Counted from the stretch's first letter, positions 1 through 64,000 are shown. The stretch: 64,000 nt of DNA from Actinotalea solisilvae (GCF_016464425.1 NZ_JADDKQ010000001.1:186001-250000); one strand, 5' to 3'. Numbers and translations: made by a program. Notes: generated from the letters alone by a model not told the origin.

Positions 1-35
1 GACGCCGGCGATGACGAGTCGCCAACGTGCGTGGC

Positions 36-93
36 GTCATCGGCGCCGCTATCGGCATCGGCGAGCGTTGACCTCGAGAAGGAGGTGGTCCCG
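36..93 (+). repeat. Left repeat copy 1, upstream of the xis-like gene
   Basis: This stretch is a diverged copy of 41866-41926. Both contain GTCATCGG, then GCTATCGG 10 bases later, then CGAGCGT, and end in the identical string AAGGAGGTGGTCCCG before the ATG. Short ATCGG direct repeats (39-43, 51-55, 57-61) sit within it. It probably holds the promoter and any regulator site of the following gene. The shared upstream sequence shows that gene and control region were duplicated together. Confidence 0.6.
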
Positions 94-390
94 ATGGCCA
101 ACACCATTCCTCTTCGGCTCATCTCGACGAGCACCGAACCGCGGCGCCGACGGCTCCGTGAAGTCGAGCAGCCCGTGATCCACATCACGCTGCAGGCGGA
201 CGAACGCCGACTCTTCAACATTACCGAGGCGGCGGCCGTTCTAGGAATCGGCCGGAGCAAGCTCTACGAGCTCATCGCCGCAGGCGAGATCCGCACGGTC
301 CACATCGGTCGCCTGTGCAAGGTACCCGTTGGGGCGATCGACGAGTTCCTGGCGACGCTGCCTCCGACACCGGGGCCTCCCGGTAGGTGA
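94..390 (+). CDS. Excisionase-family helix-turn-helix DNA-binding protein, copy 1
   Basis: This 98-residue basic protein has a MerR/excisionase-type helix-turn-helix in its C-terminal half: FNITEAAAVLGIGRSKLYEL, followed by GEIRTVHIGRLCKVP, the usual wing of this fold. The N-terminus is Arg-rich. Such proteins act as recombination directionality factors or small transcription factors of integrated elements. The ATG at 94 is chosen because AAGGAGGTGG lies just before it; an in-frame start at 31 lacks a ribosome site. A close paralogue starts at 41927. No integrase is visible in the window, so a role in excision is inferred, not shown. Confidence 0.75.
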   Translation: MANTIPLRLISTSTEPRRRRLREVEQPVIHITLQADERRLFNITEAAAVLGIGRSKLYELIAAGEIRTVHIGRLCKVPVGAIDEFLATLPPTPGPPGR

Positions 391-544
391 TCTCGACAGA
401 CAGCTGACGGGTGAGCTCGACATCGCCGCGATGAAGCGCTGCCACCGAACACCGCTCGCCCTCCCGCGAACTGCAGCTGCGCGCGTCGCCGAAGCGAGTC
501 GGTGACCCACAGGCGTGTAGTGAAGGCGCCCCTACACTCTTCCG

Positions 545-1003
545 GTGCTTGACCAGTCCCCGCCCCTGCCCAGATCCACCTCCGGAGCGCTGCCTGACGC
601 GCTGGGTGCGTCAGATGGCCCTGCAGTCCCCAGGACAGCCGACGGCGTGCCTGGACTGACGGCGTGCTCGCTCTGCTCCGGCGAGACGCTCGGCGCGGAC
701 GACCCTCTCGACGGGGGGCAGACAGCCCGGCTCCGTGGGCTGGCGCATGCGGGAGCGGCGCGGCTGACCTTCGTCGAGTGCCTCGACGAGTGTGAGCGAG
801 GCGACGTGGTGGTCGCACGACCCTCGCCGTCGTGCCGCCGTGCGGGCGCGACCCCCGTGTGGTTCGAGCGTCTCGCTGGTGACGACCTCACCATCGAGCT
901 CGAGGGCTGGCTCCGGCGCGGCGGACCGGGTGCGGGTCCCCTCCCTGCCACGCTCTCGGACCTGCGGATCCAGCGCGACACGACCCGCCCTGAGCCCGAC
1001 TGA
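545..1003 (+). CDS. Thioredoxin-like [2Fe-2S] ferredoxin domain protein
   Basis: The protein (152 residues, GTG start) has four cysteines that matter: TACSLCSGE in the middle and ECLDEC about 38 residues later, followed by VVVARPS. This C...C / CxxxC layout is that of thioredoxin-like 2Fe-2S ferredoxins found as small redox proteins in actinobacteria. The first 35 residues are low-complexity and may not be translated; the ribosome site for GTG 545 is weak. It stands alone upstream of a membrane protein. Redox partner unknown. Confidence 0.5.
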   Translation: MLDQSPPLPRSTSGALPDALGASDGPAVPRTADGVPGLTACSLCSGETLGADDPLDGGQTARLRGLAHAGAARLTFVECLDECERGDVVVARPSPSCRRAGATPVWFERLAGDDLTIELEGWLRRGGPGAGPLPATLSDLRIQRDTTRPEPD

Positions 1004-1057
1004 CGCATGTCAGCCCAGCGGTTGCCACCTTGACCGCATCTTCAGGAGGCGTGAGCC

Positions 1058-1093
1058 ATGCCTCTACCCTGCGCACGCATGATGGTGGGATGA
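1058..1093 (+). CDS. Possible 11-residue leader peptide coupled to the next gene
   Basis: AGGAGG at 1043-1048 is nine bases before an ATG that opens an 11-codon frame, MPLPCARMMVG. Its TGA stop overlaps the ATG of the membrane protein at 1090 (ATGA). The ribosome site fits this short frame better than any downstream start. Translational coupling or a Cys-responsive leader is possible, but chance is a fair alternative. Confidence 0.25.
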   Translation: MPLPCARMMVG

Positions 1094-1485
1094 CCGCCGC
1101 ACCGCTTGACGAGACGACCGACGCGTCGTCGGCAGAACGGAAGCCCCGGCGCACGGTAGCCACCGCCCTGACTGGCTTGCTGGGAGCCGTCGGCGGCATC
1201 GCGCCGCACGTTCTGCACCACGTCGGACCTCTCGTAGGCACGGCGTTCGTTGCCGGCGCGACGGGAACCGTCATCTTCGGAGTCGTCGGGTTCGTGGCCT
1301 CAGTGCCGATGCTGGTGCGGTTGAGGCGACGGTTCGGGAGCTGGTGGGCGCCGGCGATCGCCCTCGCGGTGTTCACCGCCATGTTCCTCGTCTCGTCCTT
1401 GGTCGTCGGGCCGCTCATCACTGGCGCCGGTAATGAGCCGGTCACGACAGAGGTGCCCGCGCACGACGACTCGCATCACGAGTGA
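1090..1485 (+). CDS. Small multi-span membrane protein, HHVGPLVGTA type
   Basis: About 131 residues with three hydrophobic segments (roughly 25-45, 48-70 and 88-112). The first carries the motif APHVLHHVGPLVGTA, with adjacent histidines in the membrane. The C-terminus ends in HDDSHHE, a possible metal ligand tail. Proteins with this motif are recalled from actinobacterial copper and mercury islands, with no known activity. The ATG at 1090 overlaps the stop of a possible leader; a TTG at 1030 is the longer alternative. Metal handling is inferred from His content and neighbours. Confidence 0.55.
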   Translation: MTAAPLDETTDASSAERKPRRTVATALTGLLGAVGGIAPHVLHHVGPLVGTAFVAGATGTVIFGVVGFVASVPMLVRLRRRFGSWWAPAIALAVFTAMFLVSSLVVGPLITGAGNEPVTTEVPAHDDSHHE

Positions 1486-1510
1486 GCTGAAGACCGAACG
1501 GGCCGAGGCT

Positions 1511-3121
1511 TCAACCCTGCCTCGCGAGCGTCCTGATCAGCCAGCGAGACCGTCCTTGGAGACTCCGCACCGCGGCGCACACGACGATGAGCGCCGCCAG
1601 CGCGTCGACGGCACGGCTCGGCCACGGACCCAACCTGTCCGCGAGGGTCAATGATGTGCGCAGCGGCACCTCCTCGAGCATCTGGTCGCTCGAGAAGAGA
1701 CCCGTCTCGTCGAGGACCTGGCCGTCCGGCGTGATGATCGCACTGACGCCGACCGTCGACACCTGGATCGTTGCTCGAGCGTGCTCGGCCGCGCGGAATC
1801 GCGACATGGCGAGCTGCTGCGTCGACTCCTGCGTGTAGCCGAAGGAGGCGTTGTTGGTCGGGATGACGAGGAGCTCGCCCCCAGCCCGGACCGCCTCTCG
1901 GATCAGCTCGTCGTCGGCCACCTCGAAGCAGATGGCCGTCGCGATCGGCACGGAGCGGCCGAGCGATGCAATCGGGACTTCGACGAGCGCCACGGAGGTC
2001 CCGGCGGCCATGTCGACCGCGATGCGGTCGATCGCCGGCGCAACACGTCGCAAGAGCTCGCGGAAAGGTACGTACTCGCCGAACGGCACGGGGCGCTGCT
2101 TGGTGTAGACGTCGACCGCTCCTTCGTCAGGCGTCCACACGACGTAGTCGTTGTATCGGACGTCACGGACGAACCGCTGCGTCCCGAGCAATATCGGGAC
2201 TCCCGCCTCGCGGGCGACCGCCGAGATCTGTGCGCCTAGCGCATCATCGGTCCGCGGGTCGATGTCGGAGGCGCTCTCGGGCCAGACGACGAGGTCGAGC
2301 GCCGCCGCAGAGGACCGCTGGAGCGCGGCCCTGGTGCCGTCGATATGGTTCGCCGCCACCGCTCGGGCTTGTGCCATGGCGTCCGCACCCCGTGTGGGCA
2401 CATTGCCTTGCACGGCTGCCACGCGGAGCACTCCCGACTCGCTGGACCCTGCGAGCGGTAGTGCGCCTGGCACAGTTGCTACGGCGATAGCGGCAGCGAG
2501 CGGCGCGACGGCGGTGCGGAGGCGCGCCCCCCGGGTCTTCCTGACAGCAACGGCGAGCGACGCTCCGACGGCAACGGTCGCAGCGCTGACCAGTGGAGCA
2601 CCGCCGAGCGGCGCCAGGCCGAGGAGCGGGCTGTCGTTCTGGGAGAAGGCGAGCAGTCCCCATGGGAACCCGCCGAACGGGACACGGGAACGTAGCTGCT
2701 CGACCGCGACCCAGAGGACGGCGAAGACCAGAACCTCGAACAGGGCATCGCGTCGAACCGCAGCCAGCTGTCGAGCGGCGGCCGTAGCGGCGCCGAGCAA
2801 CGCCACGGCTGATGACTGCAGCAAGGTCAGCGCCAGCCACCCGATCGGGCCGCCGACCGCGACCTCCGCCCACCACAGGTGCGGGAGGAAGAACGCGAGC
2901 CCGAAGAGCCCTCCGACGACGAAGCCGCGACGGATGGTCAGGTCGTCCAGTGAGAGCGAGAGAAGGGCGATCCCGACGTACGCCATCACCCACCAGGACT
3001 TACCTGGGAACGCGGTCTCCGTCAGAAGGCCCCCGGCGACAGCGAGGAACAACGGCGCGGGCCACCCGACGGCGAACGTCCGACGGCCGGCGGCCCGTTG
3101 GGGCCGCGCTTCGGTGTGCAT
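1511..3121 (-). CDS. lnt: Apolipoprotein N-acyltransferase, copy 1
   Basis: Lnt moves an acyl chain from a phospholipid to the N-terminal cysteine of lipoproteins, acting at the outer face of the cytoplasmic membrane. The roughly 536-residue protein has several N-terminal membrane spans and a C-terminal nitrilase-like domain with the catalytic triad visible: Glu in VVWPESASD (about 302), Lys in YTKQRPVPFGEY (about 361) and Cys in TAICFEVAD (about 418). LRSRVPFGGFPWG is also typical. ATG 3121 is preferred; upstream codons overlap the previous gene. It is last in an operon with the DUF2933 and SHOCT genes behind a CopR-type box. E. coli Lnt was once named CutE for a copper phenotype. A second copy is at 51759. 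Confidence 0.9.
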   Translation of the reverse strand: MHTEARPQRAAGRRTFAVGWPAPLFLAVAGGLLTETAFPGKSWWVMAYVGIALLSLSLDDLTIRRGFVVGGLFGLAFFLPHLWWAEVAVGGPIGWLALTLLQSSAVALLGAATAAARQLAAVRRDALFEVLVFAVLWVAVEQLRSRVPFGGFPWGLLAFSQNDSPLLGLAPLGGAPLVSAATVAVGASLAVAVRKTRGARLRTAVAPLAAAIAVATVPGALPLAGSSESGVLRVAAVQGNVPTRGADAMAQARAVAANHIDGTRAALQRSSAAALDLVVWPESASDIDPRTDDALGAQISAVAREAGVPILLGTQRFVRDVRYNDYVVWTPDEGAVDVYTKQRPVPFGEYVPFRELLRRVAPAIDRIAVDMAAGTSVALVEVPIASLGRSVPIATAICFEVADDELIREAVRAGGELLVIPTNNASFGYTQESTQQLAMSRFRAAEHARATIQVSTVGVSAIITPDGQVLDETGLFSSDQMLEEVPLRTSLTLADRLGPWPSRAVDALAALIVVCAAVRSLQGRSRWLIRTLARQG

Positions 3122-3152
3122 GCGCGGAGGGGGCCCGGGGCGCAGCCCGAGA

Positions 3153-3401
3153 TCAGTGATGCTGGTGCTCCGGCGCGGTGTCGCTCGGGTGCACGGTGTT
3201 GCCCTGGTCCCGGGTGGCGCTGCCGTGCCCACCGTGCCCGCCCTGACCGCGGTTCATCGTCCACATCATGGCGACCATCATGAGCGGGCATGCCAGCAGA
3301 GCCGCCCAGGGCAGCGCCTTGCCGACGTCCACGCCGAAGACGAGCAGGAGGGCGAAGACGCCCACTCCGGCGATGACCATGTGCTTCAGGTGGTTCTTCA
3401 T
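3153..3401 (-). CDS. DUF2933 small membrane protein
   Basis: 82 residues. Two hydrophobic stretches (about 8-24 and 29-46) with LLACPLMMVAMM in the second match the DUF2933 family, found in metal-resistance islands and without known function. The C-terminus is rich in histidine (GGHGGHG, and EHQHH at the end), a plausible Cu/Ag ligand set outside the membrane. Its ATG overlaps the stop of the SHOCT gene (ATGA), so the two are translated together. lnt follows 31 bases on. Confidence 0.75.
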   Translation of the reverse strand: MKNHLKHMVIAGVGVFALLLVFGVDVGKALPWAALLACPLMMVAMMWTMNRGQGGHGGHGSATRDQGNTVHPSDTAPEHQHH

Positions 3402-3646
3402 GACGTTCCTCTCGTCCGGGCCGCCGTCTCGGCTGCCAGCTCGTCACGGATGTCCCGGTAGGTCTCCGGGTCGATGTCGCCTGCTGCGAAGCGCGCGTCG
3501 AGGACGGCTCGGGCGTCCGGCTCCGCCTGCGCCGGAAAGAGCCGACTGACGCCCCACACGACGACGGCTACAACCACGACCCAGAAGGCGATCATGGAGA
3601 GCCACCCGCCGGCACCCATCTGACCGCACCACGGACCCATTGCCAT
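3398..3646 (-). CDS. SHOCT-domain membrane protein
   Basis: 82 residues. One membrane span (about 15-36) is followed by a short C-terminal SHOCT domain, VLDARFAAGDIDPETYRDI, an amphipathic two-helix motif usually at the end of oligomeric membrane proteins. It begins MAMGPWCGQMGAGGW, with Met and Cys near the N-terminus. First gene of the SHOCT-DUF2933-lnt operon; a CopR-type repeat lies about 80 bases upstream. Function unknown; membership of the copper response is inferred from that repeat. Confidence 0.75.
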   Translation of the reverse strand: MAMGPWCGQMGAGGWLSMIAFWVVVVAVVVWGVSRLFPAQAEPDARAVLDARFAAGDIDPETYRDIRDELAAETAARTRGTS

Positions 3647-3724
3647 CTCCCGCTGTTCCGTCCGGTGCCTCGTGGCACCTGTGTCCAGACTCGCGACCCC
3701 GGATCAAGAACCCACCCGCAATCC

Positions 3725-3742
3725 GGTGAAGAGTTGCTGAAG
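3725..3742 (-). promoter_or_regulatory. CopR-type box before SHOCT-DUF2933-lnt
   Basis: On the plus strand TGAAG at 3727 and TGAAG at 3738 repeat with an 11-base period; read toward the minus-strand operon they are CTTCA-N6-CTTCA. It is one member of a family of such repeats scattered between 3.7 and 37.2 kb. Assignment to the CopR regulator at 10314 is inferred. Confidence 0.6.
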
Positions 3743-3864
3743 GTCGATGGCGGGGCGCAACGCAAGGCGACGACCCCGTCGGCGCTGCGACGTCACCGAT
3801 TCGTGACAATCGGACGGACGCCTGCCTAGGATGTGCGCGCTCGGGGTCGTCCCGGGCGTCCCGA

Positions 3865-4040
3865 GGCGGACCGCCGAGTCCTGCCACCGCCGAGGGGACA
3901 GCTCGAACCGCCGGCAGGAGCGGGGGAACCACATCGCGGCCGCGACCCGTCGTCGGCCTTGGGGTGAAGCCGGAGACCATCCGGCCGGGCGCACTCCCGC
4001 CCGAACCCGACAGCTCACCTCGTAGGCGACCGGAGAGGCT
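3865..4040 (+). ncRNA. Cyclic di-AMP riboswitch (ydaO-yuaA class)
   Basis: The leader of the NlpC/P60 gene contains the conserved blocks of this class in order: GCGGGGGAACCACAT (3918-3934), TTGGGGTGAAGCC (3959-3971), CCCGAACCCGACAGCTCACC (3999-4019) and TCGTAGGCG just before the ribosome site. The 5' edge is taken at GGCGGACCGCCGAG near 3865; both ends are approximate. These RNAs commonly control actinobacterial cell-wall hydrolases, and ligand binding usually turns expression off. Here it ends about 5 bases before the ATG, so it could act on termination or initiation. Confidence 0.88.
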
Positions 4041-4044
4041 GTCC

Positions 4045-4815
4045 ATGCCCGCGATTTCTGCTTCGGCGCGCCACCGCGCCCCCGGCGCCCCCCACACCGT
4101 CCTGCACGACGTCGCCGCGAGCACCACGCGGATGGTCGAGAGCTCAGGGCGCCGGGCAACGGTCGCCGTCGGCGCATCGGGTCTTGTCGCCTCCATGCTG
4201 GCGGGGCCAGCCAGTGCCGCGCCGAGCGACCACCCGAACCTTCCTGCCGTCGACACGGCCCCGCTCACCGCCCCGGCCGAGCAGGCCCTGGCTGTCTCGG
4301 CGCCTGTGTCCGTGCCGCTCGATGCGGCGTGGACGTTCGACGTCCCGGCCATCACCGTGGTCGCCGACCCACCACCGCCTCCGCCCGCGCCCGAGCCCGA
4401 GCCCGACCCGGCACCGTCGCGCGGGGCGGAGCGGGAGGCGGCGCCAGAGACGCCGATCGGTGCGCCGGCGCCTGCCAGCGCGAACGGCAGCGCGATCGTC
4501 GAGATCGCTTCACGCTACGTCGGCGTGCCGTACCTGTGGGGCGGCACGACGCCGGACGGCTTCGACTGCTCCGGCTTCACGTCGTACGTCTACGCGGAGG
4601 TCGGCATCACGCTTCCCCGTACGTCGGCCGATCAGCGCTACGCCGGCACGGTCGTGCCGTTCGACCAGGCGCAGCCTGGTGACCTCATCTGGTCCCCCGG
4701 GCACATCTCGATCTACGCCGGCGGCAACCTACAGGTGGACGCCCCGGTTCCGGGCAAGACGATCCAGATCCGCGAGATCTGGCAGTCCGATCCGGTGTTC
4801 ATCCGCGTGGGCTGA
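4045..4815 (+). CDS. Secreted NlpC/P60 peptidoglycan endopeptidase
   Basis: 256 residues from ATG 4045, which follows GGAGAGG. There is an export segment (about 40-62), a Pro/Ala/Glu-rich linker and a C-terminal NlpC/P60 domain (about 150-256). The nucleophile lies in PDGFDCSGF, the catalytic His in SPGHISIYAG, and the domain opens with SRYVGVPYLWGG. Such enzymes cut stem-peptide bonds in the wall. Expression is expected to follow c-di-AMP through the riboswitch directly upstream. There is no CopR-type box before this gene, so it may be the host-type gene beside the copper genes. Confidence 0.9.
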   Translation: MPAISASARHRAPGAPHTVLHDVAASTTRMVESSGRRATVAVGASGLVASMLAGPASAAPSDHPNLPAVDTAPLTAPAEQALAVSAPVSVPLDAAWTFDVPAITVVADPPPPPPAPEPEPDPAPSRGAEREAAPETPIGAPAPASANGSAIVEIASRYVGVPYLWGGTTPDGFDCSGFTSYVYAEVGITLPRTSADQRYAGTVVPFDQAQPGDLIWSPGHISIYAGGNLQVDAPVPGKTIQIREIWQSDPVFIRVG

Positions 4816-4848
4816 GCCCTTCGCGCCCCCGCGCCCGTGTGGGCCAGG

Positions 4849-4865
4849 CTTCATGGGATCTTCAT
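4849..4865 (+). promoter_or_regulatory. CopR-type box before DUF305 lipoprotein
   Basis: CTTCAT at 4849 and CTTCAT at 4860 are 11 bases apart, reading toward the DUF305 gene at 4975. A third CTTCAT occurs at 4888, out of phase. Among the best matches in the window. Confidence 0.65.
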
Positions 4866-4974
4866 CGCTCGGGAGCGCCCGGGCGCGCTTCATGACGCAG
4901 GCTTGATGCACGCCACCTTCCGGCGCAATTCGAGCCGTCGCCGCCACGGCGACCGAAGCGAGGAGCTGTACTTG

Positions 4975-5601
4975 ATGACCCCTACCCGCCGATCCGCCGT
5001 CGCCGCGGGCGCCGCGCTGCTACTAGCCGCGTCGCTCACCGCGTGCGCAAGCGCCACCGAGGAGAGCGGGAGCCCGGCCACCGCCTCGTCAGCGTCCCCG
5101 ACCGCTGACGAGCCTGCTGCGGAAGAGGTCCACAACGACGCCGACACCGAGTTCGCGCAGATGATGATCGTGCATCACGAGGGCGCGATCGAGATGGCTG
5201 AGCTTGCGGTCGAGCGCGCAGGCAGCGAGGAGGTCCGGGCGCTCGGTGAGCGCATCGCGGCAGCGCAGGGCCCCGAGATCGAGACGATGACGTCGTGGCT
5301 CGAGGCGTGGGGCGAGGAGACCCCCGACGGGATGGAGATGGGCGGCATGGACCATGGGGACATGCAGATGGACGGCATGGACCAGGAGATGGTCATGGAA
5401 CAGCTCTCCGGGCTGTCCGGCGCCGACTTCGATCGCCGCTTCCTCGAGCTCATGATCGAGCACCACCGTGGTGCGATCGAGATGTCGGAGCAGCACCACG
5501 AAGCCGGCGAGAACCCCGAAGCGATCCAGCTGTCGGCCGAGATCATCGACGCTCAGACGCTCGAGATCACGGAGATGACGAACCTCCTCGCGGCGCTGTA
5601 G
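4975..5601 (+). CDS. DUF305 lipoprotein, copy 1
   Basis: 208 residues with a lipoprotein signal ending LLAASLTAC (Cys about 24). Two DUF305 repeats follow: MMIVHHEGAIEMAE and LMIEHHRGAIEMSE, a ferritin-like four-helix layout with paired histidines. Between them is a Met/His/Asp-rich loop, GMEMGGMDHGDMQMDGMD, a strong candidate for copper or silver binding outside the cell. ATG 4975 follows GAGGAG. A CopR-type box lies upstream and a hairpin terminator follows. Lipidation would need Lgt, encoded by the next gene. Family function is not established; metal binding is inferred. Confidence 0.88.
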   Translation: MTPTRRSAVAAGAALLLAASLTACASATEESGSPATASSASPTADEPAAEEVHNDADTEFAQMMIVHHEGAIEMAELAVERAGSEEVRALGERIAAAQGPEIETMTSWLEAWGEETPDGMEMGGMDHGDMQMDGMDQEMVMEQLSGLSGADFDRRFLELMIEHHRGAIEMSEQHHEAGENPEAIQLSAEIIDAQTLEITEMTNLLAAL

Positions 5602-5607
5602 CGGATC

Positions 5608-5637
5608 GAGGGCGGTGCACGCCCGTGTACCGCCCTC
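5608..5637 (+). terminator. Hairpin after DUF305 gene
   Basis: GAGGGCGGT (5608-5616) pairs with ACCGCCCTC (5629-5637) around a 12-base loop, seven bases after the stop codon. No T-run follows, as is common in high-GC actinobacteria. Confidence 0.6.
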
Positions 5638-5673
5638 GGCGGTCGGTTCGAGCCAAGGCCTGACACCGGATCT

Positions 5674-5712
5674 CTTCAGCGATCCTTGATCGGCGCAGCC
5701 GCAAACCTTCAT
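5674..5712 (+). promoter_or_regulatory. CopR-type box before lgt
   Basis: CTTCAG at 5674 and CTTGAT at 5685 are 11 bases apart; CTTCAT at 5707 is another 22 bases on, so three half-sites share one 11-base phase. They read toward lgt at 5783. Confidence 0.55.
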
Positions 5713-5782
5713 CTCCACGCGGGACGCTGAGGTCCTCCGCATCGAGTGGCGCGCGTCCAGTGCCCCACCGACGGGCACGACC

Positions 5783-6619
5783 GTGGGACGCCTCATGCAA
5801 CCTGTCCTCTTCACGATCCTCGGGCTCGACGTCCAGACGTACGGCCTGAGCAAAGCGCTCGCCGCTCTGACGGGCGCCTACCTGCTCGGGAGAGCGTTCG
5901 AGCGGCACGGGCTCGCCAAAGAGGTCGCGCACACCCTGGTGCTCTGGGCGACCGTCGTGGGATTCGTGGCCGCGAAGGCCTACTTCCTTGCTGAGCAGAT
6001 GCCCGACGTGACCGTCCATGACCTCGGCGGTATGGGCTTCACCTGGTACGGCGGCCTGATCGGGGGCGTCGTGGCGGCAGCGGTCGTCGTCCACCGCCAT
6101 CGACTTGACCTCGGGGACGTCGCGGGCCTCGCCGCCGTCCCGCTCGCGGTGGCGTACGGCATCGGCCGGCTCGGCTGCTTTGCCTCGGGCGACGGAACCT
6201 ACGGCGCGCCCACGGACCTGCCGTGGGGTGTCGCCTTCCCGAATGGCGTCGTGGCGACCGACGTACCGGTGCATCCGACGCCTCTCTACGAGGCCCTGGC
6301 CGCTGCGCTCATCGCGTTCGTGCTCTGGCGGCTCGGTCAGCGGGTGCGGCTTCCCGTCGTCTTCGCTGCCTACCTCGTGCTGAGCGGCGTCGCTCGGCTG
6401 CTCGTCGAGTTCCTGAGGACCAACGAGGTCGCACTCCTCGGGCTGACGCAGGCTCAGCTGTGGGCGCTGCTGAGCATCGCCGTCGGAGCGGTGGCTGCAG
6501 TCCGCTTCTCGCGTCGCAGTGTCGAGAGGGACATCGCCGGTGAGGCGCAGCGCGAACGGGCGGACGATGGACCCACAGGCGCACCTGCAGAACCGTCGAT
6601 GGCGTCGAGCGCCCCCTGA
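5783..6619 (+). CDS. lgt: Prolipoprotein diacylglyceryl transferase
   Basis: Lgt transfers diacylglycerol from phosphatidylglycerol to the lipobox cysteine. The 278-residue protein has about seven spans and the family signatures: MGFTWYGGLIGG, the central YGIGRLGCFASGDGTYG (normally GRxGNFxNGExxG), HPTPLYE and VEFLRTNEV. Asn-to-Cys in GRLGC and a shortened extracytoplasmic region suggest a specialised version. GTG 5783 or ATG 5795 may start it. The last base of its stop is the first base of the next ATG, so it is coupled to the ligase-like gene. A copper-regulated second Lgt, serving the lipoproteins around it, is inferred. Confidence 0.85.
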   Translation: MGRLMQPVLFTILGLDVQTYGLSKALAALTGAYLLGRAFERHGLAKEVAHTLVLWATVVGFVAAKAYFLAEQMPDVTVHDLGGMGFTWYGGLIGGVVAAAVVVHRHRLDLGDVAGLAAVPLAVAYGIGRLGCFASGDGTYGAPTDLPWGVAFPNGVVATDVPVHPTPLYEALAAALIAFVLWRLGQRVRLPVVFAAYLVLSGVARLLVEFLRTNEVALLGLTQAQLWALLSIAVGAVAAVRFSRRSVERDIAGEAQRERADDGPTGAPAEPSMASSAP

Positions 6620-7968
6620 TGGACGTCGACCTGCTCGCCCGCGTCCTGGTTGGTCGCCGAGCGCTCGCGCGCAGGGACATGTGGACGCGCGCTGAGCTCG
6701 TCGCACACCAGCAGCGGCGCCTCGATGCTGTTCGCCGAGCGGCGGCGGAGCGGTCGCCCTTCTACCGTCGCCAGCACGCCGGCCTTGACGCTGCACTACT
6801 CCAGGAGCTGCCCTCGGTCACCAAGGAGACCGTGATGGCGCAGTTCGACGCGGTCCTGACCACCCGCGACATCAACCTCGCGGTGATCGAGCAGCGGCTT
6901 CACGACCTGACCGCATCCGACGGCGACCCTGGTCAGCCGCTCGAGCGGCGCTGGTGGGTCGCCGCGACAGCAGGGACGACCGGGCGGCGAGGCGTGTTCG
7001 TGTGGGACCGCGCGGAGTGGGCGACCGTTCTCGTGTCCTACGCACGCGCAACCCAGTGGGCGGGTGTCCGTGCAGGGCTCTTGACTCCACTTCGGATGGC
7101 GGTGGTCAGTTCGCGCGTGCCCACGCACCAGAGCGCCGTCGTGGGCGCCTCCCTGCGGTCACGTACCGTGCCGACCCTTCGCCTCGACGCACGGGCGCCG
7201 ATCGCTGAGATGGTCACTGCGCTCAACGAGTTCCAGCCACGGGTGCTTGTGGGGTACCCGTCGGTGCTGCGGCCGCTCGCCGGTGCGCAGCTTGTCGGGT
7301 CCTTGCGCATCGCACCTGAGGCGGTCATGTCGGCGTCGGAGGTCCTCTCCCCCGTCGCCGCGCTCGAGATGGAGCGGGCGTGGTCGTGCGCACCGAACGA
7401 CGTCTACGCCGCGACGGAGACCGCAGGTATCTCCTCGCAGTGCAGACTCGGGCGCAGGCACGTCTACGAGGACCTCGTGATCGTGGAGCCGGTGGACGGC
7501 GACGGTGCACCGGTGTCCGACGGGACCCCCGGTGATCGCCTTCTGGTGACCGTGCTCTTCGCCCGCACGCTGCCGCTGATCAGATACGAGCTGAGCGATC
7601 GTGTGGCCCTCGATCCCGATCCGTGCCCGTGCGGGCTGCCGTTCCGCACCCTGGCCTTGGTCGAAGGTCGCCGGGAGGATGTCCTGACCGTCCAGGGCGG
7701 GACGTCACGCGTCCTCCTTCACCCGAACGTCTTCCATGCCGTGCTCGACACGCCGGAGGTGGTGCAGTGGCAGGTGGAGCAGCGGGACGGCGGGCTCCAC
7801 GTCAGGCTCGTGGCCGCCTCGGGTGGGTTGGACCTCATCGCGCTGCGCAGCCAGCTGGCGACCGCCCTCGCGTCTGCCGGCGCGCGGGTCGAGATCGGCG
7901 TCGAGCTCGTCGCGAGGATTCCCCGCACTGCGCTGGGGAAGTCACCGTTGATCCGCCGTCAGGACTGA
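6619..7968 (+). CDS. PaaK-like adenylate-forming ligase
   Basis: 449 residues of the phenylacetate-CoA ligase/CapK branch of the ANL superfamily, which activates a carboxylic acid as acyl-AMP. Visible signatures: the phosphate loop TAGTTGRRG (about 116-124), YAATETAG, the Cys cluster DPCPCGLPF that can bind zinc, and the C-terminal lysine in TALGKSPLI. The substrate cannot be read. It overlaps lgt by one base and ends at a strong terminator, so the pair forms one transcript behind a CopR-type box. Why a lipoprotein lipidation gene travels with an acid:CoA or acyl-AMP enzyme is open; supply of an acyl group is a guess. Confidence 0.75.
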   Translation: MDVDLLARVLVGRRALARRDMWTRAELVAHQQRRLDAVRRAAAERSPFYRRQHAGLDAALLQELPSVTKETVMAQFDAVLTTRDINLAVIEQRLHDLTASDGDPGQPLERRWWVAATAGTTGRRGVFVWDRAEWATVLVSYARATQWAGVRAGLLTPLRMAVVSSRVPTHQSAVVGASLRSRTVPTLRLDARAPIAEMVTALNEFQPRVLVGYPSVLRPLAGAQLVGSLRIAPEAVMSASEVLSPVAALEMERAWSCAPNDVYAATETAGISSQCRLGRRHVYEDLVIVEPVDGDGAPVSDGTPGDRLLVTVLFARTLPLIRYELSDRVALDPDPCPCGLPFRTLALVEGRREDVLTVQGGTSRVLLHPNVFHAVLDTPEVVQWQVEQRDGGLHVRLVAASGGLDLIALRSQLATALASAGARVEIGVELVARIPRTALGKSPLIRRQD

Positions 7969-7983
7969 GCGTGGCACGCAGCA

Positions 7984-8018
7984 GGACGCCCCGGACCCTT
8001 GGAGAGGCCGGGGCGTCC
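7984..8018. terminator. Strong bidirectional hairpin terminator
   Basis: GGACGCCCCGG (7984-7994) pairs perfectly with CCGGGGCGTCC (8008-8018). It sits between the convergent ligase-like gene and the Cys-rich peptide gene and can serve both. Confidence 0.8.
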
Positions 8019-8031
8019 GAGCATCGGGCCG

Positions 8032-8178
8032 TCAGTGCGTCGCGCTGTTGCCGCCTCCGCAGCAGCCGTGGCCCTTCTGGCTGGGAGCCTGCGCGACGCG
8101 CGTCGCTGGCTCGGCCGGCGTCGCTACGCCGGTACCACCACAGCACTGACCATCGGTCTCCGTGCAACACGTGCTCAT
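8032..8178 (-). CDS. 48-residue cysteine-pair mini-protein
   Basis: It begins MSTCCTETDGQCCGG and ends KGHGCCGGGNSATH: three adjacent-cysteine pairs, six Cys in 48 residues, joined by an Ala/Pro/Thr linker. The ATG at 8178 follows GGAGGAG at ideal distance, which strongly supports translation. CC pairs like these resemble the C-terminal Cys pair of mercuric reductase and the Cys-rich tails of small metal carriers, so a soft-metal shuttle or sink is likely. It is last in an operon with three thiol-redox genes. Confidence 0.65.
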   Translation of the reverse strand: MSTCCTETDGQCCGGTGVATPAEPATRVAQAPSQKGHGCCGGGNSATH

Positions 8179-8228
8179 CTCTTGCTCCTCCGTCGTGCGG
8201 TTCAGCGTGCGGGCTTCGTCGTTGGTCG

Positions 8229-8855
8229 CTACAGGCGGCTCTGCACCTCCCGGAGGAGGTCCTGCGGTGCGAGCCACATGGACGGGTAGTTGCCGTACCA
8301 CTGCTGCACGCCCTCGGCGTCGATGAGGATGAATCCGTGGCCGGGCAGCCCTTCGTGCATGCCCGTCCCCAACGTGCCGTACTGCTCGGAGACCGTGCCG
8401 TCGTCGAGCAGGAAGTCGGAGGTGACGCCGAGCCGGGCGCGCTCGGCGTTGATCTGCTCGGCGGTGTTCATCACGATGGGCAGGACGGTGATCCCGGCCT
8501 CGGCGAAGGCTGGGTCCTTCTCGATCTCGGCCATCTGCATGAGGCATGAGTCGCAGCCGGCGCCCTCGTTGAAGTACAGGACGACGGGCGAGCCCTGCAG
8601 CTCGGAGAGGGTCACCGTCTGGCCGTCGGACGTCGGCAGCGTGAAGTCTGGCGCCACCCGGGCGTCGGACGACACGACCGGCCTGGACGCGAGGAGCGCC
8701 GCCACGACGAGCGTCACGATGATGACGAGCGCGACACCCCACGCCGCCAGGCTGATGCGGTGCCGACGCTTCGCCGCGTCGACCTGTCCCTGGCGGAGCT
8801 CGTCGAGCATCTGCTGACGCTCGGCCTGGCGGCGGACTGCTGTTCCGGAGGTCAT
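8229..8855 (-). CDS. Membrane-anchored peroxiredoxin/TlpA-type thiol protein
   Basis: 208 residues: a charged N-terminus, one span (about 36-56), then an extracytoplasmic AhpC/TSA-like domain starting APDFTLPTSDGQTVTLSEL. The thiol motif is GAGCDSC, a CxxC at the position of TlpA/ResA active sites, preceded by VVLYFNE. The C-terminal part (GHGFILIDAEGVQQWYG) fits the fold. Its ATG overlaps the ccdA-like stop (ATGA), so reductant probably comes from that protein. Likely role: reducing disulfides or metal-oxidised thiols outside the membrane; inferred. Confidence 0.75.
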   Translation of the reverse strand: MTSGTAVRRQAERQQMLDELRQGQVDAAKRRHRISLAAWGVALVIIVTLVVAALLASRPVVSSDARVAPDFTLPTSDGQTVTLSELQGSPVVLYFNEGAGCDSCLMQMAEIEKDPAFAEAGITVLPIVMNTAEQINAERARLGVTSDFLLDDGTVSEQYGTLGTGMHEGLPGHGFILIDAEGVQQWYGNYPSMWLAPQDLLREVQSRL

Positions 8856-9862
8856 CGGACCACCTCTTCCTCAGTGGCGCTGCTGTGGCAGCTGGGGGCT
8901 TCGACTGATCCGGCGGGTCCGCCGGTGAGCGAGGGGTGGCCCTCGACGGGCAGGACACCGGCCTCGGGAGACACGGGCGTCGCACCATGAGCGGAGCCCC
9001 GCGGGCGGCGGCCGGCGAGCGTCGCCCACACGAAGACGGCCGCGAGAGCGAGCAGGGCCATGCCGAGGACCGGCTCGGGGATCGGGCTCACCCAGGCCTG
9101 CACGGCGAGGAAGACGTCGGTCAGCGTGCTCGCGGCAGCGTCCTGAGCCGCTGTCCCGCCCGTCATGTCCGTGTCGCCGGCGAGCGCGATCACGAAGACG
9201 CCCATCACCACGAAGCCGACGGCGACCGCGATGTTCAGGCTGTTCGTCGCGATGACTCGGCCTGCGACGCGTACGCGCACGGGACGGGCGCGGAAGAGCT
9301 TCCGCTCGCCGAGCCGTGCCCGGTCCCAGACCAGCGCCATGACGAACAGCGGGAAGACCATGCCGAAGACGTACGCCAGGCCGAGGGCCAGGCCCCCGGC
9401 GGCCGACCCGGACAGGACCGAGAGCGTCATGACGCCGGCGAGCACGGGGGCGCAGCAGCTCGAGGCGACGCCGGAGAAGACGCCGAGGGAGAAGAAGCTC
9501 GCTGTGTCGCCTCGCGAGGTGTCCGGCGCACGCAGGAAGCTCGGCAGCGACCACATGGTCCCGGAGAACGAGAGAGCGGCCAGGGCGAACATGAGCACCC
9601 CGCCGGCGATGTAGAGGGGCACGTGGTAGCGCGCGATCGCGCCCGCCAGCAGGCTCATGCCGAGCGTGATCGGGACCAGCACGACCGCGAGACCGGCGGC
9701 GAAGATGAACGTCAGTGGAAGGAGCCGCCAGCGGCGGTTCTTCACCGCGCCGGCGAGGTAGCTGGGGGCCAGGAAGACGATGCAGCAGGGTGCGAAGAGC
9801 GCGACGCCACCGGCGAAGAAGGCCGCGAGGATGCTTCCCGTGGTGAGCAGCTCGGCGCCCAT
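8852..9862 (-). CDS. CcdA/DsbD-type thiol-reductant transporter, copy 1
   Basis: About 336 residues with six or more spans. The two CcdA-type cysteine sites are FAPCCIVFLAPSY in the first span and VASSCCAPVLAGV later, each with adjacent Cys and Pro, unlike the single Cys of standard CcdA (compare LSPCVLP at 46907). CcdA proteins pass electrons from cytosolic thioredoxin to thiol proteins outside. It overlaps its neighbours at both ends (ATGA), so the thioredoxin-like, CcdA-like and TlpA-like genes form one relay. The doubled cysteines could let it bind a soft metal. Confidence 0.75.
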   Translation of the reverse strand: MGAELLTTGSILAAFFAGGVALFAPCCIVFLAPSYLAGAVKNRRWRLLPLTFIFAAGLAVVLVPITLGMSLLAGAIARYHVPLYIAGGVLMFALAALSFSGTMWSLPSFLRAPDTSRGDTASFFSLGVFSGVASSCCAPVLAGVMTLSVLSGSAAGGLALGLAYVFGMVFPLFVMALVWDRARLGERKLFRARPVRVRVAGRVIATNSLNIAVAVGFVVMGVFVIALAGDTDMTGGTAAQDAAASTLTDVFLAVQAWVSPIPEPVLGMALLALAAVFVWATLAGRRPRGSAHGATPVSPEAGVLPVEGHPSLTGGPAGSVEAPSCHSSATEEEVVR

Positions 9863-10170
9863 CAGGCGCTCACGACGCGGAGTGCGGGGCGTGCAGCGGC
9901 ACGAGCGGCGAGGAGCTTCGCGAGCTTCCTGCGCGGGAGGCGCCCCGAGCTGAAGTACTCCCCCTCGACGAGCACCAGCGGGTTCATCGCGGGCCGGTGC
10001 CGCATCACCAGCTGCGCTCCTTCGGCGGACTCGAGCTCGACGACACGGACCGCCAGCGGCCATGTCTCGCCGAGCTCGGCCAACGTGCGGGTCGCGTCGT
10101 CGCAGAAGTGGCATGCCGGTGCGTGCACCACGGTCACGTGGACCGCAGCGGGGACGGGCGTCGGGGTCAT
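9862..10170 (-). CDS. Small thioredoxin/glutaredoxin-like protein
   Basis: 102 residues. A CxxC active site, VVHAPACHFCDDATRTL, lies near residue 20 after a short beta strand, with the cis-Pro region at AMNPLVLVEGEYFSSGRL. No signal peptide, so it is cytosolic and could feed electrons to the CcdA-like protein it overlaps. First gene of a four-gene minus-strand operon that diverges from copR. Confidence 0.7.
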   Translation of the reverse strand: MTPTPVPAAVHVTVVHAPACHFCDDATRTLAELGETWPLAVRVVELESAEGAQLVMRHRPAMNPLVLVEGEYFSSGRLPRRKLAKLLAARAAARPALRVVSA

Positions 10171-10256
10171 CGGGCTCTCCGGGAGGTAGGGTGGTCGATC
10201 TCCACCAGCGTCCCGGGTGGATGCTGTGCTGCGGTCGTCGTTCGATCAACGTTCGG

Positions 10257-10273
10257 TGAAGACCTCGACGAAC
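10257..10273. promoter_or_regulatory. Weak CopR-type half-site pair in the copR divergent region
   Basis: TGAAG at 10257 is followed 11 bases later by ACGAA, a degenerate second half-site. It lies between the thioredoxin-like operon and copR and may serve autoregulation. Weaker than the other boxes. Confidence 0.3.
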
Positions 10274-10313
10274 CGCCCGCAGCGGCTGGGTCCCCCGCGA
10301 GGACGCCCGCACA

Positions 10314-11030
10314 ATGAGGACCATGGTTTCCCCGACGACACGCCGCGCCCTGGTCATCGACGACGAGCAGGCCCTCGCCTCGTTGGTCGGGGGCTATCTC
10401 GAGCGAGAGGGCTTTGAGGTCCACCTCGCGCACGACGGTCCCGACGGCCTGGAGCAGGCGCGATCCGTGGATCCCGATCTCGTCGTGCTCGACCTCGGCC
10501 TTCCCCAACTCGATGGGATCGAGGTGTGCCGTCAGCTCCGGACGTTCTCCGACTGCTACGTCGTCATGCTGACGGCGCGGTCGGAGGAGATCGACACGCT
10601 CATCGGCCTGTCCGTCGGTGCCGACGACTACATGACCAAGCCTTTCAGCCCCCGGGAGCTGGTGGCCAGGATCGCAACCCTGTTCCGCCGCCCTCGCCGC
10701 GCCGAGAGCTCCAGCGGGTCCGCCGAGCCGCTGTGCGTGGGACCCCTCACGCTCGACCTCGAGTCGCGTGAGGTGCGGATCGACGAGGCGTTGGTGCCGC
10801 TGACGAGGACGGAGTTCGACGTGCTCAGCACCCTGGCCCGGTACCCCAACCGGGTCTTCAGCCGTCGGGCGCTCATCGAGGAGGTCTGGGGACAGAACTG
10901 GGTCGGTGACGAGCACCTCGTCGACGTCCATGTGCTGCACGTCCGGCAGAAGCTCGGCGACTCAGCGGCTGAGCAGCGTTTCGTGCGGACCGTCCGCGGG
11001 GTGGGCTACCGCGTCGGGTCCGGCGAGTGA
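10314..11030 (+). CDS. copR: OmpR/PhoB-family copper response regulator
   Basis: 238 residues. The receiver domain shows the acidic pair in VIDDEQ (Asp16-17), the phospho-acceptor in VVLDLGLP (about Asp60) and Lys in YMTKPFSP (about 109). The C-terminal winged helix contains LTRTEFDVLSTLARYP and ends VRTVRGVGYRVGSGE. ATG 10314 or 10323 is the start. The sensor kinase overlaps it and copZ-copA follow, as in copper-responsive CopRS/CusRS loci. OmpR-type regulators bind tandem repeats one helical turn apart, matching the 11-base TGAAG boxes found across module 1. The gene symbol reflects that context. Confidence 0.85.
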   Translation: MRTMVSPTTRRALVIDDEQALASLVGGYLEREGFEVHLAHDGPDGLEQARSVDPDLVVLDLGLPQLDGIEVCRQLRTFSDCYVVMLTARSEEIDTLIGLSVGADDYMTKPFSPRELVARIATLFRRPRRAESSSGSAEPLCVGPLTLDLESREVRIDEALVPLTRTEFDVLSTLARYPNRVFSRRALIEEVWGQNWVGDEHLVDVHVLHVRQKLGDSAAEQRFVRTVRGVGYRVGSGE

Positions 11031-12157
11031 CCCTCCCCCGGTGGTCGGATGCCCAGGGGCTCGCCGGGCGCCTGCTCGCGGCCTTGGCCCTCGTGGTGCT
11101 GGCAGGTGGGCTCACCGCCTGGCTCGTCGCCGGTGCCGTCGGTCCCGCGGTGTTCCACGACCACATGATCGAAGCGGGCCTCCACGAGGAGACCCCCGCG
11201 GTGCTGCACGCCGAGGAGGCGTTCCGTTCGTCGAGCGCGCTCGCGTTGACGATCGCACTGAGTGCATCCGTGCTGGCTTCCTTAGCGGTGAGCCTCTTCC
11301 TCACCCGGCGTATCGCCTCGTCGCTGCGCACACTCGCGACGGCTGCCACGCGTGTGGCGTCGGGCCAGTTCGACGCCCGCGTCGCAAGTCCGCGTCTGGG
11401 CAGCGAGTTCGAGCAGCTCGCGCACGCCTTCAACGACATGGCGGACCGACTGCGCGAGAGCGACGCGCTCCGTCAACGCCTGTTGTCTGATGTCGCGCAC
11501 GAGGTGCGCACCCCCGTCGCGGTCCTCAACGCCTACCTCGAGGCGGTCGAGGACGGCGTCGAGAGTCTGAGCGCGGAGACTGTCGCGGTCCTCCGCGACC
11601 AGGGAGCACGCCTCACGCGTCTGGCGACCGACCTGGCGTCCGTGACCCGCGCGGAGCGCGGTGACCTCGCCCTCGTCCTCCAGTCGGCCACGGCGGCCGA
11701 GATCGTCGAGAGGGCACGCGCGGCAGCCCAGGAGCACTACGCCGGCCGCGGCGTGGTGCTCGACGTGGACGTCGAGAGCGGCCTCCCTGCAGTCACCGTG
11801 GACGTCGACCGCATCGGCCAGGTTCTGGGCAATCTCCTCGAGAACGCGCTGCGCCATACCCCCGCTCCGGGACGCGTACTCGTCAGCGCCACTCGGGCCG
11901 ATGGCGAGGAAGTATGCCTCGCCGTCACCGACACGGGCGAGGGCATCGATCCCGAGCACCTGGCGCACATCTTCGAGCGGTTCTACCGGGTCGACACAGC
12001 TCGCGATCGTCACCACGGCGGCTCAGGGATCGGGCTTGCGATCGTCCGCGCCATCGTCACCGCCCATGGTGGCTCCGTCACCGCCTCGAGCCAGGGAGCC
12101 GGCACGGGGACACGCTTCGAGGTGCACCTCCCGGTCCGCAGTCGCGCCCACCGGTGA
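11027..12157 (+). CDS. copS: Sensor histidine kinase, copper-responsive candidate
   Basis: 376 residues: two spans (about 15-38 and 70-92) enclose a short external loop rich in possible copper ligands (VFHDHM at 42-47, LHEE, LHAEE). HAMP linker, then the H-box SDVAHEVRTPVAVL (His about 158), N-box NLLENALRHT, and ATP-lid motifs DTGEGID and GSGIGLAIV. The loop is far shorter than the E. coli CusS sensor domain, so it may sense metal directly with His/Met. GTG 11027 overlaps the copR stop. Confidence 0.85.
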   Translation: MTLPRWSDAQGLAGRLLAALALVVLAGGLTAWLVAGAVGPAVFHDHMIEAGLHEETPAVLHAEEAFRSSSALALTIALSASVLASLAVSLFLTRRIASSLRTLATAATRVASGQFDARVASPRLGSEFEQLAHAFNDMADRLRESDALRQRLLSDVAHEVRTPVAVLNAYLEAVEDGVESLSAETVAVLRDQGARLTRLATDLASVTRAERGDLALVLQSATAAEIVERARAAAQEHYAGRGVVLDVDVESGLPAVTVDVDRIGQVLGNLLENALRHTPAPGRVLVSATRADGEEVCLAVTDTGEGIDPEHLAHIFERFYRVDTARDRHHGGSGIGLAIVRAIVTAHGGSVTASSQGAGTGTRFEVHLPVRSRAHR

Positions 12158-12173
12158 GGCCTGTCCGAGCTCA

Positions 12174-12189
12174 TGAAGACTTGCTGAAG
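12174..12189 (+). promoter_or_regulatory. CopR-type box before copZ-copA
   Basis: TGAAG at 12174 and TGAAG at 12185, 11 bases apart, in the form TGAAGACTTGCTGAAG. It lies 17 bases after copS and about 115 before copZ. Orientation is opposite to most other boxes relative to the gene, as also seen before DUF3105 and etfB. Confidence 0.65.
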
Positions 12190-12302
12190 AAGCGCTCCGA
12201 GAGCCCCGCTGGCGCCCTCGACGCCCTCGGCGCTGGCTAGCGTCGTCAGGCACCTCGCACCCACGCGTGCAACGCCCAGGATGCGCCACGAGAGGAACGA
12301 CG

Positions 12303-12515
12303 ATGGAGACCACCTACCACGTAGTCGGGATGACCTGCGGACACTGTGTCTCGTCGGTGACAGGAGAGGTGAGCAAAGTGCCGGCGGTGACCGACGTCGC
12401 CGTCGACCTGCCCACCGGGACGATGACGGTCACGAGCTCGCGCGCGCTGGACGACACGCTGGTCGAGTCCGCGGTGACCGACGCCGGCTACACACTGAGC
12501 GGCCAGGCGTCATGA
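12303..12515 (+). CDS. copZ: HMA-domain copper chaperone
   Basis: 70 residues making one heavy-metal-associated fold, with the metal site GMTCGHCVSS at Cys12/Cys15. CopZ proteins carry Cu(I) in the cytosol to the P-type ATPase or to a repressor. ATG 12303 is preceded by GAGAGGAACGACG and gives the usual length; a longer in-frame start adds only unstructured residues. The stop overlaps the ATG of a 32-residue membrane peptide, then copA. Confidence 0.9.
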   Translation: METTYHVVGMTCGHCVSSVTGEVSKVPAVTDVAVDLPTGTMTVTSSRALDDTLVESAVTDAGYTLSGQAS

Positions 12516-12610
12516 GAGCGACGGCGATGGTGCGCCTGGGCGCCTACCTCGTCGGACTGGTCGGTGTCTTCGCGGCGACCTACGCCCTCGGCCTTGCGCT
12601 GCGGGGTTGA
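12512..12610 (+). CDS. 32-residue single-span peptide between copZ and copA
   Basis: MRATAMVRLGAYLVGLVGVF opens a 32-residue frame that is almost entirely one membrane helix flanked by Arg. Its ATG overlaps the copZ stop (ATGA) and copA begins seven bases after it, so it is translated within the operon. It resembles the N-terminal helix of larger actinobacterial HMA-linked membrane proteins and may be a remnant, or a small subunit that docks the chaperone on CopA. No known function. Confidence 0.5.
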   Translation: MRATAMVRLGAYLVGLVGVFAATYALGLALRG

Positions 12611-12616
12611 GCTCGA

Positions 12617-14920
12617 GTGACCACCTCTCACGTCTCCGACGAGCCCGCCGCACCCCTGACGAGCTCGATCACGCTCGCCATCACGGGCATGACGTGCGCA
12701 TCGTGCGCAGCCCGGATCGAGCGCCGCCTGAACAAGGTCAGCGGAGTGGAAGCCAGCGTCAACTTCGCCATGGAGTCGGCGACCGTGGCGTTCACCGCGC
12801 CCGCGACCGTCGCTCAGCTCATCGACGAGATCGCTGCGGCCGGCTACGGCGCCACGCTCCCACCGGAACCGGTGGAATCGACGGTCGACGGCGCCGAGGC
12901 CGCGGAGCCGGTCGACCGCGTCGACGTCGCGCTCATCGCGCTACGCCGTCGATTGGTGCTCTCCGGGCTGCTCACGACGCCGGTCCTGGTGCTCGCCATG
13001 CTCCCGCCGCTCCAGTTCGAACACTGGCAGTGGCTCTCGCTCACGCTGGCGAGTCCTGTCGTCGTCTGGGGAGGCATGCCGTTCCACCGAGCCGCGGCGA
13101 AGAACCTGCGGCACGCGACAGCGACGATGGACACGCTCATCTCCATGGGCGTCACTGCGGCCTACCTGTGGTCGGTCTGGGCGCTCTTCCTCGGTGAAGC
13201 CGGCATGCCGGGTATGCGCATGGAGTTCACGCTCTTTCCCGAGCCCGGGGCCGGGTCCGAGGAGATCTATCTCGAGATCGCCGCTGCGCTGGTCGTGTTC
13301 ATCTTGCTCGGCCGGTACCTCGAGGCGCAGGCCAAGCGACGGTCAGGGTCCGCGCTCCGAGCTCTGCTCGAGTTGGGCGCCAAGGACGTCGCCGTCCTGC
13401 GGCCGGGGCAGGTCGGTGAGGTCCGCATACCGATCGACGCGCTCGCCGTCGGGGATCGGTTCGTCGTCCGGCCGGGCGAGAAGGTGGCCACCGACGGCGT
13501 CGTGGTGGAAGGCACGTCGGCGATCGACGCCGCGCTGCTCACCGGCGAGCCGGTGCCGGTCGAGGTCGCGCCGGGTGATGCCGTGACCGGCGCCACGGTC
13601 AACGCGGGCGGTCGCCTGGTCGTCGAGGCGACCCGCGTCGGCACGGACACCAAGCTGGCACAGATCGCACGTCTGGTGGTCGACGCGCAGTCGGGCAAGG
13701 CTGCCGTCCAGCGCCTCGCCGACCGGCTCTCCGCCGTCTTCGTGCCCGTCGTCATCGCGCTGGCCGTGGGCACAGCCGGCTTCTGGGTCGGTGCGACGGG
13801 CGATGTGGTGACCGCGTTCACCGCGGCCGTCGCAGTCCTCATCATCGCGTGCCCCTGTGCGCTGGGGCTCGCGACGCCCACGGCACTGCTCGTCGGCACA
13901 GGCCGCGGTGCCCAGCTCGGGATCCTCATCAAGGGCCCGGAGGTGCTCGAGTCGACCCGCAAGGTGGACACGATCGTGCTCGACAAGACCGGCACCGTCA
14001 CGACGGGGCGGATGACCCTCGTGGACGTGGTACCGGCCGCCGACACGGACTCGGCGGAGGCGCTGCGTCTCGCCGGGGCCCTGGAGCACGCCTCGGAGCA
14101 CCCGATCGCAGCGGCGATCGCCACCGGCGCCCGCGCCCTCACCGGCGATCTTGCGGACGTCGTGGACTTCAGCAACGTCCCTGGTCGCGGCGTCACGGGC
14201 ACGGTCGACGGCCGGCGGGTCCTCGCCGGACGCGCCTCGTGGCTGACAGCGCAGGACATCGATCTCCCGATCGAGCTCGCCGACGCGGTGGACGAGGCGG
14301 AGAGCGCCGGCCGGACTGCCGTGACGATCGGCTGGGACGGGCGCGCCCGCGCGGTGTGCGTCGTGTCCGACACCCTGAAACCAACCTCGGCAGAGGCGAT
14401 CACGCAGCTGAGGCAGTTGGGTCTGACGCCGGTGCTCCTGACCGGCGACAACCGGCGGGCGGCCGCCGAGGTCGCGCGCGGCCTGGGCATCGACGACGTC
14501 GTTGCCGAGGTGCTCCCGGAGGACAAGGTGGCGGTCGTGCAACGGCTCCAGCGGGAGGGCCGCGTGGTCGCCATGGTCGGCGACGGCGTCAACGACGCGG
14601 CCGCACTTGCGCAGGCAGACCTGGGCCTCGCGATGGGGACCGGCACGGACGCAGCGATCGAGGCGTCCGACCTCACCCTGGTGCGCGGGGACCTGCGTGC
14701 GGCGGCCGACGCCATCCGGCTCGCTCGACGCACGCTCTCCACCATCAAGGGCAACCTCTTCTGGGCGCTGGCATACAACGTCGCCGCGATCCCGCTGGCG
14801 GCCTCGGGGCGCCTCAACCCCCTGGTCGCGGGGGCGGCGATGGCGTTCTCCAGTGTGTTCGTCGTGTCCAACTCGCTGCGGCTGCGCCGTTTCGCGGCGT
14901 GGTCGCAGCAGGTTCCCTGA
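12617..14920 (+). CDS. copA: Copper-exporting P1B-1 ATPase
   Basis: 767 residues. One N-terminal HMA domain (GMTCASCAARIERR, Cys27/Cys30), eight expected spans, the ion-site motif [14 protein letters not shown] (about 411), the phosphorylation site VLDKTGTVT (about 455), the HP motif in SEHPIAAAI, and MVGDGVNDAAALA in the hinge. CPC in the sixth span defines the Cu(I)/Ag(I) subgroup. GTG 12617 is the start. It ends in a long perfect hairpin, closing the copZ-copA unit controlled from the CopR-type box at 12174. Confidence 0.93.
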   Translation: MTTSHVSDEPAAPLTSSITLAITGMTCASCAARIERRLNKVSGVEASVNFAMESATVAFTAPATVAQLIDEIAAAGYGATLPPEPVESTVDGAEAAEPVDRVDVALIALRRRLVLSGLLTTPVLVLAMLPPLQFEHWQWLSLTLASPVVVWGGMPFHRAAAKNLRHATATMDTLISMGVTAAYLWSVWALFLGEAGMPGMRMEFTLFPEPGAGSEEIYLEIAAALVVFILLGRYLEAQAKRRSGSALRALLELGAKDVAVLRPGQVGEVRIPIDALAVGDRFVVRPGEKVATDGVVVEGTSAIDAALLTGEPVPVEVAPGDAVTGATVNAGGRLVVEATRVGTDTKLAQIARLVVDAQSGKAAVQRLADRLSAVFVPVVIALAVGTAGFWVGATGDVVTAFTAAVAVLIIACPCALGLATPTALLVGTGRGAQLGILIKGPEVLESTRKVDTIVLDKTGTVTTGRMTLVDVVPAADTDSAEALRLAGALEHASEHPIAAAIATGARALTGDLADVVDFSNVPGRGVTGTVDGRRVLAGRASWLTAQDIDLPIELADAVDEAESAGRTAVTIGWDGRARAVCVVSDTLKPTSAEAITQLRQLGLTPVLLTGDNRRAAAEVARGLGIDDVVAEVLPEDKVAVVQRLQREGRVVAMVGDGVNDAAALAQADLGLAMGTGTDAAIEASDLTLVRGDLRAAADAIRLARRTLSTIKGNLFWALAYNVAAIPLAASGRLNPLVAGAAMAFSSVFVVSNSLRLRRFAAWSQQVP

Positions 14921-14924
14921 TCCG

Positions 14925-14965
14925 CCGGCCCGATCGCCGCCCACCCCCGGTGGCCGTCGGGCCGG
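14925..14965 (+). terminator. Hairpin after copA
   Basis: CCGGCCCGA (14925-14933) pairs with TCGGGCCGG (14957-14965) a few bases after the copA stop; an inner GC-rich stem is also possible. Confidence 0.65.
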
Positions 14966-15044
14966 CACCTATCCGCGAAGTGCCGGCTGCCTCATGTCGC
15001 GCGGCTGACGAGAGCAGAGCAGGACGAATGGCGACAGGACGATC

Positions 15045-15920
15045 ATGGCGAAGCTCGCGCATCGTCGTCGTCACTGCCTCCGCTGCGGCGATCTCGCGGG
15101 ACGAGGCCACCTTCGCATCCCTCCGTACCACCTCGATGTGAGCACGACCCACGCCTTCGACGCCCCTCCACGACGGTCACGGCCGCGTCGGAGGCCGCTC
15201 ACCCTGCTCGGCGTCGTCGGCGAGCTGCTCGTGACACTCGGCGCGCTGCTCGGGCTGTTCGTCGTGTGGCAGCTGTGGTGGACCGATGTCGTGGCGGCAC
15301 AGGAGCAGGAGGCGGCGCTCCGCGAGCTCGACTGGGTCGTGGACACGCGGCCGGAGACGCGGCACGCGGACGACCACGCGCTCCCGGCGCCTCGGTCGCG
15401 TGACCTCGGCGCACCACCGGTCCTGGCCGAGCCAGCTGTCGGCGCGACCTTCGCCACGCTGCGGGTTCCCCGGTGGGGCACGGACTACCTTCGCGCCGTG
15501 AGCCAGGGCAGCTCCCGGGAGGTGCTCGACGAGCTCGGAATCGGGCACTACGAGGGCACAGCGATGCCAGGGGGCCTCGGCAACTTCGCGATCTCGGGGC
15601 ACCGGACCACCTACAACAAGCCGTTCAACCGGATCGAGGAGCTGCAGGTCGGTGATCCGCTCATCGTGCAGACGGCCGACACCTGGTTCGTGTACCGGGT
15701 GAGCGGGATGGAGATCGTCTCTCCGGACCAGGTCGAGGTGATCGCGCCGGTGCCGAACTCACCCGGCAGCGTGCCGAGCGTCGCCATGATGACGCTGACG
15801 ACGTGCCACCCGATGTACTCGGCGCGACAGAGGTACGTCGTCTACTCGGTCCTGGAGTACTGGATGCCCGTCTCGCAAGGCGTGCCGCCGGAGGTCGATC
15901 TGGTCCCGCCCCTCGAGTGA
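15045..15920 (+). CDS. Class E-like sortase
   Basis: About 260-291 residues depending on start (ATG 15045, or GTG 15138 just before the span). A basic stretch RRSRPRRRPLTLLG leads into one N-terminal anchor, then the sortase barrel. Catalytic His lies in ISGHRTTYNKPF, Cys in LTTCHP and the Arg in SARQRYVVY, the order expected of sortases. YAPVPN-like EVIAPVPN and TLRVPRWGTDY fit the class seen in high-GC Gram-positives, which recognise LAXTG-type signals. No clear substrate with such a signal was seen in the window. It is followed by the M23 gene. Confidence 0.85.
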   Translation: MAKLAHRRRHCLRCGDLAGRGHLRIPPYHLDVSTTHAFDAPPRRSRPRRRPLTLLGVVGELLVTLGALLGLFVVWQLWWTDVVAAQEQEAALRELDWVVDTRPETRHADDHALPAPRSRDLGAPPVLAEPAVGATFATLRVPRWGTDYLRAVSQGSSREVLDELGIGHYEGTAMPGGLGNFAISGHRTTYNKPFNRIEELQVGDPLIVQTADTWFVYRVSGMEIVSPDQVEVIAPVPNSPGSVPSVAMMTLTTCHPMYSARQRYVVYSVLEYWMPVSQGVPPEVDLVPPLE

Positions 15921-16029
15921 CCGCCCGGAGCCGCGCCAACCCGAGAGGGACGATCAAGATCTGATGCAGTTCCGCTGAGGGGCAGCCGGACTCGCGGCGC
16001 AAGCGCAGCGCCCGCTGCACCATGGTCAG

Positions 16030-17364
16030 ATGCCGACTCGCGCCCACGCACGCATCATGACGGTCCTCGTCGTGGCCCCCCTGCTCCTGGCATCCGCCGC
16101 CGCCGCGTCCGGCGCCCCGGGCGCGGATGACGACAGCGCACGCAACCGCGCCCAACAGGAGTCGGTCGGCCTCTCGGTGGCCGAGATCGACGAGCTTCTG
16201 GAGGACACCGACGCGGCTCTCGTCGCCGTGTACGCGGAGCTTGAGGTGCTCAACGCCCAGGTGCCGGTTGCCGAGGCGGAACTTGCGACGGCCCAGGCCC
16301 TGGTCGACCAGCTCCAGCGGGAGGCGAGCATCCTCGCGGAGCGGCTCGACGCGGCGGAGGCCGAGCAGGCGGGGCTCGTTGCCGCGAGCGAAGCCGACGC
16401 GGTGAGGGTTGGAGACCTGCGCAGCAACCTGGGGCAGATGGCCCGGGATGCGTTGAAGGGCACACCCGCGGCCACCACGGTCTCCGTCGTACTGGGCTCG
16501 TCAGACGTCGACGACCTCACCAGCGGGTTGGCCCTGACCGCGCGCTCGGCCGCCATCCAGGCGCGCACCCTGAGACAGCTGCAGGAGGTCGGTGGGATCA
16601 ACCGCAACCGTGCTGCCCGGCTGGACGCCGTACGCGACGAGATCGCCGTGCTGAAGGCGGACGCAGACGCGACCCTCGCCGCCGCGGACGCCGCTCGCCA
16701 GGCCGCACAGGTCCGGGCCGACGAGCTGGCGGCGATGGTCGAACGCCAGCAGGCGAGCATCACGGCCCTCGAGACGCAGCGCGCTGCTCAGCTCTCCGAG
16801 AGGGACCGCTATGCGGCGCAGCAGGCTGCGCTGCAGGCAGAGCTCGCGGCCATCGTCAGAGCCGAGGCGGAGGCGCGCACCGCGGCGGGGCCCGCAGCGG
16901 CCCCTGGCGCGCAGCCTGCACAAGTCGGCGCTCCCCCCAACTCGGCACCCGGACCGCGTGGCGGCGTCCTTGCTTATCCGAGTCCGATGGAGACCCCGGT
17001 GATCACGTCGCCCTACGGCTGGCGGATCCACCCCATCTACGGCTACCGCAAGCTGCACGCCGGCACTGACTTCCGCGCCTACTGCGGCACGCCCATCATC
17101 GCCGCGGCTGCGGGCACCGTGCAGTGGGCCAAGTCGGTCGGCGGCTTCGGCAACCAGGTGATGCTCAACCACGGCCAGCAGAACGGTCGATCCCTGATGA
17201 CGAGCTACAACCACCTGTCGACCTTCGCGGTGAGCTCAGGCCAGATCGTCGCGCAGGGCGATGTGGTGGGGTACTCGGGCACGACGGGCACCTCGACGGC
17301 GTGCCACCTCCACTTCGAAACGTATGTCGACGGGACGGCGGTCGATCCCGAGACGCTCTTCTGA
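16030..17364 (+). CDS. Secreted M23 peptidase with coiled coil, copy 1
   Basis: 444 residues: signal peptide (about 1-30), a long Ala/Glu-rich coiled coil (about 35-290) built like EnvC/RipA-type proteins, then a LytM/M23 domain. The zinc ligands look intact: HAGTD (HxxxD) and HLHFETY (HxH). M23 enzymes cut cross-bridges or stem peptides, and EnvC-type coiled coils usually dock on a membrane activator. It follows the sortase; no CopR-type box was seen before it. Paralogue at 56428, close over its whole length. Confidence 0.9.
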   Translation: MPTRAHARIMTVLVVAPLLLASAAAASGAPGADDDSARNRAQQESVGLSVAEIDELLEDTDAALVAVYAELEVLNAQVPVAEAELATAQALVDQLQREASILAERLDAAEAEQAGLVAASEADAVRVGDLRSNLGQMARDALKGTPAATTVSVVLGSSDVDDLTSGLALTARSAAIQARTLRQLQEVGGINRNRAARLDAVRDEIAVLKADADATLAAADAARQAAQVRADELAAMVERQQASITALETQRAAQLSERDRYAAQQAALQAELAAIVRAEAEARTAAGPAAAPGAQPAQVGAPPNSAPGPRGGVLAYPSPMETPVITSPYGWRIHPIYGYRKLHAGTDFRAYCGTPIIAAAAGTVQWAKSVGGFGNQVMLNHGQQNGRSLMTSYNHLSTFAVSSGQIVAQGDVVGYSGTTGTSTACHLHFETYVDGTAVDPETLF

Positions 17365-17389
17365 GACGGCGGCTGCGCGGCCGCTTCTA

Positions 17390-17405
17390 TGAAGCCTCGA
17401 TGAAG
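17390..17405 (+). promoter_or_regulatory. CopR-type box before DUF3105 gene
   Basis: TGAAG at 17390 and 17401, 11 bases apart, in the form ATGAAGCCTCGATGAAG, about 120 bases before the gene. Confidence 0.6.
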
Positions 17406-17522
17406 ATGTACGACGAGGAGGGCGCCGTCATCGAGACTCCACACGGCGCGACGTACGATCCGGCCTGGCGCGCTCGGTGCCGTCCACCACGCACGGAACC
17501 GTGCACAGCATTGGAGATGCCC

Positions 17523-18197
17523 ATGAGCTCCCGAAGCAAGCGCCCGACCCAGGACGCCGAACGGCAGGCGCGCCTCGCCGCACTGCGTGAGGCCCAGCAG
17601 AAGGCCGACCGTCGCCGCCGGATCATTCTCGTCATCGCGGGCGCTGCCGTCGCCTTCGCTCTGATCGTCCCGACCGCGATCGTGCTGATGAACCAGACAC
17701 GCCGCACCGCCGAGGTCGAGGCCGCCGCCGAGGCTCCCATCGAGGGCGAGGAGCAGGTCGAGGTGCCGTCGGCGACGCATGTCGCCGAGCCGGTGCCCTA
17801 CGAGACCGTGGCACCGACCGCGGTTGCCGGTGGCTCTCTGCCGCCGCTCGGTGGCGACCATGACCCTGTGGTGCAGAACTGCGGCTTCTACACGGCGCCG
17901 GTGCGCAACGAGAACGCCGTGCACTCGCTGGAGCACGGTGCCGTCTGGCTCACCTACCAGGAGGGCCTGGACGCCGCCGCGGTGGAGCGGCTGCGGGCAC
18001 TGGCGGAGGACAACTCCTACGTGCTTGCCTCGCCCTACGCCGACCTCGCGGCGCCGGTGGTCGCCACGGCGTGGGGTGTGCAGGTGGCGCTCGACTCGGT
18101 GGACGACGAGCGCCTGGCGCCGTTCGTCGAGCGGTACCAGCAGGGTGAGCAGACTCCCGAGCCGGGCGCCCCCTGCTCGGGCGGCATCGGAGAGTGA
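17523..18197 (+). CDS. DUF3105 membrane-anchored protein, copy 1
   Basis: 224 residues: a charged N-terminal helix, one span (about 37-58), then an external DUF3105 domain. Conserved spots are NCGFYTAPVRNEN, AVHSLEHGAVWLTY and the C-terminal PGAPC. Two Cys and two His in these spots could bind copper or form a disulfide; function is unknown. ATG 17523 follows GGAG. A copy at 47683 sits in the cytochrome c maturation operon, linking the family to Cu or thiol chemistry outside the membrane. Confidence 0.85.
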   Translation: MSSRSKRPTQDAERQARLAALREAQQKADRRRRIILVIAGAAVAFALIVPTAIVLMNQTRRTAEVEAAAEAPIEGEEQVEVPSATHVAEPVPYETVAPTAVAGGSLPPLGGDHDPVVQNCGFYTAPVRNENAVHSLEHGAVWLTYQEGLDAAAVERLRALAEDNSYVLASPYADLAAPVVATAWGVQVALDSVDDERLAPFVERYQQGEQTPEPGAPCSGGIGE

Positions 18198-18203
18198 CGC
18201 CGC

Positions 18204-18233
18204 GCGCCGGTCGCCCGAGCGAGCGACCGGCGC
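18204..18233. terminator. Convergent hairpin terminator
   Basis: GCGCCGGTCGC (18204-18214) and GCGACCGGCGC (18223-18233) are perfect complements between the convergent DUF3105 and beta-propeller genes. Confidence 0.8.
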
Positions 18234-18245
18234 AGCCCGCCTCGA

Positions 18246-19400
18246 TCAGTGGTCGTCGTCGTGCCCGTCACCGTGGGCGTCATCGCTGCCCGGCGCCGCG
18301 GCGGCGTAGTCCGGGAACTCGACCCGTGCACGCGACGGTGCGGAACCCGGCATCGGCACGGCGCTGAACGAGATGCCGTTGGGCTTGTCGCCGACCGGCA
18401 CCGTAGCAACGGCCCGGTTCGTCGTGAGATCGATGACCGACACCGTGTCGTCGTAGAGATTGGTGACCCACGCCATGACGCCGGTCGGATCGATGACGAC
18501 GCCGTGCGGACCGGACCCCGTCATGATGCTCGCCGTGAGCGACATGTCGGTCGGATCGATGACCGACACCGTCGTGCCCGGTGCTGCCTCGCTGCCCTGG
18601 TCCGCCGAGAGCAGCGTCTCCCCGTCGGCCGTGAGGTAGAGCTGGACGGGCGCGCTCGGGACGTCGACCGTCGCAACGACAGCACGCTCCTCGAGGTCGA
18701 CCTTCGCAACCGCGCTGTCGCCGGCGAGGCTGACATAGGCGTAGCGCCCACCGGGCTCGACCGCGACCTGGACCGGTGAGGCACCCACCGGGATGCTCGC
18801 ACGGACCGACATCGCCTGCGTGTCGACCACGTCGATCGTGCCCGCGCCCGTGTTCGCCACGACGAGCGTCGCGCCGTCCGCCGTGCCGCGAAGACCGTGC
18901 GGGCCCTCGCTCAACCCCACGGTGCCGAGCGGCGCGAGGTCGGCGGTCCCGTAGGCGCTCAGCGTGGCGTCCCCGGAATTCGTGACGTACGCCCGGGAGC
19001 CGTCCTCGCTGATCACGACGTGCGCCGGCCCCGGCCCGGTGGCTTGCGTGCCCCGCAGCTCCAGGGTCTCGGCGTCGATGGCGACGACGGCGTTCTTGTG
19101 GCCGCTCACGGCCCAGACCGTTGCGCCATCAGGGCTCGACTGGACGTTGTGCGGGCTGTCGACACCCTCGACCGTCGCCACGACGCTGCTCGTCGCCACA
19201 TCGATCGCGCTCAACGTGCCGCCGTCCTCGTTCGCGACCCAGATGGTGCCCGCCAGCTCCGCCGCCGTTGCGGTGGTTTCCGGCTCGCCGACCGCCACGG
19301 CACGCGAGTCCTGGGCAGGGCTGCCGCAGGCGGCGAGCACCAGTGCACCGGCCATGGCGATCACCCCGGCCGTGAGCCGTCCGCTGATAGCGCGCTTCAT
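18246..19400 (-). CDS. Beta-propeller lipoprotein with His/Asp tail
   Basis: 384 residues. Lipoprotein signal ends ALVLAAC. Then come seven or so YVTN-type blades, each of about 40 residues with patterns such as IWVANEDGGTLSAID, AYVTNSGDATLSAYG and AWVTNLYDDTVSVID. The protein ends HGDGHDDDH, a likely metal ligand tail. ATG 19400 follows GGAGGAG; nine extra upstream codons are unlikely. YVTN propellers are adhesion or substrate-binding scaffolds, and related propellers bind copper in N2O reductase, but no CuZ-type ligands are evident here. A CopR-type box lies about 80 bases upstream. Confidence 0.82.
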   Translation of the reverse strand: MKRAISGRLTAGVIAMAGALVLAACGSPAQDSRAVAVGEPETTATAAELAGTIWVANEDGGTLSAIDVATSSVVATVEGVDSPHNVQSSPDGATVWAVSGHKNAVVAIDAETLELRGTQATGPGPAHVVISEDGSRAYVTNSGDATLSAYGTADLAPLGTVGLSEGPHGLRGTADGATLVVANTGAGTIDVVDTQAMSVRASIPVGASPVQVAVEPGGRYAYVSLAGDSAVAKVDLEERAVVATVDVPSAPVQLYLTADGETLLSADQGSEAAPGTTVSVIDPTDMSLTASIMTGSGPHGVVIDPTGVMAWVTNLYDDTVSVIDLTTNRAVATVPVGDKPNGISFSAVPMPGSAPSRARVEFPDYAAAAPGSDDAHGDGHDDDH

Positions 19401-19481
19401 CGTTCTCCTCCATGTCGTCCGGGTCACGTTGACCCTGGACGAGCATCGAGGCCCTTCCCTGCACTAACGCCGCTTGTTCCG

Positions 19482-19497
19482 TGAAGATCCGTTGAAA
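19482..19497 (-). promoter_or_regulatory. CopR-type box before the beta-propeller gene
   Basis: TGAAG at 19482 and TGAAA at 19493 on the plus strand, 11 bases apart; CTTCA orientation toward the minus-strand lipoprotein gene. The rest of the 313-base region between the two divergent genes holds no recognisable gene. Confidence 0.5.
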
Positions 19498-19713
19498 ATC
19501 CCCGCGCGTCCCCGGTGAGCCCGGTCGACTCGCCGTCTTCGCGATCTAGGTGGCCCCAGTGCGAAGGCCAGCCCGCCACCTCGTGGTCTTGTTCCCAGCG
19601 ACACCCAAAGCTGATCGAAAGTGCGGCCGGATCTTCATCACGCAGAGAAATGCTTGTCGGCGGGAACGCAGCGCACCGCCAGCGCGACGACATCAGAGCG
19701 GACGGGGAGAGCC

Positions 19714-21165
19714 ATGGCACGTCGACCACCGAAGAAGCGCTCTCCTGAAGCGCGGCGCGGAGCATCGGCCGGGCGAAGAGGAGCGTCCCCGTCGCCCGCT
19801 GTCCCAGCACTTCCACAGGTACCGCGCACGCCGCCCGTGGGCCCAGTCCGCCTCCCGCTGGTGACGTCCGTGCCCTTGACGGGGCACCATCCGCCGGTAC
19901 CCGCTCCGCTCGCGCAGGCGCGACCGGCCGCTTCGAGTGGTCTGGCCCAGGGCCCGGGCCCCGACGGCGCCGGCACTGGCGCGGGCTCACCACGCAGGCC
20001 GGACGCCCGCCCCTCGCCCGGTCCCTCCCCTCTGCCGTCGGCGCACCCGATGCCGACGCTCGCACGGGTAGGCGGCGCAGCAGGCACCGCCGGCGCGCTG
20101 GAGTTCGTCAAGACTCCCCTGTCGGCGCTCGGCCAACTGATGCCCCATGCCCTCGGCATGACGTACTGGTTCGACGCGCCGACGACGCCCGGGCCTCACA
20201 AGGTCGTGCTGCGACTGACCGGGCGACGACTCGACGTCGACCACGACCGGGTCGCCGCCGACGACTTCGTCACCACCACCACCCTTTCTGGAATCGAGCA
20301 GGGCAGCGGGCGGATCGCACTCACCCACCGCGTCGCAGGTAAGGCGGCGGGCAGGTGGCACGTCACCGCCGACGCCGTGGCCCTCCCGGAAGGGGCAGAC
20401 CACTCCGAGGCCGTGAGACTGCCCTCCGCCGAGCGCGTGGGGGTGTCGACTTTCGCTCCCGTCGCGTTCATGCGCGCCCCCGGCGTGGTGCTCGGCTCCT
20501 GGCCGGCCATGGTCGGCCTCGGCGTCCTGCTGGCGCTCGTCGTGCAGAACACCCTTGCGCGGGCGCACGGGCTGCCGCCCGGTCGTCTACTCCTCCTCGC
20601 GTTGGTTGCCAGCCTGCTGGGCGCCGTCGGAGCCAGGGCGTACTACCGGCTCACCCACCGCAAGGAGCGCGGCGGCGTGGGCCTCGCGGGCATGAGCGTC
20701 CAAGGCTTCGTCATCGTGGCGACGGCGACCTTCGTCGTCGGCGGGGCACTCCAGGGTGCGCCCGTGGGCCACCTGCTGGACGGGACCATCCCGGCCCTGC
20801 TCGTCGGTCAGGGGGTCGGTCGGCTCGGCTGCCTTCTCGCGGGGTGCTGCGCCGGTAACCCGACTCTATCCCGCTGGGCCATCTGGTCCTCGGACCGGCG
20901 GGTGGCGGCCCGACGGGTGCCGGTCCAGCTGATGGAGTCGGCTGCCGCCGGGGCGCTCGCACTCGTCGCGGCCGTGATCTCAGCTCAGGCCCCATCGCCA
21001 GGAGGGCTGCTCTTCGCCGCAGGGGTGGCTGCGTACGTGGCCGTCCGTCAACTGCTGTTCCCGCTGCGCGGCATCCCTCGTAGCACCCCGTACGGACGCC
21101 AGGCCACGCTCCTCCTGGCCCTCGTGGTGCTGCTAGGCACGATGCTCGTCGCCCGGCTCACCTGA
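19714..21165 (+). CDS. Lgt-like membrane protein with extra N-terminal domain
   Basis: 483 residues from ATG 19714, after GGGGAGAGCC. The first about 110 residues are Pro/Arg-rich; residues about 130-270 look like a beta-rich external domain; then come about seven spans with Lgt-type motifs: SVQGFVIV, VGQGVGRLGCLLAGCCAG (the GRLGC core also seen at 5783) and VPVQLMESAAAG in place of HPTPLYE. Key Lgt residues after GRLGC are not all kept, so transferase activity is uncertain. It may modify or bind lipid-anchored proteins. No clear box of its own; it diverges from the propeller gene. Confidence 0.7.
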   Translation: MARRPPKKRSPEARRGASAGRRGASPSPAVPALPQVPRTPPVGPVRLPLVTSVPLTGHHPPVPAPLAQARPAASSGLAQGPGPDGAGTGAGSPRRPDARPSPGPSPLPSAHPMPTLARVGGAAGTAGALEFVKTPLSALGQLMPHALGMTYWFDAPTTPGPHKVVLRLTGRRLDVDHDRVAADDFVTTTTLSGIEQGSGRIALTHRVAGKAAGRWHVTADAVALPEGADHSEAVRLPSAERVGVSTFAPVAFMRAPGVVLGSWPAMVGLGVLLALVVQNTLARAHGLPPGRLLLLALVASLLGAVGARAYYRLTHRKERGGVGLAGMSVQGFVIVATATFVVGGALQGAPVGHLLDGTIPALLVGQGVGRLGCLLAGCCAGNPTLSRWAIWSSDRRVAARRVPVQLMESAAAGALALVAAVISAQAPSPGGLLFAAGVAAYVAVRQLLFPLRGIPRSTPYGRQATLLLALVVLLGTMLVARLT

Positions 21166-21239
21166 AACGTCAAGCACCACACGCTTTCGTCAGCGCGGTC
21201 GTCGTCCGCGGTGAATCGTCGGGATGGGAGCGACGTGGT

Positions 21240-21598
21240 CCTTGTGCACGTCTACATCCATGGGTCGCCGTGCGCCTCGTGGCCGCATTGACCGGGGCCG
21301 CCCCGATGATCCGGGTGGGTGACCTCCGTCCGCCGTTGCGGTCGGTTTCGGCCACCGGTGGCACACATGACCAGGTACCGGCTGGCCGGCACAGTGCTAC
21401 CCGCGGTCGTTGACCCGTCTCACGAGCTGCGCGACCGAGGTCCGACCCGGGTCGTAGGCGACGGTTGCGGTCTGCGAGACGGCGCTCGCCTCGACGCCCC
21501 GTACCACCGGCTGGCGCAGCAGAGTTCTCTCGATGACGACTCGGAGGGGAATGCACGCCGCCGACCTGCAGCACTGTGGACTGACCGCCCATGATCAT
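21240..21598 (-). pseudogene. Decayed N-terminal region of a metal P-type ATPase
   Basis: Read on the minus strand, STVLQVGG from ATG 21598 continues only after a frameshift near 21540 as VVIERTLLRQPVVRGVEA, then TATVAYDPGRTSVAQLVRRV and NDRG, then an in-frame TAG, then HCAGQPVPGHVC. This is the HMA-like N-terminal domain of actinobacterial heavy-metal ATPases, where the TAG replaces the Tyr expected in GYHCAG. The ATPase core is absent; the frame fades into the 75 bases before the Lgt-like gene end. It lies directly downstream of csoR, the place such an ATPase usually has. Confidence 0.7.
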
Positions 21599-21635
21599 CC
21601 CCTTGCATGTCGCTCGCTCGGTCCCGGTGGCCGCC

Positions 21636-21911
21636 TCAGCTGCGCACGAGACGGGCGATGGCGTCCGTGGCCTCCTTGAGCTTGGCGTCCTTCTCGGGTC
21701 CGCCGGCTCGTGTGGCGTCGACCAGGCAGTGGCCCATGTGGTCAGCGAGCAGGCCCAGGGCCACGGACTGCAGCGCCCTGGAGGCGGCCGAGACCTGGGT
21801 CAGGACGTCGATGCAGTACTTGTCGTCCTCGACCATGCGTGCGATCCCGCGAACCTGGCCCTCGATGCGGCGCAGCCGGATGAGCAGGTCCTGCCGGTCT
21901 GTCTCGGTCAT
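21636..21911 (-). CDS. csoR: CsoR-family copper-sensing repressor
   Basis: 91 residues, all-helical DUF156 family. The Cu(I) ligands of CsoR are in place: Cys in DDKYCIDVL, then HMGHC giving His-x3-Cys. RLRRIEGQVRGIARMVE is the conserved first helix. ATG 21911 follows AAGGAGG. CsoR leaves its operator when it binds Cu(I). Two matching palindromes are seen, at 25024 and 34840; none is clear before csoR itself. Its former downstream partner, a P-type ATPase, is decayed. Confidence 0.9.
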   Translation of the reverse strand: MTETDRQDLLIRLRRIEGQVRGIARMVEDDKYCIDVLTQVSAASRALQSVALGLLADHMGHCLVDATRAGGPEKDAKLKEATDAIARLVRS

Positions 21912-21939
21912 CAGGTCCTCCTTGCCTGATAGGGCCCGA

Positions 21940-21969
21940 GGCGCCACCGATGTCAGGCTCGGTGGCGCC
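21940..21969 (-). terminator. Hairpin between copA2 and csoR
   Basis: GGCGCCACCGA (21940-21950) pairs perfectly with TCGGTGGCGCC (21959-21969). It separates the upstream copZ2-copA2 operon from csoR on the minus strand. Confidence 0.75.
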
Positions 21970-21985
21970 CCGGGGGCTCGCCCGG

Positions 21986-24766
21986 TCAGCGCTCCGCCGC
22001 GGTCGCGTAGCGGGCCGGGTCGGCGCGGAAGCTCTCCGCGCAGTGCTGGGAGCAGAAGTGGTAGGTCTGGCCCCCGTGCTCGGCGGTAGCGGCCGCAGAG
22101 GCGGGCTCGATGCTCATCCCGCAGACCGGGTCGGTCACCGTCTGTGGCTTCTCGGACATGGAGTCCTCCGTTCCTTCGTGATCGTCTCTCCCAACCTCCA
22201 CCACCGGGTCGGTGGCGGGGACCTGGACGGCCTCGGGCAGGGGCCGTGGAGTGAAGGCGCGCAGGCGGTTGGCGTTGGCGACCACCGACAACGAGGACAG
22301 CGCCATGGCTGCCGCGGCGATGATCGGGCTGAGCGTCCAGCCGAACGCCGGGTACAGCGCACCCGCCGCGATCGGGATGCCGATCGCGTTGTACATGAAC
22401 GCGAAGACCAGGTTCTGGCGGATGTTGCGCATGGTGGCGCGGGACAGATCCACCGCGGTGACCAGGCCGGACAACGCGCCCGAGATCAGCGTGATGTCGG
22501 AGGACTCGATGGCCACGTCGGTGCCGGTGCCGATCGCCGACCCGACGTCGGCCTGGGCCAGCGCAGGTGCATCGTTGATGCCGTCCCCGACCATGCCGAC
22601 CACCCGCCCCTCGGCTTGGAGCCGCTTGACCTCGGCCGCCTTGTGCTCGGGCATCACCTCGGCCACCACACGTGTGATGCCGACCTGACGAGCGATCGCT
22701 GCTGCGGTGGCCCGGTTGTCCCCGGTCATCATGATCACTTCGATCCCGCGCTTGCGCAGCGCGACGATGGCAGCCGTCGAGCCGTCCTTGAGGGTGTCAG
22801 CCACGCCGATTACCCCGGCGAAGCGCCCGTCGACGACCACGAACATCGGCGTCCTGCCGTCCGCAGCGAGCCGGTCCGCCTCACGGGCGGGGGCGGCGAC
22901 ACCGGCGCTGTCCAGCAGGCGCCGGTTCCCCACGAGCACCTCGCGGCCGCGAACCAGGGCGCGCACACCTTGACCGGTCACCGAGTCGAAGGCGTTGACC
23001 TCCGGCAGCTGGATCCCCCTATCAAGTGCGCCCGTGACGATCGCCGCGGCCAGCGGGTGCTCGGAGGAGCGCTCCACGGCCGCGACCAGGGTGAGGAGCT
23101 CGACCTCGGTGAGCCCATCTGCGGGCAGCACGTCGGTCAGCGCCGGGGCGCCCTTGGTGATCGTGCCGGTCTTGTCGAGCACGACGGTGTCAAGCTTGTG
23201 CGCTGTCTCCAGCGCCTCGGCCGAACGGATGAGGATGCCGGCCGTGGCGCCCTTGCCGGTACCGACGGTGATCGACAGCGGTGTTGCCAGCCCCAGGGCA
23301 CAGGGGCAGGCGATGATGAGCACCGACACGGCCGCCACCAGGGCGAAGACCGAGGCCGGCGGGGGGCCTACCAGTGCCCAGATCACGAACGTCCAGACCG
23401 CGATTCCCATGACCGCCGGGACGAAGTAGCTCGAGACCCGGTCCACCAGTCGCTGGATGGGTGCCTTGGAGCCTTGCGCCTGGCGCACGAGGCGGATGAT
23501 CTGCGCCAGCATCGTGTCGGCGCCGACCTTGGTCGCGTTGTACCGGAATGCTCCGGTCTGGTTGATCGTCGCGCCGATCACGGGGTCACCCGGGCCCTTG
23601 GTCACCGCGATCGGCTCACCGGTCACCATGGACTCGTCGACCGCGGACGTCCCCTCCACCACCTCCCCGTCCACGGGCAGCTTCTCGCCGGGCCGGACCA
23701 CCACCACGTCACCCACGAGCACTTCGTCGATCGGCACCTCGCGCTCGTCGCCGGCACGGATCACTCGTGCGGTGCGCGGCTGCAGGCCGATGAGTGTCCG
23801 GATCGCCTCTCCGGTGCCGGCCTTGGCCTTGGTCTCCAGCAGCCGGCCGACGAGGATCAGAGTGATGATGACGCCGACCGCCTCGTAGTACACCTCCCGG
23901 GTCTCCTCCGGCAGCAGGCCTGGGGCGAACGTCACCACCAGGCTGTAACCGAAGGCCGCGATCGTGCCGAGCGTGATCAGCGAGTTCATGTCCGCGGTGC
24001 GGTGTGACAGCGCCAGCCAACCCGTCTTGTGGATGGGCCAGCCGGTGTAGAGCATCACCGGGGCGATGAGCACCATCTGGAGCCACGGGTTCATCAGGGC
24101 GTCCGGAACCCACATGGCCGTGAAGAACTCCATCGCCATCACCGCGACCAGGACGGGGAGGGTCAGCACGGCTCCGGCCAGCACCCGGCGGCGCAGATCG
24201 ACGATCTCGGCTGCCCGCTCCCGCTCCTCGGAGTCGCCATCCTCGCTCCCGTCGGACACCGACACCAAGGGCCCCCGGGGACCTGTCCCGTGGCCGGCGG
24301 CGCCATGCTCGAGCGCACCGGCGCCCGCCACGTCGTCGTAGCTGAGCCGTGGCTCGGTGACAACACCGAGAGTCCCGGCCTGCCCGGACACGGGGTTCAC
24401 GACTCGCACGCGGCCGTGCAGCATGTTCATCCCGCAGGCGAAGCCGTAGTCGCCGGCCACAGTGGGCGTGAACTCGACGGCGGTCCTCGCGTTCGCCGGC
24501 AGACTTTGGTTGATCTTGAAGTCAGGGAGCACCACACGCGAGGAGCAGTCGCCCGTCTCTTGGCGGTCGAACAGCAAGCGCACGGGAACCCCGGCCACGA
24601 CCTCGACGAGGTCAGGGCTGTATCCGCCCCGCACGGTGACGACGACCTGCTGCAACCCGTCCGTCACGTCCGCCCGACGAGACTTCTTCGGGCCGAAGAA
24701 GTACCACCCAAGCAACACCGTGAGCAGGACGCCCACGACCACCGCTGACGCCTCAAAGCCGCTCAT
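21986..24766 (-). CDS. Copper P1B ATPase fused to cupredoxin and YHS domains
   Basis: 926 residues from ATG 24766. Order: one N-terminal span (about 5-22, ending WYFFGPKKS); a cupredoxin-like domain (about 30-120) with the copper-site run [14 protein letters not shown]; the ATPase core with [14 protein letters not shown] (about 487), VLDKTGTIT (about 529), SEHPLAAAI and [13 protein letters not shown]; then a C-terminal YHS domain, [12 protein letters not shown] with [12 protein letters not shown]. It has no HMA domain. The cupredoxin faces outside if the first helix is a signal anchor, so it could accept exported copper. Follows the HMA gene with a four-base overlap. Confidence 0.9.
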
Positions 24767-25011
24767 CTCGACACCTGCCCAGTCCCGGTCAAGCCCGGCC
24801 TCGTAGTGAAGAACCCTGCTTCCACGACCGCGTCCTGCACGGCCTGCCGATCGGGCATCGACGCCCCGACGACCACCAGGCGTGACGCCCCGTCGGTCAC
24901 GAGCTCGACCTTGACTGACCGCACACCCGCCAAGGAGCGAACCTGGTCCATCAACTCGGCCAGGCATGCTCCGCACGTCAGGCCCCACACTTGATAGCTG
25001 TTCCGTCTCAC
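24763..25011 (-). CDS. HMA-domain chaperone-like protein, copy 2
   Basis: 82 residues from GTG 25011, which follows GGGAGG. Metal motif [16 protein letters not shown], then a diverged HMA fold ending [11 protein letters not shown]. It overlaps the cupredoxin-ATPase by ATGA, so it is likely the soluble copper carrier for that HMA-less pump. The promoter carries both a CsoR palindrome (25024) and a CopR-type box (25087). Confidence 0.8.
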
Positions 25012-25023
25012 GGCACTACCTCC

Positions 25024-25042
25024 CATACCCCCAGTGGGTATG
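25024..25042. promoter_or_regulatory. CsoR operator
   Basis: CATACCC-CCAGT-GGGTATG is a 7-5-7 inverted repeat, the form of CsoR operators (ATACCC...GGGTAT), 13 bases before the GTG of the HMA gene. Confidence 0.75.
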
Positions 25043-25086
25043 AGCCCATGTAACGCCCACTGCTTCTGGAAAGCCCCCCTGAAGCG

Positions 25087-25103
25087 ATAGAGGTTCGATG
25101 AAG
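25087..25103 (-). promoter_or_regulatory. CopR-type box before the copZ2-copA2 operon
   Basis: On the minus strand CTTCAT starts at 25103 and CTCTAT at 25092, 11 bases apart. The run CTTCATCGAA is the same as in the cueP box at 37184, also followed by CTCTATCG. Confidence 0.6.
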
Positions 25104-25512
25104 AACGGTCCACTCACGGTGACGCCTTGCCGACATGCGCCAAGCACCACTGCAACGGGCCTTGACGACCTGACCTGCTCGTGGTTCGAGGCGGAGAGGT
25201 CAGCTCAGGTTCTCGAAGGCAGGCGCCCGCTCGCCTCGGGCGGACCGAGCGCGCCGCCCGCACATCGGTTCTGCTGCCATTCGCCGATCGGGCGTGCGGG
25301 ACGGGCCCCCGAGTCACGGCGCGTCGAGGCCATCGCCCTGAGTCGCTCGCTGCGGTGCCGTGCGGGCCCATGGAGTGAGAGGTCGGAGCCTGGCGAGCCG
25401 ACCTTTCCGCCGGCCTCGCGCAAACCGTCCTACGGAGCTTTTGGCGCCCAAGGATCAGGGAAGGACGCTTCACCCCCCTGAACCGGACGGGATGTGGAGG
25501 TCGAGGGTGTCC
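25104..25512. other. 409-base region without a recognised gene
   Basis: Open frames exist on both strands but none has a convincing ribosome site, known motif or consistent composition. It follows the CopR-type box and ends at the stop codon of the FliL-like gene. I see no repeat or hairpin of note. Confidence 0.4.
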
Positions 25513-26019
25513 CTACTGGGTGACGAAGTTGGTGAAGACAACGTCCATGACCTCTCCGCCGTACGCTTCCGAAATCAGGGACACGAGCTGCGATTTGAGC
25601 GCCGCACGACCCTCAGCGTTGCTGACCTCCTCGAGCGTCCGGCCTGAGAGCACCGCGATCGCGATGTCGAGCGCCTTGGACGGCTCGATCTCCTCCTCGA
25701 CCTCGGCGGTGAGCTGTAGACCCAACCCGACCAGGAGATAGCGGCCCTCCGCGAGGTTCAGGCTGATCGGCTCGAGGACTTGCACGACGCCCGGTTCGGG
25801 GACGTTCTCAGCGATTGCGACGTCGTTGCTCGCCCCAGGACCGGTCAGAAACCAGTAGCCGGCTCCGCCTCCGAGCGCTGCGAAGACCAGTGTCAGGAGA
25901 ACGAGCCGCTTCCGCGTCCGGCGGGCAGGCGTGGTAGCTGCCTTCCCTAGGGTCGCCGCGGGCTCGGCCCGTCCCGGGATCTTCTGCTTGTTCGCGATCA
26001 CGCGTTGTTGGGTCGTCAT
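25513..26019 (-). CDS. FliL-like membrane protein, copy 1
   Basis: 168 residues: a basic cytosolic start (MTTQQRVIANKQKIPG), one span (about 40-60, GGGAGYWFLTGPG), then an external FliL/SPFH-like domain with EPISLNLAEGRYLLVGLGLQ and the typical end YGGEVMDVVFTNFVTQ. FliL normally supports the flagellar stator, yet no flagellar gene is present. A close paralogue is at 59001. A CopR-type box precedes it. In this setting it may be a membrane scaffold for the wall hydrolases encoded nearby; inferred. Confidence 0.8.
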   Translation of the reverse strand: MTTQQRVIANKQKIPGRAEPAATLGKAATTPARRTRKRLVLLTLVFAALGGGAGYWFLTGPGASNDVAIAENVPEPGVVQVLEPISLNLAEGRYLLVGLGLQLTAEVEEEIEPSKALDIAIAVLSGRTLEEVSNAEGRAALKSQLVSLISEAYGGEVMDVVFTNFVTQ

Positions 26020-26105
26020 GAGCCGCATCCTTCGTCGGGACCCCTGAACCGGGGAACTCACCACACGGGTCGACAACCCGGGCTCGAGCGTGAGCAGCTC
26101 GCTGA

Positions 26106-26122
26106 TGAAGGTTCGATTGAAG
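26106..26122 (-). promoter_or_regulatory. CopR-type box before the FliL-like gene
   Basis: Plus strand TGAAG at 26106 and TGAAG at 26118, in GATGAAGGTTCGATTGAAG; the period is 12 instead of 11. It reads CTTCA toward the minus-strand gene 87 bases away. Confidence 0.5.
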
Positions 26123-26378
26123 CCACTGACCAAGGCTGACGAACCCGACCCCGTACGACCGCACTTCGCCCGACGAGCCCCGGCATGCCGCCGGTGGCCG
26201 AGGCCAGCGCCGCGGGGGCGCGCGGAACCTGTCCGTCTGGCAGGCGGGCGCCCCTCGGCATCGAATTGCAACCACCTGACCGTGGGCGCTGCGGCGTGAC
26301 ACCAGCTCACGGGCGACATCAGCTAGCGGACGGGCACGACGCCGGGCCTTTGGCTGTTTTGACGCAAGCGGCGGGCAC

Positions 26379-26395
26379 CTTCATCAAACCTTGTC
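26379..26395 (+). promoter_or_regulatory. CopR-type box before vanY-like gene
   Basis: CTTCAT at 26379 and CTTGTC at 26390, 11 bases apart, in ACCTTCATCAAACCTTGTCC. It reads toward the carboxypeptidase gene at 26584. Confidence 0.5.
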
Positions 26396-26583
26396 CGCTA
26401 GCCAGGCGTTTCCGCAGTGTGAGTGCCCCAACCTGAGGATGCTCATGGCCGGCTCGACTAAGGAGGGCCCATCACCCGCCAAGACGCGCAGGAGTGCGCC
26501 TCCCTTTCCGACTGCCTGCTGTCCGACGGCGCGGCCTCGCGCAGTGCACGGCGAACCGTGGAGCCGACATGCGCTCGTAGCGC

Positions 26584-27384
26584 ATGAGACAGGATGACGG
26601 TTCGCCGGGGCTCTATCTCCGGCGGCGCGACCTTCACGGGTCCGGACGACGCAGGCGTCCAAGGGCTGACCGCGCGCCCTGGCCGCGGCAGCTCGCGCGC
26701 GTGGCGCTTGTCGGGGCCATGGTGCTGTCGACCGTCGCGTTCGCGGCTCGACCCTTCGAACCACCGGCCGAGTTGCCAACCTCCGCTCCACCGCAGGGCC
26801 TCACCGCCTACGAAGTGCTGAGCAGCGACGCACGGCCCACGGAGGGCGGCGAAGCGGTGCTGGCCGACCATGGCACCGCCCCCCTGGCGGACCGAGCGGC
26901 GTTCTCCGTGTCGCGCTCAGCCGACCGTGCTCCGCTGGGTTGCAGCGGGATCGTGACGGAGACAGGGCCCAACGGACGTCTGCCGGACTCGGCGCTCTGT
27001 GACCTGTGGCAGGCGCCATTCCGCGACCGGCCAGATGCCGTCGTGGCCCTCTTCGAGCTGAACGACGCGTTCCGGGCTGCCTTCGGCAGCGACATGTGCC
27101 TGAGCTCGGCCTACCGCGACTTCGAGGAGCAGCTCGCGCTCGACGCGCGGAAGGGCGGCCTCGCGGCACCAGCCGGCGCGAGCAATCACGGGTGGGGCCT
27201 GGCCATCGACCTGTGCGAGAGCGCCTACACCGGGGAGCGAGGGCGGTGGCTGCACGATGTTGGCCCCATCTTCGGCTGGGAGAACCCTGACTGGGCACAT
27301 GCCGGTGGTGCCGGCCCGTTCGAACCCTGGCACTGGGAGTTCGCCGACGCCGTCGCCGCGCTGGAGACACGGGGAGCCTCATGA
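26584..27384 (+). CDS. VanY-type D-alanyl-D-alanine carboxypeptidase
   Basis: 266 residues with an Arg-rich start, one N-terminal span (about 36-55) and an external M15/VanY domain (about 145-260). Zinc-site motifs are LSSAYRDFEEQ, SNHGWGLAIDLC (HxxxxxxD) and EPWHWEF. Two extra Cys pairs (PLGCSG / ALCDLW, DMCLSS / DLCES) could form disulfides. These enzymes trim the last D-Ala from stem peptides. No clear ribosome site at ATG 26584, so the start may be internal near the span. The CopR-type box at 26379 ties it to the copper regulon. Confidence 0.85.
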   Translation: MRQDDGSPGLYLRRRDLHGSGRRRRPRADRAPWPRQLARVALVGAMVLSTVAFAARPFEPPAELPTSAPPQGLTAYEVLSSDARPTEGGEAVLADHGTAPLADRAAFSVSRSADRAPLGCSGIVTETGPNGRLPDSALCDLWQAPFRDRPDAVVALFELNDAFRAAFGSDMCLSSAYRDFEEQLALDARKGGLAAPAGASNHGWGLAIDLCESAYTGERGRWLHDVGPIFGWENPDWAHAGGAGPFEPWHWEFADAVAALETRGAS

Positions 27385-27415
27385 CCGCGCCACAGCGGTT
27401 CAGCTCCGCGATCCA

Positions 27416-27431
27416 TGAAGGTCTGCTGAAG
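27416..27431 (+). promoter_or_regulatory. CopR-type box before etfBA
   Basis: TGAAG at 27416 and TGAAG at 27427, 11 bases apart, in ATGAAGGTCTGCTGAAG, about 100 bases before etfB and 30 bases after the carboxypeptidase stop. Confidence 0.65.
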
Positions 27432-27530
27432 GTCTCCCCGCGGGGGACCTCTAGCGCCGGCGAACCTCTCCCCTCCTCGTACGGTCGCTCCTGCCCATGC
27501 AGGGTGGGCTGCCGTCACGCGAGGAGCACC

Positions 27531-28316
27531 ATGAGGATCATCGTCTGCGTCAAGCACGTGCCCGACCCGCAGTCGGACCGTTCCTTTACCGAGGATGGCC
27601 ACCTCGATCGCACCGCCGGTGACGGCTCCATGAACGAGATGGACGAGTACGCCGTCGAGGCGGCCCTCGCCCTCGCCGACGCCCGGGGCGCACGCGTCAC
27701 GGCCGTGACGATGGGTCCGCCCGAGGCAGAGGACGCCGTGCGCCGCGCACTGCAGATGGGAGCGGACGACGCCGTTCTGGTCACGGACCCCGCGCTCGCC
27801 GGCTCTGACCTCTTCTCCACGGCGGCCGTGCTCGGCGCCGTCGTCACCAAGCTCGCGGCCGAGGAGCCCGTCGACCTCGTCCTGACCGGGACGGTGGCTC
27901 TCGATGCGCTCTCGGGCGTGATGCCGGCCCTGCTGGCCGCTGAGCTGGCACTGCCGTGCCTCACGCTCGCCACCGAAGTGGCGCTCGTCAACAGCAGCGT
28001 GCGGATCAAACGTGAGGGAGAGACCGTGGAGATCCTTGAGGCTCCCCTCCCCGCCGTGGTCTCCGTGACCGACCGCGCCAACAGTCCTCGCTTCCCCGAC
28101 TTCAGGCGGATCGTCGCCGCTCGCAAGAAGCCGGTCACCACGTGGTCGCTCGCCGATCTTCCGCTCGACCCGTCCGCCGTGGGAGCAGCCGCCGCGCGCA
28201 CCCACGTCGTCGCGGCGGCAGCCCGTCCTCCACGAACCGCCGCACTTCTCCTGGCCGACGACGGAACAGCCGGCGCAGTCCTCGCCGACTACCTCATCAA
28301 GAACGGACTCGCATGA
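27531..28316 (+). CDS. etfB: Electron transfer flavoprotein beta subunit
   Basis: 261 residues, ATG 27531 after GAGGAG. EtfB motifs: MRIIVCVKHVPDPQ at the start, NEMDEYAVEAALALAD, MGADDAVLVTDP and IKREGETVEILEAPLPAVVSV. With EtfA it forms an FAD heterodimer that collects electrons from flavin dehydrogenases. No acyl-CoA dehydrogenase or ETF-quinone reductase lies nearby. The ATG of etfA overlaps its stop. Placement behind a CopR-type box is unusual; it could be copper-shielding replacement of a core ETF, or a donor to the Fe-S proteins at 29.8-32.7 kb. Confidence 0.9.
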   Translation: MRIIVCVKHVPDPQSDRSFTEDGHLDRTAGDGSMNEMDEYAVEAALALADARGARVTAVTMGPPEAEDAVRRALQMGADDAVLVTDPALAGSDLFSTAAVLGAVVTKLAAEEPVDLVLTGTVALDALSGVMPALLAAELALPCLTLATEVALVNSSVRIKREGETVEILEAPLPAVVSVTDRANSPRFPDFRRIVAARKKPVTTWSLADLPLDPSAVGAAAARTHVVAAAARPPRTAALLLADDGTAGAVLADYLIKNGLA

Positions 28317-29284
28317 TGCCGACCGCAGCCCCGATCCTCGCCGTCCTCGCTGGACACGAGGGCCTCACTCCCACGGACCGAGAGCTGCTGACCCTCGCGC
28401 GAAGGCTCGGCGTGGGGCACGCCGTATGGCCCGGCTCGGGCAGCGAGGCACCCGCCGAGCTGTGCGCGCTTCACGGCGCGAGCGCCACTCACGTTCTCGC
28501 GGGTGGTTCCTCGGACTCGCTTTCGGCGGACTCGACCGCGGCGCTCGTCGCGGCCGTCGCCCGCGAGGTCGGGGCGAACGTGGTCCTGCTCGCGTCCGGC
28601 CCGTCCGCGCGGGAGGTCGCGGCCCTGTCCGCGCGTCTCCTTGGGGCTGGGCTGGTCCTGGATGCCAGCGAGATCCGCATCGGGGCCGACGACCACGTCA
28701 GCGCGGTGCGTTCGGCGCTCTCGGCAACCTGGGACGTCCACATCCACGTGAAGCGCCCTGCTGCCGTCGTGACGGTGGCGCCCAACTCGGTCACCAGGAT
28801 CGAGGCCGACGACGCCCGCGCCGCGCGGCTGGTCGAGCACGCCGTCGACATCGCGCAGCCGTCCGCCGTCACGGTGATCGAACGTCATCGTCCAGACGTC
28901 TCGGAGGGGCCCGACCTGGCACGGGCATCGGTGGTCGTGGCGGGTGGACGAGGCACGAACGGGGACTTCAGAGCCGTACGGGAGCTCGCCGAGCTGCTCG
29001 GCGGCGCGGTGGGCTCGACCCGAGTCGCCACCGATGAAGGGTGGATCGCCCCAGCGACGCAGATCGGCCAGACCGGTCTGACCGTCGCACCACGGCTGTA
29101 CATCGGTGCAGGCGTGTCCGGCGCGGTGCACCACCGCGGCGGGATGCAGGCCGCCGGGACGATCGTCGCGATCAACACGGATCGCGAGGCGCCCATCTTC
29201 GAGATCGCGGATGTCGGAGTTGTGGGCGACCTGCACACCGTCCTTCCTCAGCTCACGGCGGAGCTGAGGCGCCGACGGGGATGA
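28313..29284 (+). CDS. etfA: Electron transfer flavoprotein alpha subunit
   Basis: 323 residues. The C-terminal FAD-binding part is complete: VVAGGRGTNGDFRAVRELAE, VGSTRVATDEGW, QIGQTGLTV, then GVSGAVHHRGGMQAAG and TIVAINTDREAPIFEIADVG. Start is ATG 28313 or 28316, overlapping etfB. Together the two subunits are of normal length and look functional. Confidence 0.9.
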   Translation: MMPTAAPILAVLAGHEGLTPTDRELLTLARRLGVGHAVWPGSGSEAPAELCALHGASATHVLAGGSSDSLSADSTAALVAAVAREVGANVVLLASGPSAREVAALSARLLGAGLVLDASEIRIGADDHVSAVRSALSATWDVHIHVKRPAAVVTVAPNSVTRIEADDARAARLVEHAVDIAQPSAVTVIERHRPDVSEGPDLARASVVVAGGRGTNGDFRAVRELAELLGGAVGSTRVATDEGWIAPATQIGQTGLTVAPRLYIGAGVSGAVHHRGGMQAAGTIVAINTDREAPIFEIADVGVVGDLHTVLPQLTAELRRRRG

Positions 29285-29342
29285 TGGACGCAGCTATCCA
29301 CGCCCGCGAATGCGTGGTTGAAGACGGCGGGATGTGCCCGGG

Positions 29343-29750
29343 CTAAGCCATGACCGCGGCCGTCGTCGCTGCGAGCCACAAGCACGCACCGGCGAGCAGG
29401 ATCCATCGGAACGCGGAGTGGATCAGGAAGTTGACCACCACCATGAGTCCCATGCCGACAGCTCCAGAGGCAAGCAGCGCGATGACCGCCGCCAGGTTTC
29501 CCTGACGTACCGCGGTCACGGCGGTGAACACCGTCAGAACACCAGACGCGAGAGCGTGGCCGCCCAGGACGACGAAGACGCGACGCAGCCACGTCTGCAG
29601 TCGCGGTAGGAGAGCGTCGATCTCGCGCTGCTCCCGGTCGAGGTACCGCAGATCCTCAGGCAGGAGCGGCGGGCGGGCGACGACGAAGAAGATCCCGATC
29701 CCGACCAGCACCACGCCCGCGCCGGCGAAGAGCCACGCAGCGGCCGTCAT
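29343..29750 (-). CDS. Four-span membrane protein of unknown function
   Basis: 135 residues with hydrophobic segments at about 3-24, 58-80, 85-107 and 112-132. Between the first two lies a charged loop, LLPEDLRYLDREQREIDALL. No ligand motif, no recognised family. It is 64 bases after the ferredoxin reductase stop and is probably the last gene of the four-gene operon starting at 33371. It converges on etfA. Confidence 0.5.
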   Translation of the reverse strand: MTAAAWLFAGAGVVLVGIGIFFVVARPPLLPEDLRYLDREQREIDALLPRLQTWLRRVFVVLGGHALASGVLTVFTAVTAVRQGNLAAVIALLASGAVGMGLMVVVNFLIHSAFRWILLAGACLWLAATTAAVMA

Positions 29751-29814
29751 GCCCGACCCGGCCAGTCGTGCGCTCCCCGTACCTGCGTCCCGAGCGCCAC
29801 CACGCCTCCGAGCG

Positions 29815-31221
29815 TCACGAGGGCTGCTCGTCCAGTGCGACCGCGAGCATGTCTTCCCGCGGGACGACCTTCATCCGCTCGCGGCCGCGCAGCTCGCCCA
29901 ACGACCGCTCGTAGGCGTCCAGCAGCATCCATCCGGACCACTCGACGTAGCGGACGCCGCGCTCCATGAGCAGCGCCCGCACGGCAGCCTCGCTCCGCTC
30001 GGGCGCTCGAGGCAGCTCGCCGACGTCGGAGACCAGGTGCTTGATCGTCTCTGCGGCGTCAGACTTCGTGTGCCCGATGAGGCCCACCGGGCCGCGCTTG
30101 ATCCAGCCGGTCGTGTAGACCCCGGCGATCGGTGCTCCCGCGCGCGTCGTCACCCTCCCCTCGTCGTTGGGGATCACGCCGGCGACCTCGTCGAACGGCA
30201 GGCCGGGCAGCGGCGAGCCGAAGTAGCCGACCGCCCGGTAGACGGCCTCGACCGGCCAGTCGTGCAGCTGGCCGGTCCCCGCGACGGACCCGTCGCCGGT
30301 GAGCACGGTGCGCTCGGTCCGCAGGCCCTCGACCCGGTCCTCGCCGAGCACCGCGACGGGCTTGTGCAGGAAGTGCAGGTGGATGCGCCGGCTCGCGGTC
30401 AGCTCCTCCGGCTCCTTGAGCGTCCAGTCGGTGAGGGTCTTGACGACCTGCTTGGTCTGGTTGGACGAGTGGATCGCCGCCATCGACCCCTCGTCGAAGT
30501 CGAAGTCCTCGGGGTAGACGATGACGTCGACGTCGCGCACGTGGCCGAGCTCGCGCAGCTCCAGGGGGCTGAACTTCACCTGCGCCGGCCCGCGTCGCGC
30601 GAAGACGTGCACGTCGGTCACCGGGCTCGCCAGGAGGCCCTGGTGGACGTTGTCCGGGATCTCGGTGGGCAGCAGGTCCTGGGGGTGCTTGGCCAGGATG
30701 CGGGCGACGTCGAGCGCGACGTTGCCCGCCCCGATCACGGCGACGGTCCGGGCCTCGAGCGGCCACGTCCGCGGCACGTCGGGGTGCCCGTCGTACCAGG
30801 ACACGAAGTCGGCCGCCCCGAACGAGCCCGCCAGGTCGATGCCGGGGATCGGCAGCTCGGCGTCGCGGATCGCGCCGGTCGAGAAGATCACGGCGTCGTA
30901 GAACCGCCGCAGGTCGTCCAGGTCCAGGTCCGTGCCGTAGTCGACGTTGCTCAGCAGCCGGATGTCGCCGCGGTCGAGGATCTTGTGCAGCGCCACGATG
31001 ATCTGCTTGATCCGCGGGTGGTCCGGCGCGACCCCGTAGCGGACGAGGCCGAACGGCGCGGGCAGACGCTCGAACAGGTCGATCGAGACCTCGAGGCCGG
31101 CCTTGGACAGGATGTCGGCGGCGTAGATGCCGGCCGGTCCCGCGCCGACGACGGCCACGCGAGCGGGGCCCACGTGCTCGTCGACGGGCGGCTCCGGAGC
31201 GGCGCACTGGGTGGGTCTCAT
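29815..31221 (-). CDS. fprA: FprA-type NADPH-ferredoxin reductase
   Basis: 468 residues of the adrenodoxin reductase family. FAD site VVGAGPAGIYAADIL near residue 25, YGVAPDHPRIKQI, NADP site AVIGAGNVALDVARIL, and the C-terminal TTGWIKRGPVGLIGHTKSDA. It moves electrons from NADPH to ferredoxin-type Fe-S proteins in the cytosol. The gene directly upstream encodes a 4Fe-4S membrane protein with 54 bases between, so that protein is the obvious acceptor. Its start RPTQC... is ATG 31221. Confidence 0.9.
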   Translation of the reverse strand: MRPTQCAAPEPPVDEHVGPARVAVVGAGPAGIYAADILSKAGLEVSIDLFERLPAPFGLVRYGVAPDHPRIKQIIVALHKILDRGDIRLLSNVDYGTDLDLDDLRRFYDAVIFSTGAIRDAELPIPGIDLAGSFGAADFVSWYDGHPDVPRTWPLEARTVAVIGAGNVALDVARILAKHPQDLLPTEIPDNVHQGLLASPVTDVHVFARRGPAQVKFSPLELRELGHVRDVDVIVYPEDFDFDEGSMAAIHSSNQTKQVVKTLTDWTLKEPEELTASRRIHLHFLHKPVAVLGEDRVEGLRTERTVLTGDGSVAGTGQLHDWPVEAVYRAVGYFGSPLPGLPFDEVAGVIPNDEGRVTTRAGAPIAGVYTTGWIKRGPVGLIGHTKSDAAETIKHLVSDVGELPRAPERSEAAVRALLMERGVRYVEWSGWMLLDAYERSLGELRGRERMKVVPREDMLAVALDEQPS

Positions 31222-31275
31222 CGAGGCGTCTCCAACAGGTTGCGGTCGGTCATGGTGCGCGTCGGGAACTGGACC

Positions 31276-32700
31276 TCACATGCGGTGGGCCATCGGGAGC
31301 AGGAACATCCAGACGTTCACGGCGCCGAGCAGGGCGATGATGACGACGAAGGGCATGACGGTCGCGCGGCGACGGGCGGCGGTCTGGTAGCGGCGGTGGG
31401 CGATCCGGCGTGCGGTGTAGATGGACCCGGCGATGCCCAGGGCGAGCAGTGCGAACTGCAGGATCTGGATCGTGCCGGCGCTGACGAGGGCGGGGTCGCC
31501 GGTCGCGGTGGAGCCGAACAGGGCGGCGGTCGTGTAGTAGACCGAGCCGCCCTCGGCGAGCAGGTGGAACAGGTTGTGCGCCAGGTGGCCGGCGACGTCG
31601 AGCGGGATGAGCGCGTACCCGAACCGCGCGAAGTTCATCTTCGTCGTCTCCAGGTTCCTGCCGGCCGCCACCTTGGAGGCGACCGCGAGGAGCCCCACCG
31701 GGACAGTCACCGCGACCGCGAACGCGACCGTGAAGATGACCGGGTAGCTGGTGATCCCCGTCGTCGCGGCGATCCAGGCCAGGACGTCCTGCCAGACCTC
31801 GAGCATGGTGATGTTCTGGATGAGGACGATGCCCATGATCGCCATCGCGAGGTAGGACTGCTCGAGCTTCGGCTTGGTGATGAACCACAGCTCGGAGGTC
31901 GGCTTGCGGAGCCGGACCTGGATGGCGTCGTTGGGGCAGCTCTTGATGCAGTTGGCGCACAGGTTGCAGTTCGCCGAGTCCTCCATCGTGCGGGGGAACG
32001 TGAACAGAGGGCAGCCGGCGACCTTCTCGTTGCCGTTGTAGCAGACGGCCTTGGCCTTGCAGGTCTTGCAGATCGCCGAATCCGCGCGGAGCTCGACCAT
32101 GCCGACACGGGCGTAGTTGCCCGACAGCCCCCCGAGGAAGCACAGGTACCGGCAGAAGGTGCGGCGCTGGAACAGCGCGCCGGACGCGATCACCGCCGTG
32201 GTGAGGATCAGCAGGAGCACGCCCGAGCCCCAGGGCGACTCGACCACGCCCCAGACGTGGTCGGCCCACGTGATGAAGAGGAAGGACGCGTCGATGATCC
32301 AGATGCCGTAGTTCTTGAGGAAGTTGGGCACCGGCCGGTTGACGCCGACCCACTTCTGCGCGAAGTCCGAGATGGCACCGAACGGGCACACGGCGCACCA
32401 GAACCGGCCGAGCAGCACGAACACGATCGGGATCACCGGCCACCACAGCACCCACATGAGTGCGGTGCCGGCGTTCTCGTGGGCGACGTCGGGACCCACC
32501 AGCAGCTGGAAGGCGACCAGTCCGAACACGGCCGCGACGGGGATCTGCAGGATCTTGGGGTACCAGCCGCTGCGCAGCGTGCGCGCCACCCACGGGATGG
32601 TCATGAGGTTGCGCCCGACGGGCGGGGGCGTGGTGTCCGGGCCGGCGAGGTCCGGGTCCGGCACGGGCGCCGGGGCGTCCGTCAGGGTGGGGGCGGTCAT
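31276..32700 (-). CDS. NosR/NapH/CcoG-type polyferredoxin membrane protein
   Basis: 474 residues, six or more spans. Two CxxxC sites at membrane edges (FWCAVCPFG and CRYLCFLGG), as in NosR/NapH, then two cytosolic Fe-S clusters: CKTCKAKAVC with a later GCP, and CNLCANCIKSCP. Members of this group pass electrons across the membrane; CcoG of cytochrome oxidase assembly has been shown to reduce Cu(II). No nos or nap genes are present. With FprA downstream and a copper-binding repeat protein upstream, a cupric reductase chain is the best inference. Confidence 0.8.
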   Translation of the reverse strand: MTAPTLTDAPAPVPDPDLAGPDTTPPPVGRNLMTIPWVARTLRSGWYPKILQIPVAAVFGLVAFQLLVGPDVAHENAGTALMWVLWWPVIPIVFVLLGRFWCAVCPFGAISDFAQKWVGVNRPVPNFLKNYGIWIIDASFLFITWADHVWGVVESPWGSGVLLLILTTAVIASGALFQRRTFCRYLCFLGGLSGNYARVGMVELRADSAICKTCKAKAVCYNGNEKVAGCPLFTFPRTMEDSANCNLCANCIKSCPNDAIQVRLRKPTSELWFITKPKLEQSYLAMAIMGIVLIQNITMLEVWQDVLAWIAATTGITSYPVIFTVAFAVAVTVPVGLLAVASKVAAGRNLETTKMNFARFGYALIPLDVAGHLAHNLFHLLAEGGSVYYTTAALFGSTATGDPALVSAGTIQILQFALLALGIAGSIYTARRIAHRRYQTAARRRATVMPFVVIIALLGAVNVWMFLLPMAHRM

Positions 32701-32720
32701 GGTGGTCTCCTCGCGGACGA

Positions 32721-33371
32721 TCAGGCGGTCGGGGTGGCGGCCGGCGCGCCAGCCGCCCTGGGGCGATGGCGCGGCTTGTCGCCGTCGCGCCGGCGGAGCC
32801 AGGCAGCGCCGATGAGGACGGCGGCGTTGACGCCGGCGAAGCTTCCGAGCACCGCGGCGCGCGGGCGTGGGGACGCGGCCTCGGTCTCGCCGTGGCTCTC
32901 GCCGCCCGAGTCGTGCTCGGCGCTGCCCTCAGAAGGGTCCGCGGTGCCCTCGGCGTGGTCGGTCGAGCCCTCGTGCTCAGCCATGTCCTCGTCGGTCATG
33001 TCCTCGTGCTCGGTCGTGCCGCCGTGCTCGGCCATGTCCCCGTCGGCCATGTCCCCGTCGGTCATGTCCTCGTGCTCGGTCATGTCCTCGTGCTCGGCCA
33101 TGTCCTCGTCGGTCATGTCCTCGTGCTCGGCCATGTCCTCGTCGGTCATGCCCTCGTGCTCGGCCATGCCCTCCTGAGGCTCGACCGGCTCGGTGTGCGA
33201 CGAAGAACCGTCCATCTCCTGGCTCTCGTGCGCTCCGTCGCCAGGGTCGGTCACCACCCGGCGGCCGACGCCCGGCGTCAGCGCGACGCCGAGGTCTGCC
33301 GCGGGTGCGTACCCGACCGCAGGCAGGGCAAGCAGTACTGCGACGGGCAGCGTGACGAGCATCGGTTGCAT
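32721..33371 (-). CDS. Secreted Met/His/Asp/Glu repeat protein, likely copper-binding
   Basis: 216 residues. Signal peptide (about 1-25), an acidic stretch, then about 75 residues of tandem repeats with the unit MAEHEDMTDED (M-x2-H-E-x-M-T-D-x-D), broken by shorter forms such as MADGDMAEHGG; then a C-terminal span (about 175-195) and an Arg-rich tail, so the repeats are tethered outside. Met and His every 3-4 residues suit Cu(I)/Cu(II) or Ag, with carboxylates for Cu(II). First gene of the operon with the Fe-S protein and fprA, behind CopR-type boxes. No known family recognised. Confidence 0.75.
   Translation of the reverse strand: MQPMLVTLPVAVLLALPAVGYAPAADLGVALTPGVGRRVVTDPGDGAHESQEMDGSSSHTEPVEPQEGMAEHEGMTDEDMAEHEDMTDEDMAEHEDMTEHEDMTDGDMADGDMAEHGGTTEHEDMTDEDMAEHEGSTDHAEGTADPSEGSAEHDSGGESHGETEAASPRPRAAVLGSFAGVNAAVLIGAAWLRRRDGDKPRHRPRAAGAPAATPTA
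32970..33182. repeat. Tandem coding repeat (33-base unit and parts)
   Basis: Plus strand shows repeats of GTCATGTCCTCGTGCTCGG followed by CCATGTCCTC, a 33-base unit coding on the minus strand for MAEHEDMTDED. Units are nearly identical in DNA, so the array is young or kept even by recombination and its length probably varies between strains. Confidence 0.8.
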
Positions 33372-33454
33372 GAGCGTTCCTCCGGAGTGGTCCGGGGGAA
33401 CGCTCCTGCCCTACAGGGTGCGCGTCGTAGGACCTGCCGGGCGGGACGCGCAAC

Positions 33455-33517
33455 CTCCATCGAACCTTCATCGACCTGCGGTCGTGCCGGGGGCGGCCAC
33501 CTTCATCGAACCTTCAT
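33455..33517 (+). promoter_or_regulatory. Double CopR-type box in a divergent promoter region
   Basis: CTCCAT at 33455 with CTTCAT at 33466, and CTTCAT at 33501 with CTTCAT at 33512, each pair 11 bases apart (CCTTCATCGAACCTTCATGG in the second). The densest cluster in the window, between the repeat-protein operon (minus) and the copper-storage gene (plus). Confidence 0.7.
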
Positions 33518-33629
33518 GGCCGCCTGACCGCTCTGGTCGCGCGGGCGCGCGCTGCCCTCCGTAGCGTCGGAGAGGTCCCGCGGCGACCGGCCACCGGCAA
33601 GCCGCACCAGTTGCAGCCAGGAGGCCGTC

Positions 33630-34031
33630 ATGAAGACCACGGAGATGCTCGAGACCTACCCCGCAACCATCAACCTCGACCGGCAGCTATTCGCCCGAGT
33701 CATCGAGACGCTCGTCGCCTGCTCCCAGGCGTGCACCGCGTGCGCGGACGCGTGCCTGAGCGAGGAGATGGTCGCGGACCTGCGCAAGTGCATCCGGTCC
33801 AACCTCGACTGCGCCGACAGCTGCGCGACCACCGCCCGGATCCTGTCCCGGCACACCGGCTACGACGCCACCATCACGCGCGCCCACCTCGAGGCCTGCA
33901 TCGCGGCGTGCCGGGCCTGTGGTGACGAGTGCGAGCAGCACGCGGGCATGCACGAGCACTGCCGCGTCTGCGCCGAGGTGTGCCGGGACTGCGAGGCCGC
34001 CTGCGCCGAGCTCCTCGCGGCCATCCGCTGA
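33630..34031 (+). CDS. Four-helix-bundle copper storage protein (Csp-like)
   Basis: 133 residues with 16 cysteines on predicted helices in Cx3C, Cx2C and Cx6-type spacings: VACSQACTACADAC, NLDCADSC, EACIAACRACGDEC, CRVCAEVCRDCEAAC. This is the DUF326/Csp pattern, in which Cys line the core of a four-helix bundle and store many Cu(I). No signal peptide, so it is the cytosolic type. ATG 33630 follows CAGGAGG. Next to the strongest CopR-type boxes. Confidence 0.9.
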   Translation: MKTTEMLETYPATINLDRQLFARVIETLVACSQACTACADACLSEEMVADLRKCIRSNLDCADSCATTARILSRHTGYDATITRAHLEACIAACRACGDECEQHAGMHEHCRVCAEVCRDCEAACAELLAAIR

Positions 34032-34128
34032 GCGCGGTCACGCTGGTGCCGGCGGGCAGCCCGCCTGCAGCACCGCGTCAACCCGTCCAGAGCTCGAGCA
34101 GGTACCAGCGAGACGAGGAGGACCGACG

Positions 34129-34770
34129 ATGTCCACGCAGCGCGAGCACGACCACGAGTCGATGAAGGGACACCACGACGGTGAGGGCGCCCGCCGCGAC
34201 GGCCGGCACCATGGCGGTGAGCAGGGCCATCAGATGAAGGGCATGTACCTGCGCTTCGCCGCCATGATCCTCACCGCCATGGTGGTCATGTACTTCGTGA
34301 TGTTCGTCGGCTCGTGGGAGCTCGACCACGTCCGGTTCAGCCAGAGCCGCGTCTTCATGGCGGTCACCATGGGCGGCACCATGGGGCTGATCATGCTCGC
34401 CTGGATGCTGAACATGTACAAGAACGCCAAGGCTAACATCGCCGTCGTCGCCGTCAGCGTGCTGCTCCTCGCCGGCGGCGTCGTGCTGGACCGCAGCCAG
34501 GTCACGGTCGGTGACACCGCGTTCATGCGCGCGATGATCCCCCACCACTCCCTGGCGATCACACGCTCCGAGCGGGCACAGATCGACGACGTCCGGGTGT
34601 GCGAGCTCGCCGTCGAGATCATCAAGGCCCAGCAGCGGGAGATCGCCGAGATGGACTGGCTCATCCAGGACATCGAGCGCAACGGCATCGCCACGTCGCC
34701 GGCCGACGCCGACTCGCGTGCGGTCCCGGACTTCGAGGGCACCGCGCTCCGCTCGTGCCCGACCTCCTGA
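34129..34770 (+). CDS. Membrane DUF305 protein, copy 2
   Basis: 213 residues. His-rich cytosolic start (HDHESMKGHHDGEGARRDG, then RHHGG and GHQMKGM), three spans (about 38-58, 72-92, 97-115) and a C-terminal DUF305 domain with FMRAMIPHHSLAITRSE and QQREIAEMDWLI. Unlike the copy at 4975 it is held by spans and not a lipid. ATG 34129 follows GAGGAGGACC. About 100 bases after the copper-storage gene and likely co-expressed. Metal binding inferred. Confidence 0.85.
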   Translation: MSTQREHDHESMKGHHDGEGARRDGRHHGGEQGHQMKGMYLRFAAMILTAMVVMYFVMFVGSWELDHVRFSQSRVFMAVTMGGTMGLIMLAWMLNMYKNAKANIAVVAVSVLLLAGGVVLDRSQVTVGDTAFMRAMIPHHSLAITRSERAQIDDVRVCELAVEIIKAQQREIAEMDWLIQDIERNGIATSPADADSRAVPDFEGTALRSCPTS

Positions 34771-34839
34771 CCTGACCCACCGGGCGTCGAGGCGCTGCAC
34801 ACAGGGAATATCCGCCATGCGCCCACGGTTCGACAGTCA

Positions 34840-34858
34840 CATACCCCCTGGGGGTATG
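34840..34858. promoter_or_regulatory. CsoR operator before copB
   Basis: CATACCCC-CTG-GGGGTATG is a perfect inverted repeat, 28 bases before the copB ATG. Stronger symmetry than the site at 25024. Confidence 0.8.
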
Positions 34859-34886
34859 GTCGGATGACGGGTGGAGGAGAAGAGCC

Positions 34887-37172
34887 ATGAGCAACGCGCA
34901 CCAGGGCCACGGCGTGCACGGCGATCGGCAGGGTCAGGCGGGTCAGCGGCACGAGCCGTCCGTCGACGAGACGGATCCGCCGGCTCACGACCGCCACGGC
35001 GGGCACGACGCCGGCCAGATGGAGCACGAGGGCCACCACACGCCTGCGCATGTGGACGGGCACGATGCCGAGCACCGGCCCTCAGCCGGCGACCACGGCG
35101 GGCACGTGGGCGCGGACGGCGGGCACGGGGCGCACGGTGGGGGTCACGGTGGCGGTCACGGTGACCACGTCGCGCTGTTCCGGCGTCTGTTCTGGATCAA
35201 CCTGGCGCTGGCCGCGCCGACGGTCCTGCTCAGCGCGATGTTCGCCGACCTGCTCGGCTACACCCTTCCCGACGTCCCAGGGCTCACCTGGGTCGCGCCG
35301 ATCCTCGGCACGGTCATCTACCTGTGGGGCGGACGGCCGTTCCTCACCGGAGCGATCGCCGAGCTCCGGGCGCGCAAGCCCGGGATGATGCTGCTCATCG
35401 GCATGGCGATCACCGTGGCTTTCGTCGCCTCGTGGGGCGCGACCCTCGGGGTGCTCTCCCACGAGCTGGACTTCTGGTGGGAGCTCGCCCTGCTGGTCGT
35501 GATCATGCTGCTGGGCCACTGGCTGGAGATGCGGTCCCTGGCGCAGACCTCCTCCGCTCTGGACTCCCTCGCGGCGCTGCTGCCGGACGAGGCGGAGAAG
35601 GTCGAGGGCGACTCCGTCGTCCTGGTCCCGCCGTCCTCGCTCGTCCTGGGTGACGTCGTCGTCGTGCGCCCGGGTGGCCGGGTCCCGGCCGACGGGCAGG
35701 TCGTCGAGGGCGTCGCCGACGTCGACGAGTCGATGATCACCGGTGAGTCGCGGCCCGCGCGCCGGAAGGTCGGCGACCAGGTCGTCGCGGGGACCGTCTC
35801 GACCGACAGCGCCCTGCGGGTGAGGGTTGACGCCGTCGGTGAGTCGACCGTGCTGGCCGGGATCCAGCGCCTCGTCGCCGAGGCGCAGTCGTCGACGACG
35901 CGTGCGCAGCTGCTGGCCGACCGGGCCGCCGGGTGGCTCTTCTGGTTCGCCGTGGTCGCGGCAGTCGTCACGGTCGCGGTCTGGAGCGCCGTCGGCACAC
36001 CGGACTTCGCCGTCGTCCGGGCCATCACGGTCCTCGTCATCGCCTGCCCGCACGCCCTCGGGCTCGCCATCCCGCTCGTGGTGTCGATCTCCACCGAACG
36101 CGCTGCCCGCGGCGGCGTCCTGGTCAAGGACCGCGCCGCCCTGGAGCGGATGCGCGTGGTCGACACCGTCCTGTTCGACAAGACCGGGACGCTCACCAAG
36201 GGCGAGCCAGCCGTGCACGACGTCGCCACTACCGGGATGGGCGACGACGAGCTCCTTGCGCTCGCGGCCGCCGCGGAGGCCGACAGCGAGCACCCGCTGG
36301 CGCGTGCCATCACCGCTGCAGCACACAACCGGGGGCTCACCGTCCCCCGTGCCCAGGACTTCCGGGCCTCGACCGCGGTTGGCGTCTCCGCCACCGTGGA
36401 CGGACGCCGCGTCGCGGTCGGCGGCCCGAACCTCCTGGCGGAGCACGGGCTCGCTCCCCTGCCGGCGACCCAGCCCTGGTCCGACCGCGGGCAGATCGTG
36501 CTGCACGTGGTGGTCGACGGCCAGGTGGCCGGAGCGCTCGGGCTCGCCGACGAGGTGCGTCAGGAGTCCCGCGAGGCGGTCGACGCCCTGCACGCGCTCG
36601 GCATCCGCGTCGTGATGATCACCGGCGACGCCGAGCCGGTCGCCAGGGCCGTGGGGGCCGAGCTCGGCATCGACCAGGTGTTCGCGGGCGTCCGCCCGGA
36701 GGACAAGAGCAGCACAGTGGCTTCCCTGCAGGGGGCCGGCCGCATCGTGGCGATGGTGGGTGACGGAGTCAACGACGCACCCGCGCTCGCGCAGGCCGAC
36801 GTCGGCGTGGCCATCGGCGCCGGCACGGACGTGGCCATCGCCTCGGCCGGGGTCATCCTGGCCTCCGACGATCCTCGCTCCGTCCTATCCGTCATCCAGC
36901 TGTCCCGTGAGGGCTACCGGAAGATGAAGCAGAACCTCTGGTGGGCCGCTGGCTACAACATCGCCGCCGTGCCGCTCGCCGCCGGGGCCCTTGCGCCGGT
37001 CGGGTTCGTCCTGCCGATGGAGATCGGCGCGATCCTCATGTCCCTGTCCACCGTGGTGGTGGCCGCGAACGCCCAGCTCCTACGGCGTCTCGACCTGAGC
37101 CCGCAGGCCTCGACGGCCGCAGCACGCGGGGCTCGACGCGCCGAACCACGCACGGCAGTGCCGGCTGCCTGA
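34887..37172 (+). CDS. copB: CopB-type P1B-3 ATPase with His-rich N-terminus
   Basis: 761 residues, ATG 34887 after GAGGAG. The first about 95 residues hold some 30 histidines with Gly/Asp (GHVGADGGHGAHGGGHGGGH). The core has the CPH ion motif VIACPHALGLAIPL (about 388), FDKTGTLTKGEP (about 430), SEHPLARAI and MVGDGVNDAPALA. CPH marks the P1B-3 group, linked to Cu(II)/Cu(I) and Ag export. The N-terminus replaces HMA domains. Controlled from the CsoR palindrome upstream. Confidence 0.92.
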   Translation: MSNAHQGHGVHGDRQGQAGQRHEPSVDETDPPAHDRHGGHDAGQMEHEGHHTPAHVDGHDAEHRPSAGDHGGHVGADGGHGAHGGGHGGGHGDHVALFRRLFWINLALAAPTVLLSAMFADLLGYTLPDVPGLTWVAPILGTVIYLWGGRPFLTGAIAELRARKPGMMLLIGMAITVAFVASWGATLGVLSHELDFWWELALLVVIMLLGHWLEMRSLAQTSSALDSLAALLPDEAEKVEGDSVVLVPPSSLVLGDVVVVRPGGRVPADGQVVEGVADVDESMITGESRPARRKVGDQVVAGTVSTDSALRVRVDAVGESTVLAGIQRLVAEAQSSTTRAQLLADRAAGWLFWFAVVAAVVTVAVWSAVGTPDFAVVRAITVLVIACPHALGLAIPLVVSISTERAARGGVLVKDRAALERMRVVDTVLFDKTGTLTKGEPAVHDVATTGMGDDELLALAAAAEADSEHPLARAITAAAHNRGLTVPRAQDFRASTAVGVSATVDGRRVAVGGPNLLAEHGLAPLPATQPWSDRGQIVLHVVVDGQVAGALGLADEVRQESREAVDALHALGIRVVMITGDAEPVARAVGAELGIDQVFAGVRPEDKSSTVASLQGAGRIVAMVGDGVNDAPALAQADVGVAIGAGTDVAIASAGVILASDDPRSVLSVIQLSREGYRKMKQNLWWAAGYNIAAVPLAAGALAPVGFVLPMEIGAILMSLSTVVVAANAQLLRRLDLSPQASTAAARGARRAEPRTAVPAA

Positions 37173-37183
37173 GCGGACGGCCC

Positions 37184-37200
37184 CTTCATCGAATCTCTAT
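37184..37200 (+). promoter_or_regulatory. CopR-type box before cueP
   Basis: CTTCAT at 37184 and CTCTAT at 37195, 11 bases apart, 12 bases after the copB stop and 57 before the cueP ATG. Confidence 0.6.
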
Positions 37201-37256
37201 CGACGGCGGGACGTGGGACGGCGGAGTCGCGGACGACTGTGAGCGAGGATCTGCAC

Positions 37257-37805
37257 ATGCGTTCTCGACTCCGCCTTGCCGTCGCCGTCGTTGCCGCCAC
37301 CGCTGTACTCACCGGATGCTCCGCCACTCCGGATGACGACGTCCTCGCCGACCTCGGGCTCGACGGCCTGACCGGTCAGGAGATCGTCGAGCGTCTGGAC
37401 ACGTCGACGGACAGCCGGCCGTTGGACTTCACGGCCTCGGTGCGCGAGGACGAGGTGCTCGTCGGTGACGGCAGCAGAGAGGTGGCGGTCCCGCTCGAGG
37501 AGGGTCAGTTCTACGTGTCGATCGCCCCATACGTCGACACGACGCACGAGTGCTACTTGCACAGCCTCGCCACCTGCCAGGGTGAGCTGATCGAGGAACC
37601 GGTGGACGTGTGGATCACTGCGGCCGACGGCGAGGTCCTCGTGGACGAGAGCACGACCACCTACGCCAACGGGTTCGTAGGGTTTTGGCTCCCTGAGGGC
37701 ATCGAGGGCACGATCGAGATCTCGCAGGGCGACCTGGGCGGCACCGTGCCGTTCACCACCACCGAGGGCAGCCCGACCTGCGTGACCACCCTTCAGCTGG
37801 CCTGA
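37257..37805 (+). CDS. cueP: CueP-family copper-binding lipoprotein
   Basis: 182 residues. Lipoprotein signal VLTGCSATP. CueP signatures: the ECYLHSLATCQGEL segment with two Cys and one His, and the C-terminal GSPTCVTTLQLA with the third Cys. In Salmonella CueP is a periplasmic copper store that can reduce and hold copper; here lipidation would keep it at the outer membrane face. ATG 37257 follows GAGCGAGG; an earlier in-frame GTG exists. Last intact gene of module 1. Confidence 0.88.
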   Translation: MRSRLRLAVAVVAATAVLTGCSATPDDDVLADLGLDGLTGQEIVERLDTSTDSRPLDFTASVREDEVLVGDGSREVAVPLEEGQFYVSIAPYVDTTHECYLHSLATCQGELIEEPVDVWITAADGEVLVDESTTTYANGFVGFWLPEGIEGTIEISQGDLGGTVPFTTTEGSPTCVTTLQLA

Positions 37806-37859
37806 TCGTGGCGACACGGTCGTGGAGACCGTGGGGAGCGCGGCCAGTGGTGATGCTCA

Positions 37860-38086
37860 CGCGGGCTGTCGTCGACATGGCCAGGTCCGCGTGAGTCCTC
37901 GCGGCACACCCGTCCTGTACCCGATAGCCGGGTCGATGACGGCCGAGACGCCGCGGCTTGTGCCCGACGACGTCGTCCACAGAGCGGACGTTTTCGGTGA
38001 CGGTCCACCACGCCGGGTCTGCGTCATCGCCACCTGTATAGGAGCTCAGCAGCGTCTTGTCTATCCGGCACACGGAGGAGGCCACG
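37860..38086 (+). repeat. Right repeat copy 1: conserved upstream region
   Basis: Aligns by eye with 62850-63087. Shared runs include TGGTGATG, GTCATCGCCAC followed by TG(T/C)ATAGG, CTGAGCA/CTCAGCA, and the exact CACGGAGGAGGCCACGATG around the start codon. It likely carries the promoter and control sites of a gene that ends each module. Downstream the copy is cut short after 35 codons. Confidence 0.6.
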
Positions 38087-38191
38087 ATGAACAGCCGCGA
38101 CGCACTCGGCGCCGGTCGGCAACTCGCTGGGCCACGCTGGCCAGGTGCCCGCGAGCACAGCGCCCTAGGGCATGACGAACGGGTTCCGTGA
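38087..38191 (+). pseudogene. Truncated start of the module-end gene
   Basis: ATG 38087 after CACGGAGGAGGCCACG opens a frame of only 34 codons (MNSRDALGAGRQ...) ending in TGA at 38189. Only the ribosome site and the first codons resemble the gene at 63088 (M-D-D-R-D); the rest is unrelated and stops just before a decayed insertion sequence. It looks like the stump left by insertion and deletion. Confidence 0.4.
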
Positions 38192-38286
38192 CGCCTATCC
38201 AGAGACGTGCTGCCAGCGTCCGTCTTCGTCCAGGGCGTACGTTGGCTCCCCGTGAGGCTCCGCGGCATGCAGAAGGCCCGCTCCGC

Positions 38287-39244
38287 CTAGGTGTAGTGCC
38301 TCGTGACGTTCTTGACGCGGTCGATGGGTGAGGCGCCGCCGAGCGCAGTGTGTGTGCGGTGATGGTTGTAGGAGTGCAGCCAGATCGGCAAGGCTGCGGC
38401 GCGATCGTCTCCGGAGGCGAACGGGCGGGCGTAGGCCCACTCCTCGAGCAGAAGTGCGGTTGAACCGCTCGGCCTTGCGGTTGGTCTGGGGCCGGTATCG
38501 GCGGGTGAAAGTCGCGTCGGCGCCGATGTCGGCCAACGCGTCGCGCCAGGCGGCAGAACGGCGGTAGGCCATGGCATCGTCGGTCATCACGCGCTCGATC
38601 TGGGCGATGCCGTGGGCGGCGACCCAGGCCGCGGCCCTGCGCAGGAACCCCGCGCAGGTCTGAGCGCGTTCATCGGGGTCGATCTCGGCGTAGGCCAGGC
38701 GGGTGTGGTCGTCGATCGCGCAGTGCACATATTCGTAGCCCGCTCGGACGCCCTCGCGGGCTCGACAACGTTCCAGGCTGTCGCGGCCGTGAACCCGCCA
38801 ACCACCCCCGTCGCGCAGTCGGCCGATCTTCTTGACGTCGACATGGAGCAGCTCACCGGGCCGCGCTCGTTCGTAACGTCGGACCGGCTCACCGCTGGGC
38901 CTGTCCAGCCAGGCCAGCCGCGGCATCCCGTGGCAGACCAGCACCCGGTGGACGGTCAGGGCCGGCAACCCGACGATCCCTGCGATCCTGGCCGGCCCCA
39001 GGCGACGATCGCGTCGCATGGCAACGATCGTCGCCTCGAGCACCGGGTCAGTGCGGCTCGGCGAGCGATGGGGACGACTCGATGGGTCCCGCATCCCGGC
39101 GCTGCCCTCGGCTCGTTAGCGGCGCACCCACTTGTAGGCCGTCGCTCGGGAGACACCCATCTCGGCCGCTACGTGCGCCGCAGGACGACCCGCCAGGACC
39201 CGTTCGACCAGCTGCAGACGTGACCACGGCGACAACCGCGGCAT
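38287..39244 (-). pseudogene. IS481-type transposase, broken
   Basis: From ATG 39244 the HTH part reads MPRLSPWSRLQLVERVLAGR and ATAYKWVRR, then a TAA replaces the expected Tyr. The frame continues past the stop with a DDE integrase core: Asp in HCAIDDHTRLAYAE, Asp in RVMTDDAMAY, Glu in RKAERFN. Right after that a frameshift near 38480 moves the C-terminus (LLEEWAYARPFASGDD ... ASPIDRVKNVTRHYT) to another frame. At least two disabling changes, so it cannot transpose on its own. Confidence 0.8.
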
Positions 39245-39329
39245 AGCGTTGACCACGAGGACCTCCGGTCTCGAAGCGATGGCGTCAGACACCACTCACT
39301 TCGCCCGGAGGTCCTCCCTCATGTCAACA
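38287..39329 (-). mobile_element. Decayed IS481-family insertion sequence
   Basis: The right end reads TGTTGACATGAGGGAGGACC on the minus strand from 39329, a typical IS481 terminus; the left end is near 38287, where the transposase stop codon meets GTGTAGTGCC. No target duplication could be matched. The 96 bases left of it (38192-38286) are not part of the element as I read it and hold no recognised gene. Confidence 0.65.
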
Positions 39330-39520
39330 ACGTCCGTGGGCACTACTGCTCGTGCGAGGCTGGTCGCGACGCTCGCGACACGTCGCGACCGACCCCGACC
39401 TGCGGTTGTTGTGGGCGTGGGCGGCGCCGGCTGGCGGAGCTCGGCTCGGCCCCGGGGGTGTTCATCTGTCGGTCGTGCGCGCTGTGGGCGTGGCGGCGGG
39501 CCTCGCGCCGCTGACGCCGG

Positions 39521-39925
39521 TCAGCCGGTCGGGATGACGTGGCAGACCCCGTCCTCGCCGCACGCCGAGGGGTCCAGGCTGGTGGCACGCTCGCGGAGCC
39601 GGTGGACCTCCGCGCGGGTCGCCTGCAGCTCGGCGATGCGCTGGTCGAGTGCGGCGACGTGCCGGTCCAGAAGGTCGGCGACGTGCTCGCACGGTCGGCC
39701 CTGGTCCTCGCGGACCTCGATGATCATGCGGATCTCGGCGAGGGTCAGCCCGGCCGACTGGGCGGCGCGCACGAAGCCGAGTCGCGCGAGCGCGGTCTCG
39801 TCGTAGTCGCGGTATCCCGACGCGGTCCGGGCAGGTCTGGGCAGCACGCCCGCTTGCTCGTAGAACCGCAGGGCCTTGGTGCTCAGCCCCGCCCGCTGCG
39901 CCAGCTCCCCGATCCGCATCCCCAC
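39521..39925 (-). CDS. merR: MerR-family mercury regulator
   Basis: 134 residues. N-terminal winged HTH MRIGELAQRAGLSTKALRFY, the long dimer helix, and metal-site cysteines: GRPCEHVADLL (Cys about 79) and the C-terminal SACGEDGVCHVI. That three-Cys layout suits Hg(II) or another soft metal. It diverges from merA with 50 bases between starts. MerR proteins bind the long spacer of the operator promoter and untwist it when metal binds. Confidence 0.85.
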   Translation of the reverse strand: MGMRIGELAQRAGLSTKALRFYEQAGVLPRPARTASGYRDYDETALARLGFVRAAQSAGLTLAEIRMIIEVREDQGRPCEHVADLLDRHVAALDQRIAELQATRAEVHRLRERATSLDPSACGEDGVCHVIPTG

Positions 39926-39936
39926 ACGCTACGGCC

Positions 39937-39968
39937 TTGACCTTGACCCGCGCTGGAACGTCTACGTT
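39937..39968 (+). promoter_or_regulatory. MerR-type operator-promoter of merA
   Basis: TTGACC (39937-39942) and TACGTT (39963-39968) are 20 bases apart, the long spacing MerR proteins need. The merA ATG begins seven bases after the -10, so the mRNA is likely leaderless. The same layout recurs at 60313-60344. Confidence 0.7.
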
Positions 39969-39975
39969 CCCGCGC

Positions 39976-41349
39976 ATGGACACCACCTGGGACCTCGTCG
40001 TGGTCGGCAGCGGGGGCGCGGCGATGGCCGCCGGGATCGAGGCCCGCTCACGCGGCAAGTCGGTCCTCCTCGTCGAGCACGCGGCGCTGGGCGGGACGTG
40101 CCTGAACGTCGGGTGCGTCCCGAGCAAGACCCTGCTCGCGGCCGCCGGGCGCCGGCACGACGCGCTGGCCAGCCCATTCCCCGCCATCGCGACCAGCGCC
40201 GCGGGTGTCGACCTGCCCGCGCTGATGGCGCAGAAGCAGGACCTGGTCGACCGGCTCCGGCAATCCAAGTACGTCGACGTCGCCGCCGCGCACGGCATGG
40301 CCGTCCGAACCGGGCACGCTCGGTTCCTCGACGAGCACACGCTCGAGGTCGAAGGCCAGGCCGTCACCGCCGGCGCCTACGTCATCGCGACCGGGGCCAC
40401 GGCGCACATCCCGGACCTGCCCGGCATGGCCACGGCCGACCCGCTGACCAGCACCACCGCGATGGACCTGCACGCCCTGCCCGCGTCGCTGGTCGTCCTC
40501 GGCGGCGGCGACGTCGGCCTGGAGCAGGCCCAGCTTTGGGCACACCTCGGGGTCCGCGTCACCCTCGTCGGCCGCCTCGCCCCCCACGCCGAGCCGGAGG
40601 CCGCGGACGTGCTCCGGGCCGTGTTCGCCGCCGACGGCATCACCGTGGTCGAGGAACGAGCCGTCGAGGTCGAGCGGAGCGCCGACGGGGACGTGCTGGT
40701 GCGGACCGAGCACGGCGCCGAGGTCAGCGGGCAGCGACTGCTGGTCGCGGCCGGCCGGCACGCGAACACCGACGGCCTCGGCCTCGACGCCGCCGGCGTC
40801 GTCACCGGCGCCCGCGGCTCCATCACCGTCGACGAGCACCAGCGCACCAGCAACCCGCGGGTCTTCGCCGCCGGTGACGTGTCCGGCGCCCCCCAGCACG
40901 TCTACGTCGCCGCCCAGACCGGCCACGCCGCCGCCGGCGGCGCGCTCGGCGAGCCCCGAGCCGTCGACTACCGCGCCCTGCCCGCCGTGACGTTCACGAC
41001 CCCACAGCTCGCATCCGCCGGCCTCACCGAGGCCCAGGCCCTCGCCGCCGGGCACGACTGCGACTGCCGTGTCCTCCAGGCCCACGACATCCCCCGAGCC
41101 CTCGCCAACCACGACCCCCACGGGGTCCTCAAGATCGTCATCGACGCCCGCACCCGCAAGGTCCTCGGAGTGCACGCCGCCCTGGACGGCGCCGGCGACG
41201 TGATCCTCGCCGCGACCTACGCCATCAAGCACGGCCTCACCGTCGACGACCTCGCCGACACCTGGGCGCCCTACCTGACCATGGGCGAGGCGCTGCGAAT
41301 CTGCGCCGGCCTGTTCCGCACCGACAAGCCCACGAGCTGCTGCGCATGA
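39976..41349 (+). CDS. merA: Mercuric reductase without HMA domain
   Basis: 457 residues. FAD site LVVVGSGGAAMAAGIEA, redox-active pair GGTCLNVGCVPSKTL (Cys42/Cys47), NADPH site VVLGGGDVGLEQAQLW, and the C-terminal Cys pair TSCCA (455-456) that hands Hg(II) to the active site. It reduces Hg(II) to Hg(0) with NADPH in the cytosol. The N-terminal HMA domain of many MerA proteins is missing, as in other actinobacterial forms. ATG 39976 fits the leaderless promoter. The stop overlaps the start of a MerT-like frame. Confidence 0.93.
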   Translation: MDTTWDLVVVGSGGAAMAAGIEARSRGKSVLLVEHAALGGTCLNVGCVPSKTLLAAAGRRHDALASPFPAIATSAAGVDLPALMAQKQDLVDRLRQSKYVDVAAAHGMAVRTGHARFLDEHTLEVEGQAVTAGAYVIATGATAHIPDLPGMATADPLTSTTAMDLHALPASLVVLGGGDVGLEQAQLWAHLGVRVTLVGRLAPHAEPEAADVLRAVFAADGITVVEERAVEVERSADGDVLVRTEHGAEVSGQRLLVAAGRHANTDGLGLDAAGVVTGARGSITVDEHQRTSNPRVFAAGDVSGAPQHVYVAAQTGHAAAGGALGEPRAVDYRALPAVTFTTPQLASAGLTEAQALAAGHDCDCRVLQAHDIPRALANHDPHGVLKIVIDARTRKVLGVHAALDGAGDVILAATYAIKHGLTVDDLADTWAPYLTMGEALRICAGLFRTDKPTSCCA

Positions 41350-41674
41350 CCAGCAACCCCACAAGGCGGCCCGAACCGCGGCACCTGGTGGCTCGCGCTG
41401 GCCGCCATCCCCGTCCTCTGCTGCGTCGGACCCGCCGCCCTGGCCGCCCTCGCGGCCGGCGGCGGACTCACCGCCGCCAGCGCCGCCACCGGCCACAACA
41501 GACTCACGGCCATCGGCGCGCTGCTGACCGCCATCGCCCTGGCTGTACTCCTACGCCGCGCGCGACGGCGACGACACCGGACGACCTCGCCCACGCCCAC
41601 GCCGAACAGCAACGCTGCGACGCAGATAGGTGGGGCCAGATCAGACCGTCACACTGGGGCCGCTTCGGGTTGAC
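41346..41674 (+). pseudogene. MerT-like mercury transporter, frameshifted
   Basis: ATG 41346 overlaps the merA stop and opens MTSNPT, but the membrane part lies in the frame two bases off: GTWWLALAAIPVLCCVGPAA, then LAALAAGGGLTAASAATG, a second span and RRARRRRHR. CCVGP in the first span is the MerT-type Cys pair. No start codon exists in that frame before the span, so a one- or two-base indel near 41362-41370 has disabled the gene, unless it is a sequencing error. The intact counterpart is at 61193. Confidence 0.6.
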
Positions 41675-41865
41675 ACAGCCACGCGATCACCGCCGAGGTG
41701 TATCGCCACCCGATCGCACCTGTGCGCTCTGGTCACATGGCAGCGATGGACCTGCTGGTCGCGTCGGGCCGGCCCAAACCGGAACGCTGAGGCTGCGGCG
41801 ACGACCGCCTGCACGTCTTTCCCCCGATGACCGGGACGATGACGGATTGCGGCAGGCGCGGAGTG

Positions 41866-41926
41866 TCATCGGTTCGGCTATCGGCTCTGACGAGCGTGGA
41901 GCGCCTCGCCCAAGGAGGTGGTCCCG
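41866..41926 (+). repeat. Left repeat copy 2, upstream of the second xis-like gene
   Basis: Diverged copy of 36-93: GTCATCGG, GCTATCGG, CGAGCGT and AAGGAGGTGGTCCCG in the same order and nearly the same spacing. The 190 bases before it (41675-41865) hold no recognised gene. Confidence 0.6.
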
Positions 41927-42382
41927 ATGGCCAGCACCAGTCCCCTTCGCCTGATCTCAACGAGCACTGAGCCCAAGCGACGGCGCGTCCGGGAGGTGGA
42001 GCAGCCGGTGATCAACATCACACTGCAGGCCGACGAGCGCCGGGTCTTCAACGTGGCCGAGGCAGCGGCCGTCCTCGGGATCGGACGCAGCATGCTCTAC
42101 CAGTTGATCGCCGCCGGAGAGATCCGCACCATCCACATCGGACGCCTCTGCAGGGTGCCGGTCGAGGCGATCGATGAGTTTCTCGCAGCGTGCCCCTCGA
42201 CTCCCCGTCGACCGCTGGACCGACAGGCCGCGGGCCCTGCGAGTGCCACCCGGGCCGGAGCTCGAACTCGACCGCCCACTGGCCTCCAGACGCAGAGACC
42301 ACCGGTATGCAGGCGCGCCTTCGTTGCGCCGACGCGCGGAGCAATGCAAACATCGCCATATGACGATGCCACCGATGGTTAG
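41927..42382 (+). CDS. Excisionase-family helix-turn-helix protein, copy 2
   Basis: 151 residues. The first about 90 match the protein at 94 at most positions, including FNVAEAAAVLGIGRSMLYQL and IRTIHIGRLCRVP; the ribosome site is identical. The extra 50-residue tail (from about 95, Arg/Ala/Thr-rich) looks like read-through into new sequence beyond the duplicated part. Its 3' end overlaps the ArsR control region and start. Confidence 0.75.
   Translation: MASTSPLRLISTSTEPKRRRVREVEQPVINITLQADERRVFNVAEAAAVLGIGRSMLYQLIAAGEIRTIHIGRLCRVPVEAIDEFLAACPSTPRRPLDRQAAGPASATRAGARTRPPTGLQTQRPPVCRRAFVAPTRGAMQTSPYDDATDG
42351..42368. promoter_or_regulatory. ArsR-type operator
   Basis: CATCGCCATATGACGATG has CATCG/CGATG arms around an AT-rich centre, overlapping the possible start codons (42360, 42366) of the ArsR gene. 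Likely autorepression site. Confidence 0.45.
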
Positions 42383-42758
42383 CGATGCACCACCGCCGCA
42401 GCGGTCGTTGAGTGCCGCAGCGTGCTTGTTCCATGGGTTCTCCGATGCGTCACGCTTGGAGATCCTGCGCCATCTCTCCTTGGGTGAGCACCGGGTGGTC
42501 GACCTGACGACGCACCTCGGTCTCGCGCAGTCCACTGTGTCCAAGCATCTCGCCTGCCTTCGCGACTGCGGACTCGTGACCGTCCGCGTCGAGGGTCGGG
42601 CCTCCGTGTTCTCCCTGGCGCACCCCGAGGCTCTGATGGACGTGCTCGCCGCCGCCGAGCGCTTGCTGGGTCTCACTGGGGACGCGGTGGCCCTGTGCCC
42701 GGTATACGGAGTGGATGGTGCTGCGACCGCGGCCCACGCCGCGGGGAACGCGTCGTGA
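42360..42758 (+). CDS. ArsR/SmtB-family metal repressor (CDF-linked)
   Basis: About 132 residues. Winged HTH with LFHGFSDASRLEILRHLS, VVDLTTHLGLAQSTVSKHLA and GRASVFSLAHPEAL. Cys are few: ACLFH near the start, HLACLRDCGL on the recognition region and LCPVYG at the end; Cys in the recognition helix (HLACLRDC) is a common sensor position in actinobacterial CmtR/NmtR-like repressors. The stop overlaps the start of the CDF exporter, its likely target. Confidence 0.8.
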   Translation: MTMPPMVSDAPPPQRSLSAAACLFHGFSDASRLEILRHLSLGEHRVVDLTTHLGLAQSTVSKHLACLRDCGLVTVRVEGRASVFSLAHPEALMDVLAAAERLLGLTGDAVALCPVYGVDGAATAAHAAGNAS

Positions 42759-43423
42759 CTGCGGTCGAGCTGAGTGCGCCGGAAGTCGAGCGGCTGACCC
42801 GCCGGGGGCTGCGCCTCGCGCAGTTCACTGTCGCCTACAACGTGGTCGAGGGCGTCGTCGCGATCACGGCCGGCGCATTGGCCGGTCTGGTGTCGGTGAT
42901 CGGATTTGGCATCGACTCGGGCATCGAGTCCATCGCCGCGTTCCTCGTCGCCCTCCGCCTGTCTGCTCGGCTGCGCCACGGCGAGGCCGACGAGGCCAAG
43001 GAGCGGCTGGTCCTGCGCGCGGTCGCAGTGACCTTCTTCATCCTCGCCGCGTACGTCACCGTCGAGGGCATCCGCAGTCTGGTTGACGGCGAGACACCGG
43101 AGAGCTCCACGCTGGCCCTGTCCCTGTTGGCCGCCTCGATCGTGGTGATGCCCGTCCTGGCTGCGGCGAAGCGCCGCGTCGGCCTCGCCTTGCGGGACAA
43201 TCTCATCCTCGCCGACGCCGCCGAGACGCGGATCTGCGTTCTGCTGAGCATCTCCACGTTGGCCGGAGTGGGCTTGTTCCAGCTGACCGGGGCCGCGTGG
43301 CTGGATCCGGTGGCCGGCTTCGTCATCGCTGCTTTCGCGATCCACGAGGGCAAGGAGGCCTGGGAGGGTGAGCTCGTCGAGGACGACGACGATCACGAGG
43401 CGAGCGATGACGATGACCGGTGA
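42755..43423 (+). CDS. Cation diffusion facilitator-type exporter, copy 1
   Basis: 222 residues, GTG 42755 overlapping the repressor stop. About five or six spans with FGIDSGIESIAAFLVALRL (an Asp site in the second span) and LADAAETRICVLLS, the second Asp/Glu site. No cytosolic CTD; it ends in an acidic Asp/His tail (EDDDDHEASDDDDR). CDF proteins export Zn, Cd, Co, Fe or Mn against protons. The short form resembles actinobacterial cobalt-zinc-cadmium exporters. Metal unknown. Confidence 0.8.
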   Translation: MTAVELSAPEVERLTRRGLRLAQFTVAYNVVEGVVAITAGALAGLVSVIGFGIDSGIESIAAFLVALRLSARLRHGEADEAKERLVLRAVAVTFFILAAYVTVEGIRSLVDGETPESSTLALSLLAASIVVMPVLAAAKRRVGLALRDNLILADAAETRICVLLSISTLAGVGLFQLTGAAWLDPVAGFVIAAFAIHEGKEAWEGELVEDDDDHEASDDDDR

Positions 43424-44045
43424 GCTCAGCGCCGTCGTGGCGCTCGTCCTGGACGTGCTCGGCCTGGTCGTCATCTTCGGTGTCCGGAGCTGGGCGCATC
43501 GCCGGACCACCGGAAGCGCAGGCTTCCGCGGCCTGTCCGGCCGCCCTTGGTCGGCGCCGTGGTGGGGCGGCGTCCTGTTCGCCGCGGCGTTGGTGCTGAC
43601 CACGATCGGTGTGGTGCTCGCGGTCACGAGGACCGTTCCGGCGGCCGCGCCGGTCGGCGCGGGCTGGGTCGGCCTCGCCCTTGCGGTCGCCGGCTTCGTG
43701 GGGGTCGCGGTTGCGCAGAGCGGGATGGGCACCTCCTGGCGCATCGGGGTGGACGCGAAGGAGCGCACCACCCTGGTGACTGGTGGCCTGTTCTCGGCGG
43801 TCCGCAATCCCATCTTCACCGCGATGTGTGCGGCCCTTGCTGGCCTCGTGGTCATGGTCCCGAACGCGCTGACGGTCATCGGGCTGGTAGCCCTGGTGGT
43901 GGCGATCGAGCTGCAGGTACGCGTCGTCGAGGAGCCCTACCTGCTGGCCGCCCACGGCGAGGACTACGCCGCCTATGCAACCCGCGTGGGGCGGTTCGTG
44001 CCTGGCGTCGGCCTACTGCAGGCGACGAGCGTTCCCAAGCGCTGA
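43407..44045 (+). CDS. Isoprenylcysteine methyltransferase (ICMT)-like membrane protein
   Basis: 212 residues with four or five spans. The C-terminal methyltransferase core is visible: LVTGGLFSAVRNPIFTAM, ELQVRVVEEPYLLAAHGEDY and YATRVGRFVPGVG. Family members methylate small lipids or Cys/isoprenoid groups with SAM; bacterial substrates are mostly unknown. It starts inside the CDF gene (ATG 43407 or 43413), so the two are coupled. A modest hairpin (GACGGCA/TGCCGTC, 44067-44090) follows. Confidence 0.75.
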   Translation: MTMTGELSAVVALVLDVLGLVVIFGVRSWAHRRTTGSAGFRGLSGRPWSAPWWGGVLFAAALVLTTIGVVLAVTRTVPAAAPVGAGWVGLALAVAGFVGVAVAQSGMGTSWRIGVDAKERTTLVTGGLFSAVRNPIFTAMCAALAGLVVMVPNALTVIGLVALVVAIELQVRVVEEPYLLAAHGEDYAAYATRVGRFVPGVGLLQATSVPKR

Positions 44046-44343
44046 CCGAGAACACGTCGCCCATCAGACGGCAGCAGCGCGCTTGCCGTCGTCCCGCATG
44101 CCCGCGCCCAGCACTCCACCCTCACAGGCGGCACCAGGTGAACCGAGCCACCGAACCGCGTGTCAGGGCAACCTGTTCCACACCCTCCGGCGAACCTCAC
44201 AGTTGAGCTCTCCGGTGCACCGACGGAGACCGCGCGATCGGGCATCAAGACAGCCGCCGACGACGAGGACGGACGTCGTCGAGATTGCATCGACGGTCCC
44301 GCTAGGTTCACCCTCCATCGGGAACCTGCAGAAGGGGGACGTC
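44046..44343 (+). other. 298-base leader before the NRAMP gene
   Basis: Holds two hairpins: GACGGCA/TGCCGTC at 44067-44090, possibly a terminator, and AGGTTC/GAACCT at 44304-44327 just before the ribosome site. The second could be an MntR/DtxR-like operator or hide the start region. No known manganese riboswitch was recognised. Confidence 0.35.
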
Positions 44344-45630
44344 GTGCATGGGGTCCCCTCGGCCGCCGCATCGCAGGGCGGGCCCGTAGAACCGGCGCAA
44401 CGGCGGTGGCGTAGCACCTGGGCCCTACTAGGGCCGGCGTTCGTGGCGGCCGTCGCGTACGTCGACCCCGGCAACTTCGCGACGAACTTCGCCGGCGGCG
44501 CCAGCTACGGATATCGGCTGCTGTGGGTGATCGTCGCGGCGAACCTCATGGCGATGTTGATCCAGTCCCTGACCGCCAAGCTCGGTCTGGCGACCGGCAG
44601 GGACTTGGCCTCCCTCTGCCGGGAGCATCTGCCGCGTCCGGTCACTTGGGGGCTATGGGTGCAGGCCGAGGCGGTCGCGATCGCGACCGATCTCGCTGAG
44701 GTGGTCGGCGGAGCGGTCGCCCTCAACCTGCTGTTCGGCATCCCCCTGCCCATCGGTGGGCTGATGACCGCGGCAGTCGCGTTCGGGCTGCTGAGCGCGC
44801 AGACCCGCGGCTACCGCCCGTTCGAGGCCGTCGTCACGGGGCTACTCGCCGTCATCGCGCTCGGCTTCGCCTACACCCTGCTCGTGTCCGGTCTCGACCC
44901 AGGCGGCCTCGCGCGCGGCTTGGTGCCAGGCTTCACCGATACCGACAGCGTTCTTCTTGCCTCCGGCATCCTCGGCGCCACCGTCATGCCGCACGTGATC
45001 TACGTGCACTCAGCACTGACCCCGGGCAGGTACCGGTCCGTCATCGGCTCGGCGGAGGTCGACGGTCCCCCCTCGACCAGCGCGGTGCGGCGAGTGCTGC
45101 GGGCGCAACGCCTCGACGTCCTGCTCGCGATGGGGGGCGCAGGGTTGATCAACGCGACGATGCTCATCGTCGCCGCCCAGCTGTTCGCCGGCAGCTCTGC
45201 CGCAGGCACCCTCGAGGGTGCGCACGCAAGCCTGGCCTCCACGGCGGGTTCTGGCGCCGCACTGGCGTTCGCGCTCGCCCTGCTGGCGTCGGGGTTCGCG
45301 GCCTCATCGGTCGGCACGTTCGCCGGCCAGGTCGTCATGGCCGGATTTCTGCAACGACAGATCCCGCTCTGGGTACGCCGTGGCCTCACGCTCGCACCCG
45401 CGCTCGTCGTCCTCGGCCTCGGCGCCGACCCGACCACCGCCCTGGTGTGGTCACAAGTGGTTCTGAGCTTCGGTATCCCGTTCGCACTCATCCCGTTGGT
45501 GATCTTCACCGCGCGGCAGTCACTGATGGGCGACCTGGTCAACCGCGCCGCGACGACGCTGGCCGCCTCTGCAGTCGCGGCTCTGATCGTCGGTCTCAAT
45601 GCGTTCCTGCTCTGGGACCTCGCGACCTGA
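44344..45630 (+). CDS. mntH: NRAMP-type divalent metal transporter
   Basis: 428 residues from GTG 44344 after AAGGGGGAC. Eleven expected spans. The metal site is intact: DPGN in VAYVDPGNFATNFAGG (span 1) and MPH in GATVMPHVIYVHS (span 6). NRAMP proteins import Mn(II) or Fe(II) with protons. An importer within an export-rich region may keep manganese supply when other metals compete. Symbol given from family; specificity not proven. Confidence 0.85.
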   Translation: MHGVPSAAASQGGPVEPAQRRWRSTWALLGPAFVAAVAYVDPGNFATNFAGGASYGYRLLWVIVAANLMAMLIQSLTAKLGLATGRDLASLCREHLPRPVTWGLWVQAEAVAIATDLAEVVGGAVALNLLFGIPLPIGGLMTAAVAFGLLSAQTRGYRPFEAVVTGLLAVIALGFAYTLLVSGLDPGGLARGLVPGFTDTDSVLLASGILGATVMPHVIYVHSALTPGRYRSVIGSAEVDGPPSTSAVRRVLRAQRLDVLLAMGGAGLINATMLIVAAQLFAGSSAAGTLEGAHASLASTAGSGAALAFALALLASGFAASSVGTFAGQVVMAGFLQRQIPLWVRRGLTLAPALVVLGLGADPTTALVWSQVVLSFGIPFALIPLVIFTARQSLMGDLVNRAATTLAASAVAALIVGLNAFLLWDLAT

Positions 45631-45769
45631 GCGAGGCCCGACACGTCAGCCAGTCCGGGGACGCGACGTCGGCGGAGATGGTGGGTCAGCACCCTTCTTG
45701 AGCCGCTCGGCACTACCGCGGCCGGAGCGATGCAGCAGAACTGACATCAACACTCGTTAGGATGACGCG

Positions 45770-46243
45770 GTGACAGCGGACGGGTGTGACCTTCTTTGCC
45801 TTGACCTTCCACGTGCACAGACGGTCCGCGCTGCCCTGCCGGAGGCGCGGGTCTCTCGAGCGAGGGCGACAACCGCACAGGCCTTCGCGGACCCGATGCG
45901 GGTACGAACAGCATCCGCCTTGGCGATCGGAGGCGAGCTGTGCGTGTGCGATCTTGCGTGGATCGTCGGTGCCGCGCCTAATCTCGTCTCGCACCACCTG
46001 CGCATCTTGCGCCGAGCCGGGTTGGTCGCCTCGCGTCGGCAAGGGAAGCTGGTCATGTGCCGCCTGACGACGCACGGCGCCACGCTGCTCGAGACGCTGA
46101 GCACCTGGTCAGAAGGCGACATGTCGTCACCGAGGACTGAGGCAAGTCCGATGCTCGTCGGCGGCCAGGAGCACAGCGACGGTGCGGCCCTCTCTCCTAC
46201 CGACCCAGCGGTCCGGGCACTGACCGTCATCCACGGTGGCTGA
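45770..46243 (+). CDS. ArsR-family repressor, CmtR-like
   Basis: 157 residues, GTG 45770 seven bases after TAGGAT, so the mRNA may be leaderless. N-terminal CDLLCLDLP gives two Cys; the HTH has GGELCVCDLAWIV and LVSHHLRILRRAGLV. N-terminal plus alpha4-type Cys pairs resemble Cd/Pb sensors CmtR and CadC. The tail (about 115-157) is unstructured. Its stop overlaps the start of the TlpA-like gene, so it heads the cytochrome c maturation operon. Confidence 0.8.
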   Translation: MTADGCDLLCLDLPRAQTVRAALPEARVSRARATTAQAFADPMRVRTASALAIGGELCVCDLAWIVGAAPNLVSHHLRILRRAGLVASRRQGKLVMCRLTTHGATLLETLSTWSEGDMSSPRTEASPMLVGGQEHSDGAALSPTDPAVRALTVIHGG

Positions 46244-46910
46244 GCCGAGTGGCCGAGGGACTCCGGCGAAGGAGCCCACGGGGTCGACGTCGTTCCCTCC
46301 GTCGCGCCGGCGTGCGCAGATCGCCACCCTCGTGCTCATCCTCATGGGCGGAGCCGTGGCTGCGGTCCAGCTCGCCGGCATCCAGTTCGGTGAGCCGCCC
46401 GCCGCAGCCGAGCTGAGCCCTTCGACGGTGACGAGCAGGGCAGTGACGGAGTTCGCGATCAAAGACCGTGCCGCCCCGGTGGACCTGTCGGGTACCGGGT
46501 TGAACGGTGAGGCGATCGACATCGCGGCATGGCGCGGCGACGTCGTGGTCATCAACGTGTGGGGCTCGTGGTGCGCGCCATGCCGCGAGGAGGCACCCAC
46601 CCTCGCGGACACCTCATCGGCGTACGCCAGCGAAGGCGTGCGATTTCTCGGCGTCAACGTGCGTGACAACCCCGCGGCGGCGATCGCTTTCGAGGAGAGC
46701 TACGCCATCGGCTACCCGAGCATCGACGATCGTGATGGCGGAGCGCTGCTGAGCCTGGCCGAGCACCTTCCGGGCGCGGGCGTACCGGTGACCCTCCTTC
46801 TGGATCGCGAGGGCCGCCCCGCAGCGCGCGTCCTGGGATCGGTCGAGAGATCCACTCTCACCGCTCTGCTGGACGCAGTCCTCGCTGAGCGCACCGAGGG
46901 TCCGTCGTGA
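46236..46910 (+). CDS. TlpA/ResA-type thiol-disulfide oxidoreductase
   Basis: 224 residues: one N-terminal span (about 28-48) then an external thioredoxin fold with VVVINVWGSWCAPCREEAP (active site CAPC) and GVPVTLLLDREG (cis-Pro region). It reduces the apocytochrome CxxCH disulfide or loads copper sites such as CuA. Start GTG 46236 overlaps the repressor. First enzyme of a system II operon. Confidence 0.88.
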   Translation: MAEPSGRGTPAKEPTGSTSFPPSRRRAQIATLVLILMGGAVAAVQLAGIQFGEPPAAAELSPSTVTSRAVTEFAIKDRAAPVDLSGTGLNGEAIDIAAWRGDVVVINVWGSWCAPCREEAPTLADTSSAYASEGVRFLGVNVRDNPAAAIAFEESYAIGYPSIDDRDGGALLSLAEHLPGAGVPVTLLLDREGRPAARVLGSVERSTLTALLDAVLAERTEGPS

Positions 46911-47656
46911 CCTCGCCGGTGCAGGAGGTCGTCGCCACGGGTCCGATCCTCGTGGCCATGGCTGTCGCGGCGTTTGCGGGGCTGATCTCGTTCCTCTCCC
47001 CGTGCGTCCTGCCGGTCGTCCCCGGTTACGTGTCCTACGTCGCCGGTGGACCCCTCCTCGACGAGACCACGAGCGCCCGCTCCCGTCTCGTGGTGAAGGG
47101 CACCGCACTGTTCGTCCTCGGGTTCGCTGCGGTGTTCATGGCCTACGGCGCGCTCTTCGGCGGTCTCGGCGGCGCCCTGCAGTCGTCCCAGTCGGTGCTC
47201 ACTCGCGGCCTGGGCGTCGTGGTCGTGCTCATGGGTCTCGTCTTCGCGGGCTGGCTGCCCCGCTTCCAGCGCCAGCTCCTGCCACAGCTGCGTCCGAAGG
47301 CAGGGCTGGTCGGTGCGCCCCTGATGGGTGTCACCTTCGGGCTCGGCTGGACGCCCTGCCTCGGCCCCACGCTCGCCACCGTCCAGACACTGGCGTTCAC
47401 CGAGGCCAGCGCCGCCCGCGGCGCGGCCCTCGCCGGCGTCTACGCGGCCGGGCTGGGGCTGCCCTTCATCGTCGTGGGACTGGGCATGCGGCGTGCCCTG
47501 ACTGCGACCGCGTGGGCACGCCGGCACACCGTCGGGATCAAGCGGGCGGGTGCCGTCATGCTGATCTCCACCGGTGTCCTGCTGGCGACAGGGGTGTGGG
47601 ACCAGCTCATGCAAGACCTCCAGTCCACGATCTCCGGCTACTCCACTGTCCTGTGA
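46907..47656 (+). CDS. ccdA: CcdA thiol-reductant transporter, copy 2
   Basis: 249 residues, six spans, with the two conserved cysteines in standard settings: LISFLSPCVLPVVPGYVSY and GLGWTPCLGPTLA. It delivers electrons from cytosolic thioredoxin to the TlpA-like protein. Overlaps its neighbour (GTGA). Contrast with the CC-containing version at 8852. Confidence 0.92.
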   Translation: MTSPVQEVVATGPILVAMAVAAFAGLISFLSPCVLPVVPGYVSYVAGGPLLDETTSARSRLVVKGTALFVLGFAAVFMAYGALFGGLGGALQSSQSVLTRGLGVVVVLMGLVFAGWLPRFQRQLLPQLRPKAGLVGAPLMGVTFGLGWTPCLGPTLATVQTLAFTEASAARGAALAGVYAAGLGLPFIVVGLGMRRALTATAWARRHTVGIKRAGAVMLISTGVLLATGVWDQLMQDLQSTISGYSTVL

Positions 47657-47682
47657 CCTCGAGAACGGAAGGTGCCCGACTC

Positions 47683-48321
47683 ATGGGGAACCGCAAGCAA
47701 GAAGCAGCTGAGCGCGCTGCCCGGCTGGCCCAGGTGCGCGAGGAGCAGCGGCGTGCGGAACGCCGCCGTACGGCCGTCATCACCGGAACCAGTGTGGTCG
47801 TCGCCGGGATCCTCATCGGGGCGACCGCCGTGGTGATTCTCGGTGAGCAGCAGAGCACCGCGGAGGTCGCGGAGGCTGCCTCCGGCGAGATCGACGGCGT
47901 TCAGACCTTCAGTGACCTGTCGGCCAGTCACGTTCAGCAGCCCGTGCGGTACGAGCAGACGCCGCCGGTCGGCGGCGACCACGCGGGAGCGTGGGCGAAC
48001 TGCGGCACGTACTCCGAGCCGATCACCAATGAGCTGGGTGTGCACTCCCTGGAGCACGGGGCCGTCTGGATCACCTATGGGTCCGACCTTCCCGAGGAGC
48101 AGGTGCGGCAACTGACCGAGCTCGCCGCGGAGAACGCCTACGTCCTCCTCAGTCCGTTCGACGGTCTGCCCGATCAGCCGGTGGTGGCGAGCGCCTGGGG
48201 GACGCAGCTCGCTCTGGAGACCGCGGACGACCCCCGCCTGGAGCAGTTCGTCGTCAAGTACCAGCAGGGCGAGCAGACCCCGGAGCCTGGCGCGCCGTGC
48301 ACCGGTGGCGTGGACGCATGA
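47683..48321 (+). CDS. DUF3105 membrane-anchored protein, copy 2
   Basis: 212 residues, about half identical to the copy at 17523 by eye: charged start, one span (about 28-50), NCGTYSEPITNELGVHSLEH, then YQQGEQTPEPGAPC near the end. The stop overlaps the DUF305 start (ATGATG). Its place between ccdA and resB suggests a role in copper or haem-protein maturation; unproven. Confidence 0.85.
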   Translation: MGNRKQEAAERAARLAQVREEQRRAERRRTAVITGTSVVVAGILIGATAVVILGEQQSTAEVAEAASGEIDGVQTFSDLSASHVQQPVRYEQTPPVGGDHAGAWANCGTYSEPITNELGVHSLEHGAVWITYGSDLPEEQVRQLTELAAENAYVLLSPFDGLPDQPVVASAWGTQLALETADDPRLEQFVVKYQQGEQTPEPGAPCTGGVDA

Positions 48322-49004
48322 TGAACGAGGACGCCCCTGCCCCCCGCAGGGGCCCGACCGCTGCCCTGGCGATCTTGGCAGCCGCGGTGGTCGGGATCGC
48401 GGGAATGGTCGCAGGCTCGGCCCTCTCTGGCGGCGGTGACGCAGTTGCGCGGCCGGCGGAGGGGTCCGCAGAGGCAGGATTCGCGCGCGACATGCAGGAG
48501 CATCACGCGCAGGCGGTCGACATGTCCACCATGGTGCGGGACGCCACCGGCAACGCGGAGGTCCGTTCCCTGGCACTGGACATCGCGCTCACGCAGCAGC
48601 AGCAGGCCGGGCAGATGTACGGCTGGTTGGAGCAGTGGGACCTGCCACAGGCGAGCCTGGCGGCGCCGATGGACTGGATGAGCAGCGCACGCCCCGGCAT
48701 GGGATCCATGGAGCACGGCGACCAAGCGACGCCCGACGCCCCGGCGGGGATGCCCGGGATGGCGAGTGACGAGGACCTGCGGCGGTTGGATGACGCGGCG
48801 GGTAACGACGCGGAGGTCCTGTACCTGCGGCTCATGGTCGCGCACCACCAGGGCGGCGTTGCCATGGCTGAGGCCGCTCTCGAGCTGGTTGAGGACGACG
48901 ACGTGCGCCGGCTGGCCCAGGCGATCGTCACCTCCCAGACGGCCGAGCTCACGGTGCTCAGCGACATGCTCGACGCGCGGGACGCCGGGAACGCGGACGA
49001 GTGA
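48318..49004 (+). CDS. DUF305 protein, copy 3
   Basis: 228 residues with an uncleaved signal anchor (about 15-38) and two DUF305 repeats: FARDMQEHHAQAVDMSTMV and LRLMVAHHQGGVAMAEAAL, joined by a Met-rich loop (SARPGMGSMEHGDQ, GMPGMASDE). Start ATG 48318 or 48321, overlapping DUF3105. Followed by resB with an overlap. In this operon it could supply copper during oxidase assembly; inferred. Confidence 0.85.
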   Translation: MMNEDAPAPRRGPTAALAILAAAVVGIAGMVAGSALSGGGDAVARPAEGSAEAGFARDMQEHHAQAVDMSTMVRDATGNAEVRSLALDIALTQQQQAGQMYGWLEQWDLPQASLAAPMDWMSSARPGMGSMEHGDQATPDAPAGMPGMASDEDLRRLDDAAGNDAEVLYLRLMVAHHQGGVAMAEAALELVEDDDVRRLAQAIVTSQTAELTVLSDMLDARDAGNADE

Positions 49005-50710
49005 CGGAGCACACTGATGCTCTCCCCCGCGGCGCCGTCGCGCCGACGGCCCCATCCCCGTCGCCGGAGTCACGCGCGGAGGACGATGCGCTCCGCGACC
49101 ACGCAGGCGAAGCCGCGGTCCCCGGCCTGATGGCGACCCCGCCGCGTCCGACCGGGCAGGGAGCCGTGGCGTGGTGGCGCTGGGCGTGGCGGACGTTGAC
49201 CTCCATGCGGACCGCCGTGCTGCTCCTGCTCGCACTGGCCCTCGCGGCGGTGCCGGGGTCGCTGCTGCCGCAGCGCGGTGTGGCGTTCGACCCCGGTGCC
49301 GTCTCGCGGTTCCTCGCGGACAACCCGGTCCTGGGCACCTGGCTCGACCGCCTCGGGTTCCTCGAGGTCTACTCCTCGCCGTGGTTCGCCGCGATCTACC
49401 TCCTCCTGATGGTCTCGATGACCGGCTGCGTGCTGCCTCGAGCGGCGCGCCTGTGGAGGTCCGCGCGGGCTGAGCCGCCGCGTGCTCCGACCAATCTGGC
49501 GCGGCTGGACGACCACCGACAGGCGACCGTGCGCGGTGATCCCTCGCGAGCCGTGGAAGTGGCAGCCTCGTACCTGAGGGCGAGGAGGTTCCGCGTCGTG
49601 GTCGACGGCGCCTCCGTCCGGGCGGAAAAGGGCTACCTGCGCGAGGTCGGCAACCTCGTGTTCCACCTGTCGCTGCTCGTCCTGCTCCTCGGGGTGGCGG
49701 TCGGATCGCTGTTCGGCTTCGAGGGGCGGGTGATCGTCGTGGAGGGCGGCAGCTTCACGAACACGCGCCTCCAGTACGACGAGTTCACGCCCGGCCCTCT
49801 GACAAGTGACACAGCGCTGACCCCGTTCTCCTTCACGCTGGACGACTTCGCCGCGGAGTTCGAGCCGTCCGGCCCGCAACGGGGCAGCGCGCGCGACTTC
49901 CGGGCCGAGGCGACCGTCCTGCGTGCGCCCGGCGGTGGTCCCGAGGAGGTCACGATCGAGGTGAACCACCCGTTGCGGGTCGAGGGGACCAAGGTGTTCC
50001 TCACCGGCCACGGCTACGCACCGGTGGTCAGCGTCCGCGACGGGCGCGGGCAAGTGGTGTTCACCGGACCCGTCGTGTTCGTGCCCTTCGACGGCAACCT
50101 CAGTTCCGAAGGCGTGATCAAGGTTCCCGACGCTCGGCCGACCCAGCTGGGCTTCGAGGGCTTCTTCCTCCCGACCGGCTCAGTGGACCCGACCGCGGGT
50201 CCCCGCTCGCTGTACCCCGACCTCCTCGACCCCCAGCTTCTGCTCACCGCGTACACCGGGGACCTCGGCCTGGCGGATGGCGCCCCCCAGTCGGTGTACC
50301 GCCTGGAGAAGGCGGCGCTGGACCAGGTGATGAGCGACGGCGCGCCGTTCGCGCGCGCCCTGCGGCCGGGTGAGGTGATGACCTTGCCCGACGGGCAGGG
50401 AACTCTGACGTTCGAGTCCGTCTCCCGGTTCGCGAACTTCCAGGTCGCCCACGACCCGGGGAAGGAGATCTCCCTCGCGGCGGCCGTCGCCCTGCTGCTC
50501 GGCCTCACCGTGTCCCTGTCGGTACGCCGGCGCCGAGTCTGGATCCGTGTTACCCGCCCCGCCGGAGACGCGGCGTGCACCCTTGAGGCCGCCACCTTCG
50601 CCATGACCCGTCGCGGACCGGTCCCGGACGAGCTCACAGCGGTGCTCGCCGCCCTGCCGTGCATCGAACCGCCCACCGCGACCCGACCCCCGCACGCGCG
50701 AGAGGACTGA
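49001..50710 (+). CDS. resB: ResB/Ccs1 cytochrome c synthase subunit
   Basis: 569 residues: charged cytosolic start, three N-terminal spans beginning RTLTSMRTAVLLLLALALAA, a large external domain (about 200-480) and a last span (about 487-507). LPQRGVAFDP and FLEVYSSPWFAAIYLLLMVS are typical of ResB. With CcsA it exports haem and attaches it to CxxCH motifs. No cytochrome c gene is in the window, so its client is elsewhere or lost. Confidence 0.9.
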   Translation: MTEHTDALPRGAVAPTAPSPSPESRAEDDALRDHAGEAAVPGLMATPPRPTGQGAVAWWRWAWRTLTSMRTAVLLLLALALAAVPGSLLPQRGVAFDPGAVSRFLADNPVLGTWLDRLGFLEVYSSPWFAAIYLLLMVSMTGCVLPRAARLWRSARAEPPRAPTNLARLDDHRQATVRGDPSRAVEVAASYLRARRFRVVVDGASVRAEKGYLREVGNLVFHLSLLVLLLGVAVGSLFGFEGRVIVVEGGSFTNTRLQYDEFTPGPLTSDTALTPFSFTLDDFAAEFEPSGPQRGSARDFRAEATVLRAPGGGPEEVTIEVNHPLRVEGTKVFLTGHGYAPVVSVRDGRGQVVFTGPVVFVPFDGNLSSEGVIKVPDARPTQLGFEGFFLPTGSVDPTAGPRSLYPDLLDPQLLLTAYTGDLGLADGAPQSVYRLEKAALDQVMSDGAPFARALRPGEVMTLPDGQGTLTFESVSRFANFQVAHDPGKEISLAAAVALLLGLTVSLSVRRRRVWIRVTRPAGDAACTLEAATFAMTRRGPVPDELTAVLAALPCIEPPTATRPPHARED

Positions 50711-50712
50711 CT

Positions 50713-51693
50713 GTGCCCAGCCCCACCCTCCTGGCGGAGCTCAGCGACCGGCTGATCTACAGCGCCATCGCGGTCTACGCCCTGGCGATGCTCGCCTACG
50801 CCTACCACGCCGCACGACGTCCACGTGTCCCCGTCCATGGTCAGGTCGTCCAGGAGTTGGTGTCCGTCGGCGTTCCCGTGTCCGGCGACGTCTCTTCTCG
50901 ACCGGCTCCGGGCCTGCCCATGAGGGACCGGGTGGTGTCGGGCCGCTCCGCGCGGATCGCTCGGGCACTCACAACCCTGGCATTCGCGCTGCACCTGGCC
51001 GGTGTCGCCGCTCGGGGCGTGGCCGCGGGCCGAGCCCCGTGGGGCAACATGTACGAGTTCACCGCGGCCGCCACCCTCGCCGCCACGGCGGCGTACCTCG
51101 TCTTCCTGCGACGGCAGCCGGTACGCGATCTCGGCGTGTGGATCCTCGCGCTCGTCACCCTGTGCCTCGGACTGGCTGTGACCGTTCTCTACACGCCCGC
51201 CGGAGACCTGGTCCCCGCGCTGAACTCCTACTGGCTGGTCGTCCACGTCGCCGCGGCGATCATCGCAGGTGGCGTCTTCACCGTCGGCGCGGCCGCCACC
51301 AGCCTGTACCTGCTCCGTCGACGTGCCGACGTCCGTGACCCCGGCGGGCGGGCCACGCGCGGCTACGCGAGCCGTCTGCCCAGCGCCGCCACGCTGGAAC
51401 GTGTCGCCCACACTGCTCACGTGTTCGCCTTCCCCGTGTGGACCTTCGCGGTACTGGCCGGCGCGATCTGGGCCGAGGACTCCTGGGGTCGCTACTGGGG
51501 CTGGGATCCCAAGGAGACGTGGGCGTTCATCACCTGGGTCCTCTACGCCGCGTACCTGCACGCACAGTCGACGGCCGGGTGGCGCGGCCCGAAGGCCGGG
51601 GGGCTCGCCCTCGCCGGATACGCCGCGTTCCTGTTCAACTTCGTGGGCGTCAACCTGTTCATCACGGGACTGCACTCGTATGCCGGCGTGTGA
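50713..51693 (+). CDS. ccsA: CcsA/ResC haem export subunit
   Basis: 326 residues, GTG 50713, two bases after resB. About eight spans and the haem-handling WWD-type motif WGRYWGWDPKETWAFITW. Histidines in spans (FALHLAG, YWLVVHVAA, AYLHAQS) suit haem ligation. Named CcsB in actinobacterial annotation. Completes the system II pair with ResB. Confidence 0.92.
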   Translation: MPSPTLLAELSDRLIYSAIAVYALAMLAYAYHAARRPRVPVHGQVVQELVSVGVPVSGDVSSRPAPGLPMRDRVVSGRSARIARALTTLAFALHLAGVAARGVAAGRAPWGNMYEFTAAATLAATAAYLVFLRRQPVRDLGVWILALVTLCLGLAVTVLYTPAGDLVPALNSYWLVVHVAAAIIAGGVFTVGAAATSLYLLRRRADVRDPGGRATRGYASRLPSAATLERVAHTAHVFAFPVWTFAVLAGAIWAEDSWGRYWGWDPKETWAFITWVLYAAYLHAQSTAGWRGPKAGGLALAGYAAFLFNFVGVNLFITGLHSYAGV

Positions 51694-51758
51694 GAGGCGG
51701 GCAAGGGAACCGATCTCCAGGCCGACCTTGAGGGCGTCGACGGACGGCGGGGGCACCG

Positions 51759-53732
51759 ATGCGACTCGCTCCTGGTGTCCGGCTCCTCTCCCGCCAGGTC
51801 GCCATGCAGACGTCCACGCCTTCTAGTCGCCCCGGACCTGTGCTTGCTGCCGAGGCGGATGGCGGGCGAGCATCGACACGTCGTGGCGCCCCGTCACTCG
51901 ACCACCGATCCCGGGGTGCCGCGCTGGTCGGGTTCGTCACCGCGGCCGGTGGTGGTTGGCTGACCCACCTCGCCTTCCCAGATCGCAGCTGGTGGCCCCT
52001 CGCATACCTCGGTTTCGCGTGCCTGATGCTCGCGATGCGCAGTGTGACACCCGCCCGGGCAGCAGGTGTCGGCCTCGTGTGGGGCATGGCATTCTTCCTC
52101 CCTCTCGTGCACTGGGCTCTGACGGCAACGGGATCGGTGCTGCCCTGGGTCGCACTGAGCCTGTTCCAAGCGCTCTACGTCGCTGGCTTCGCCGCGCTCT
52201 GGACGTGGGCACGGCGGGCCCATTGGCTTGCCGACCGACCGGTCGCACAGGCCGCCACCGCGGCAGTGCTGTGGGTGGCGACCGAGCAGGTGCGCGGATC
52301 GTGGCCTTTCGGAGGCTTCCCCTGGGGGTTCCTGGCGTTCTCGCAGACGGACGCGCCGCTCCTGAGGCTCGCACCCTACGGGGGCGAGGTCGGCGTCTCA
52401 GCGTTCGTCGCCGCGACAGGGGCGCTGCTGGCGCTCACAGTCCAGATGCTGCGCCGACGCGCAATGGCGCCCGCGGTTCGGGCGCTGCTCTTCGCAGCGG
52501 CCCTGGCGACCGCGCCGGGACTTCTCCCCCGGGCCACAGCCCAGGAGACCGGCTCGCTGCTGGTCGGAGCAGTTCAGGGCAACGTGCCGCAGCGAGGTGC
52601 CGACTGGGCTGAGCAGGCGCGGGACGTCACTGCGAACCACGCGCGCGGCACCGAGCAACTCACGGAGGCCCTCGGAGGCCGGCAGCTCGACCTGGTGGTG
52701 TGGCCGGAGAGCGCCGCAGACATCGACCCCCGGACCGACCGCGCCCAGGCAGCCACGGTCGACCGCGCCGCCACGGCAGTCGGTGCGCCCGTGGTGCTCG
52801 GTGCCCAGCGATTCCCCGACGGGCGGCCGATCCGGTACAACGAGATCGTCGTGTGGGGCGCGGGCACCGGGGTCACGGACACGTACGCCAAGCAGCATCC
52901 CGTGCCCTTCGGGGAGTACGTGCCCTACCGCTCGTTCTTCCGCACGATCACTGCGCTGGTCGATCGAGTCGCCACCGACATGGTCGCGGGACAGGGCCCG
53001 GCCGTGATCGACGTCCAGATCGACGCCTTGGGTCGCGAGGTCCCCCTCGCCACCGGCATCTGCTTCGAGGTCGCCTACGGCGACATCATCCGCGAGGGTG
53101 TCGTCGACGGAGGAGAGTTGATCCTCATCCCGACCAACAACGCCTCGTTCGGCCGCACCCCCGAGTCCACCCAGCAGCTGGCAATGTCCCGCTTCCGCGC
53201 TGCCGAGCACGCCAGGTCGACCATCCAGGTCTCGACAGTGGGCGTCAGCGCCATGATCGGGCCAGACGGAACGGTCACCGCCCGAACCGGTCTGTTCACC
53301 AGCCAGGCGCTCGTCATGTCCATGCCCCTACGTACCACCCTCACGCCCGCGGCAGTGCTGGGGTCGCTGCCAGAGACGGGGACGTACCTCTTGGCGGCCG
53401 CCGCCGTCATCGGGGGGGCGCTGACCGCCCGCAGACGAAGCCGCCCCCGCCGCGACTCCCGACGATCACGGTCACCGTTTGGACCGGTCCGTCGTACGAG
53501 CTCTCACCGGCAACGAGGTGGACGCGCGCCCGACTCGGCCGCGCACAGCCGGCGCGCCGAGGTCCGCGGCCGGGACCGCTCGTACCCCGCGTGGCTCGAG
53601 TGGCGCCTTGTCGTCGGGCTCGCGCTCCTGATCGCTGTGGCCGTCTACGCCGGTGTCCGGGTGGGACAGGACATCCTCGGCCCGACGACGGGCACGACGG
53701 GCACGATGTCACGCGGAGTCGCACCGACCTGA
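51759..53732 (+). CDS. lnt: Apolipoprotein N-acyltransferase, copy 2, with C-terminal extension
   Basis: 657 residues. Triad residues as in copy 1: Glu in VVWPESAADIDPRTD, Lys in YAKQHPVPFGEYVPY, Cys in ATGICFEVAYGD. Much of the enzyme domain matches copy 1 (for example ESTQQLAMSRFRAAEHARST). The last about 110 residues are new: an Arg/Ser-rich stretch and a further span (about 620-640). ATG 51759 has a weak ribosome site; ATG 51804 is possible. It follows ccsA by 65 bases and may share its transcript. Confidence 0.9.
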   Translation: MRLAPGVRLLSRQVAMQTSTPSSRPGPVLAAEADGGRASTRRGAPSLDHRSRGAALVGFVTAAGGGWLTHLAFPDRSWWPLAYLGFACLMLAMRSVTPARAAGVGLVWGMAFFLPLVHWALTATGSVLPWVALSLFQALYVAGFAALWTWARRAHWLADRPVAQAATAAVLWVATEQVRGSWPFGGFPWGFLAFSQTDAPLLRLAPYGGEVGVSAFVAATGALLALTVQMLRRRAMAPAVRALLFAAALATAPGLLPRATAQETGSLLVGAVQGNVPQRGADWAEQARDVTANHARGTEQLTEALGGRQLDLVVWPESAADIDPRTDRAQAATVDRAATAVGAPVVLGAQRFPDGRPIRYNEIVVWGAGTGVTDTYAKQHPVPFGEYVPYRSFFRTITALVDRVATDMVAGQGPAVIDVQIDALGREVPLATGICFEVAYGDIIREGVVDGGELILIPTNNASFGRTPESTQQLAMSRFRAAEHARSTIQVSTVGVSAMIGPDGTVTARTGLFTSQALVMSMPLRTTLTPAAVLGSLPETGTYLLAAAAVIGGALTARRRSRPRRDSRRSRSPFGPVRRTSSHRQRGGRAPDSAAHSRRAEVRGRDRSYPAWLEWRLVVGLALLIAVAVYAGVRVGQDILGPTTGTTGTMSRGVAPT

Positions 53733-53735
53733 CCG

Positions 53736-54734
53736 TCACGCTTCCGGGACCCGTGGAAGTCCGCCAGGGGGCGCGGAGCCGTTCAAGCGTGCGAGGTACT
53801 CGTTGTACTCCTCTAGCTCGGCGTCAGCGCCGCCGTCCCGGTCGATTTGCCTATCCCTCGCGATGGAACGTGCGGCGTCGCTGCGTTGCCACCTGCTGGC
53901 GATCAGCAGGAGCATCAGCAGACCAGGCGCCTCGCCGTAGGACCATGCCAGCGCGCCGGCCACCTGCTGGTCGCGGAGGGGATCGATCGCCCACATGGCC
54001 GGCGGAGCGGCGAAGAGCGGCACCATCGGCACGGTGGCCATCATCACGATCACACCGAAGAACGCGTGCAGAGGCATCTCCAGCACCAGGTCCAGCAGAC
54101 GACCCGGATGGGTCTGTCGAATCGGCAGCGGGTCGGCGGAGAGAACCGGCACCGTGAAGAGCAGCCCTGCGACGAGGAAGCCCACCTCGAGAAACAGGTG
54201 CCCCGACCATGTGCGCAACAGCGGAACGGCGAGCTCGCCCAGGTACAGCCCGTAGAAGGCCAGCAGGAAGAGAGGGACCATCACCGCCGGGTGCAGTGCG
54301 ACGCGACTGACCGGACTGCGCAGCGACCGACGGGCCGCGACGAGGATCCAGCGTCCGAGTCCGTGATGCGGTGTCGCCCGAAGTAGGAGCGTCCCCGGGC
54401 GGCCGAGCACCAGCAGCGGAGGAACGAGCATCATCAAGGTCAGCTGCTGGAACATGAATGCCGAGAACAGACGCAAGCCGTACCCCTCGATGCCCGCGCC
54501 CGTCACGATCGCGAGCACGACGCAGCCCAGGACGAACCAGATCGTCGCGCCGATCGACCACCGCCGGCCGGACGACCAGAGGCGAACCGCACCGGCCAGG
54601 TACAGCACCAGCAGCGTGAGGGCCAAAGCCGGGAGTACCGGCACCGGTTGCAGCGTCGGCGCGAGCATTGTCTCCAATGACGGAGGCGACGTCGGCAGCC
54701 AGACCGGCCCGGTGACGCCCGGATCGTCGCTCAT
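53736..54734 (-). CDS. ctaG: CtaG-type cytochrome c oxidase assembly protein
   Basis: 332 residues, about eight spans, caa3_CtaG family: QQLTLMMLVPPLLVLGRPG, HPAVMVPLFLLAFYGLYLG and DPLRDQQVAGALAWSYGEAP. Members assist copper delivery to oxidase in Gram-positives or act in copper uptake. It is convergent with the second lnt, four bases apart, and stands alone. Fits the copper and cytochrome theme. Confidence 0.85.
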   Translation of the reverse strand: MSDDPGVTGPVWLPTSPPSLETMLAPTLQPVPVLPALALTLLVLYLAGAVRLWSSGRRWSIGATIWFVLGCVVLAIVTGAGIEGYGLRLFSAFMFQQLTLMMLVPPLLVLGRPGTLLLRATPHHGLGRWILVAARRSLRSPVSRVALHPAVMVPLFLLAFYGLYLGELAVPLLRTWSGHLFLEVGFLVAGLLFTVPVLSADPLPIRQTHPGRLLDLVLEMPLHAFFGVIVMMATVPMVPLFAAPPAMWAIDPLRDQQVAGALAWSYGEAPGLLMLLLIASRWQRSDAARSIARDRQIDRDGGADAELEEYNEYLARLNGSAPPGGLPRVPEA

Positions 54735-54825
54735 CCACCCTCCTTCGAGCGGCCAGTCGGACGGTTCTCATGCCGCCACGAGCTCACGGAGGTCTCGAGG
54801 ACTCGGCGGCGCGCTATGGTGACGA

Positions 54826-54847
54826 TATCTGAACATCCACGCAGATA
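54826..54847. promoter_or_regulatory. ArsR/SmtB-type operator
   Basis: TATCTG (54826-54831) and CAGATA (54842-54847) form an inverted repeat across ten bases, 10 bases before the repressor start. Resembles SmtB/CzrA/KmtR class 12-2-12 sites in its AT-rich arms. Confidence 0.55.
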
Positions 54848-54857
54848 AGGAGATCAC

Positions 54858-55235
54858 GTGAGCAAGGTCCTCCCGTTGGACCGCTGCGTCGGCAGCGATC
54901 CTGCGTCGCAGCGGGCCGAGCTCGTCCGGTCCAGCGTCCCCGATGACAGCGAGGCGAGTGCATTGGCGGCTCTGTTTCGGCTTCTCGGAGACCCGCGCCG
55001 CACAAAGATCCTCTACGCCCTGCTCGAGGCCGGCGAGCTGTGCGTGTGCGAGATCTCTGCAGCGGTCCAGGTGCCGGAGGCGTCGGTGTCCCAGACGATG
55101 CGACTGCTGCGAGGCTCGGGAGTGGTGGACAACCGACGCGAGGGCCGCCGGGTGTACTACCGGCTGGCCGACGCCCACGTGCGGATGCTCCTGGACGTCT
55201 GCCGGCAGCACACGGGCCACGAGGTTGGCCGCTGA
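54858..55235 (+). CDS. ArsR/SmtB-family repressor of the CDF gene
   Basis: 125 residues, GTG 54858 after AAGGAG. HTH AVQVPEASVSQTMRLLRGSG and wing VVDNRREGRRVYYRLADAHV. Metal-site candidates: Cys in GELCVCEIS and the C-terminal DVCRQHTGHEV with Cys and two His, plus the alpha5 DAHVRML set (Asp, His) used for Zn/Co/Ni sensing. Its stop overlaps the CDF start, so it controls that exporter from the operator just upstream. Confidence 0.85.
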   Translation: MSKVLPLDRCVGSDPASQRAELVRSSVPDDSEASALAALFRLLGDPRRTKILYALLEAGELCVCEISAAVQVPEASVSQTMRLLRGSGVVDNRREGRRVYYRLADAHVRMLLDVCRQHTGHEVGR

Positions 55236-56149
55236 TGGGCGGCGGACACAGTCACGGCCCGGTCGGTGAGCACGCCGGCGGGCGCTACCGTCGCAGACTC
55301 GCTGGCGCATTCGCCCTGACCGCGACGTTCTTCGCGGTCGAGCTGGCAGCCGGCCTGGTCTCGGGCTCGCTTGCGCTGATCTCCGACGCGGGACACATGG
55401 CGGCCGACGTCGTGGCGCTGGGGGCCAGCCTGTTGGCCACCCGGATCGCGACCCGTCCCGATCGCTCAGGCCGGCGGACCTACGGGTCTTACCGCGCGGA
55501 GGTCTTCGCCTCTGGTCTGACGGTACTGATCATGTTGGGCGTCGGCGTGTACGTGGTGGTCGAGGCGATCGGCCGCATCGGCGAGGACGCTTCCCTGCCG
55601 TCCGGTGTGATGCTCGTGGTGGGCTTCCTCGGGCTGGCGATCAACGTCGCCTCGATGCTCCTTCTGCGCAGTGGGTCCAAGGACAGCCTGAACGTCAAGG
55701 GCGCCTACTTCGAGGTGGTTGCCGACGCCGCGGGTTCGGTCGGGGTGATGGTCGCCGGCGTGCTGATCATCCTCACCGGGCAGTCGATCTGGGACCTGGT
55801 AGTCGCTCTCGCGATCGCCGTGTTCGTCATCGTTCGGGCCATCACGCTGGGCCGGCAGGTGGTCGCAGTGCTCGGCCAGCACGCGCCTGCCGGTATCGAC
55901 CCGGAGGCGGTGAGCACGCAGCTCAGCACGGTGCCCGGTGTCAGCGCCATCCACGACGTGCACCTCTGGGTGCTCACGTCGGGGATGAACGTCGCAACGG
56001 CACATCTCGTAGCGAAGGCAGGGGCCGATCACGGCGCGGTCCTGGCCGGCGCGCGGGACGTCCTCCGCGGCGGTTTCGGCATCGCTCACGCGACCCTGCA
56101 GGTCGAGACCGCCGAGCAGCAGCACGAGTGCTCGGATCTCACCTGGTAG
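55235..56149 (+). CDS. czcD: CDF-family zinc/cadmium/cobalt exporter
   Basis: 304 residues. Starts MGGGHSHGP, a His ligand end. Six spans; site A residues in SLALISDAGHMAADVVAL (HxxxD) and EVVADAAGSVGVMV (DxxxG type), then a cytosolic CTD with DVHLWVLTSGMNVATAHLV. HxxxD in span 2 with DxxxD-like span 5 suits Zn(II)/Cd(II). Normal CzcD/ZitB length. Coupled to the upstream repressor (TGATG). Confidence 0.9.
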   Translation: MGGGHSHGPVGEHAGGRYRRRLAGAFALTATFFAVELAAGLVSGSLALISDAGHMAADVVALGASLLATRIATRPDRSGRRTYGSYRAEVFASGLTVLIMLGVGVYVVVEAIGRIGEDASLPSGVMLVVGFLGLAINVASMLLLRSGSKDSLNVKGAYFEVVADAAGSVGVMVAGVLIILTGQSIWDLVVALAIAVFVIVRAITLGRQVVAVLGQHAPAGIDPEAVSTQLSTVPGVSAIHDVHLWVLTSGMNVATAHLVAKAGADHGAVLAGARDVLRGGFGIAHATLQVETAEQQHECSDLTW

Positions 56150-56427
56150 ACGAGCTCGGCCCGGCCGGTGTGATGGGTAGCGCCGTCGAGCCGCCACACC
56201 GTGTGCTCGTCGGAGCTCGTCCGTACGAACGCGATGACGAACAGCGACTTCCACGCAGAAGCGGCGCCGGCCGACGCGGCTGAAGCCGGCCGACGCCCGC
56301 GCCCCCAGCCACTGAATCGCCACCGTTGACGAAGCGTATGCCACATATCGGGCGCCCACATGCGCCGTTTCTCGCCGCGCCGAAGGACCTACCAACGCGA
56401 CCGCGGATGACCAGTGAAGGTACTCAC
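56150..56427 (+). other. 278-base region before the second M23 gene
   Basis: No gene, hairpin or CopR-type repeat seen. An in-frame ATG at 56407 and an earlier one at 56326 could extend the M23 protein, but a signal peptide starts at 56428. Confidence 0.35.
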
Positions 56428-57777
56428 ATGAAGGTGACCCGGCTTCGCGCCGCACTGAGCGCACTCGCCATCGGTTCGGTCCTCATGGCTGGCACCCCCT
56501 CGGCGCCAGCACAGGCCGGTGAGTACGACGACCGTCGCGACGAGAACGAGTCACGCCAACAAGCCGTGGACGAGGCGATGTCCACGCTCGAGGAGGAGCT
56601 TGCTCACACCGACGCTACGTTGGTTCAGGCGTACGCCGAGCTGCAGGCGCTGGATGCCGCGATTCCCGTCGCCGAAGCAGAGCTCCTCGCCGCCGAGGCA
56701 GAGCTAGCCCGACTTCAGCGCGAGGCGGACCTGATCGCCCAGCGTCTGGTCGCTGCGGAGGACGAGGAGGAGAGCATCACGGCACAGGTCGACGCTGACA
56801 CGGAGCGGGCCGGTGACATCCGCGTGGCCGTCGGTCAGATGGCTCGCGACGCATACAAGGGAGACATCGCTGAGTCGGCCCTATCGGCCGCCCTCGACGC
56901 TGAGAGCACCGACGACTTCGTCCGCGAGTCCGCACTTGCAGCGACGGCGTTGCGGACTCAGACCCAGGCACTGCGGGACCTCGAGCAGCTCAACGGCGTC
57001 AACCGGAACCGGGAGGTCAGGCTCGGCGCAGTGCGACAGGAGGTCGCAAGGCTGAAGAGCGAGGCAGACGCCAATGTGGTGGCTGCTGAGGCCGCTCGAG
57101 CGGAAGCCGAGACGAAGAAGGTCTCGCTGGAGCAGCTGCGCGACGAGCAGGCGCAGAAGGCGGCGTCGATCGAGAGCCAGAAGGCGACACAGGAAGCTCG
57201 GCAGGCGGAGCTCGAGGCGCAGCAAGCTGCACTCGAGGCCGAGCTGACGGCGATCATCCAAGCTCAGGAGGAGGCGCGCCGGCAGCAGGAAGCGGCAGCA
57301 GCGGCAGCAGCGGCCGCCGGCCAGGCCGGCGGTGGAGCGGCCGCTCCCGCACCACCGTCGGTGGCCGGCAGTCGACCGTTCGCCAATCCCACGTCCTTCA
57401 CGCCGTGGGTCCGCACTTCCAAGTACGGCATGCGCTTCCACCCCGTGCTCAAGTATTGGCGCCTGCATGCCGGGCTCGACTTGCGCGCCTACTGCAGCAC
57501 GCCCCTGTACGCCGCCGCTTCGGGCACCGTCGAATGGGCCAAGTCGCGCAACGGGTTCGGCAACCAGGTGATGATCAACCATGGATATTGGAACGGCTCG
57601 TCTCTGATGACCAGCTACAACCACATGACCAGCTTCACCGTCAGCGGCGGGCAGTCGGTCCAACAGGGTCAGCTGATCGGCTACGCGGGCAACACGGGAT
57701 TGTCTGGCGCCTGCCATCTGCACTTCGAGACCTACCTCAACGGCGCCACGACGGACCCGGAACCGTTGCTCAACTAG
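56428..57777 (+). CDS. Secreted M23 peptidase with coiled coil, copy 2
   Basis: 449 residues from ATG 56428. Signal peptide (about 1-30), coiled coil (about 35-300, with runs of Ala/Glu/Gln), Gly/Ala/Pro linker and an M23 domain with HAGLD and HLHFETY intact. Regions such as QMARDAYKGD and LEQLNGVNRNREVRLGAVR match copy 1 at 16030. Its TAG stop is part of the CTAG target copied by the insertion sequence that follows, so the gene end is preserved. Confidence 0.9.
   Translation: MKVTRLRAALSALAIGSVLMAGTPSAPAQAGEYDDRRDENESRQQAVDEAMSTLEEELAHTDATLVQAYAELQALDAAIPVAEAELLAAEAELARLQREADLIAQRLVAAEDEEESITAQVDADTERAGDIRVAVGQMARDAYKGDIAESALSAALDAESTDDFVRESALAATALRTQTQALRDLEQLNGVNRNREVRLGAVRQEVARLKSEADANVVAAEAARAEAETKKVSLEQLRDEQAQKAASIESQKATQEARQAELEAQQAALEAELTAIIQAQEEARRQQEAAAAAAAAAGQAGGGAAAPAPPSVAGSRPFANPTSFTPWVRTSKYGMRFHPVLKYWRLHAGLDLRAYCSTPLYAAASGTVEWAKSRNGFGNQVMINHGYWNGSSLMTSYNHMTSFTVSGGQSVQQGQLIGYAGNTGLSGACHLHFETYLNGATTDPEPLLN
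57774..57777. repeat. CTAG target duplication, left
   Basis: CTAG here and at 58975-58978 flank the IS5/IS427-like element. The left copy includes the stop codon of the M23 gene. Confidence 0.65.
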
Positions 57778-57823
57778 GGCGTGTCTCCCAAGTCGATCGA
57801 CCGCCGGCGGTGATGCTGGCCCG

Positions 57824-58672
57824 GTGAGTCGAGGCGCTGAGCTAAGCGATGCCCAGTGGGAGCGGATCGCTCCGCTGATGCCGCAGGTGAAGGGACGTTC
57901 ACGGCCGTTCCGCGAGCATCGGCAGGTGGTCGAGGGGATCATCTACCGCTATCGGAGCGGGGTGGCGTGGCGAGACCTGCCTGAGCGGTTCGGACCTTGG
58001 CAGACGGTTTGGAAGCGGCACCGCCGGTTCAGCTACGACGGAACCTGGGACGAGATCTTCACCGCTGTCCTGACCGAAGCCGACGCCGCCGGGGACATCG
58101 ACTGGGGCGTCAGCGTCGACTCCACGATCAACCGAGCGCACCAGCACGCCACGACCCTCCCGCGCACCACAGGGGGCCGACGCGAGTTACATGAATCCGG
58201 GACTCGAGCCAAGTGACCATGCCATCGGCCGTTCTCGCGGCGGCCTCTCGACGAAGATCCATCACGCCGTCGACGGGAAAGGCAAACCTCTGGCCGTGCT
58301 CATCGGCCCAGGGCAAGGCGGTGACGCCCCGATGTGCCTGCCGTTGCTGAACGCCATCCGCGTCGCCCGCCTTGGTCCTGGGCGACCACGCACGCGCCGC
58401 GACGCGGTCCTGGCGGACAAGGCGTACTCCTCGCGAGCGTTGCCGTCATCCCCGAACCCCGCGACCAGCAGGGGCACCGGAAGCGGCGAGGCTCACGCGG
58501 AGGCCGACCCGTGACCTACATCGCGGGTCTCTACAAGCAGCGCAACGTCGTCGAGCGGGCCTTCAACGCCCTCAAGCAGTGGCGCGGACTGGCGACCCGG
58601 TACGACAAGCACGCGCTCACCTACCGTGGCGGCGTGGTGCTCGCAGCGGTCCTCACGTGGCTCCGAACATGA
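57824..58672 (+). pseudogene. IS5/IS427-type transposase, broken
   Basis: First frame (57824-58216): LSDAQWERIAPLMPQ, SGVAWRDLPERFGPWQTVWK and VSVDSTINRAHQHA (first Asp). The second frame (from about 58191) continues GRSRGGLSTKIHHAVDGKG and VLADKAYSS, consistent with the frameshift such elements use. Then about 30 bases are missing after AYSSRA and the last part (TYIAGLYKQRNVVERAFNAL ... WLRT) lies in a third frame. The deletion should make it inactive. Confidence 0.75.
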
Positions 58673-58694
58673 GGTGCCGCACCCGACGTCGGGG

Positions 58695-58943
58695 TCACGC
58701 GCTCGGCTGACGACGCAGCGCCCGAAAGCCACGGCGCAGCGCGTAGAGAACGAACAGTCCACCGCCTACCGTCAGAACCCACGCCCCGGCGACGCCAACC
58801 ACGGGCGCCGACGCGCAGTCAGCGCCAGCATCGATCCCGCTGGCGCAACTGCCGCCCTGTATTCCCCACACCAAGACGACCACCAGCGTGACGGCGACAC
58901 CAGCGAGCAGCCAACGTCCGCCGCCGCCCGTCCGCTGAGCCAT
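58695..58943 (-). CDS. Two-span membrane protein inside the insertion sequence
   Basis: 82 residues. Spans at about 11-28 and 48-68 surround a short external loop with two Cys (GGSCASGIDAGADCASAPV), probably a disulfide. It ends Arg-rich. It lies wholly between the transposase and the right inverted repeat, on the opposite strand. No family recognised. It may be a passenger gene, or host DNA captured when the right end was exchanged. Confidence 0.45.
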   Translation of the reverse strand: MAQRTGGGGRWLLAGVAVTLVVVLVWGIQGGSCASGIDAGADCASAPVVGVAGAWVLTVGGGLFVLYALRRGFRALRRQPSA

Positions 58944-58974
58944 GAAGCGATGCTAGTCACTTGGAAGACGCGCC

Positions 58975-58978
58975 CTAG
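58975..58978. repeat. CTAG target duplication, right
   Basis: Matches 57774-57777 and borders the right inverted repeat. Confidence 0.6.
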
Positions 58979-59000
58979 TGCGCCGACCTAGCTCTGCGGC

Positions 59001-59516
59001 CTACTGCGTCACGAACGTGGTGAAGAAGACGTCGATGACCTCGCCGTGGTAGGCCCCTTCGAGCACGGCGACGAGCTCAGCCTTCAGCGCGGCGCGGCCC
59101 TCAGCGCTGCTGACCTCCTCGATCGGGCGCCCCGAAAAGAGGGCGATCGTACGGTCCAGGGCGATGGAAGGGTCAATCTCGTCCTCGACCTCGGCCGTGA
59201 GCTGCAGCCCCAGACCGATCATGAGGTACCGGCCTCCCGCCAGGTTGAGACTGATCGGCTCGAGTTCCTGGACGACGCCGGGCTCCGGCGCGGGTGACTC
59301 CTCGGCCGCGGCCGGCCGACTCCCGGCTCCGGGGCCCGCAAGAAACCAGTAGCCGCCGCCTGCGCCGAGGAGTGCGACGATCGCCACGAGGACGACCAGC
59401 TTCTTGCTGCGCCACCCTGGAGGGCCAGCGACGCTCGATGGCTCAGCCGACGCCGAGCCCGCGCCGTCTCGGGCGCCGATCTTCGGCTTGTTGGCGATAA
59501 CGCGCTGTTCAGTCAC
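59001..59516 (-). CDS. FliL-like membrane protein, copy 2
   Basis: 171 residues, close to the copy at 25513: start MTEQRVIANKPKIGA, span GAGGGYWFLAGPG, EPISLNLAGGRYLMIGLGLQ, and end YHGEVIDVFFTTFVTQ. Before the insertion it was convergent with, and adjacent to, the second M23 gene. No flagellar genes around. The pairing of FliL-like and M23 families twice in one window suggests a shared job. Confidence 0.8.
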   Translation of the reverse strand: MTEQRVIANKPKIGARDGAGSASAEPSSVAGPPGWRSKKLVVLVAIVALLGAGGGYWFLAGPGAGSRPAAAEESPAPEPGVVQELEPISLNLAGGRYLMIGLGLQLTAEVEDEIDPSIALDRTIALFSGRPIEEVSSAEGRAALKAELVAVLEGAYHGEVIDVFFTTFVTQ

Positions 59517-59706
59517 ATCGTGGCCGCATCTCTTGTCGGACGGCTCCGGGCATCACCCGAGCCACTGGCCACATCGGCAGCGCACTTGGCAAGCTGAGGA
59601 GCTCGAGCGCGTCTTCCCGGCGAGGCGTCCGGCGGTCGACGCGGGCGCCTCAGCGCGGCAGAGCGGCGCGACCGGCAAGAGAGGTGCAGCGATACAGCAT
59701 CCTCGG

Positions 59707-59817
59707 TCAGCGCAGCTCGAACACCAAAGAGATGACGTAGGCCGCGACGATCAGACCGAATCCGATCAGCGGAAGTACCAGACCGAGTCTGGACGGCCGC
59801 TTCCTCGGTTCAGTCAT
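59707..59817 (-). CDS. 36-residue single-span peptide
   Basis: MTEPRKRPSRLGLVLPLIGF opens a 36-codon frame with a basic start and one membrane helix ending VISLVFELR. Its ATG at 59817 overlaps the stop of the upstream small membrane protein, which supports coupling. No known family. Confidence 0.5.
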   Translation of the reverse strand: MTEPRKRPSRLGLVLPLIGFGLIVAAYVISLVFELR

Positions 59818-60064
59818 CAGTCACATCCTCGACCGAGCCACCGGACGGCGGCGAATTGGACAGCGTTGACCGCGCAACCTGTCGGGCGGCGGACCCCCGA
59901 GCTGGCTCGGACGCGTGCTCAGCCAGCTGTTGGCGATCGAGAGCGGCCTGGGCCACGCGCTCATTCCGATCCGCGTGGATCACCTTGCGCATAGCGAACC
60001 AGAAGATCAGCCCGACGCCCACGCTCGGGGTCAGGGCGCCGACAACTTCGAGGAACGCCTCCAT
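59810..60064 (-). CDS. Small single-span membrane protein
   Basis: 84 residues from ATG 60064, after GGAGGGGG. MEAFLEVVGALTPSVGVGLI is a membrane helix, then FWFAMRKVIHADRNERVAQA leads into a charged tail. Similar short proteins are recalled from actinobacterial genomes without a function. Operon with the 36-residue peptide; divergent from the second merR. Confidence 0.55.
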   Translation of the reverse strand: MEAFLEVVGALTPSVGVGLIFWFAMRKVIHADRNERVAQAALDRQQLAEHASEPARGSAARQVARSTLSNSPPSGGSVEDVTDD

Positions 60065-60312
60065 GCCGACGCCCCCTCCGAACTGTTCCCTGGCACGCCC
60101 CGGATCGTGGCGCATCCTCCGCGACGCCACGATACCGGCGCGGAGGGGCGTGCACGGAACCGAACGTCGGAAGCGGTTCGAGGGCTCTGCCGGGTCCGAA
60201 TCGTCAGGAGAGCGGCAGTGTCTCTTGGCATGCGCCGCCCGGCACTCATCCACAGTCTCCCGCTCCGCGAACGCGGCGCTACGGGGCAACTACATCTCGC
60301 ACCCGCGCCGCC

Positions 60313-60344
60313 TTGACCTTAGACTCGACTCGAAGGTCTACGGT
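60313..60344 (+). promoter_or_regulatory. MerR-type operator-promoter, second copy
   Basis: TTGACC (60313-60318) and TACGGT (60339-60344), 20 bases apart; ATG 60352 follows seven bases after. Spacing and leaderless layout equal those at merA, but here the promoter drives the regulator itself. Confidence 0.65.
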
Positions 60345-60351
60345 CGCGGAC

Positions 60352-61121
60352 ATGAGCTTCCGAATCGCCGAAGCGGCGAAGCTGGTGGGGTGCCGACCAC
60401 CACCCTGCGGTACTACGAGGACATCGGTCTGGTCGAAGCGCCGGCGCGCGGCAGGAACGGGTACCGGACCTACGACGACGCCGACATCGCCCGGCTGAGG
60501 TTCATCAACGCCACCAAGAACCTCGGCATCCCGTTGTCCGACGTCGCCGAGCTGGCACGGGCCTACGACGTCGAGGACTGCTCGAGCGTCGCGCACCAGG
60601 TCGTCGAGATGGTCGCCGAGCGCCTGACCGAGACACAGGCCCGCATCGGCGAGCTGGTCGCCCTCGCCGCGCAGCTGCAGACGGTCTCCGCCCGGCTGGC
60701 CGGAGCGCCGACCGCAGGAGTGTGTGGCGCTGACTGCCCGTGCGCCACTGCGGCTCCGGCCCCCCTGGCCGCCCGCCGAACGTTCGTGCCCCTCACCCGG
60801 TCCCCGGCGCTGCAGGACCAGTCGGCCACACCGATAGCGTGCTCGCTCGACGCCGGCGCCGTCACCGACCGGGTCTCGGAATGGCAGTCGCTCGTCCGGC
60901 GGGCATCCTCTCGCGAGCCCATCTCAGGCGGCATGGCCCTGACCTTCGCCGTCTCCGCAGGCCTGGCCGCGGAGATCACCCTTCTCGCCGCCGCAGAGCA
61001 GGACTGCTGCTCCTTCTTCACCTTCACCGTTCGCCTGACCACCGGCGAGATCCGCCTGGAGGTCCAGGCACCTGCCGACGCGGCCGACGTGGTCGCCGCG
61101 ATGTTCGGCACTGCCGCCTGA
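60352..61121 (+). pseudogene. MerR-family regulator with C-terminal domain, frameshifted
   Basis: ATG 60352 gives MSFRIAEAAKLVG, but the rest of the HTH (PTTTLRYYEDIGLVEAPARG) lies in the next frame. One G is missing from the run at 60387-60390 (GGGG where GGGGG would restore GVPTTT). Beyond it the protein is complete: dimer helix, CGADCPCA metal site, then a C-terminal domain (about 150-256) with AAEQDCCSFFTFTVRL, a CC-containing fold fused to some actinobacterial MerR proteins. Either a recent mutation or a homopolymer read error. Confidence 0.7.
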
Positions 61122-61192
61122 ACCCACGCAGCTCGCTCCCCAGGCACCCTGCCTGGGGGCACCATCACGCCTGCCTACTTCGGGGAGAACCG

Positions 61193-61504
61193 ATGACCAG
61201 CCCCACGACGGAGCACCACCAGGACGACACGACCACCGGGAGCACGGTGACCAAGAAGGGGGCGATCGCCGGGATCGGCGTCGTGCTCGCGTGCGCCATC
61301 GCGTGCTCCGTGCCGCTGATCGCGGCGGGCGGTCTGGCCGCCGGCGTCGGAGCGTTCCTGGTCGGCGGTGAGGTCGTCGGCCTCGCCGCGGTGGCCGTCC
61401 TCGGCGCGCTCGTGACCACCGCGATCTGGGTGCGCCGACGGCGGGCCGCCGCTGCCGCCGCGGCAGCAGGGACCTCCGCGTGCAGCTGCGGCGGCGGCTG
61501 CTGA
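61193..61504 (+). CDS. MerT-like small metal transporter
   Basis: 103 residues: two spans (about 23-45, 50-72). The first holds GVVLACAIACSVPLIAAGG with two Cys facing the membrane; the C-terminus ends TSACSCGGGC. Cys in span 1 and at the C-terminus suit a relay for Hg(II) or a similar soft metal into the cell. ATG 61193 follows GGGGAGAACC. Intact relative of the broken gene at 41346. Confidence 0.65.
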   Translation: MTSPTTEHHQDDTTTGSTVTKKGAIAGIGVVLACAIACSVPLIAAGGLAAGVGAFLVGGEVVGLAAVAVLGALVTTAIWVRRRRAAAAAAAAGTSACSCGGGC

Positions 61505-61555
61505 GCGGCCTGGCCATGCCTGATTCCCACGGATACCCGACAGCCAGGAGAAGCG

Positions 61556-61894
61556 ATGCCTACGCCCATCACCCGTGACGAACTCGTCGTCCAACTCGAG
61601 CACGACGAGGTCATCCTCGTCGAGGCGTTGCCAGTGGCGCACTACGCCGCCGAGCACCTGCCCGGCGCCGTCAACATCCCCGGAGCCCTGACCGCTGCGC
61701 ACGCGGCGCGCATCGCACCCGACCGCGGCCGCACCGTGGTCGTCTACTGCTCGGGCCCCGCCTGCGGCCGCTCCACGACCACCGCCACCACGTTCTCAGC
61801 CCTGGGCTATACCGACGTCCGCGTGTACGCCGGCGGCAAGGCCGACTGGTTCGCCGCCGGCCTGCCCATGGAGCGTTCCCAAGCAGCGGGCTGA
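61556..61894 (+). CDS. Single-domain rhodanese
   Basis: 112 residues. Rhodanese fold with [20 protein letters not shown] and the active loop [12 protein letters not shown], where the first Cys takes a sulfane sulfur. [14 protein letters not shown] ends the domain. Such small rhodaneses often travel with metal genes and may supply thiol sulfur or act as thiol carriers. ATG 61556 follows AGGAG. Confidence 0.88.
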
Positions 61895-61914
61895 CGACGG
61901 GCAGACTGGCGGCC

Positions 61915-62247
61915 ATGACGACGCTGCGCTCCCTGCTCCTGTTCGCCGTCGCCGCGCTGGCCGAGATCGGCGGCGCCTGGCTGGTCTGGCAGGGCGTGCG
62001 CGAGCACCGCGGCGTGCTGTGGATCGGCGGAGGCGTCATCGCTCTCGGCCTCTACGGATTCGTCGCGACGCTGCAGCCCGACGCCAACTTCGGCCGCATC
62101 CTCGCTGCCTACGGCGGCATCTTCGTGGCCGGCTCGCTCGCCTGGGGCGTCGTGGTGGACAAGTTTCGACCCGACCGGTGGGACATCACGGGCGCGATCA
62201 TCTGCCTCTTCGGCGTTGCCGTGATCATGTATGCACCACGCGGCTGA
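61915..62247 (+). CDS. ynfA: YnfA/UPF0060 family membrane protein
   Basis: 110 residues, four spans: [20 protein letters not shown] at the start, then [21 protein letters not shown] and [20 protein letters not shown]. These residues define the family, related to small multidrug resistance transporters. Function not settled. Twenty bases after the rhodanese and probably in one transcript with it. Confidence 0.92.
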
Positions 62248-62264
62248 GGACGCGGGCGCGCGGC

Positions 62265-62480
62265 TCAAGAGTGCGCGGAGCCCAAGTCCTTCTTCTGCGC
62301 CGGGGTGGGGCGCGGGAGGTGGTGCCACGGGAAGACCCAGCGGAGGCGGTTCAGGCCCGGGCGGCGGCACCAGCACTCGTCAGCGCAGCCGCACGCCAGC
62401 GCCCCGAAGCGTTCCGCCAGCCCGCTACCGGCTGCTGCGAGCAGATAGAGGGCTGCGAGCAGCGCGAGGGCGCGCTTCAC
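62265..62480 (-). CDS. Small secreted Cys-rich protein
   Basis: 71 residues: signal-like helix (about 1-22), then ERFGALACGCADECWCRRPG with four Cys in CGC-x3-CWC spacing, then LRWVFPWHHLPRP. Cys and His cluster could bind a soft metal outside or at the membrane. Its ATG overlaps the stop of the thioredoxin-like gene upstream, so they are coupled. No family known to me. Confidence 0.6.
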   Translation of the reverse strand: MKRALALLAALYLLAAAGSGLAERFGALACGCADECWCRRPGLNRLRWVFPWHHLPRPTPAQKKDLGSAHS

Positions 62481-62776
62481 GAGAGCGCCGTGAGGAGCTG
62501 GTCGATGGTCGGCGAGCCGCGGAGACCGACCGGTGTCATGTACAGGCGGCAGGACAAGCCCACCTGCTCCTTGCCTGAGGCGAAGGGGTCCACGCCGTCA
62601 ACACGGATGGACGGGGAGCCGATGAAGGCAATCGCTTCGGCTTCCGCGGCGCTCTGGACCAGGCGCCGCTCGACGGTGACGTCCTCACGACCCAGAGCCC
62701 GCAACGCCTCGGCGAGTCGTTGATCGGCGATCGTCCAGTTGGGGCATCCGTCGAAGTACAGCAACTCGACCCGCAC
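62477..62776 (-). CDS. Thioredoxin-like protein of the alkylmercury-lyase neighbourhood type
   Basis: 99 residues. Opens MRVELLYFDGCPNWTIADQR, with a single Cys where thioredoxins have CxxC; FIGSPSIRVDGVDPFASG is the cis-Pro region, followed by LSCRLY. This form is recalled next to mercury resistance genes, often labelled thioredoxin or alkylmercury lyase. No MerB catalytic residues are present, so lyase activity is unlikely. Confidence 0.75.
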   Translation of the reverse strand: MRVELLYFDGCPNWTIADQRLAEALRALGREDVTVERRLVQSAAEAEAIAFIGSPSIRVDGVDPFASGKEQVGLSCRLYMTPVGLRGSPTIDQLLTALS

Positions 62777-63087
62777 CGCTCACCCTCCTGCCATCACGTT
62801 CTCCCGCCCCACTCTGCCACCCTGGGCTGCGGTCGGTGGTGATGTGCCACCTGAGCTGTCGCGGACGAGCATGGCCCACCAACTCCCAGTGGATGTCGGG
62901 CACCACGCTCCAGGCATCCGAGAGCCGCACCGATGACGGGACCGAGATCTCAGGCGTCGCCATCGATGACGCCCCGTCCACAGTTCGCGCGTCATCCATG
63001 ACGTCCACAGCGCGGCCCCCTCCGTCATCGCCACGTGCATAGGTCCTGAGCAACGTCGTCTCCGACCGCCACACGGAGGAGGCCACG
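62777..63087 (+). repeat. Right repeat copy 2: conserved upstream region
   Basis: Positions 62850-63087 are the partner of 37860-38086 (see shared GTCATCGCCAC, TGCATAGG and CACGGAGGAGGCCACGATG). The first 70 bases carry nothing I recognise. Long conserved upstream sequence suggests regulator sites beyond a simple promoter. Confidence 0.6.
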
Positions 63088-63957
63088 ATGGACGACCGAG
63101 ACACGCATGCCACCGCGCCGGGATGGGGCACAGCGCCGGCCGAGCTCCGGCGCGACCGCGACGGCCTGCTCGACCACCTCGCCGCCATCGACGTCGAGGG
63201 CTGGGACGGCCCGTGCGCGACGGCTCTCCTGACCTACCTGCGCAGCCACGTCGTCCGTCCGCTCGCCGTCGACGTCGGACTTCGAGGAGCCTGCGCCGCT
63301 CACGCCGAAGCGACAGCTTGGGAGGCGGTCTGGCTACAGCTCCTCGAACCGTCCCTGCGCACATCTCGTTCCCCGTGGGGAGTCCTCTGGCAGACGGCGC
63401 GTCGAGCGATGCTCGGCGAGATCCTCGCCGACCGATGGGGAGTGTCGGCGCGCCGGGCGTGGGAGCTCGATGCCGCCGAACGGGCCGGCGGCATCCGACG
63501 CCCGCTGTCCCTCGAGCCACTCCTCACGAGCGGCTGGGAACCACACGCCGAGGGCACGCCCGGAGTGCCCGGCGGCCTGCTCGCCGCGGCCGTCCATGTT
63601 GCCGCTCAGGCGCTCCGCGAGGCGGGATGGTCTACCGACGTCGCCGTGCGGATCGCACAGGAGACGGCCGAGATGGACGGCCCCATCGGCGCCGGCGCGA
63701 CGGTCGTCGGATGGCGCCCGTTGGCCAGCCGGCTCAACCTCCCGCCGTGGCAGGCGCGGCGGCTCGTGCTGGTCCTCCGCGGTTCGGACGGCGCTGCGGG
63801 CCTCCTCGCCCGGCTGCTCACCGACGGCCCCTCTGTCGCCGAAGACCCCGAGATTCGACGGGCTCTTCAGGCGACGCGGAGGAGGCGACTGCGCTCCCCC
63901 ATGCCGGACAGCGCATCGTCGGCCCGCCTGACAGCGGAGGCACGCGCCGCCTCATGA
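63088..63957 (+). CDS. Conserved protein of unknown function at the module end
   Basis: 289 residues, ATG 63088 after GGAGGAGG. No signal or span. Helical, Ala/Arg/Leu-rich; WEAVWLQLLEPSLRTSRSPW and GVLWQTARRAMLGEILADRW are loosely like sigma region 2, and WRPLASRLNLPPWQARRLVL could be an HTH. C-terminus basic. I cannot name the family; a DNA-binding or replication/transfer regulator of the element is a guess. The upstream region is duplicated at 37860-38086, where the gene itself is lost. Confidence 0.45.
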   Translation: MDDRDTHATAPGWGTAPAELRRDRDGLLDHLAAIDVEGWDGPCATALLTYLRSHVVRPLAVDVGLRGACAAHAEATAWEAVWLQLLEPSLRTSRSPWGVLWQTARRAMLGEILADRWGVSARRAWELDAAERAGGIRRPLSLEPLLTSGWEPHAEGTPGVPGGLLAAAVHVAAQALREAGWSTDVAVRIAQETAEMDGPIGAGATVVGWRPLASRLNLPPWQARRLVLVLRGSDGAAGLLARLLTDGPSVAEDPEIRRALQATRRRRLRSPMPDSASSARLTAEARAAS

Positions 63958-64000
63958 CGGTGATCCACACATCGGAGCGCGGACGTGCGTCGTCTTCCCC

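Follow-up and report, generated by a model that had tools for sequence, protein, structure and literature searches.

Tandem TGAAG/CTTCA repeats are clustered in a 36-kb island of Actinotalea solisilvae that also encodes an OmpR-type response regulator, CopR, and a linked histidine kinase, CopS. The whole stretch of DNA analysed, 64,000 nucleotides, is referred to as the window. Judged from the sequence, the repeats are very probably CopR operators, and a CopRS copper response would span about 16 predicted units of the island. The CopRS regulon of C. glutamicum (cg3281-cg3289) comprises 9 target genes and, in its authors' conclusion, a single genomic binding site (Schelder et al. 2011, available text of PMC3140484). 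The window is best read as an enlarged version of that response, with about 16 predicted transcription units in place of the one known site.

The box, CGATGAAGGTTCGATGAAG, has TGAAG half-sites 11 bp apart and was scored with a weight matrix trained on 72 sites from 10 other genomes of the genus. These sites were held out but are not independent: they share ancestry with the window sites, and their loci were picked in part because they had repeats. 15 sites of at least 16 bits were found in the window, all within 3,727-37,199 and 0 elsewhere in it. The same threshold gave 1 site in 320 kb of other DNA from the same genome. In 40 Markov-resampled windows the mean was 0.175 sites of at least 14 bits. 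Four further places in the window scored 13.0-14.4 bits (34152, 15965, 1029 and 27620), and the matrix found no site of at least 12 bits between 37.3 and 64 kb. This box-free part still contains additional DUF305, DUF3105, Lnt and M23 genes.

Simple patterns were counted as well. The exact repeat TGAAG-N6-TGAAG occurs at 10 places in the 4.3-Mb genome, 6 of them within the window, and the reversed control pattern at 0. GATGAAGN6TGAAG, allowing at most one mismatch, has 18 occurrences, of which the window contains 8, a second island on contig C31 4 and the rest of the genome 6. Two of these last 6 are the C6/C41 pair, one stretch present in two copies (15.6 kb at 100%), which also supplies 2 of the 10 exact repeats. 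Allowing up to two mismatches raised the count to 98, with 54 for the control, and beyond one mismatch the bare pattern is therefore mostly noise. Among mismatch-free TGAAG pairs in the window, 6 are spaced 11 apart and 2 are spaced 12 apart; each other spacing from 5 to 25 has 0-1. Curated gene starts place 15/15 boxes in intergenic DNA, which makes up 13.1% of the stretch; the longest possible starts place 13/15 there, with the boxes at 4849 and 26106 overlapping 5' ends.

The repeats listed in the initial annotation are present in the sequence, their position in intergenic DNA before genes holds with either set of starts to the extent just given, and the 12-bp period at 26106 is as stated. 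Three entries were amended. The box placed at 25092 is real with its best register at 25088, the repeat called weak at 10257 is a 22.5-bit box at 10246-10261, and a box at 15954 (20.3 bits), before an M23 gene, had been missed. The clustered-repeat observation is real and stronger than originally claimed.

CopR (10314..11030, plus strand) carries Response_reg and Trans_reg_C domains and CopS (11027..12157, plus) carries HAMP, HisKA and HATPase_c. The two reading frames share a 4-bp overlap, which bears out the regulator and linked kinase annotated at 10314-12157; translation of CopR may start at the ATG at 10323. CopR is 53.7% identical over 88% of the length to CopR of the corynebacterial plasmid pLEW279b, the reference used in place of the C. 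glutamicum protein itself. According to the available text of PMC3140484, the cop regions of pLEW279b and C. glutamicum are 97% similar in nucleotide sequence. The matrix found the pLEW279b copR box, whose 16-bp core is the published, mobility-shift-tested C. glutamicum site TGAAGATTTgaTGAAGATTT (PMC3140484); on this published site, the corynebacterial CopR target that the initial annotation had named was correct. The short extracytoplasmic loop of CopS, between two membrane helices assigned by eye, reads FHDHM...HAEEAF. FHxHM and HAE are common to it and the aligned pLEW279b CopS, and the same loop has FREHL in Rhodococcus and Mycolicibacterium and FYHEL in Kocuria.

The divergent spacer upstream of copR holds the box at 10246..10261 (plus, 22.5 bits), whose first half-site is imperfect (TCAAC). 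It is flanked by -10-like elements for the glutaredoxin-like operon (GACGCT, 10212-10207) and copR (CACAAT, 10310-10315). Among relatives a box lies 43-114 bp from the copR start in 35/53 copies, and the operon-internal genes are without their own box (TlpA 0/20, CopS 0/48).

Boxes and CopR occur together across genomes. 80 loci were retrieved by CopR similarity alone and then scanned; boxes were found at 12/13 loci with a CopR at least 55% identical and at 6/67 below 55%. CopR homologues of 70-100% identity are present in 11/19 genomes of the genus, with exact-repeat counts of 10, 15, 9, 9, 8, 9, 7, 4, 1, 10 and 8. In the 5 genomes with no CopR match at 1e-75 the counts are 0, 0, 1, 0 and 1. 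The correspondence is imperfect: G130 has a 77% CopR yet one exact repeat, G151, G066 and G107 have homologues of only 56-61% yet 6, 3 and 4 exact repeats, and no repeats were found at locus L039 (63% CopR) or on a Cryobacterium plasmid (57.5% CopR). Of the plasmid regions with CopR relatives, 7/8 have sites of at least 16 bits with the same matrix, including pLEW279b and regions from Rhodococcus, Gordonia, Mycolicibacterium and Cellulomonas.

In G066, G079, G099 and G107 an exact repeat has a response regulator of 48-51% identity some 130-520 bp away, and at L137 a box and DUF326 have a 52% homologue nearby. A second regulator could read similar boxes, and an envelope signal would suit the cell-wall and lipoprotein genes. 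It is nonetheless quite improbable that another OmpR-type regulator (a paralogue of about 50% identity or one for envelope stress) reads the boxes, alone or along with CopR, and that the main signal is something other than copper. The contrast between loci above and below 55% identity, the boxes before copR itself and the richness of the island in copper genes all argue for CopR, as does the binding of this core by C. glutamicum CopR (available text of PMC3140484).

We infer CopR binding, a copper signal and activation along the following lines. CopS would sense excess copper outside the membrane and phosphorylate CopR, which would bind side by side on two TGAAG half-sites, one helical turn (11 bp) apart, and activate transcription. 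A box would be active in both orientations, with a -10-like element 33-34 or 45 bp away in the CTTCA direction and 48 bp away in the TGAAG direction. Such orientation-specific distances would enable a box in a divergent spacer, like that at 10246, to serve two promoters. A -10-like element was found at offsets 33/34 for 49/205 boxes (mean 1.4 per offset). The other way round, TAnnnT peaked at 48-50, with 23/211 (mean 0.4 per offset). In these statistics the -10 patterns were selected after inspection and related loci were counted separately. Products predicted to respond together are three copper pumps, copper-binding and storage-like proteins (DUF326, DUF305, CueP and one Met/His-rich protein) and proteins of thiol redox chemistry; extra copies of Lgt and Lnt, enzymes of the cell wall and a set of ETF, Fe-S and flavoproteins would join them.

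At the left of the island, the box at 3727..3742 (plus, 26.8 bits, -10-like GAGTCT 3692-3687) points in its CTTCA direction to three minus-strand genes. They are a SHOCT-like membrane ORF of 82 aa (3398..3646, Pfam SHOCT below cut-off), a DUF2933 gene (3153..3401) probably co-transcribed with it, and an apolipoprotein N-acyltransferase, Lnt (1511..3121); the genome has three LNT_N matches, this one included. The SHOCT-like ORF is the most recurrent target, with a box 65-92 bp upstream in 27/29 copies of relatives; DUF2933 has one in 12/12, mostly at 324-348 bp. An NlpC/P60 peptidase gene (4045..4815, plus), 303 bp from the same box and boxed in 4/7 copies, is a possible second target. The box at 4849..4864 (minus, 28.4 bits, -10-like CAGGCT 4898-4903) precedes DUF305 protein a (4903..5601, plus), whose true start may lie a few codons downstream of 4903 and which has a box in 20/37 copies. 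Lgt1 (5783..6619, plus), an extra prolipoprotein diacylglyceryl transferase copy, follows the box at 5674..5689 (minus, 24.2 bits, -10-like GACGCT 5723-5728) and is boxed 62-122 bp upstream in 10/14 copies. Its stop is overlapped by the start of a PaaK-like AMP-binding protein (6619..7968, plus, Pfam below cut-off), which has its own box in 0/6 copies. The predicted minus-strand thiol-redox operon begins with the glutaredoxin-like gene (9862..10170, Pfam below cut-off; box in 19/23 copies) and continues with a membrane protein (8852..9862), encoded where a Cellulomonas plasmid has a gene annotated CcdA, and a TlpA-like redoxin (8229..8855).

Downstream of copRS, a box at 12174..12189 (plus, 28.2 bits, -10-like TAGCGT 12238-12243) is followed by an HMA-domain copper-chaperone-like protein (12303..12515, plus) and heavy-metal (copper-type) P-ATPase 1 (12617..14920, plus; box in 11/21 copies). 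The box at 15954..15969 (plus, 20.3 bits, -10-like CACCAT 16018-16023) precedes the M23 peptidase (16030..17364, plus), and that at 17390..17405 (plus, 29.1 bits, -10-like TACGAT 17454-17459) precedes a DUF3105 protein (17511..18197, plus). The box at 19482..19497 (plus, 21.5 bits, -10-like GATGCT on the minus side) lies between a beta-propeller gene (minus, 18246-19400 or 19427) and Lgt2 (20050..21165, plus), the second Lgt of the island; in relatives, 3/5 lgt2 copies have a box overlapping the extrapolated start.

CsoR operators take the form of a GC-rich palindrome, TACCCnnnnnGGGTA. The CsoR-operator patterns tried matched the window solely at 25026..25040 (TACCCCCAGTGGGTA) and 34842..34856 (TACCCCCTGGGGGTA). 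The first lies between the CopR box at 25088..25103 (plus, 24.7 bits) and copper P-ATPase 2 (21986..24988, minus, start 24988 or 24766), next to csoR (21636..21947, minus); the second lies before copper P-ATPase 3 (34887..37172, plus). Found before copper pumps with csoR linked, these palindromes are candidate CsoR operators, and that before pump 2 would add control by intracellular copper. The best-conserved 16-mer upstream of pump 2 falls near the 25026 palindrome (n=5). In relatives a box precedes 13/43 ATPase matches assigned to pump 2 and 1/9 copies of P-ATPase 3, which is without its own box in the window.

A FliL-domain protein (25513..26028, minus, 171-aa model) lies next to the CopR-like box of 12-bp period at 26106..26122 (plus, 18.0 bits). 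Neither this box nor that at 25088 (33, 34, 45 and 48 checked) has a -10-like element at the usual offsets. VanY-type D,D-carboxypeptidase (26584..27384, plus) follows a box at 26379..26394 (minus, 20.2 bits, -10-like CAACCT 26429-26434), and EtfB-EtfA (27504..29284, plus), the second ETF pair of the genome, follows one at 27416..27431 (plus, 30.0 bits, -10-like TACGGT 27480-27485). A probable operon (29343..33371, minus) comprises a Met/His/Asp/Glu-repeat secreted protein (32721-33371), a NapH-like Fe-S protein, an NAD(P)/FAD oxidoreductase and an unknown protein (29343-29750); the box at 33455..33470 (minus, 29.7 bits) has a -10-like GAGCGT at offset 49 towards 33371. The box at 33501..33516 (minus, 34.9 bits, -10 TAGCGT 33562-33567) precedes DUF326 (Csp1-like, below NCBIfam cut-off) and DUF305 protein b (33630..34770, plus), which are boxed in 13/15 and 3/13 copies respectively. 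The last box, at 37184..37199 (minus, 23.1 bits, -10-like GAGGAT 37245-37250), precedes CueP (37239..37805, plus), whose start may be slightly downstream of 37239 and which is boxed in 4/4 copies.

The repeats might instead have hitchhiked on an island that was duplicated and moved, and be mostly functionless. The second island on C31 is 81-92% identical to the first in longer DNA pieces, and related gene sets occur on plasmids. Conservation of the boxes makes this reading highly improbable. The box is the best-conserved 16-mer of the 160 bp upstream (rank 1/145) at DUF326, the SHOCT-like ORF (n=20), Lgt1 and the glutaredoxin-like ORF, families ranked with 13-20 sequences each; it is not the top-conserved stretch at CueP (n=4, rank 26/145) or pump 2 (n=5, rank 4/145). 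Gene order near boxes varies among relatives while box and gene stay paired, and -10-like elements prefer particular offsets.

These patterns, together with near-fixed distances from box to orthologue, support the CopR-regulon interpretation of the initial annotation, judged on sequence. Support differs among members. SHOCT-like/DUF2933/Lnt, DUF305, Lgt(-PaaK) and DUF326 recur in relatives, as do copRS, CueP, the first two pumps and the operon of the glutaredoxin-like and TlpA genes. The rest are less well supported: EtfB and VanY each have one relative with the gene in the expected position, boxed in both cases (1/1 and 1/1), DUF3105 is boxed in only 2/7 copies, where the orientation is opposite, M23 in 2/6 and FliL in 0/1. 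The FliL score arose because the start was taken too far upstream, and in L114, one case outside the scored count, a 34-bit box adjoins the gene. Such thin counts would fit CopR control of a core only (copRS, pumps, DUF326, DUF305, CueP, SHOCT-like, thiol-redox operon and Lgt), the boxes at EtfBA, FliL, VanY, DUF3105 and M23 being decoys or recent chance gains. We consider this unlikely. Those boxes score 18-30 bits, whereas the 320 kb of other DNA reached 16 bits or above just once. A -10-like element lies at exactly 48 for 5/15 window boxes, including those of EtfB, DUF3105 and M23, and at offset 34 for VanY.

In the C. glutamicum system, as described in the available text of PMC3140484, the site bound by CopR is defined, the response depends on copper and the units on both sides of the site are activated. 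That system has in common with the window an OmpR-type CopR with a linked kinase, a kinase loop of about 30 residues, a TGAAG direct repeat of 11-bp period, one box for a divergent pair, and a neighbourhood with a P-ATPase, a heavy-metal-binding protein and TlpA. The difference is one site there and 15 in one island plus 5 in a second here, with lgt, lnt, cell-wall peptidases, EtfBA, FliL-like, DUF326, DUF3105 and CueP added. For the multicopper oxidase (CopO of C. glutamicum), no Pfam match was found among the window proteins scanned, which were part of the ORFs. In the available text of PMC8275575, Listeria and Enterococcus mobile elements carry copper-induced lgt2-lit2 operons, likewise an extra lipoprotein-processing set with a second lgt alongside copper resistance; here Lnt replaces Lit, the host is actinobacterial and control is predicted to be of CopR two-component type. 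Synechocystis CopMRS is also a copper two-component system, CopRS adjoining CopM; the term DUF305 is used ten times in PMC4335983, and by the available text of that paper its pumps differ, being RND.

Pho-box type operators of OmpR/PhoB regulators are direct repeats of about 11 bp bound by OmpR-type dimers, with a half-site before the -10. The half-site differs here, and two box orientations are used with different spacings. A broader proposal, to which we give slightly less than an even chance, is that CopR is an orientation-reading activator of a whole-envelope copper programme. It would combine pumps and storage with a private Lgt/Lnt lipoprotein-maturation line, cell-wall remodelling and an ETF-linked electron pathway, and copper stress would rebuild the surface with its own lipoproteins.

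With this analysis a corynebacterial regulator known from one site becomes a regulon that would be readable from the sequence of chromosomes and plasmids across actinobacteria. It also yields a precise promoter rule, with the -10 at offset 33/34 or 45 one way and 48 the other. Copper is predicted as a condition for the DUF305, DUF2933, DUF3105, SHOCT-like, PaaK-like and FliL-like proteins, families without a known function, and for the extra copies of Lgt, Lnt and ETF.

The tandem repeats named by the initial annotation are present in the window sequence, and only their register changed in two cases, 25092 being 25088 and 10257 being 10246. An additional site, at 15954, was absent from its list. 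Exact TGAAG pairs occur 6 times in the window at spacing 11 and twice at spacing 12, with 0-1 at every other spacing within 5-25. Exact TGAAG-N6-TGAAG was found 6 times in the window and 10 times in the whole genome (4.3 Mb in 41 contigs, listed as 99.99% complete with 8.17% contamination), and the reversed control gave 0.

The box, a candidate CopR operator with TGAAG half-sites 11 bp apart, was modeled with a weight matrix whose training set, 72 sites taken from 10 other genus genomes, has the consensus CGATGAAGGTTCGATGAAG. At 16 bits or more the matrix identified 15 sites in the window, spanning 3727 to 37199, 5 in a second island on contig C31, and a single one (C12:15865, 18.3 bits) in 320 kb of own-genome DNA from elsewhere. 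A chance origin of the repeats was ruled out by the spacing, the own-genome background and shuffles. Equal density elsewhere in the genome, named at the outset as evidence against a regulon, was not found by pattern and matrix counts outside the window, as far as tested. Coding constraint as the cause of the repeats was rejected for curated gene starts. The C6/C41 repeat, which scores 20.1 bits at C6:5195, lies within a stretch holding several open frames.

The island encodes the regulators copRS (CopR at 10314-11030) and csoR, together with three copper-type P-ATPases (pumps 1, 2 and 3), DUF326, two DUF305 genes, CueP and an HMA protein. It also contains DUF2933, a SHOCT-like ORF, a glutaredoxin-like/TlpA operon, DUF3105, a FliL-domain protein, envelope genes (two lgt, one lnt, NlpC/P60, M23, VanY and sortase genes) and electron-transfer genes (EtfBA, a NapH-like Fe-S protein and a flavoprotein); the SHOCT, PaaK-like, Csp1, glutaredoxin and NapH matches fall below Pfam or NCBIfam cut-offs. 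Lgt matches number four genome-wide and Lnt matches three, and there are two ETF pairs, so those of the island are extra copies. A secreted protein at 32721-33371, downstream of two tandem boxes, has a Met/His/Asp/Glu-rich sequence with MAEHEDMTDEDM-type repeats and no family match, and is a candidate copper buffer. At 38195-41349, adjoining the island end, are genes for an integrase-core protein and for a mercuric-reductase-like protein, a pyridine nucleotide-disulphide oxidoreductase that has a dimerisation domain.

Two CsoR-operator-like palindromes, at 25026 and 34842, were the only window matches of the patterns tried for such an operator, and they may form a second layer of control. In the csoR operon, the first separates box 25088 from pump 2, and the second precedes pump 3, which is without its own box.

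Boxes within 450 bp upstream of orthologues were counted in relatives. The genome's own second island was left out, as were copies with a match start beyond query residue 45 (seven named genes excepted), copies starting 60 bp or less from the locus end, and locus L031, which is the same as L125. The resulting fractions are not population estimates because the loci were chosen partly for containing repeats: SHOCT-like ORF 27/29, DUF2933 12/12 (via the SHOCT-like ORF, mostly at 324-348 bp), DUF326 13/15, glutaredoxin-like ORF 19/23, CcdA-like 18/21 (via the glutaredoxin-like ORF, at 351-397 bp), CopR 35/53, Lgt1 10/14, Lgt2 3/5, Lnt 3/9, DUF305a 20/37, DUF305b 3/13, CueP 4/4, NlpC 4/7, pump 1 11/21, pump 2 13/43, pump 3 1/9, CsoR 4/18, M23 2/6, DUF3105 2/7, VanY 1/1, EtfB 1/1 and FliL 0/1. 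Operon-internal genes of the same loci were the control, and none had a box upstream (TlpA 0/20, CopS 0/48, PaaK-like 0/6, Fer4 0/2, FAD 0/1, EtfA 0/1). With one sequence per genome, and with DUF305a (n=2) excluded, the box was the best-conserved 16-mer of the 160 bp before four gene families.

Promoter-like elements lie at preferred distances from the box. In the CTTCA direction [CGT]AGnnT, a looser -10 form picked after the alignments were viewed, peaks 33-34 bp beyond the box (49/205 boxes, the per-offset mean being 1.4) and again at 45 (10 boxes). A third half-site, CTT[CG]A, occurs at 17, two turns on, in 22/205 boxes. When TAnnnT was taken as the sole -10 form, the signal in this direction was weak. 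TAnnnT elements in the TGAAG direction cluster at 48-50 (9, 8 and 6 of 211; mean 0.4). Window elements, scored with the looser form [CGT]AnnnT, are at 33-34 for six boxes (3727, 4849, 5674, 10246, 19482, 26379), at 45 for two (33501, 37184), at 48 in the other direction for five (10246, 12174, 15954, 17390, 27416) and at 49 for one (33455). Boxes 25088 and 26106 have no -10-like element at the usual offsets. Box 10246 has elements in both directions, which fits one box serving a divergent pair, as reported for C. glutamicum. Transcription is expected to begin ∼7 bp past every -10-like element. Within 10314-10323 the -10-like element of copR overlaps the first ATG, so copR is likely leaderless, starting at the ATG at 10323.

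CopR homologues of 70-100% identity are encoded by 11/19 genus genomes, with 1-15 exact repeats each (median 9). Three genomes with only 56-61% homologues have 3, 4 and 6 repeats, mostly with other spacers, and five with no CopR match at 1e-75 have 0, 0, 0, 1 and 1; reversed-pattern controls gave 0-2 per genus genome. A set of 80 loci, chosen for CopR similarity and nothing else, was scanned in full at a box threshold of 18 bits. A box was found in 12/13 loci with CopR at least 55% identical versus 6/67 below 55% (Fisher P 3.7e-9, uncorrected for relatedness or base composition), and box density was 30 in 0.24 Mb versus 7 in 1.17 Mb, respectively. The main complication would be a second regulator: in the genus genomes G066, G079, G099 and G107, response regulators 48-51% identical to CopR are ∼130-520 bp from an exact repeat, and these repeats have in part another spacer ending, CCG.

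Sites of at least 16 bits were found in 7/8 fetched plasmid regions, the Kocuria region having two, both weak, and the Cryobacterium region none. The box at copR of the corynebacterial plasmid pLEW279b has the 16-bp core of the published C. glutamicum CopR site (PMC3140484), but no exact copy of the 20-bp C. glutamicum box occurs in the pLEW279b stretch. Cellulomonas sp. C5510 plasmid p110066 (locus L151) carries a version of the island with 7 boxes of at least 16 bits, and its annotated genes include lgt, lnt, copRS, glutaredoxin, CcdA, redoxin, DUF305, M15, M23-type and C40 peptidases, a multicopper oxidase and P-ATPases. A shorter paralogous copper island with 5 boxes is in the same assembly as the window (G000:C31:43718-54195, loci L011 and L012), 81-92% identical to the window island in longer DNA pieces; because assembly contamination is 8.17%, this contig might be another strain's. 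A second metal region of the window, 43975-61121, is without CopR boxes and is an internal negative control. It encodes Nramp, a DsbD-like protein, a second DUF3105, another DUF305, ResB, a cytochrome c assembly protein, a further Lnt, a cation-efflux protein, M23 and a MerR regulator.

Copper-linked lipoprotein processing has precedent, since copper induction of a second lgt and lit2 on mobile elements is reported for Listeria (PMC8275575). Among the open-licence papers listed, no title or abstract opening described a multi-site CopR regulon of this kind, nor was Lnt met there in such a regulon with cell-wall and ETF genes. CopRS is a known kind of system, and, as far as these searches show, the size and contents of the predicted regulon are new.
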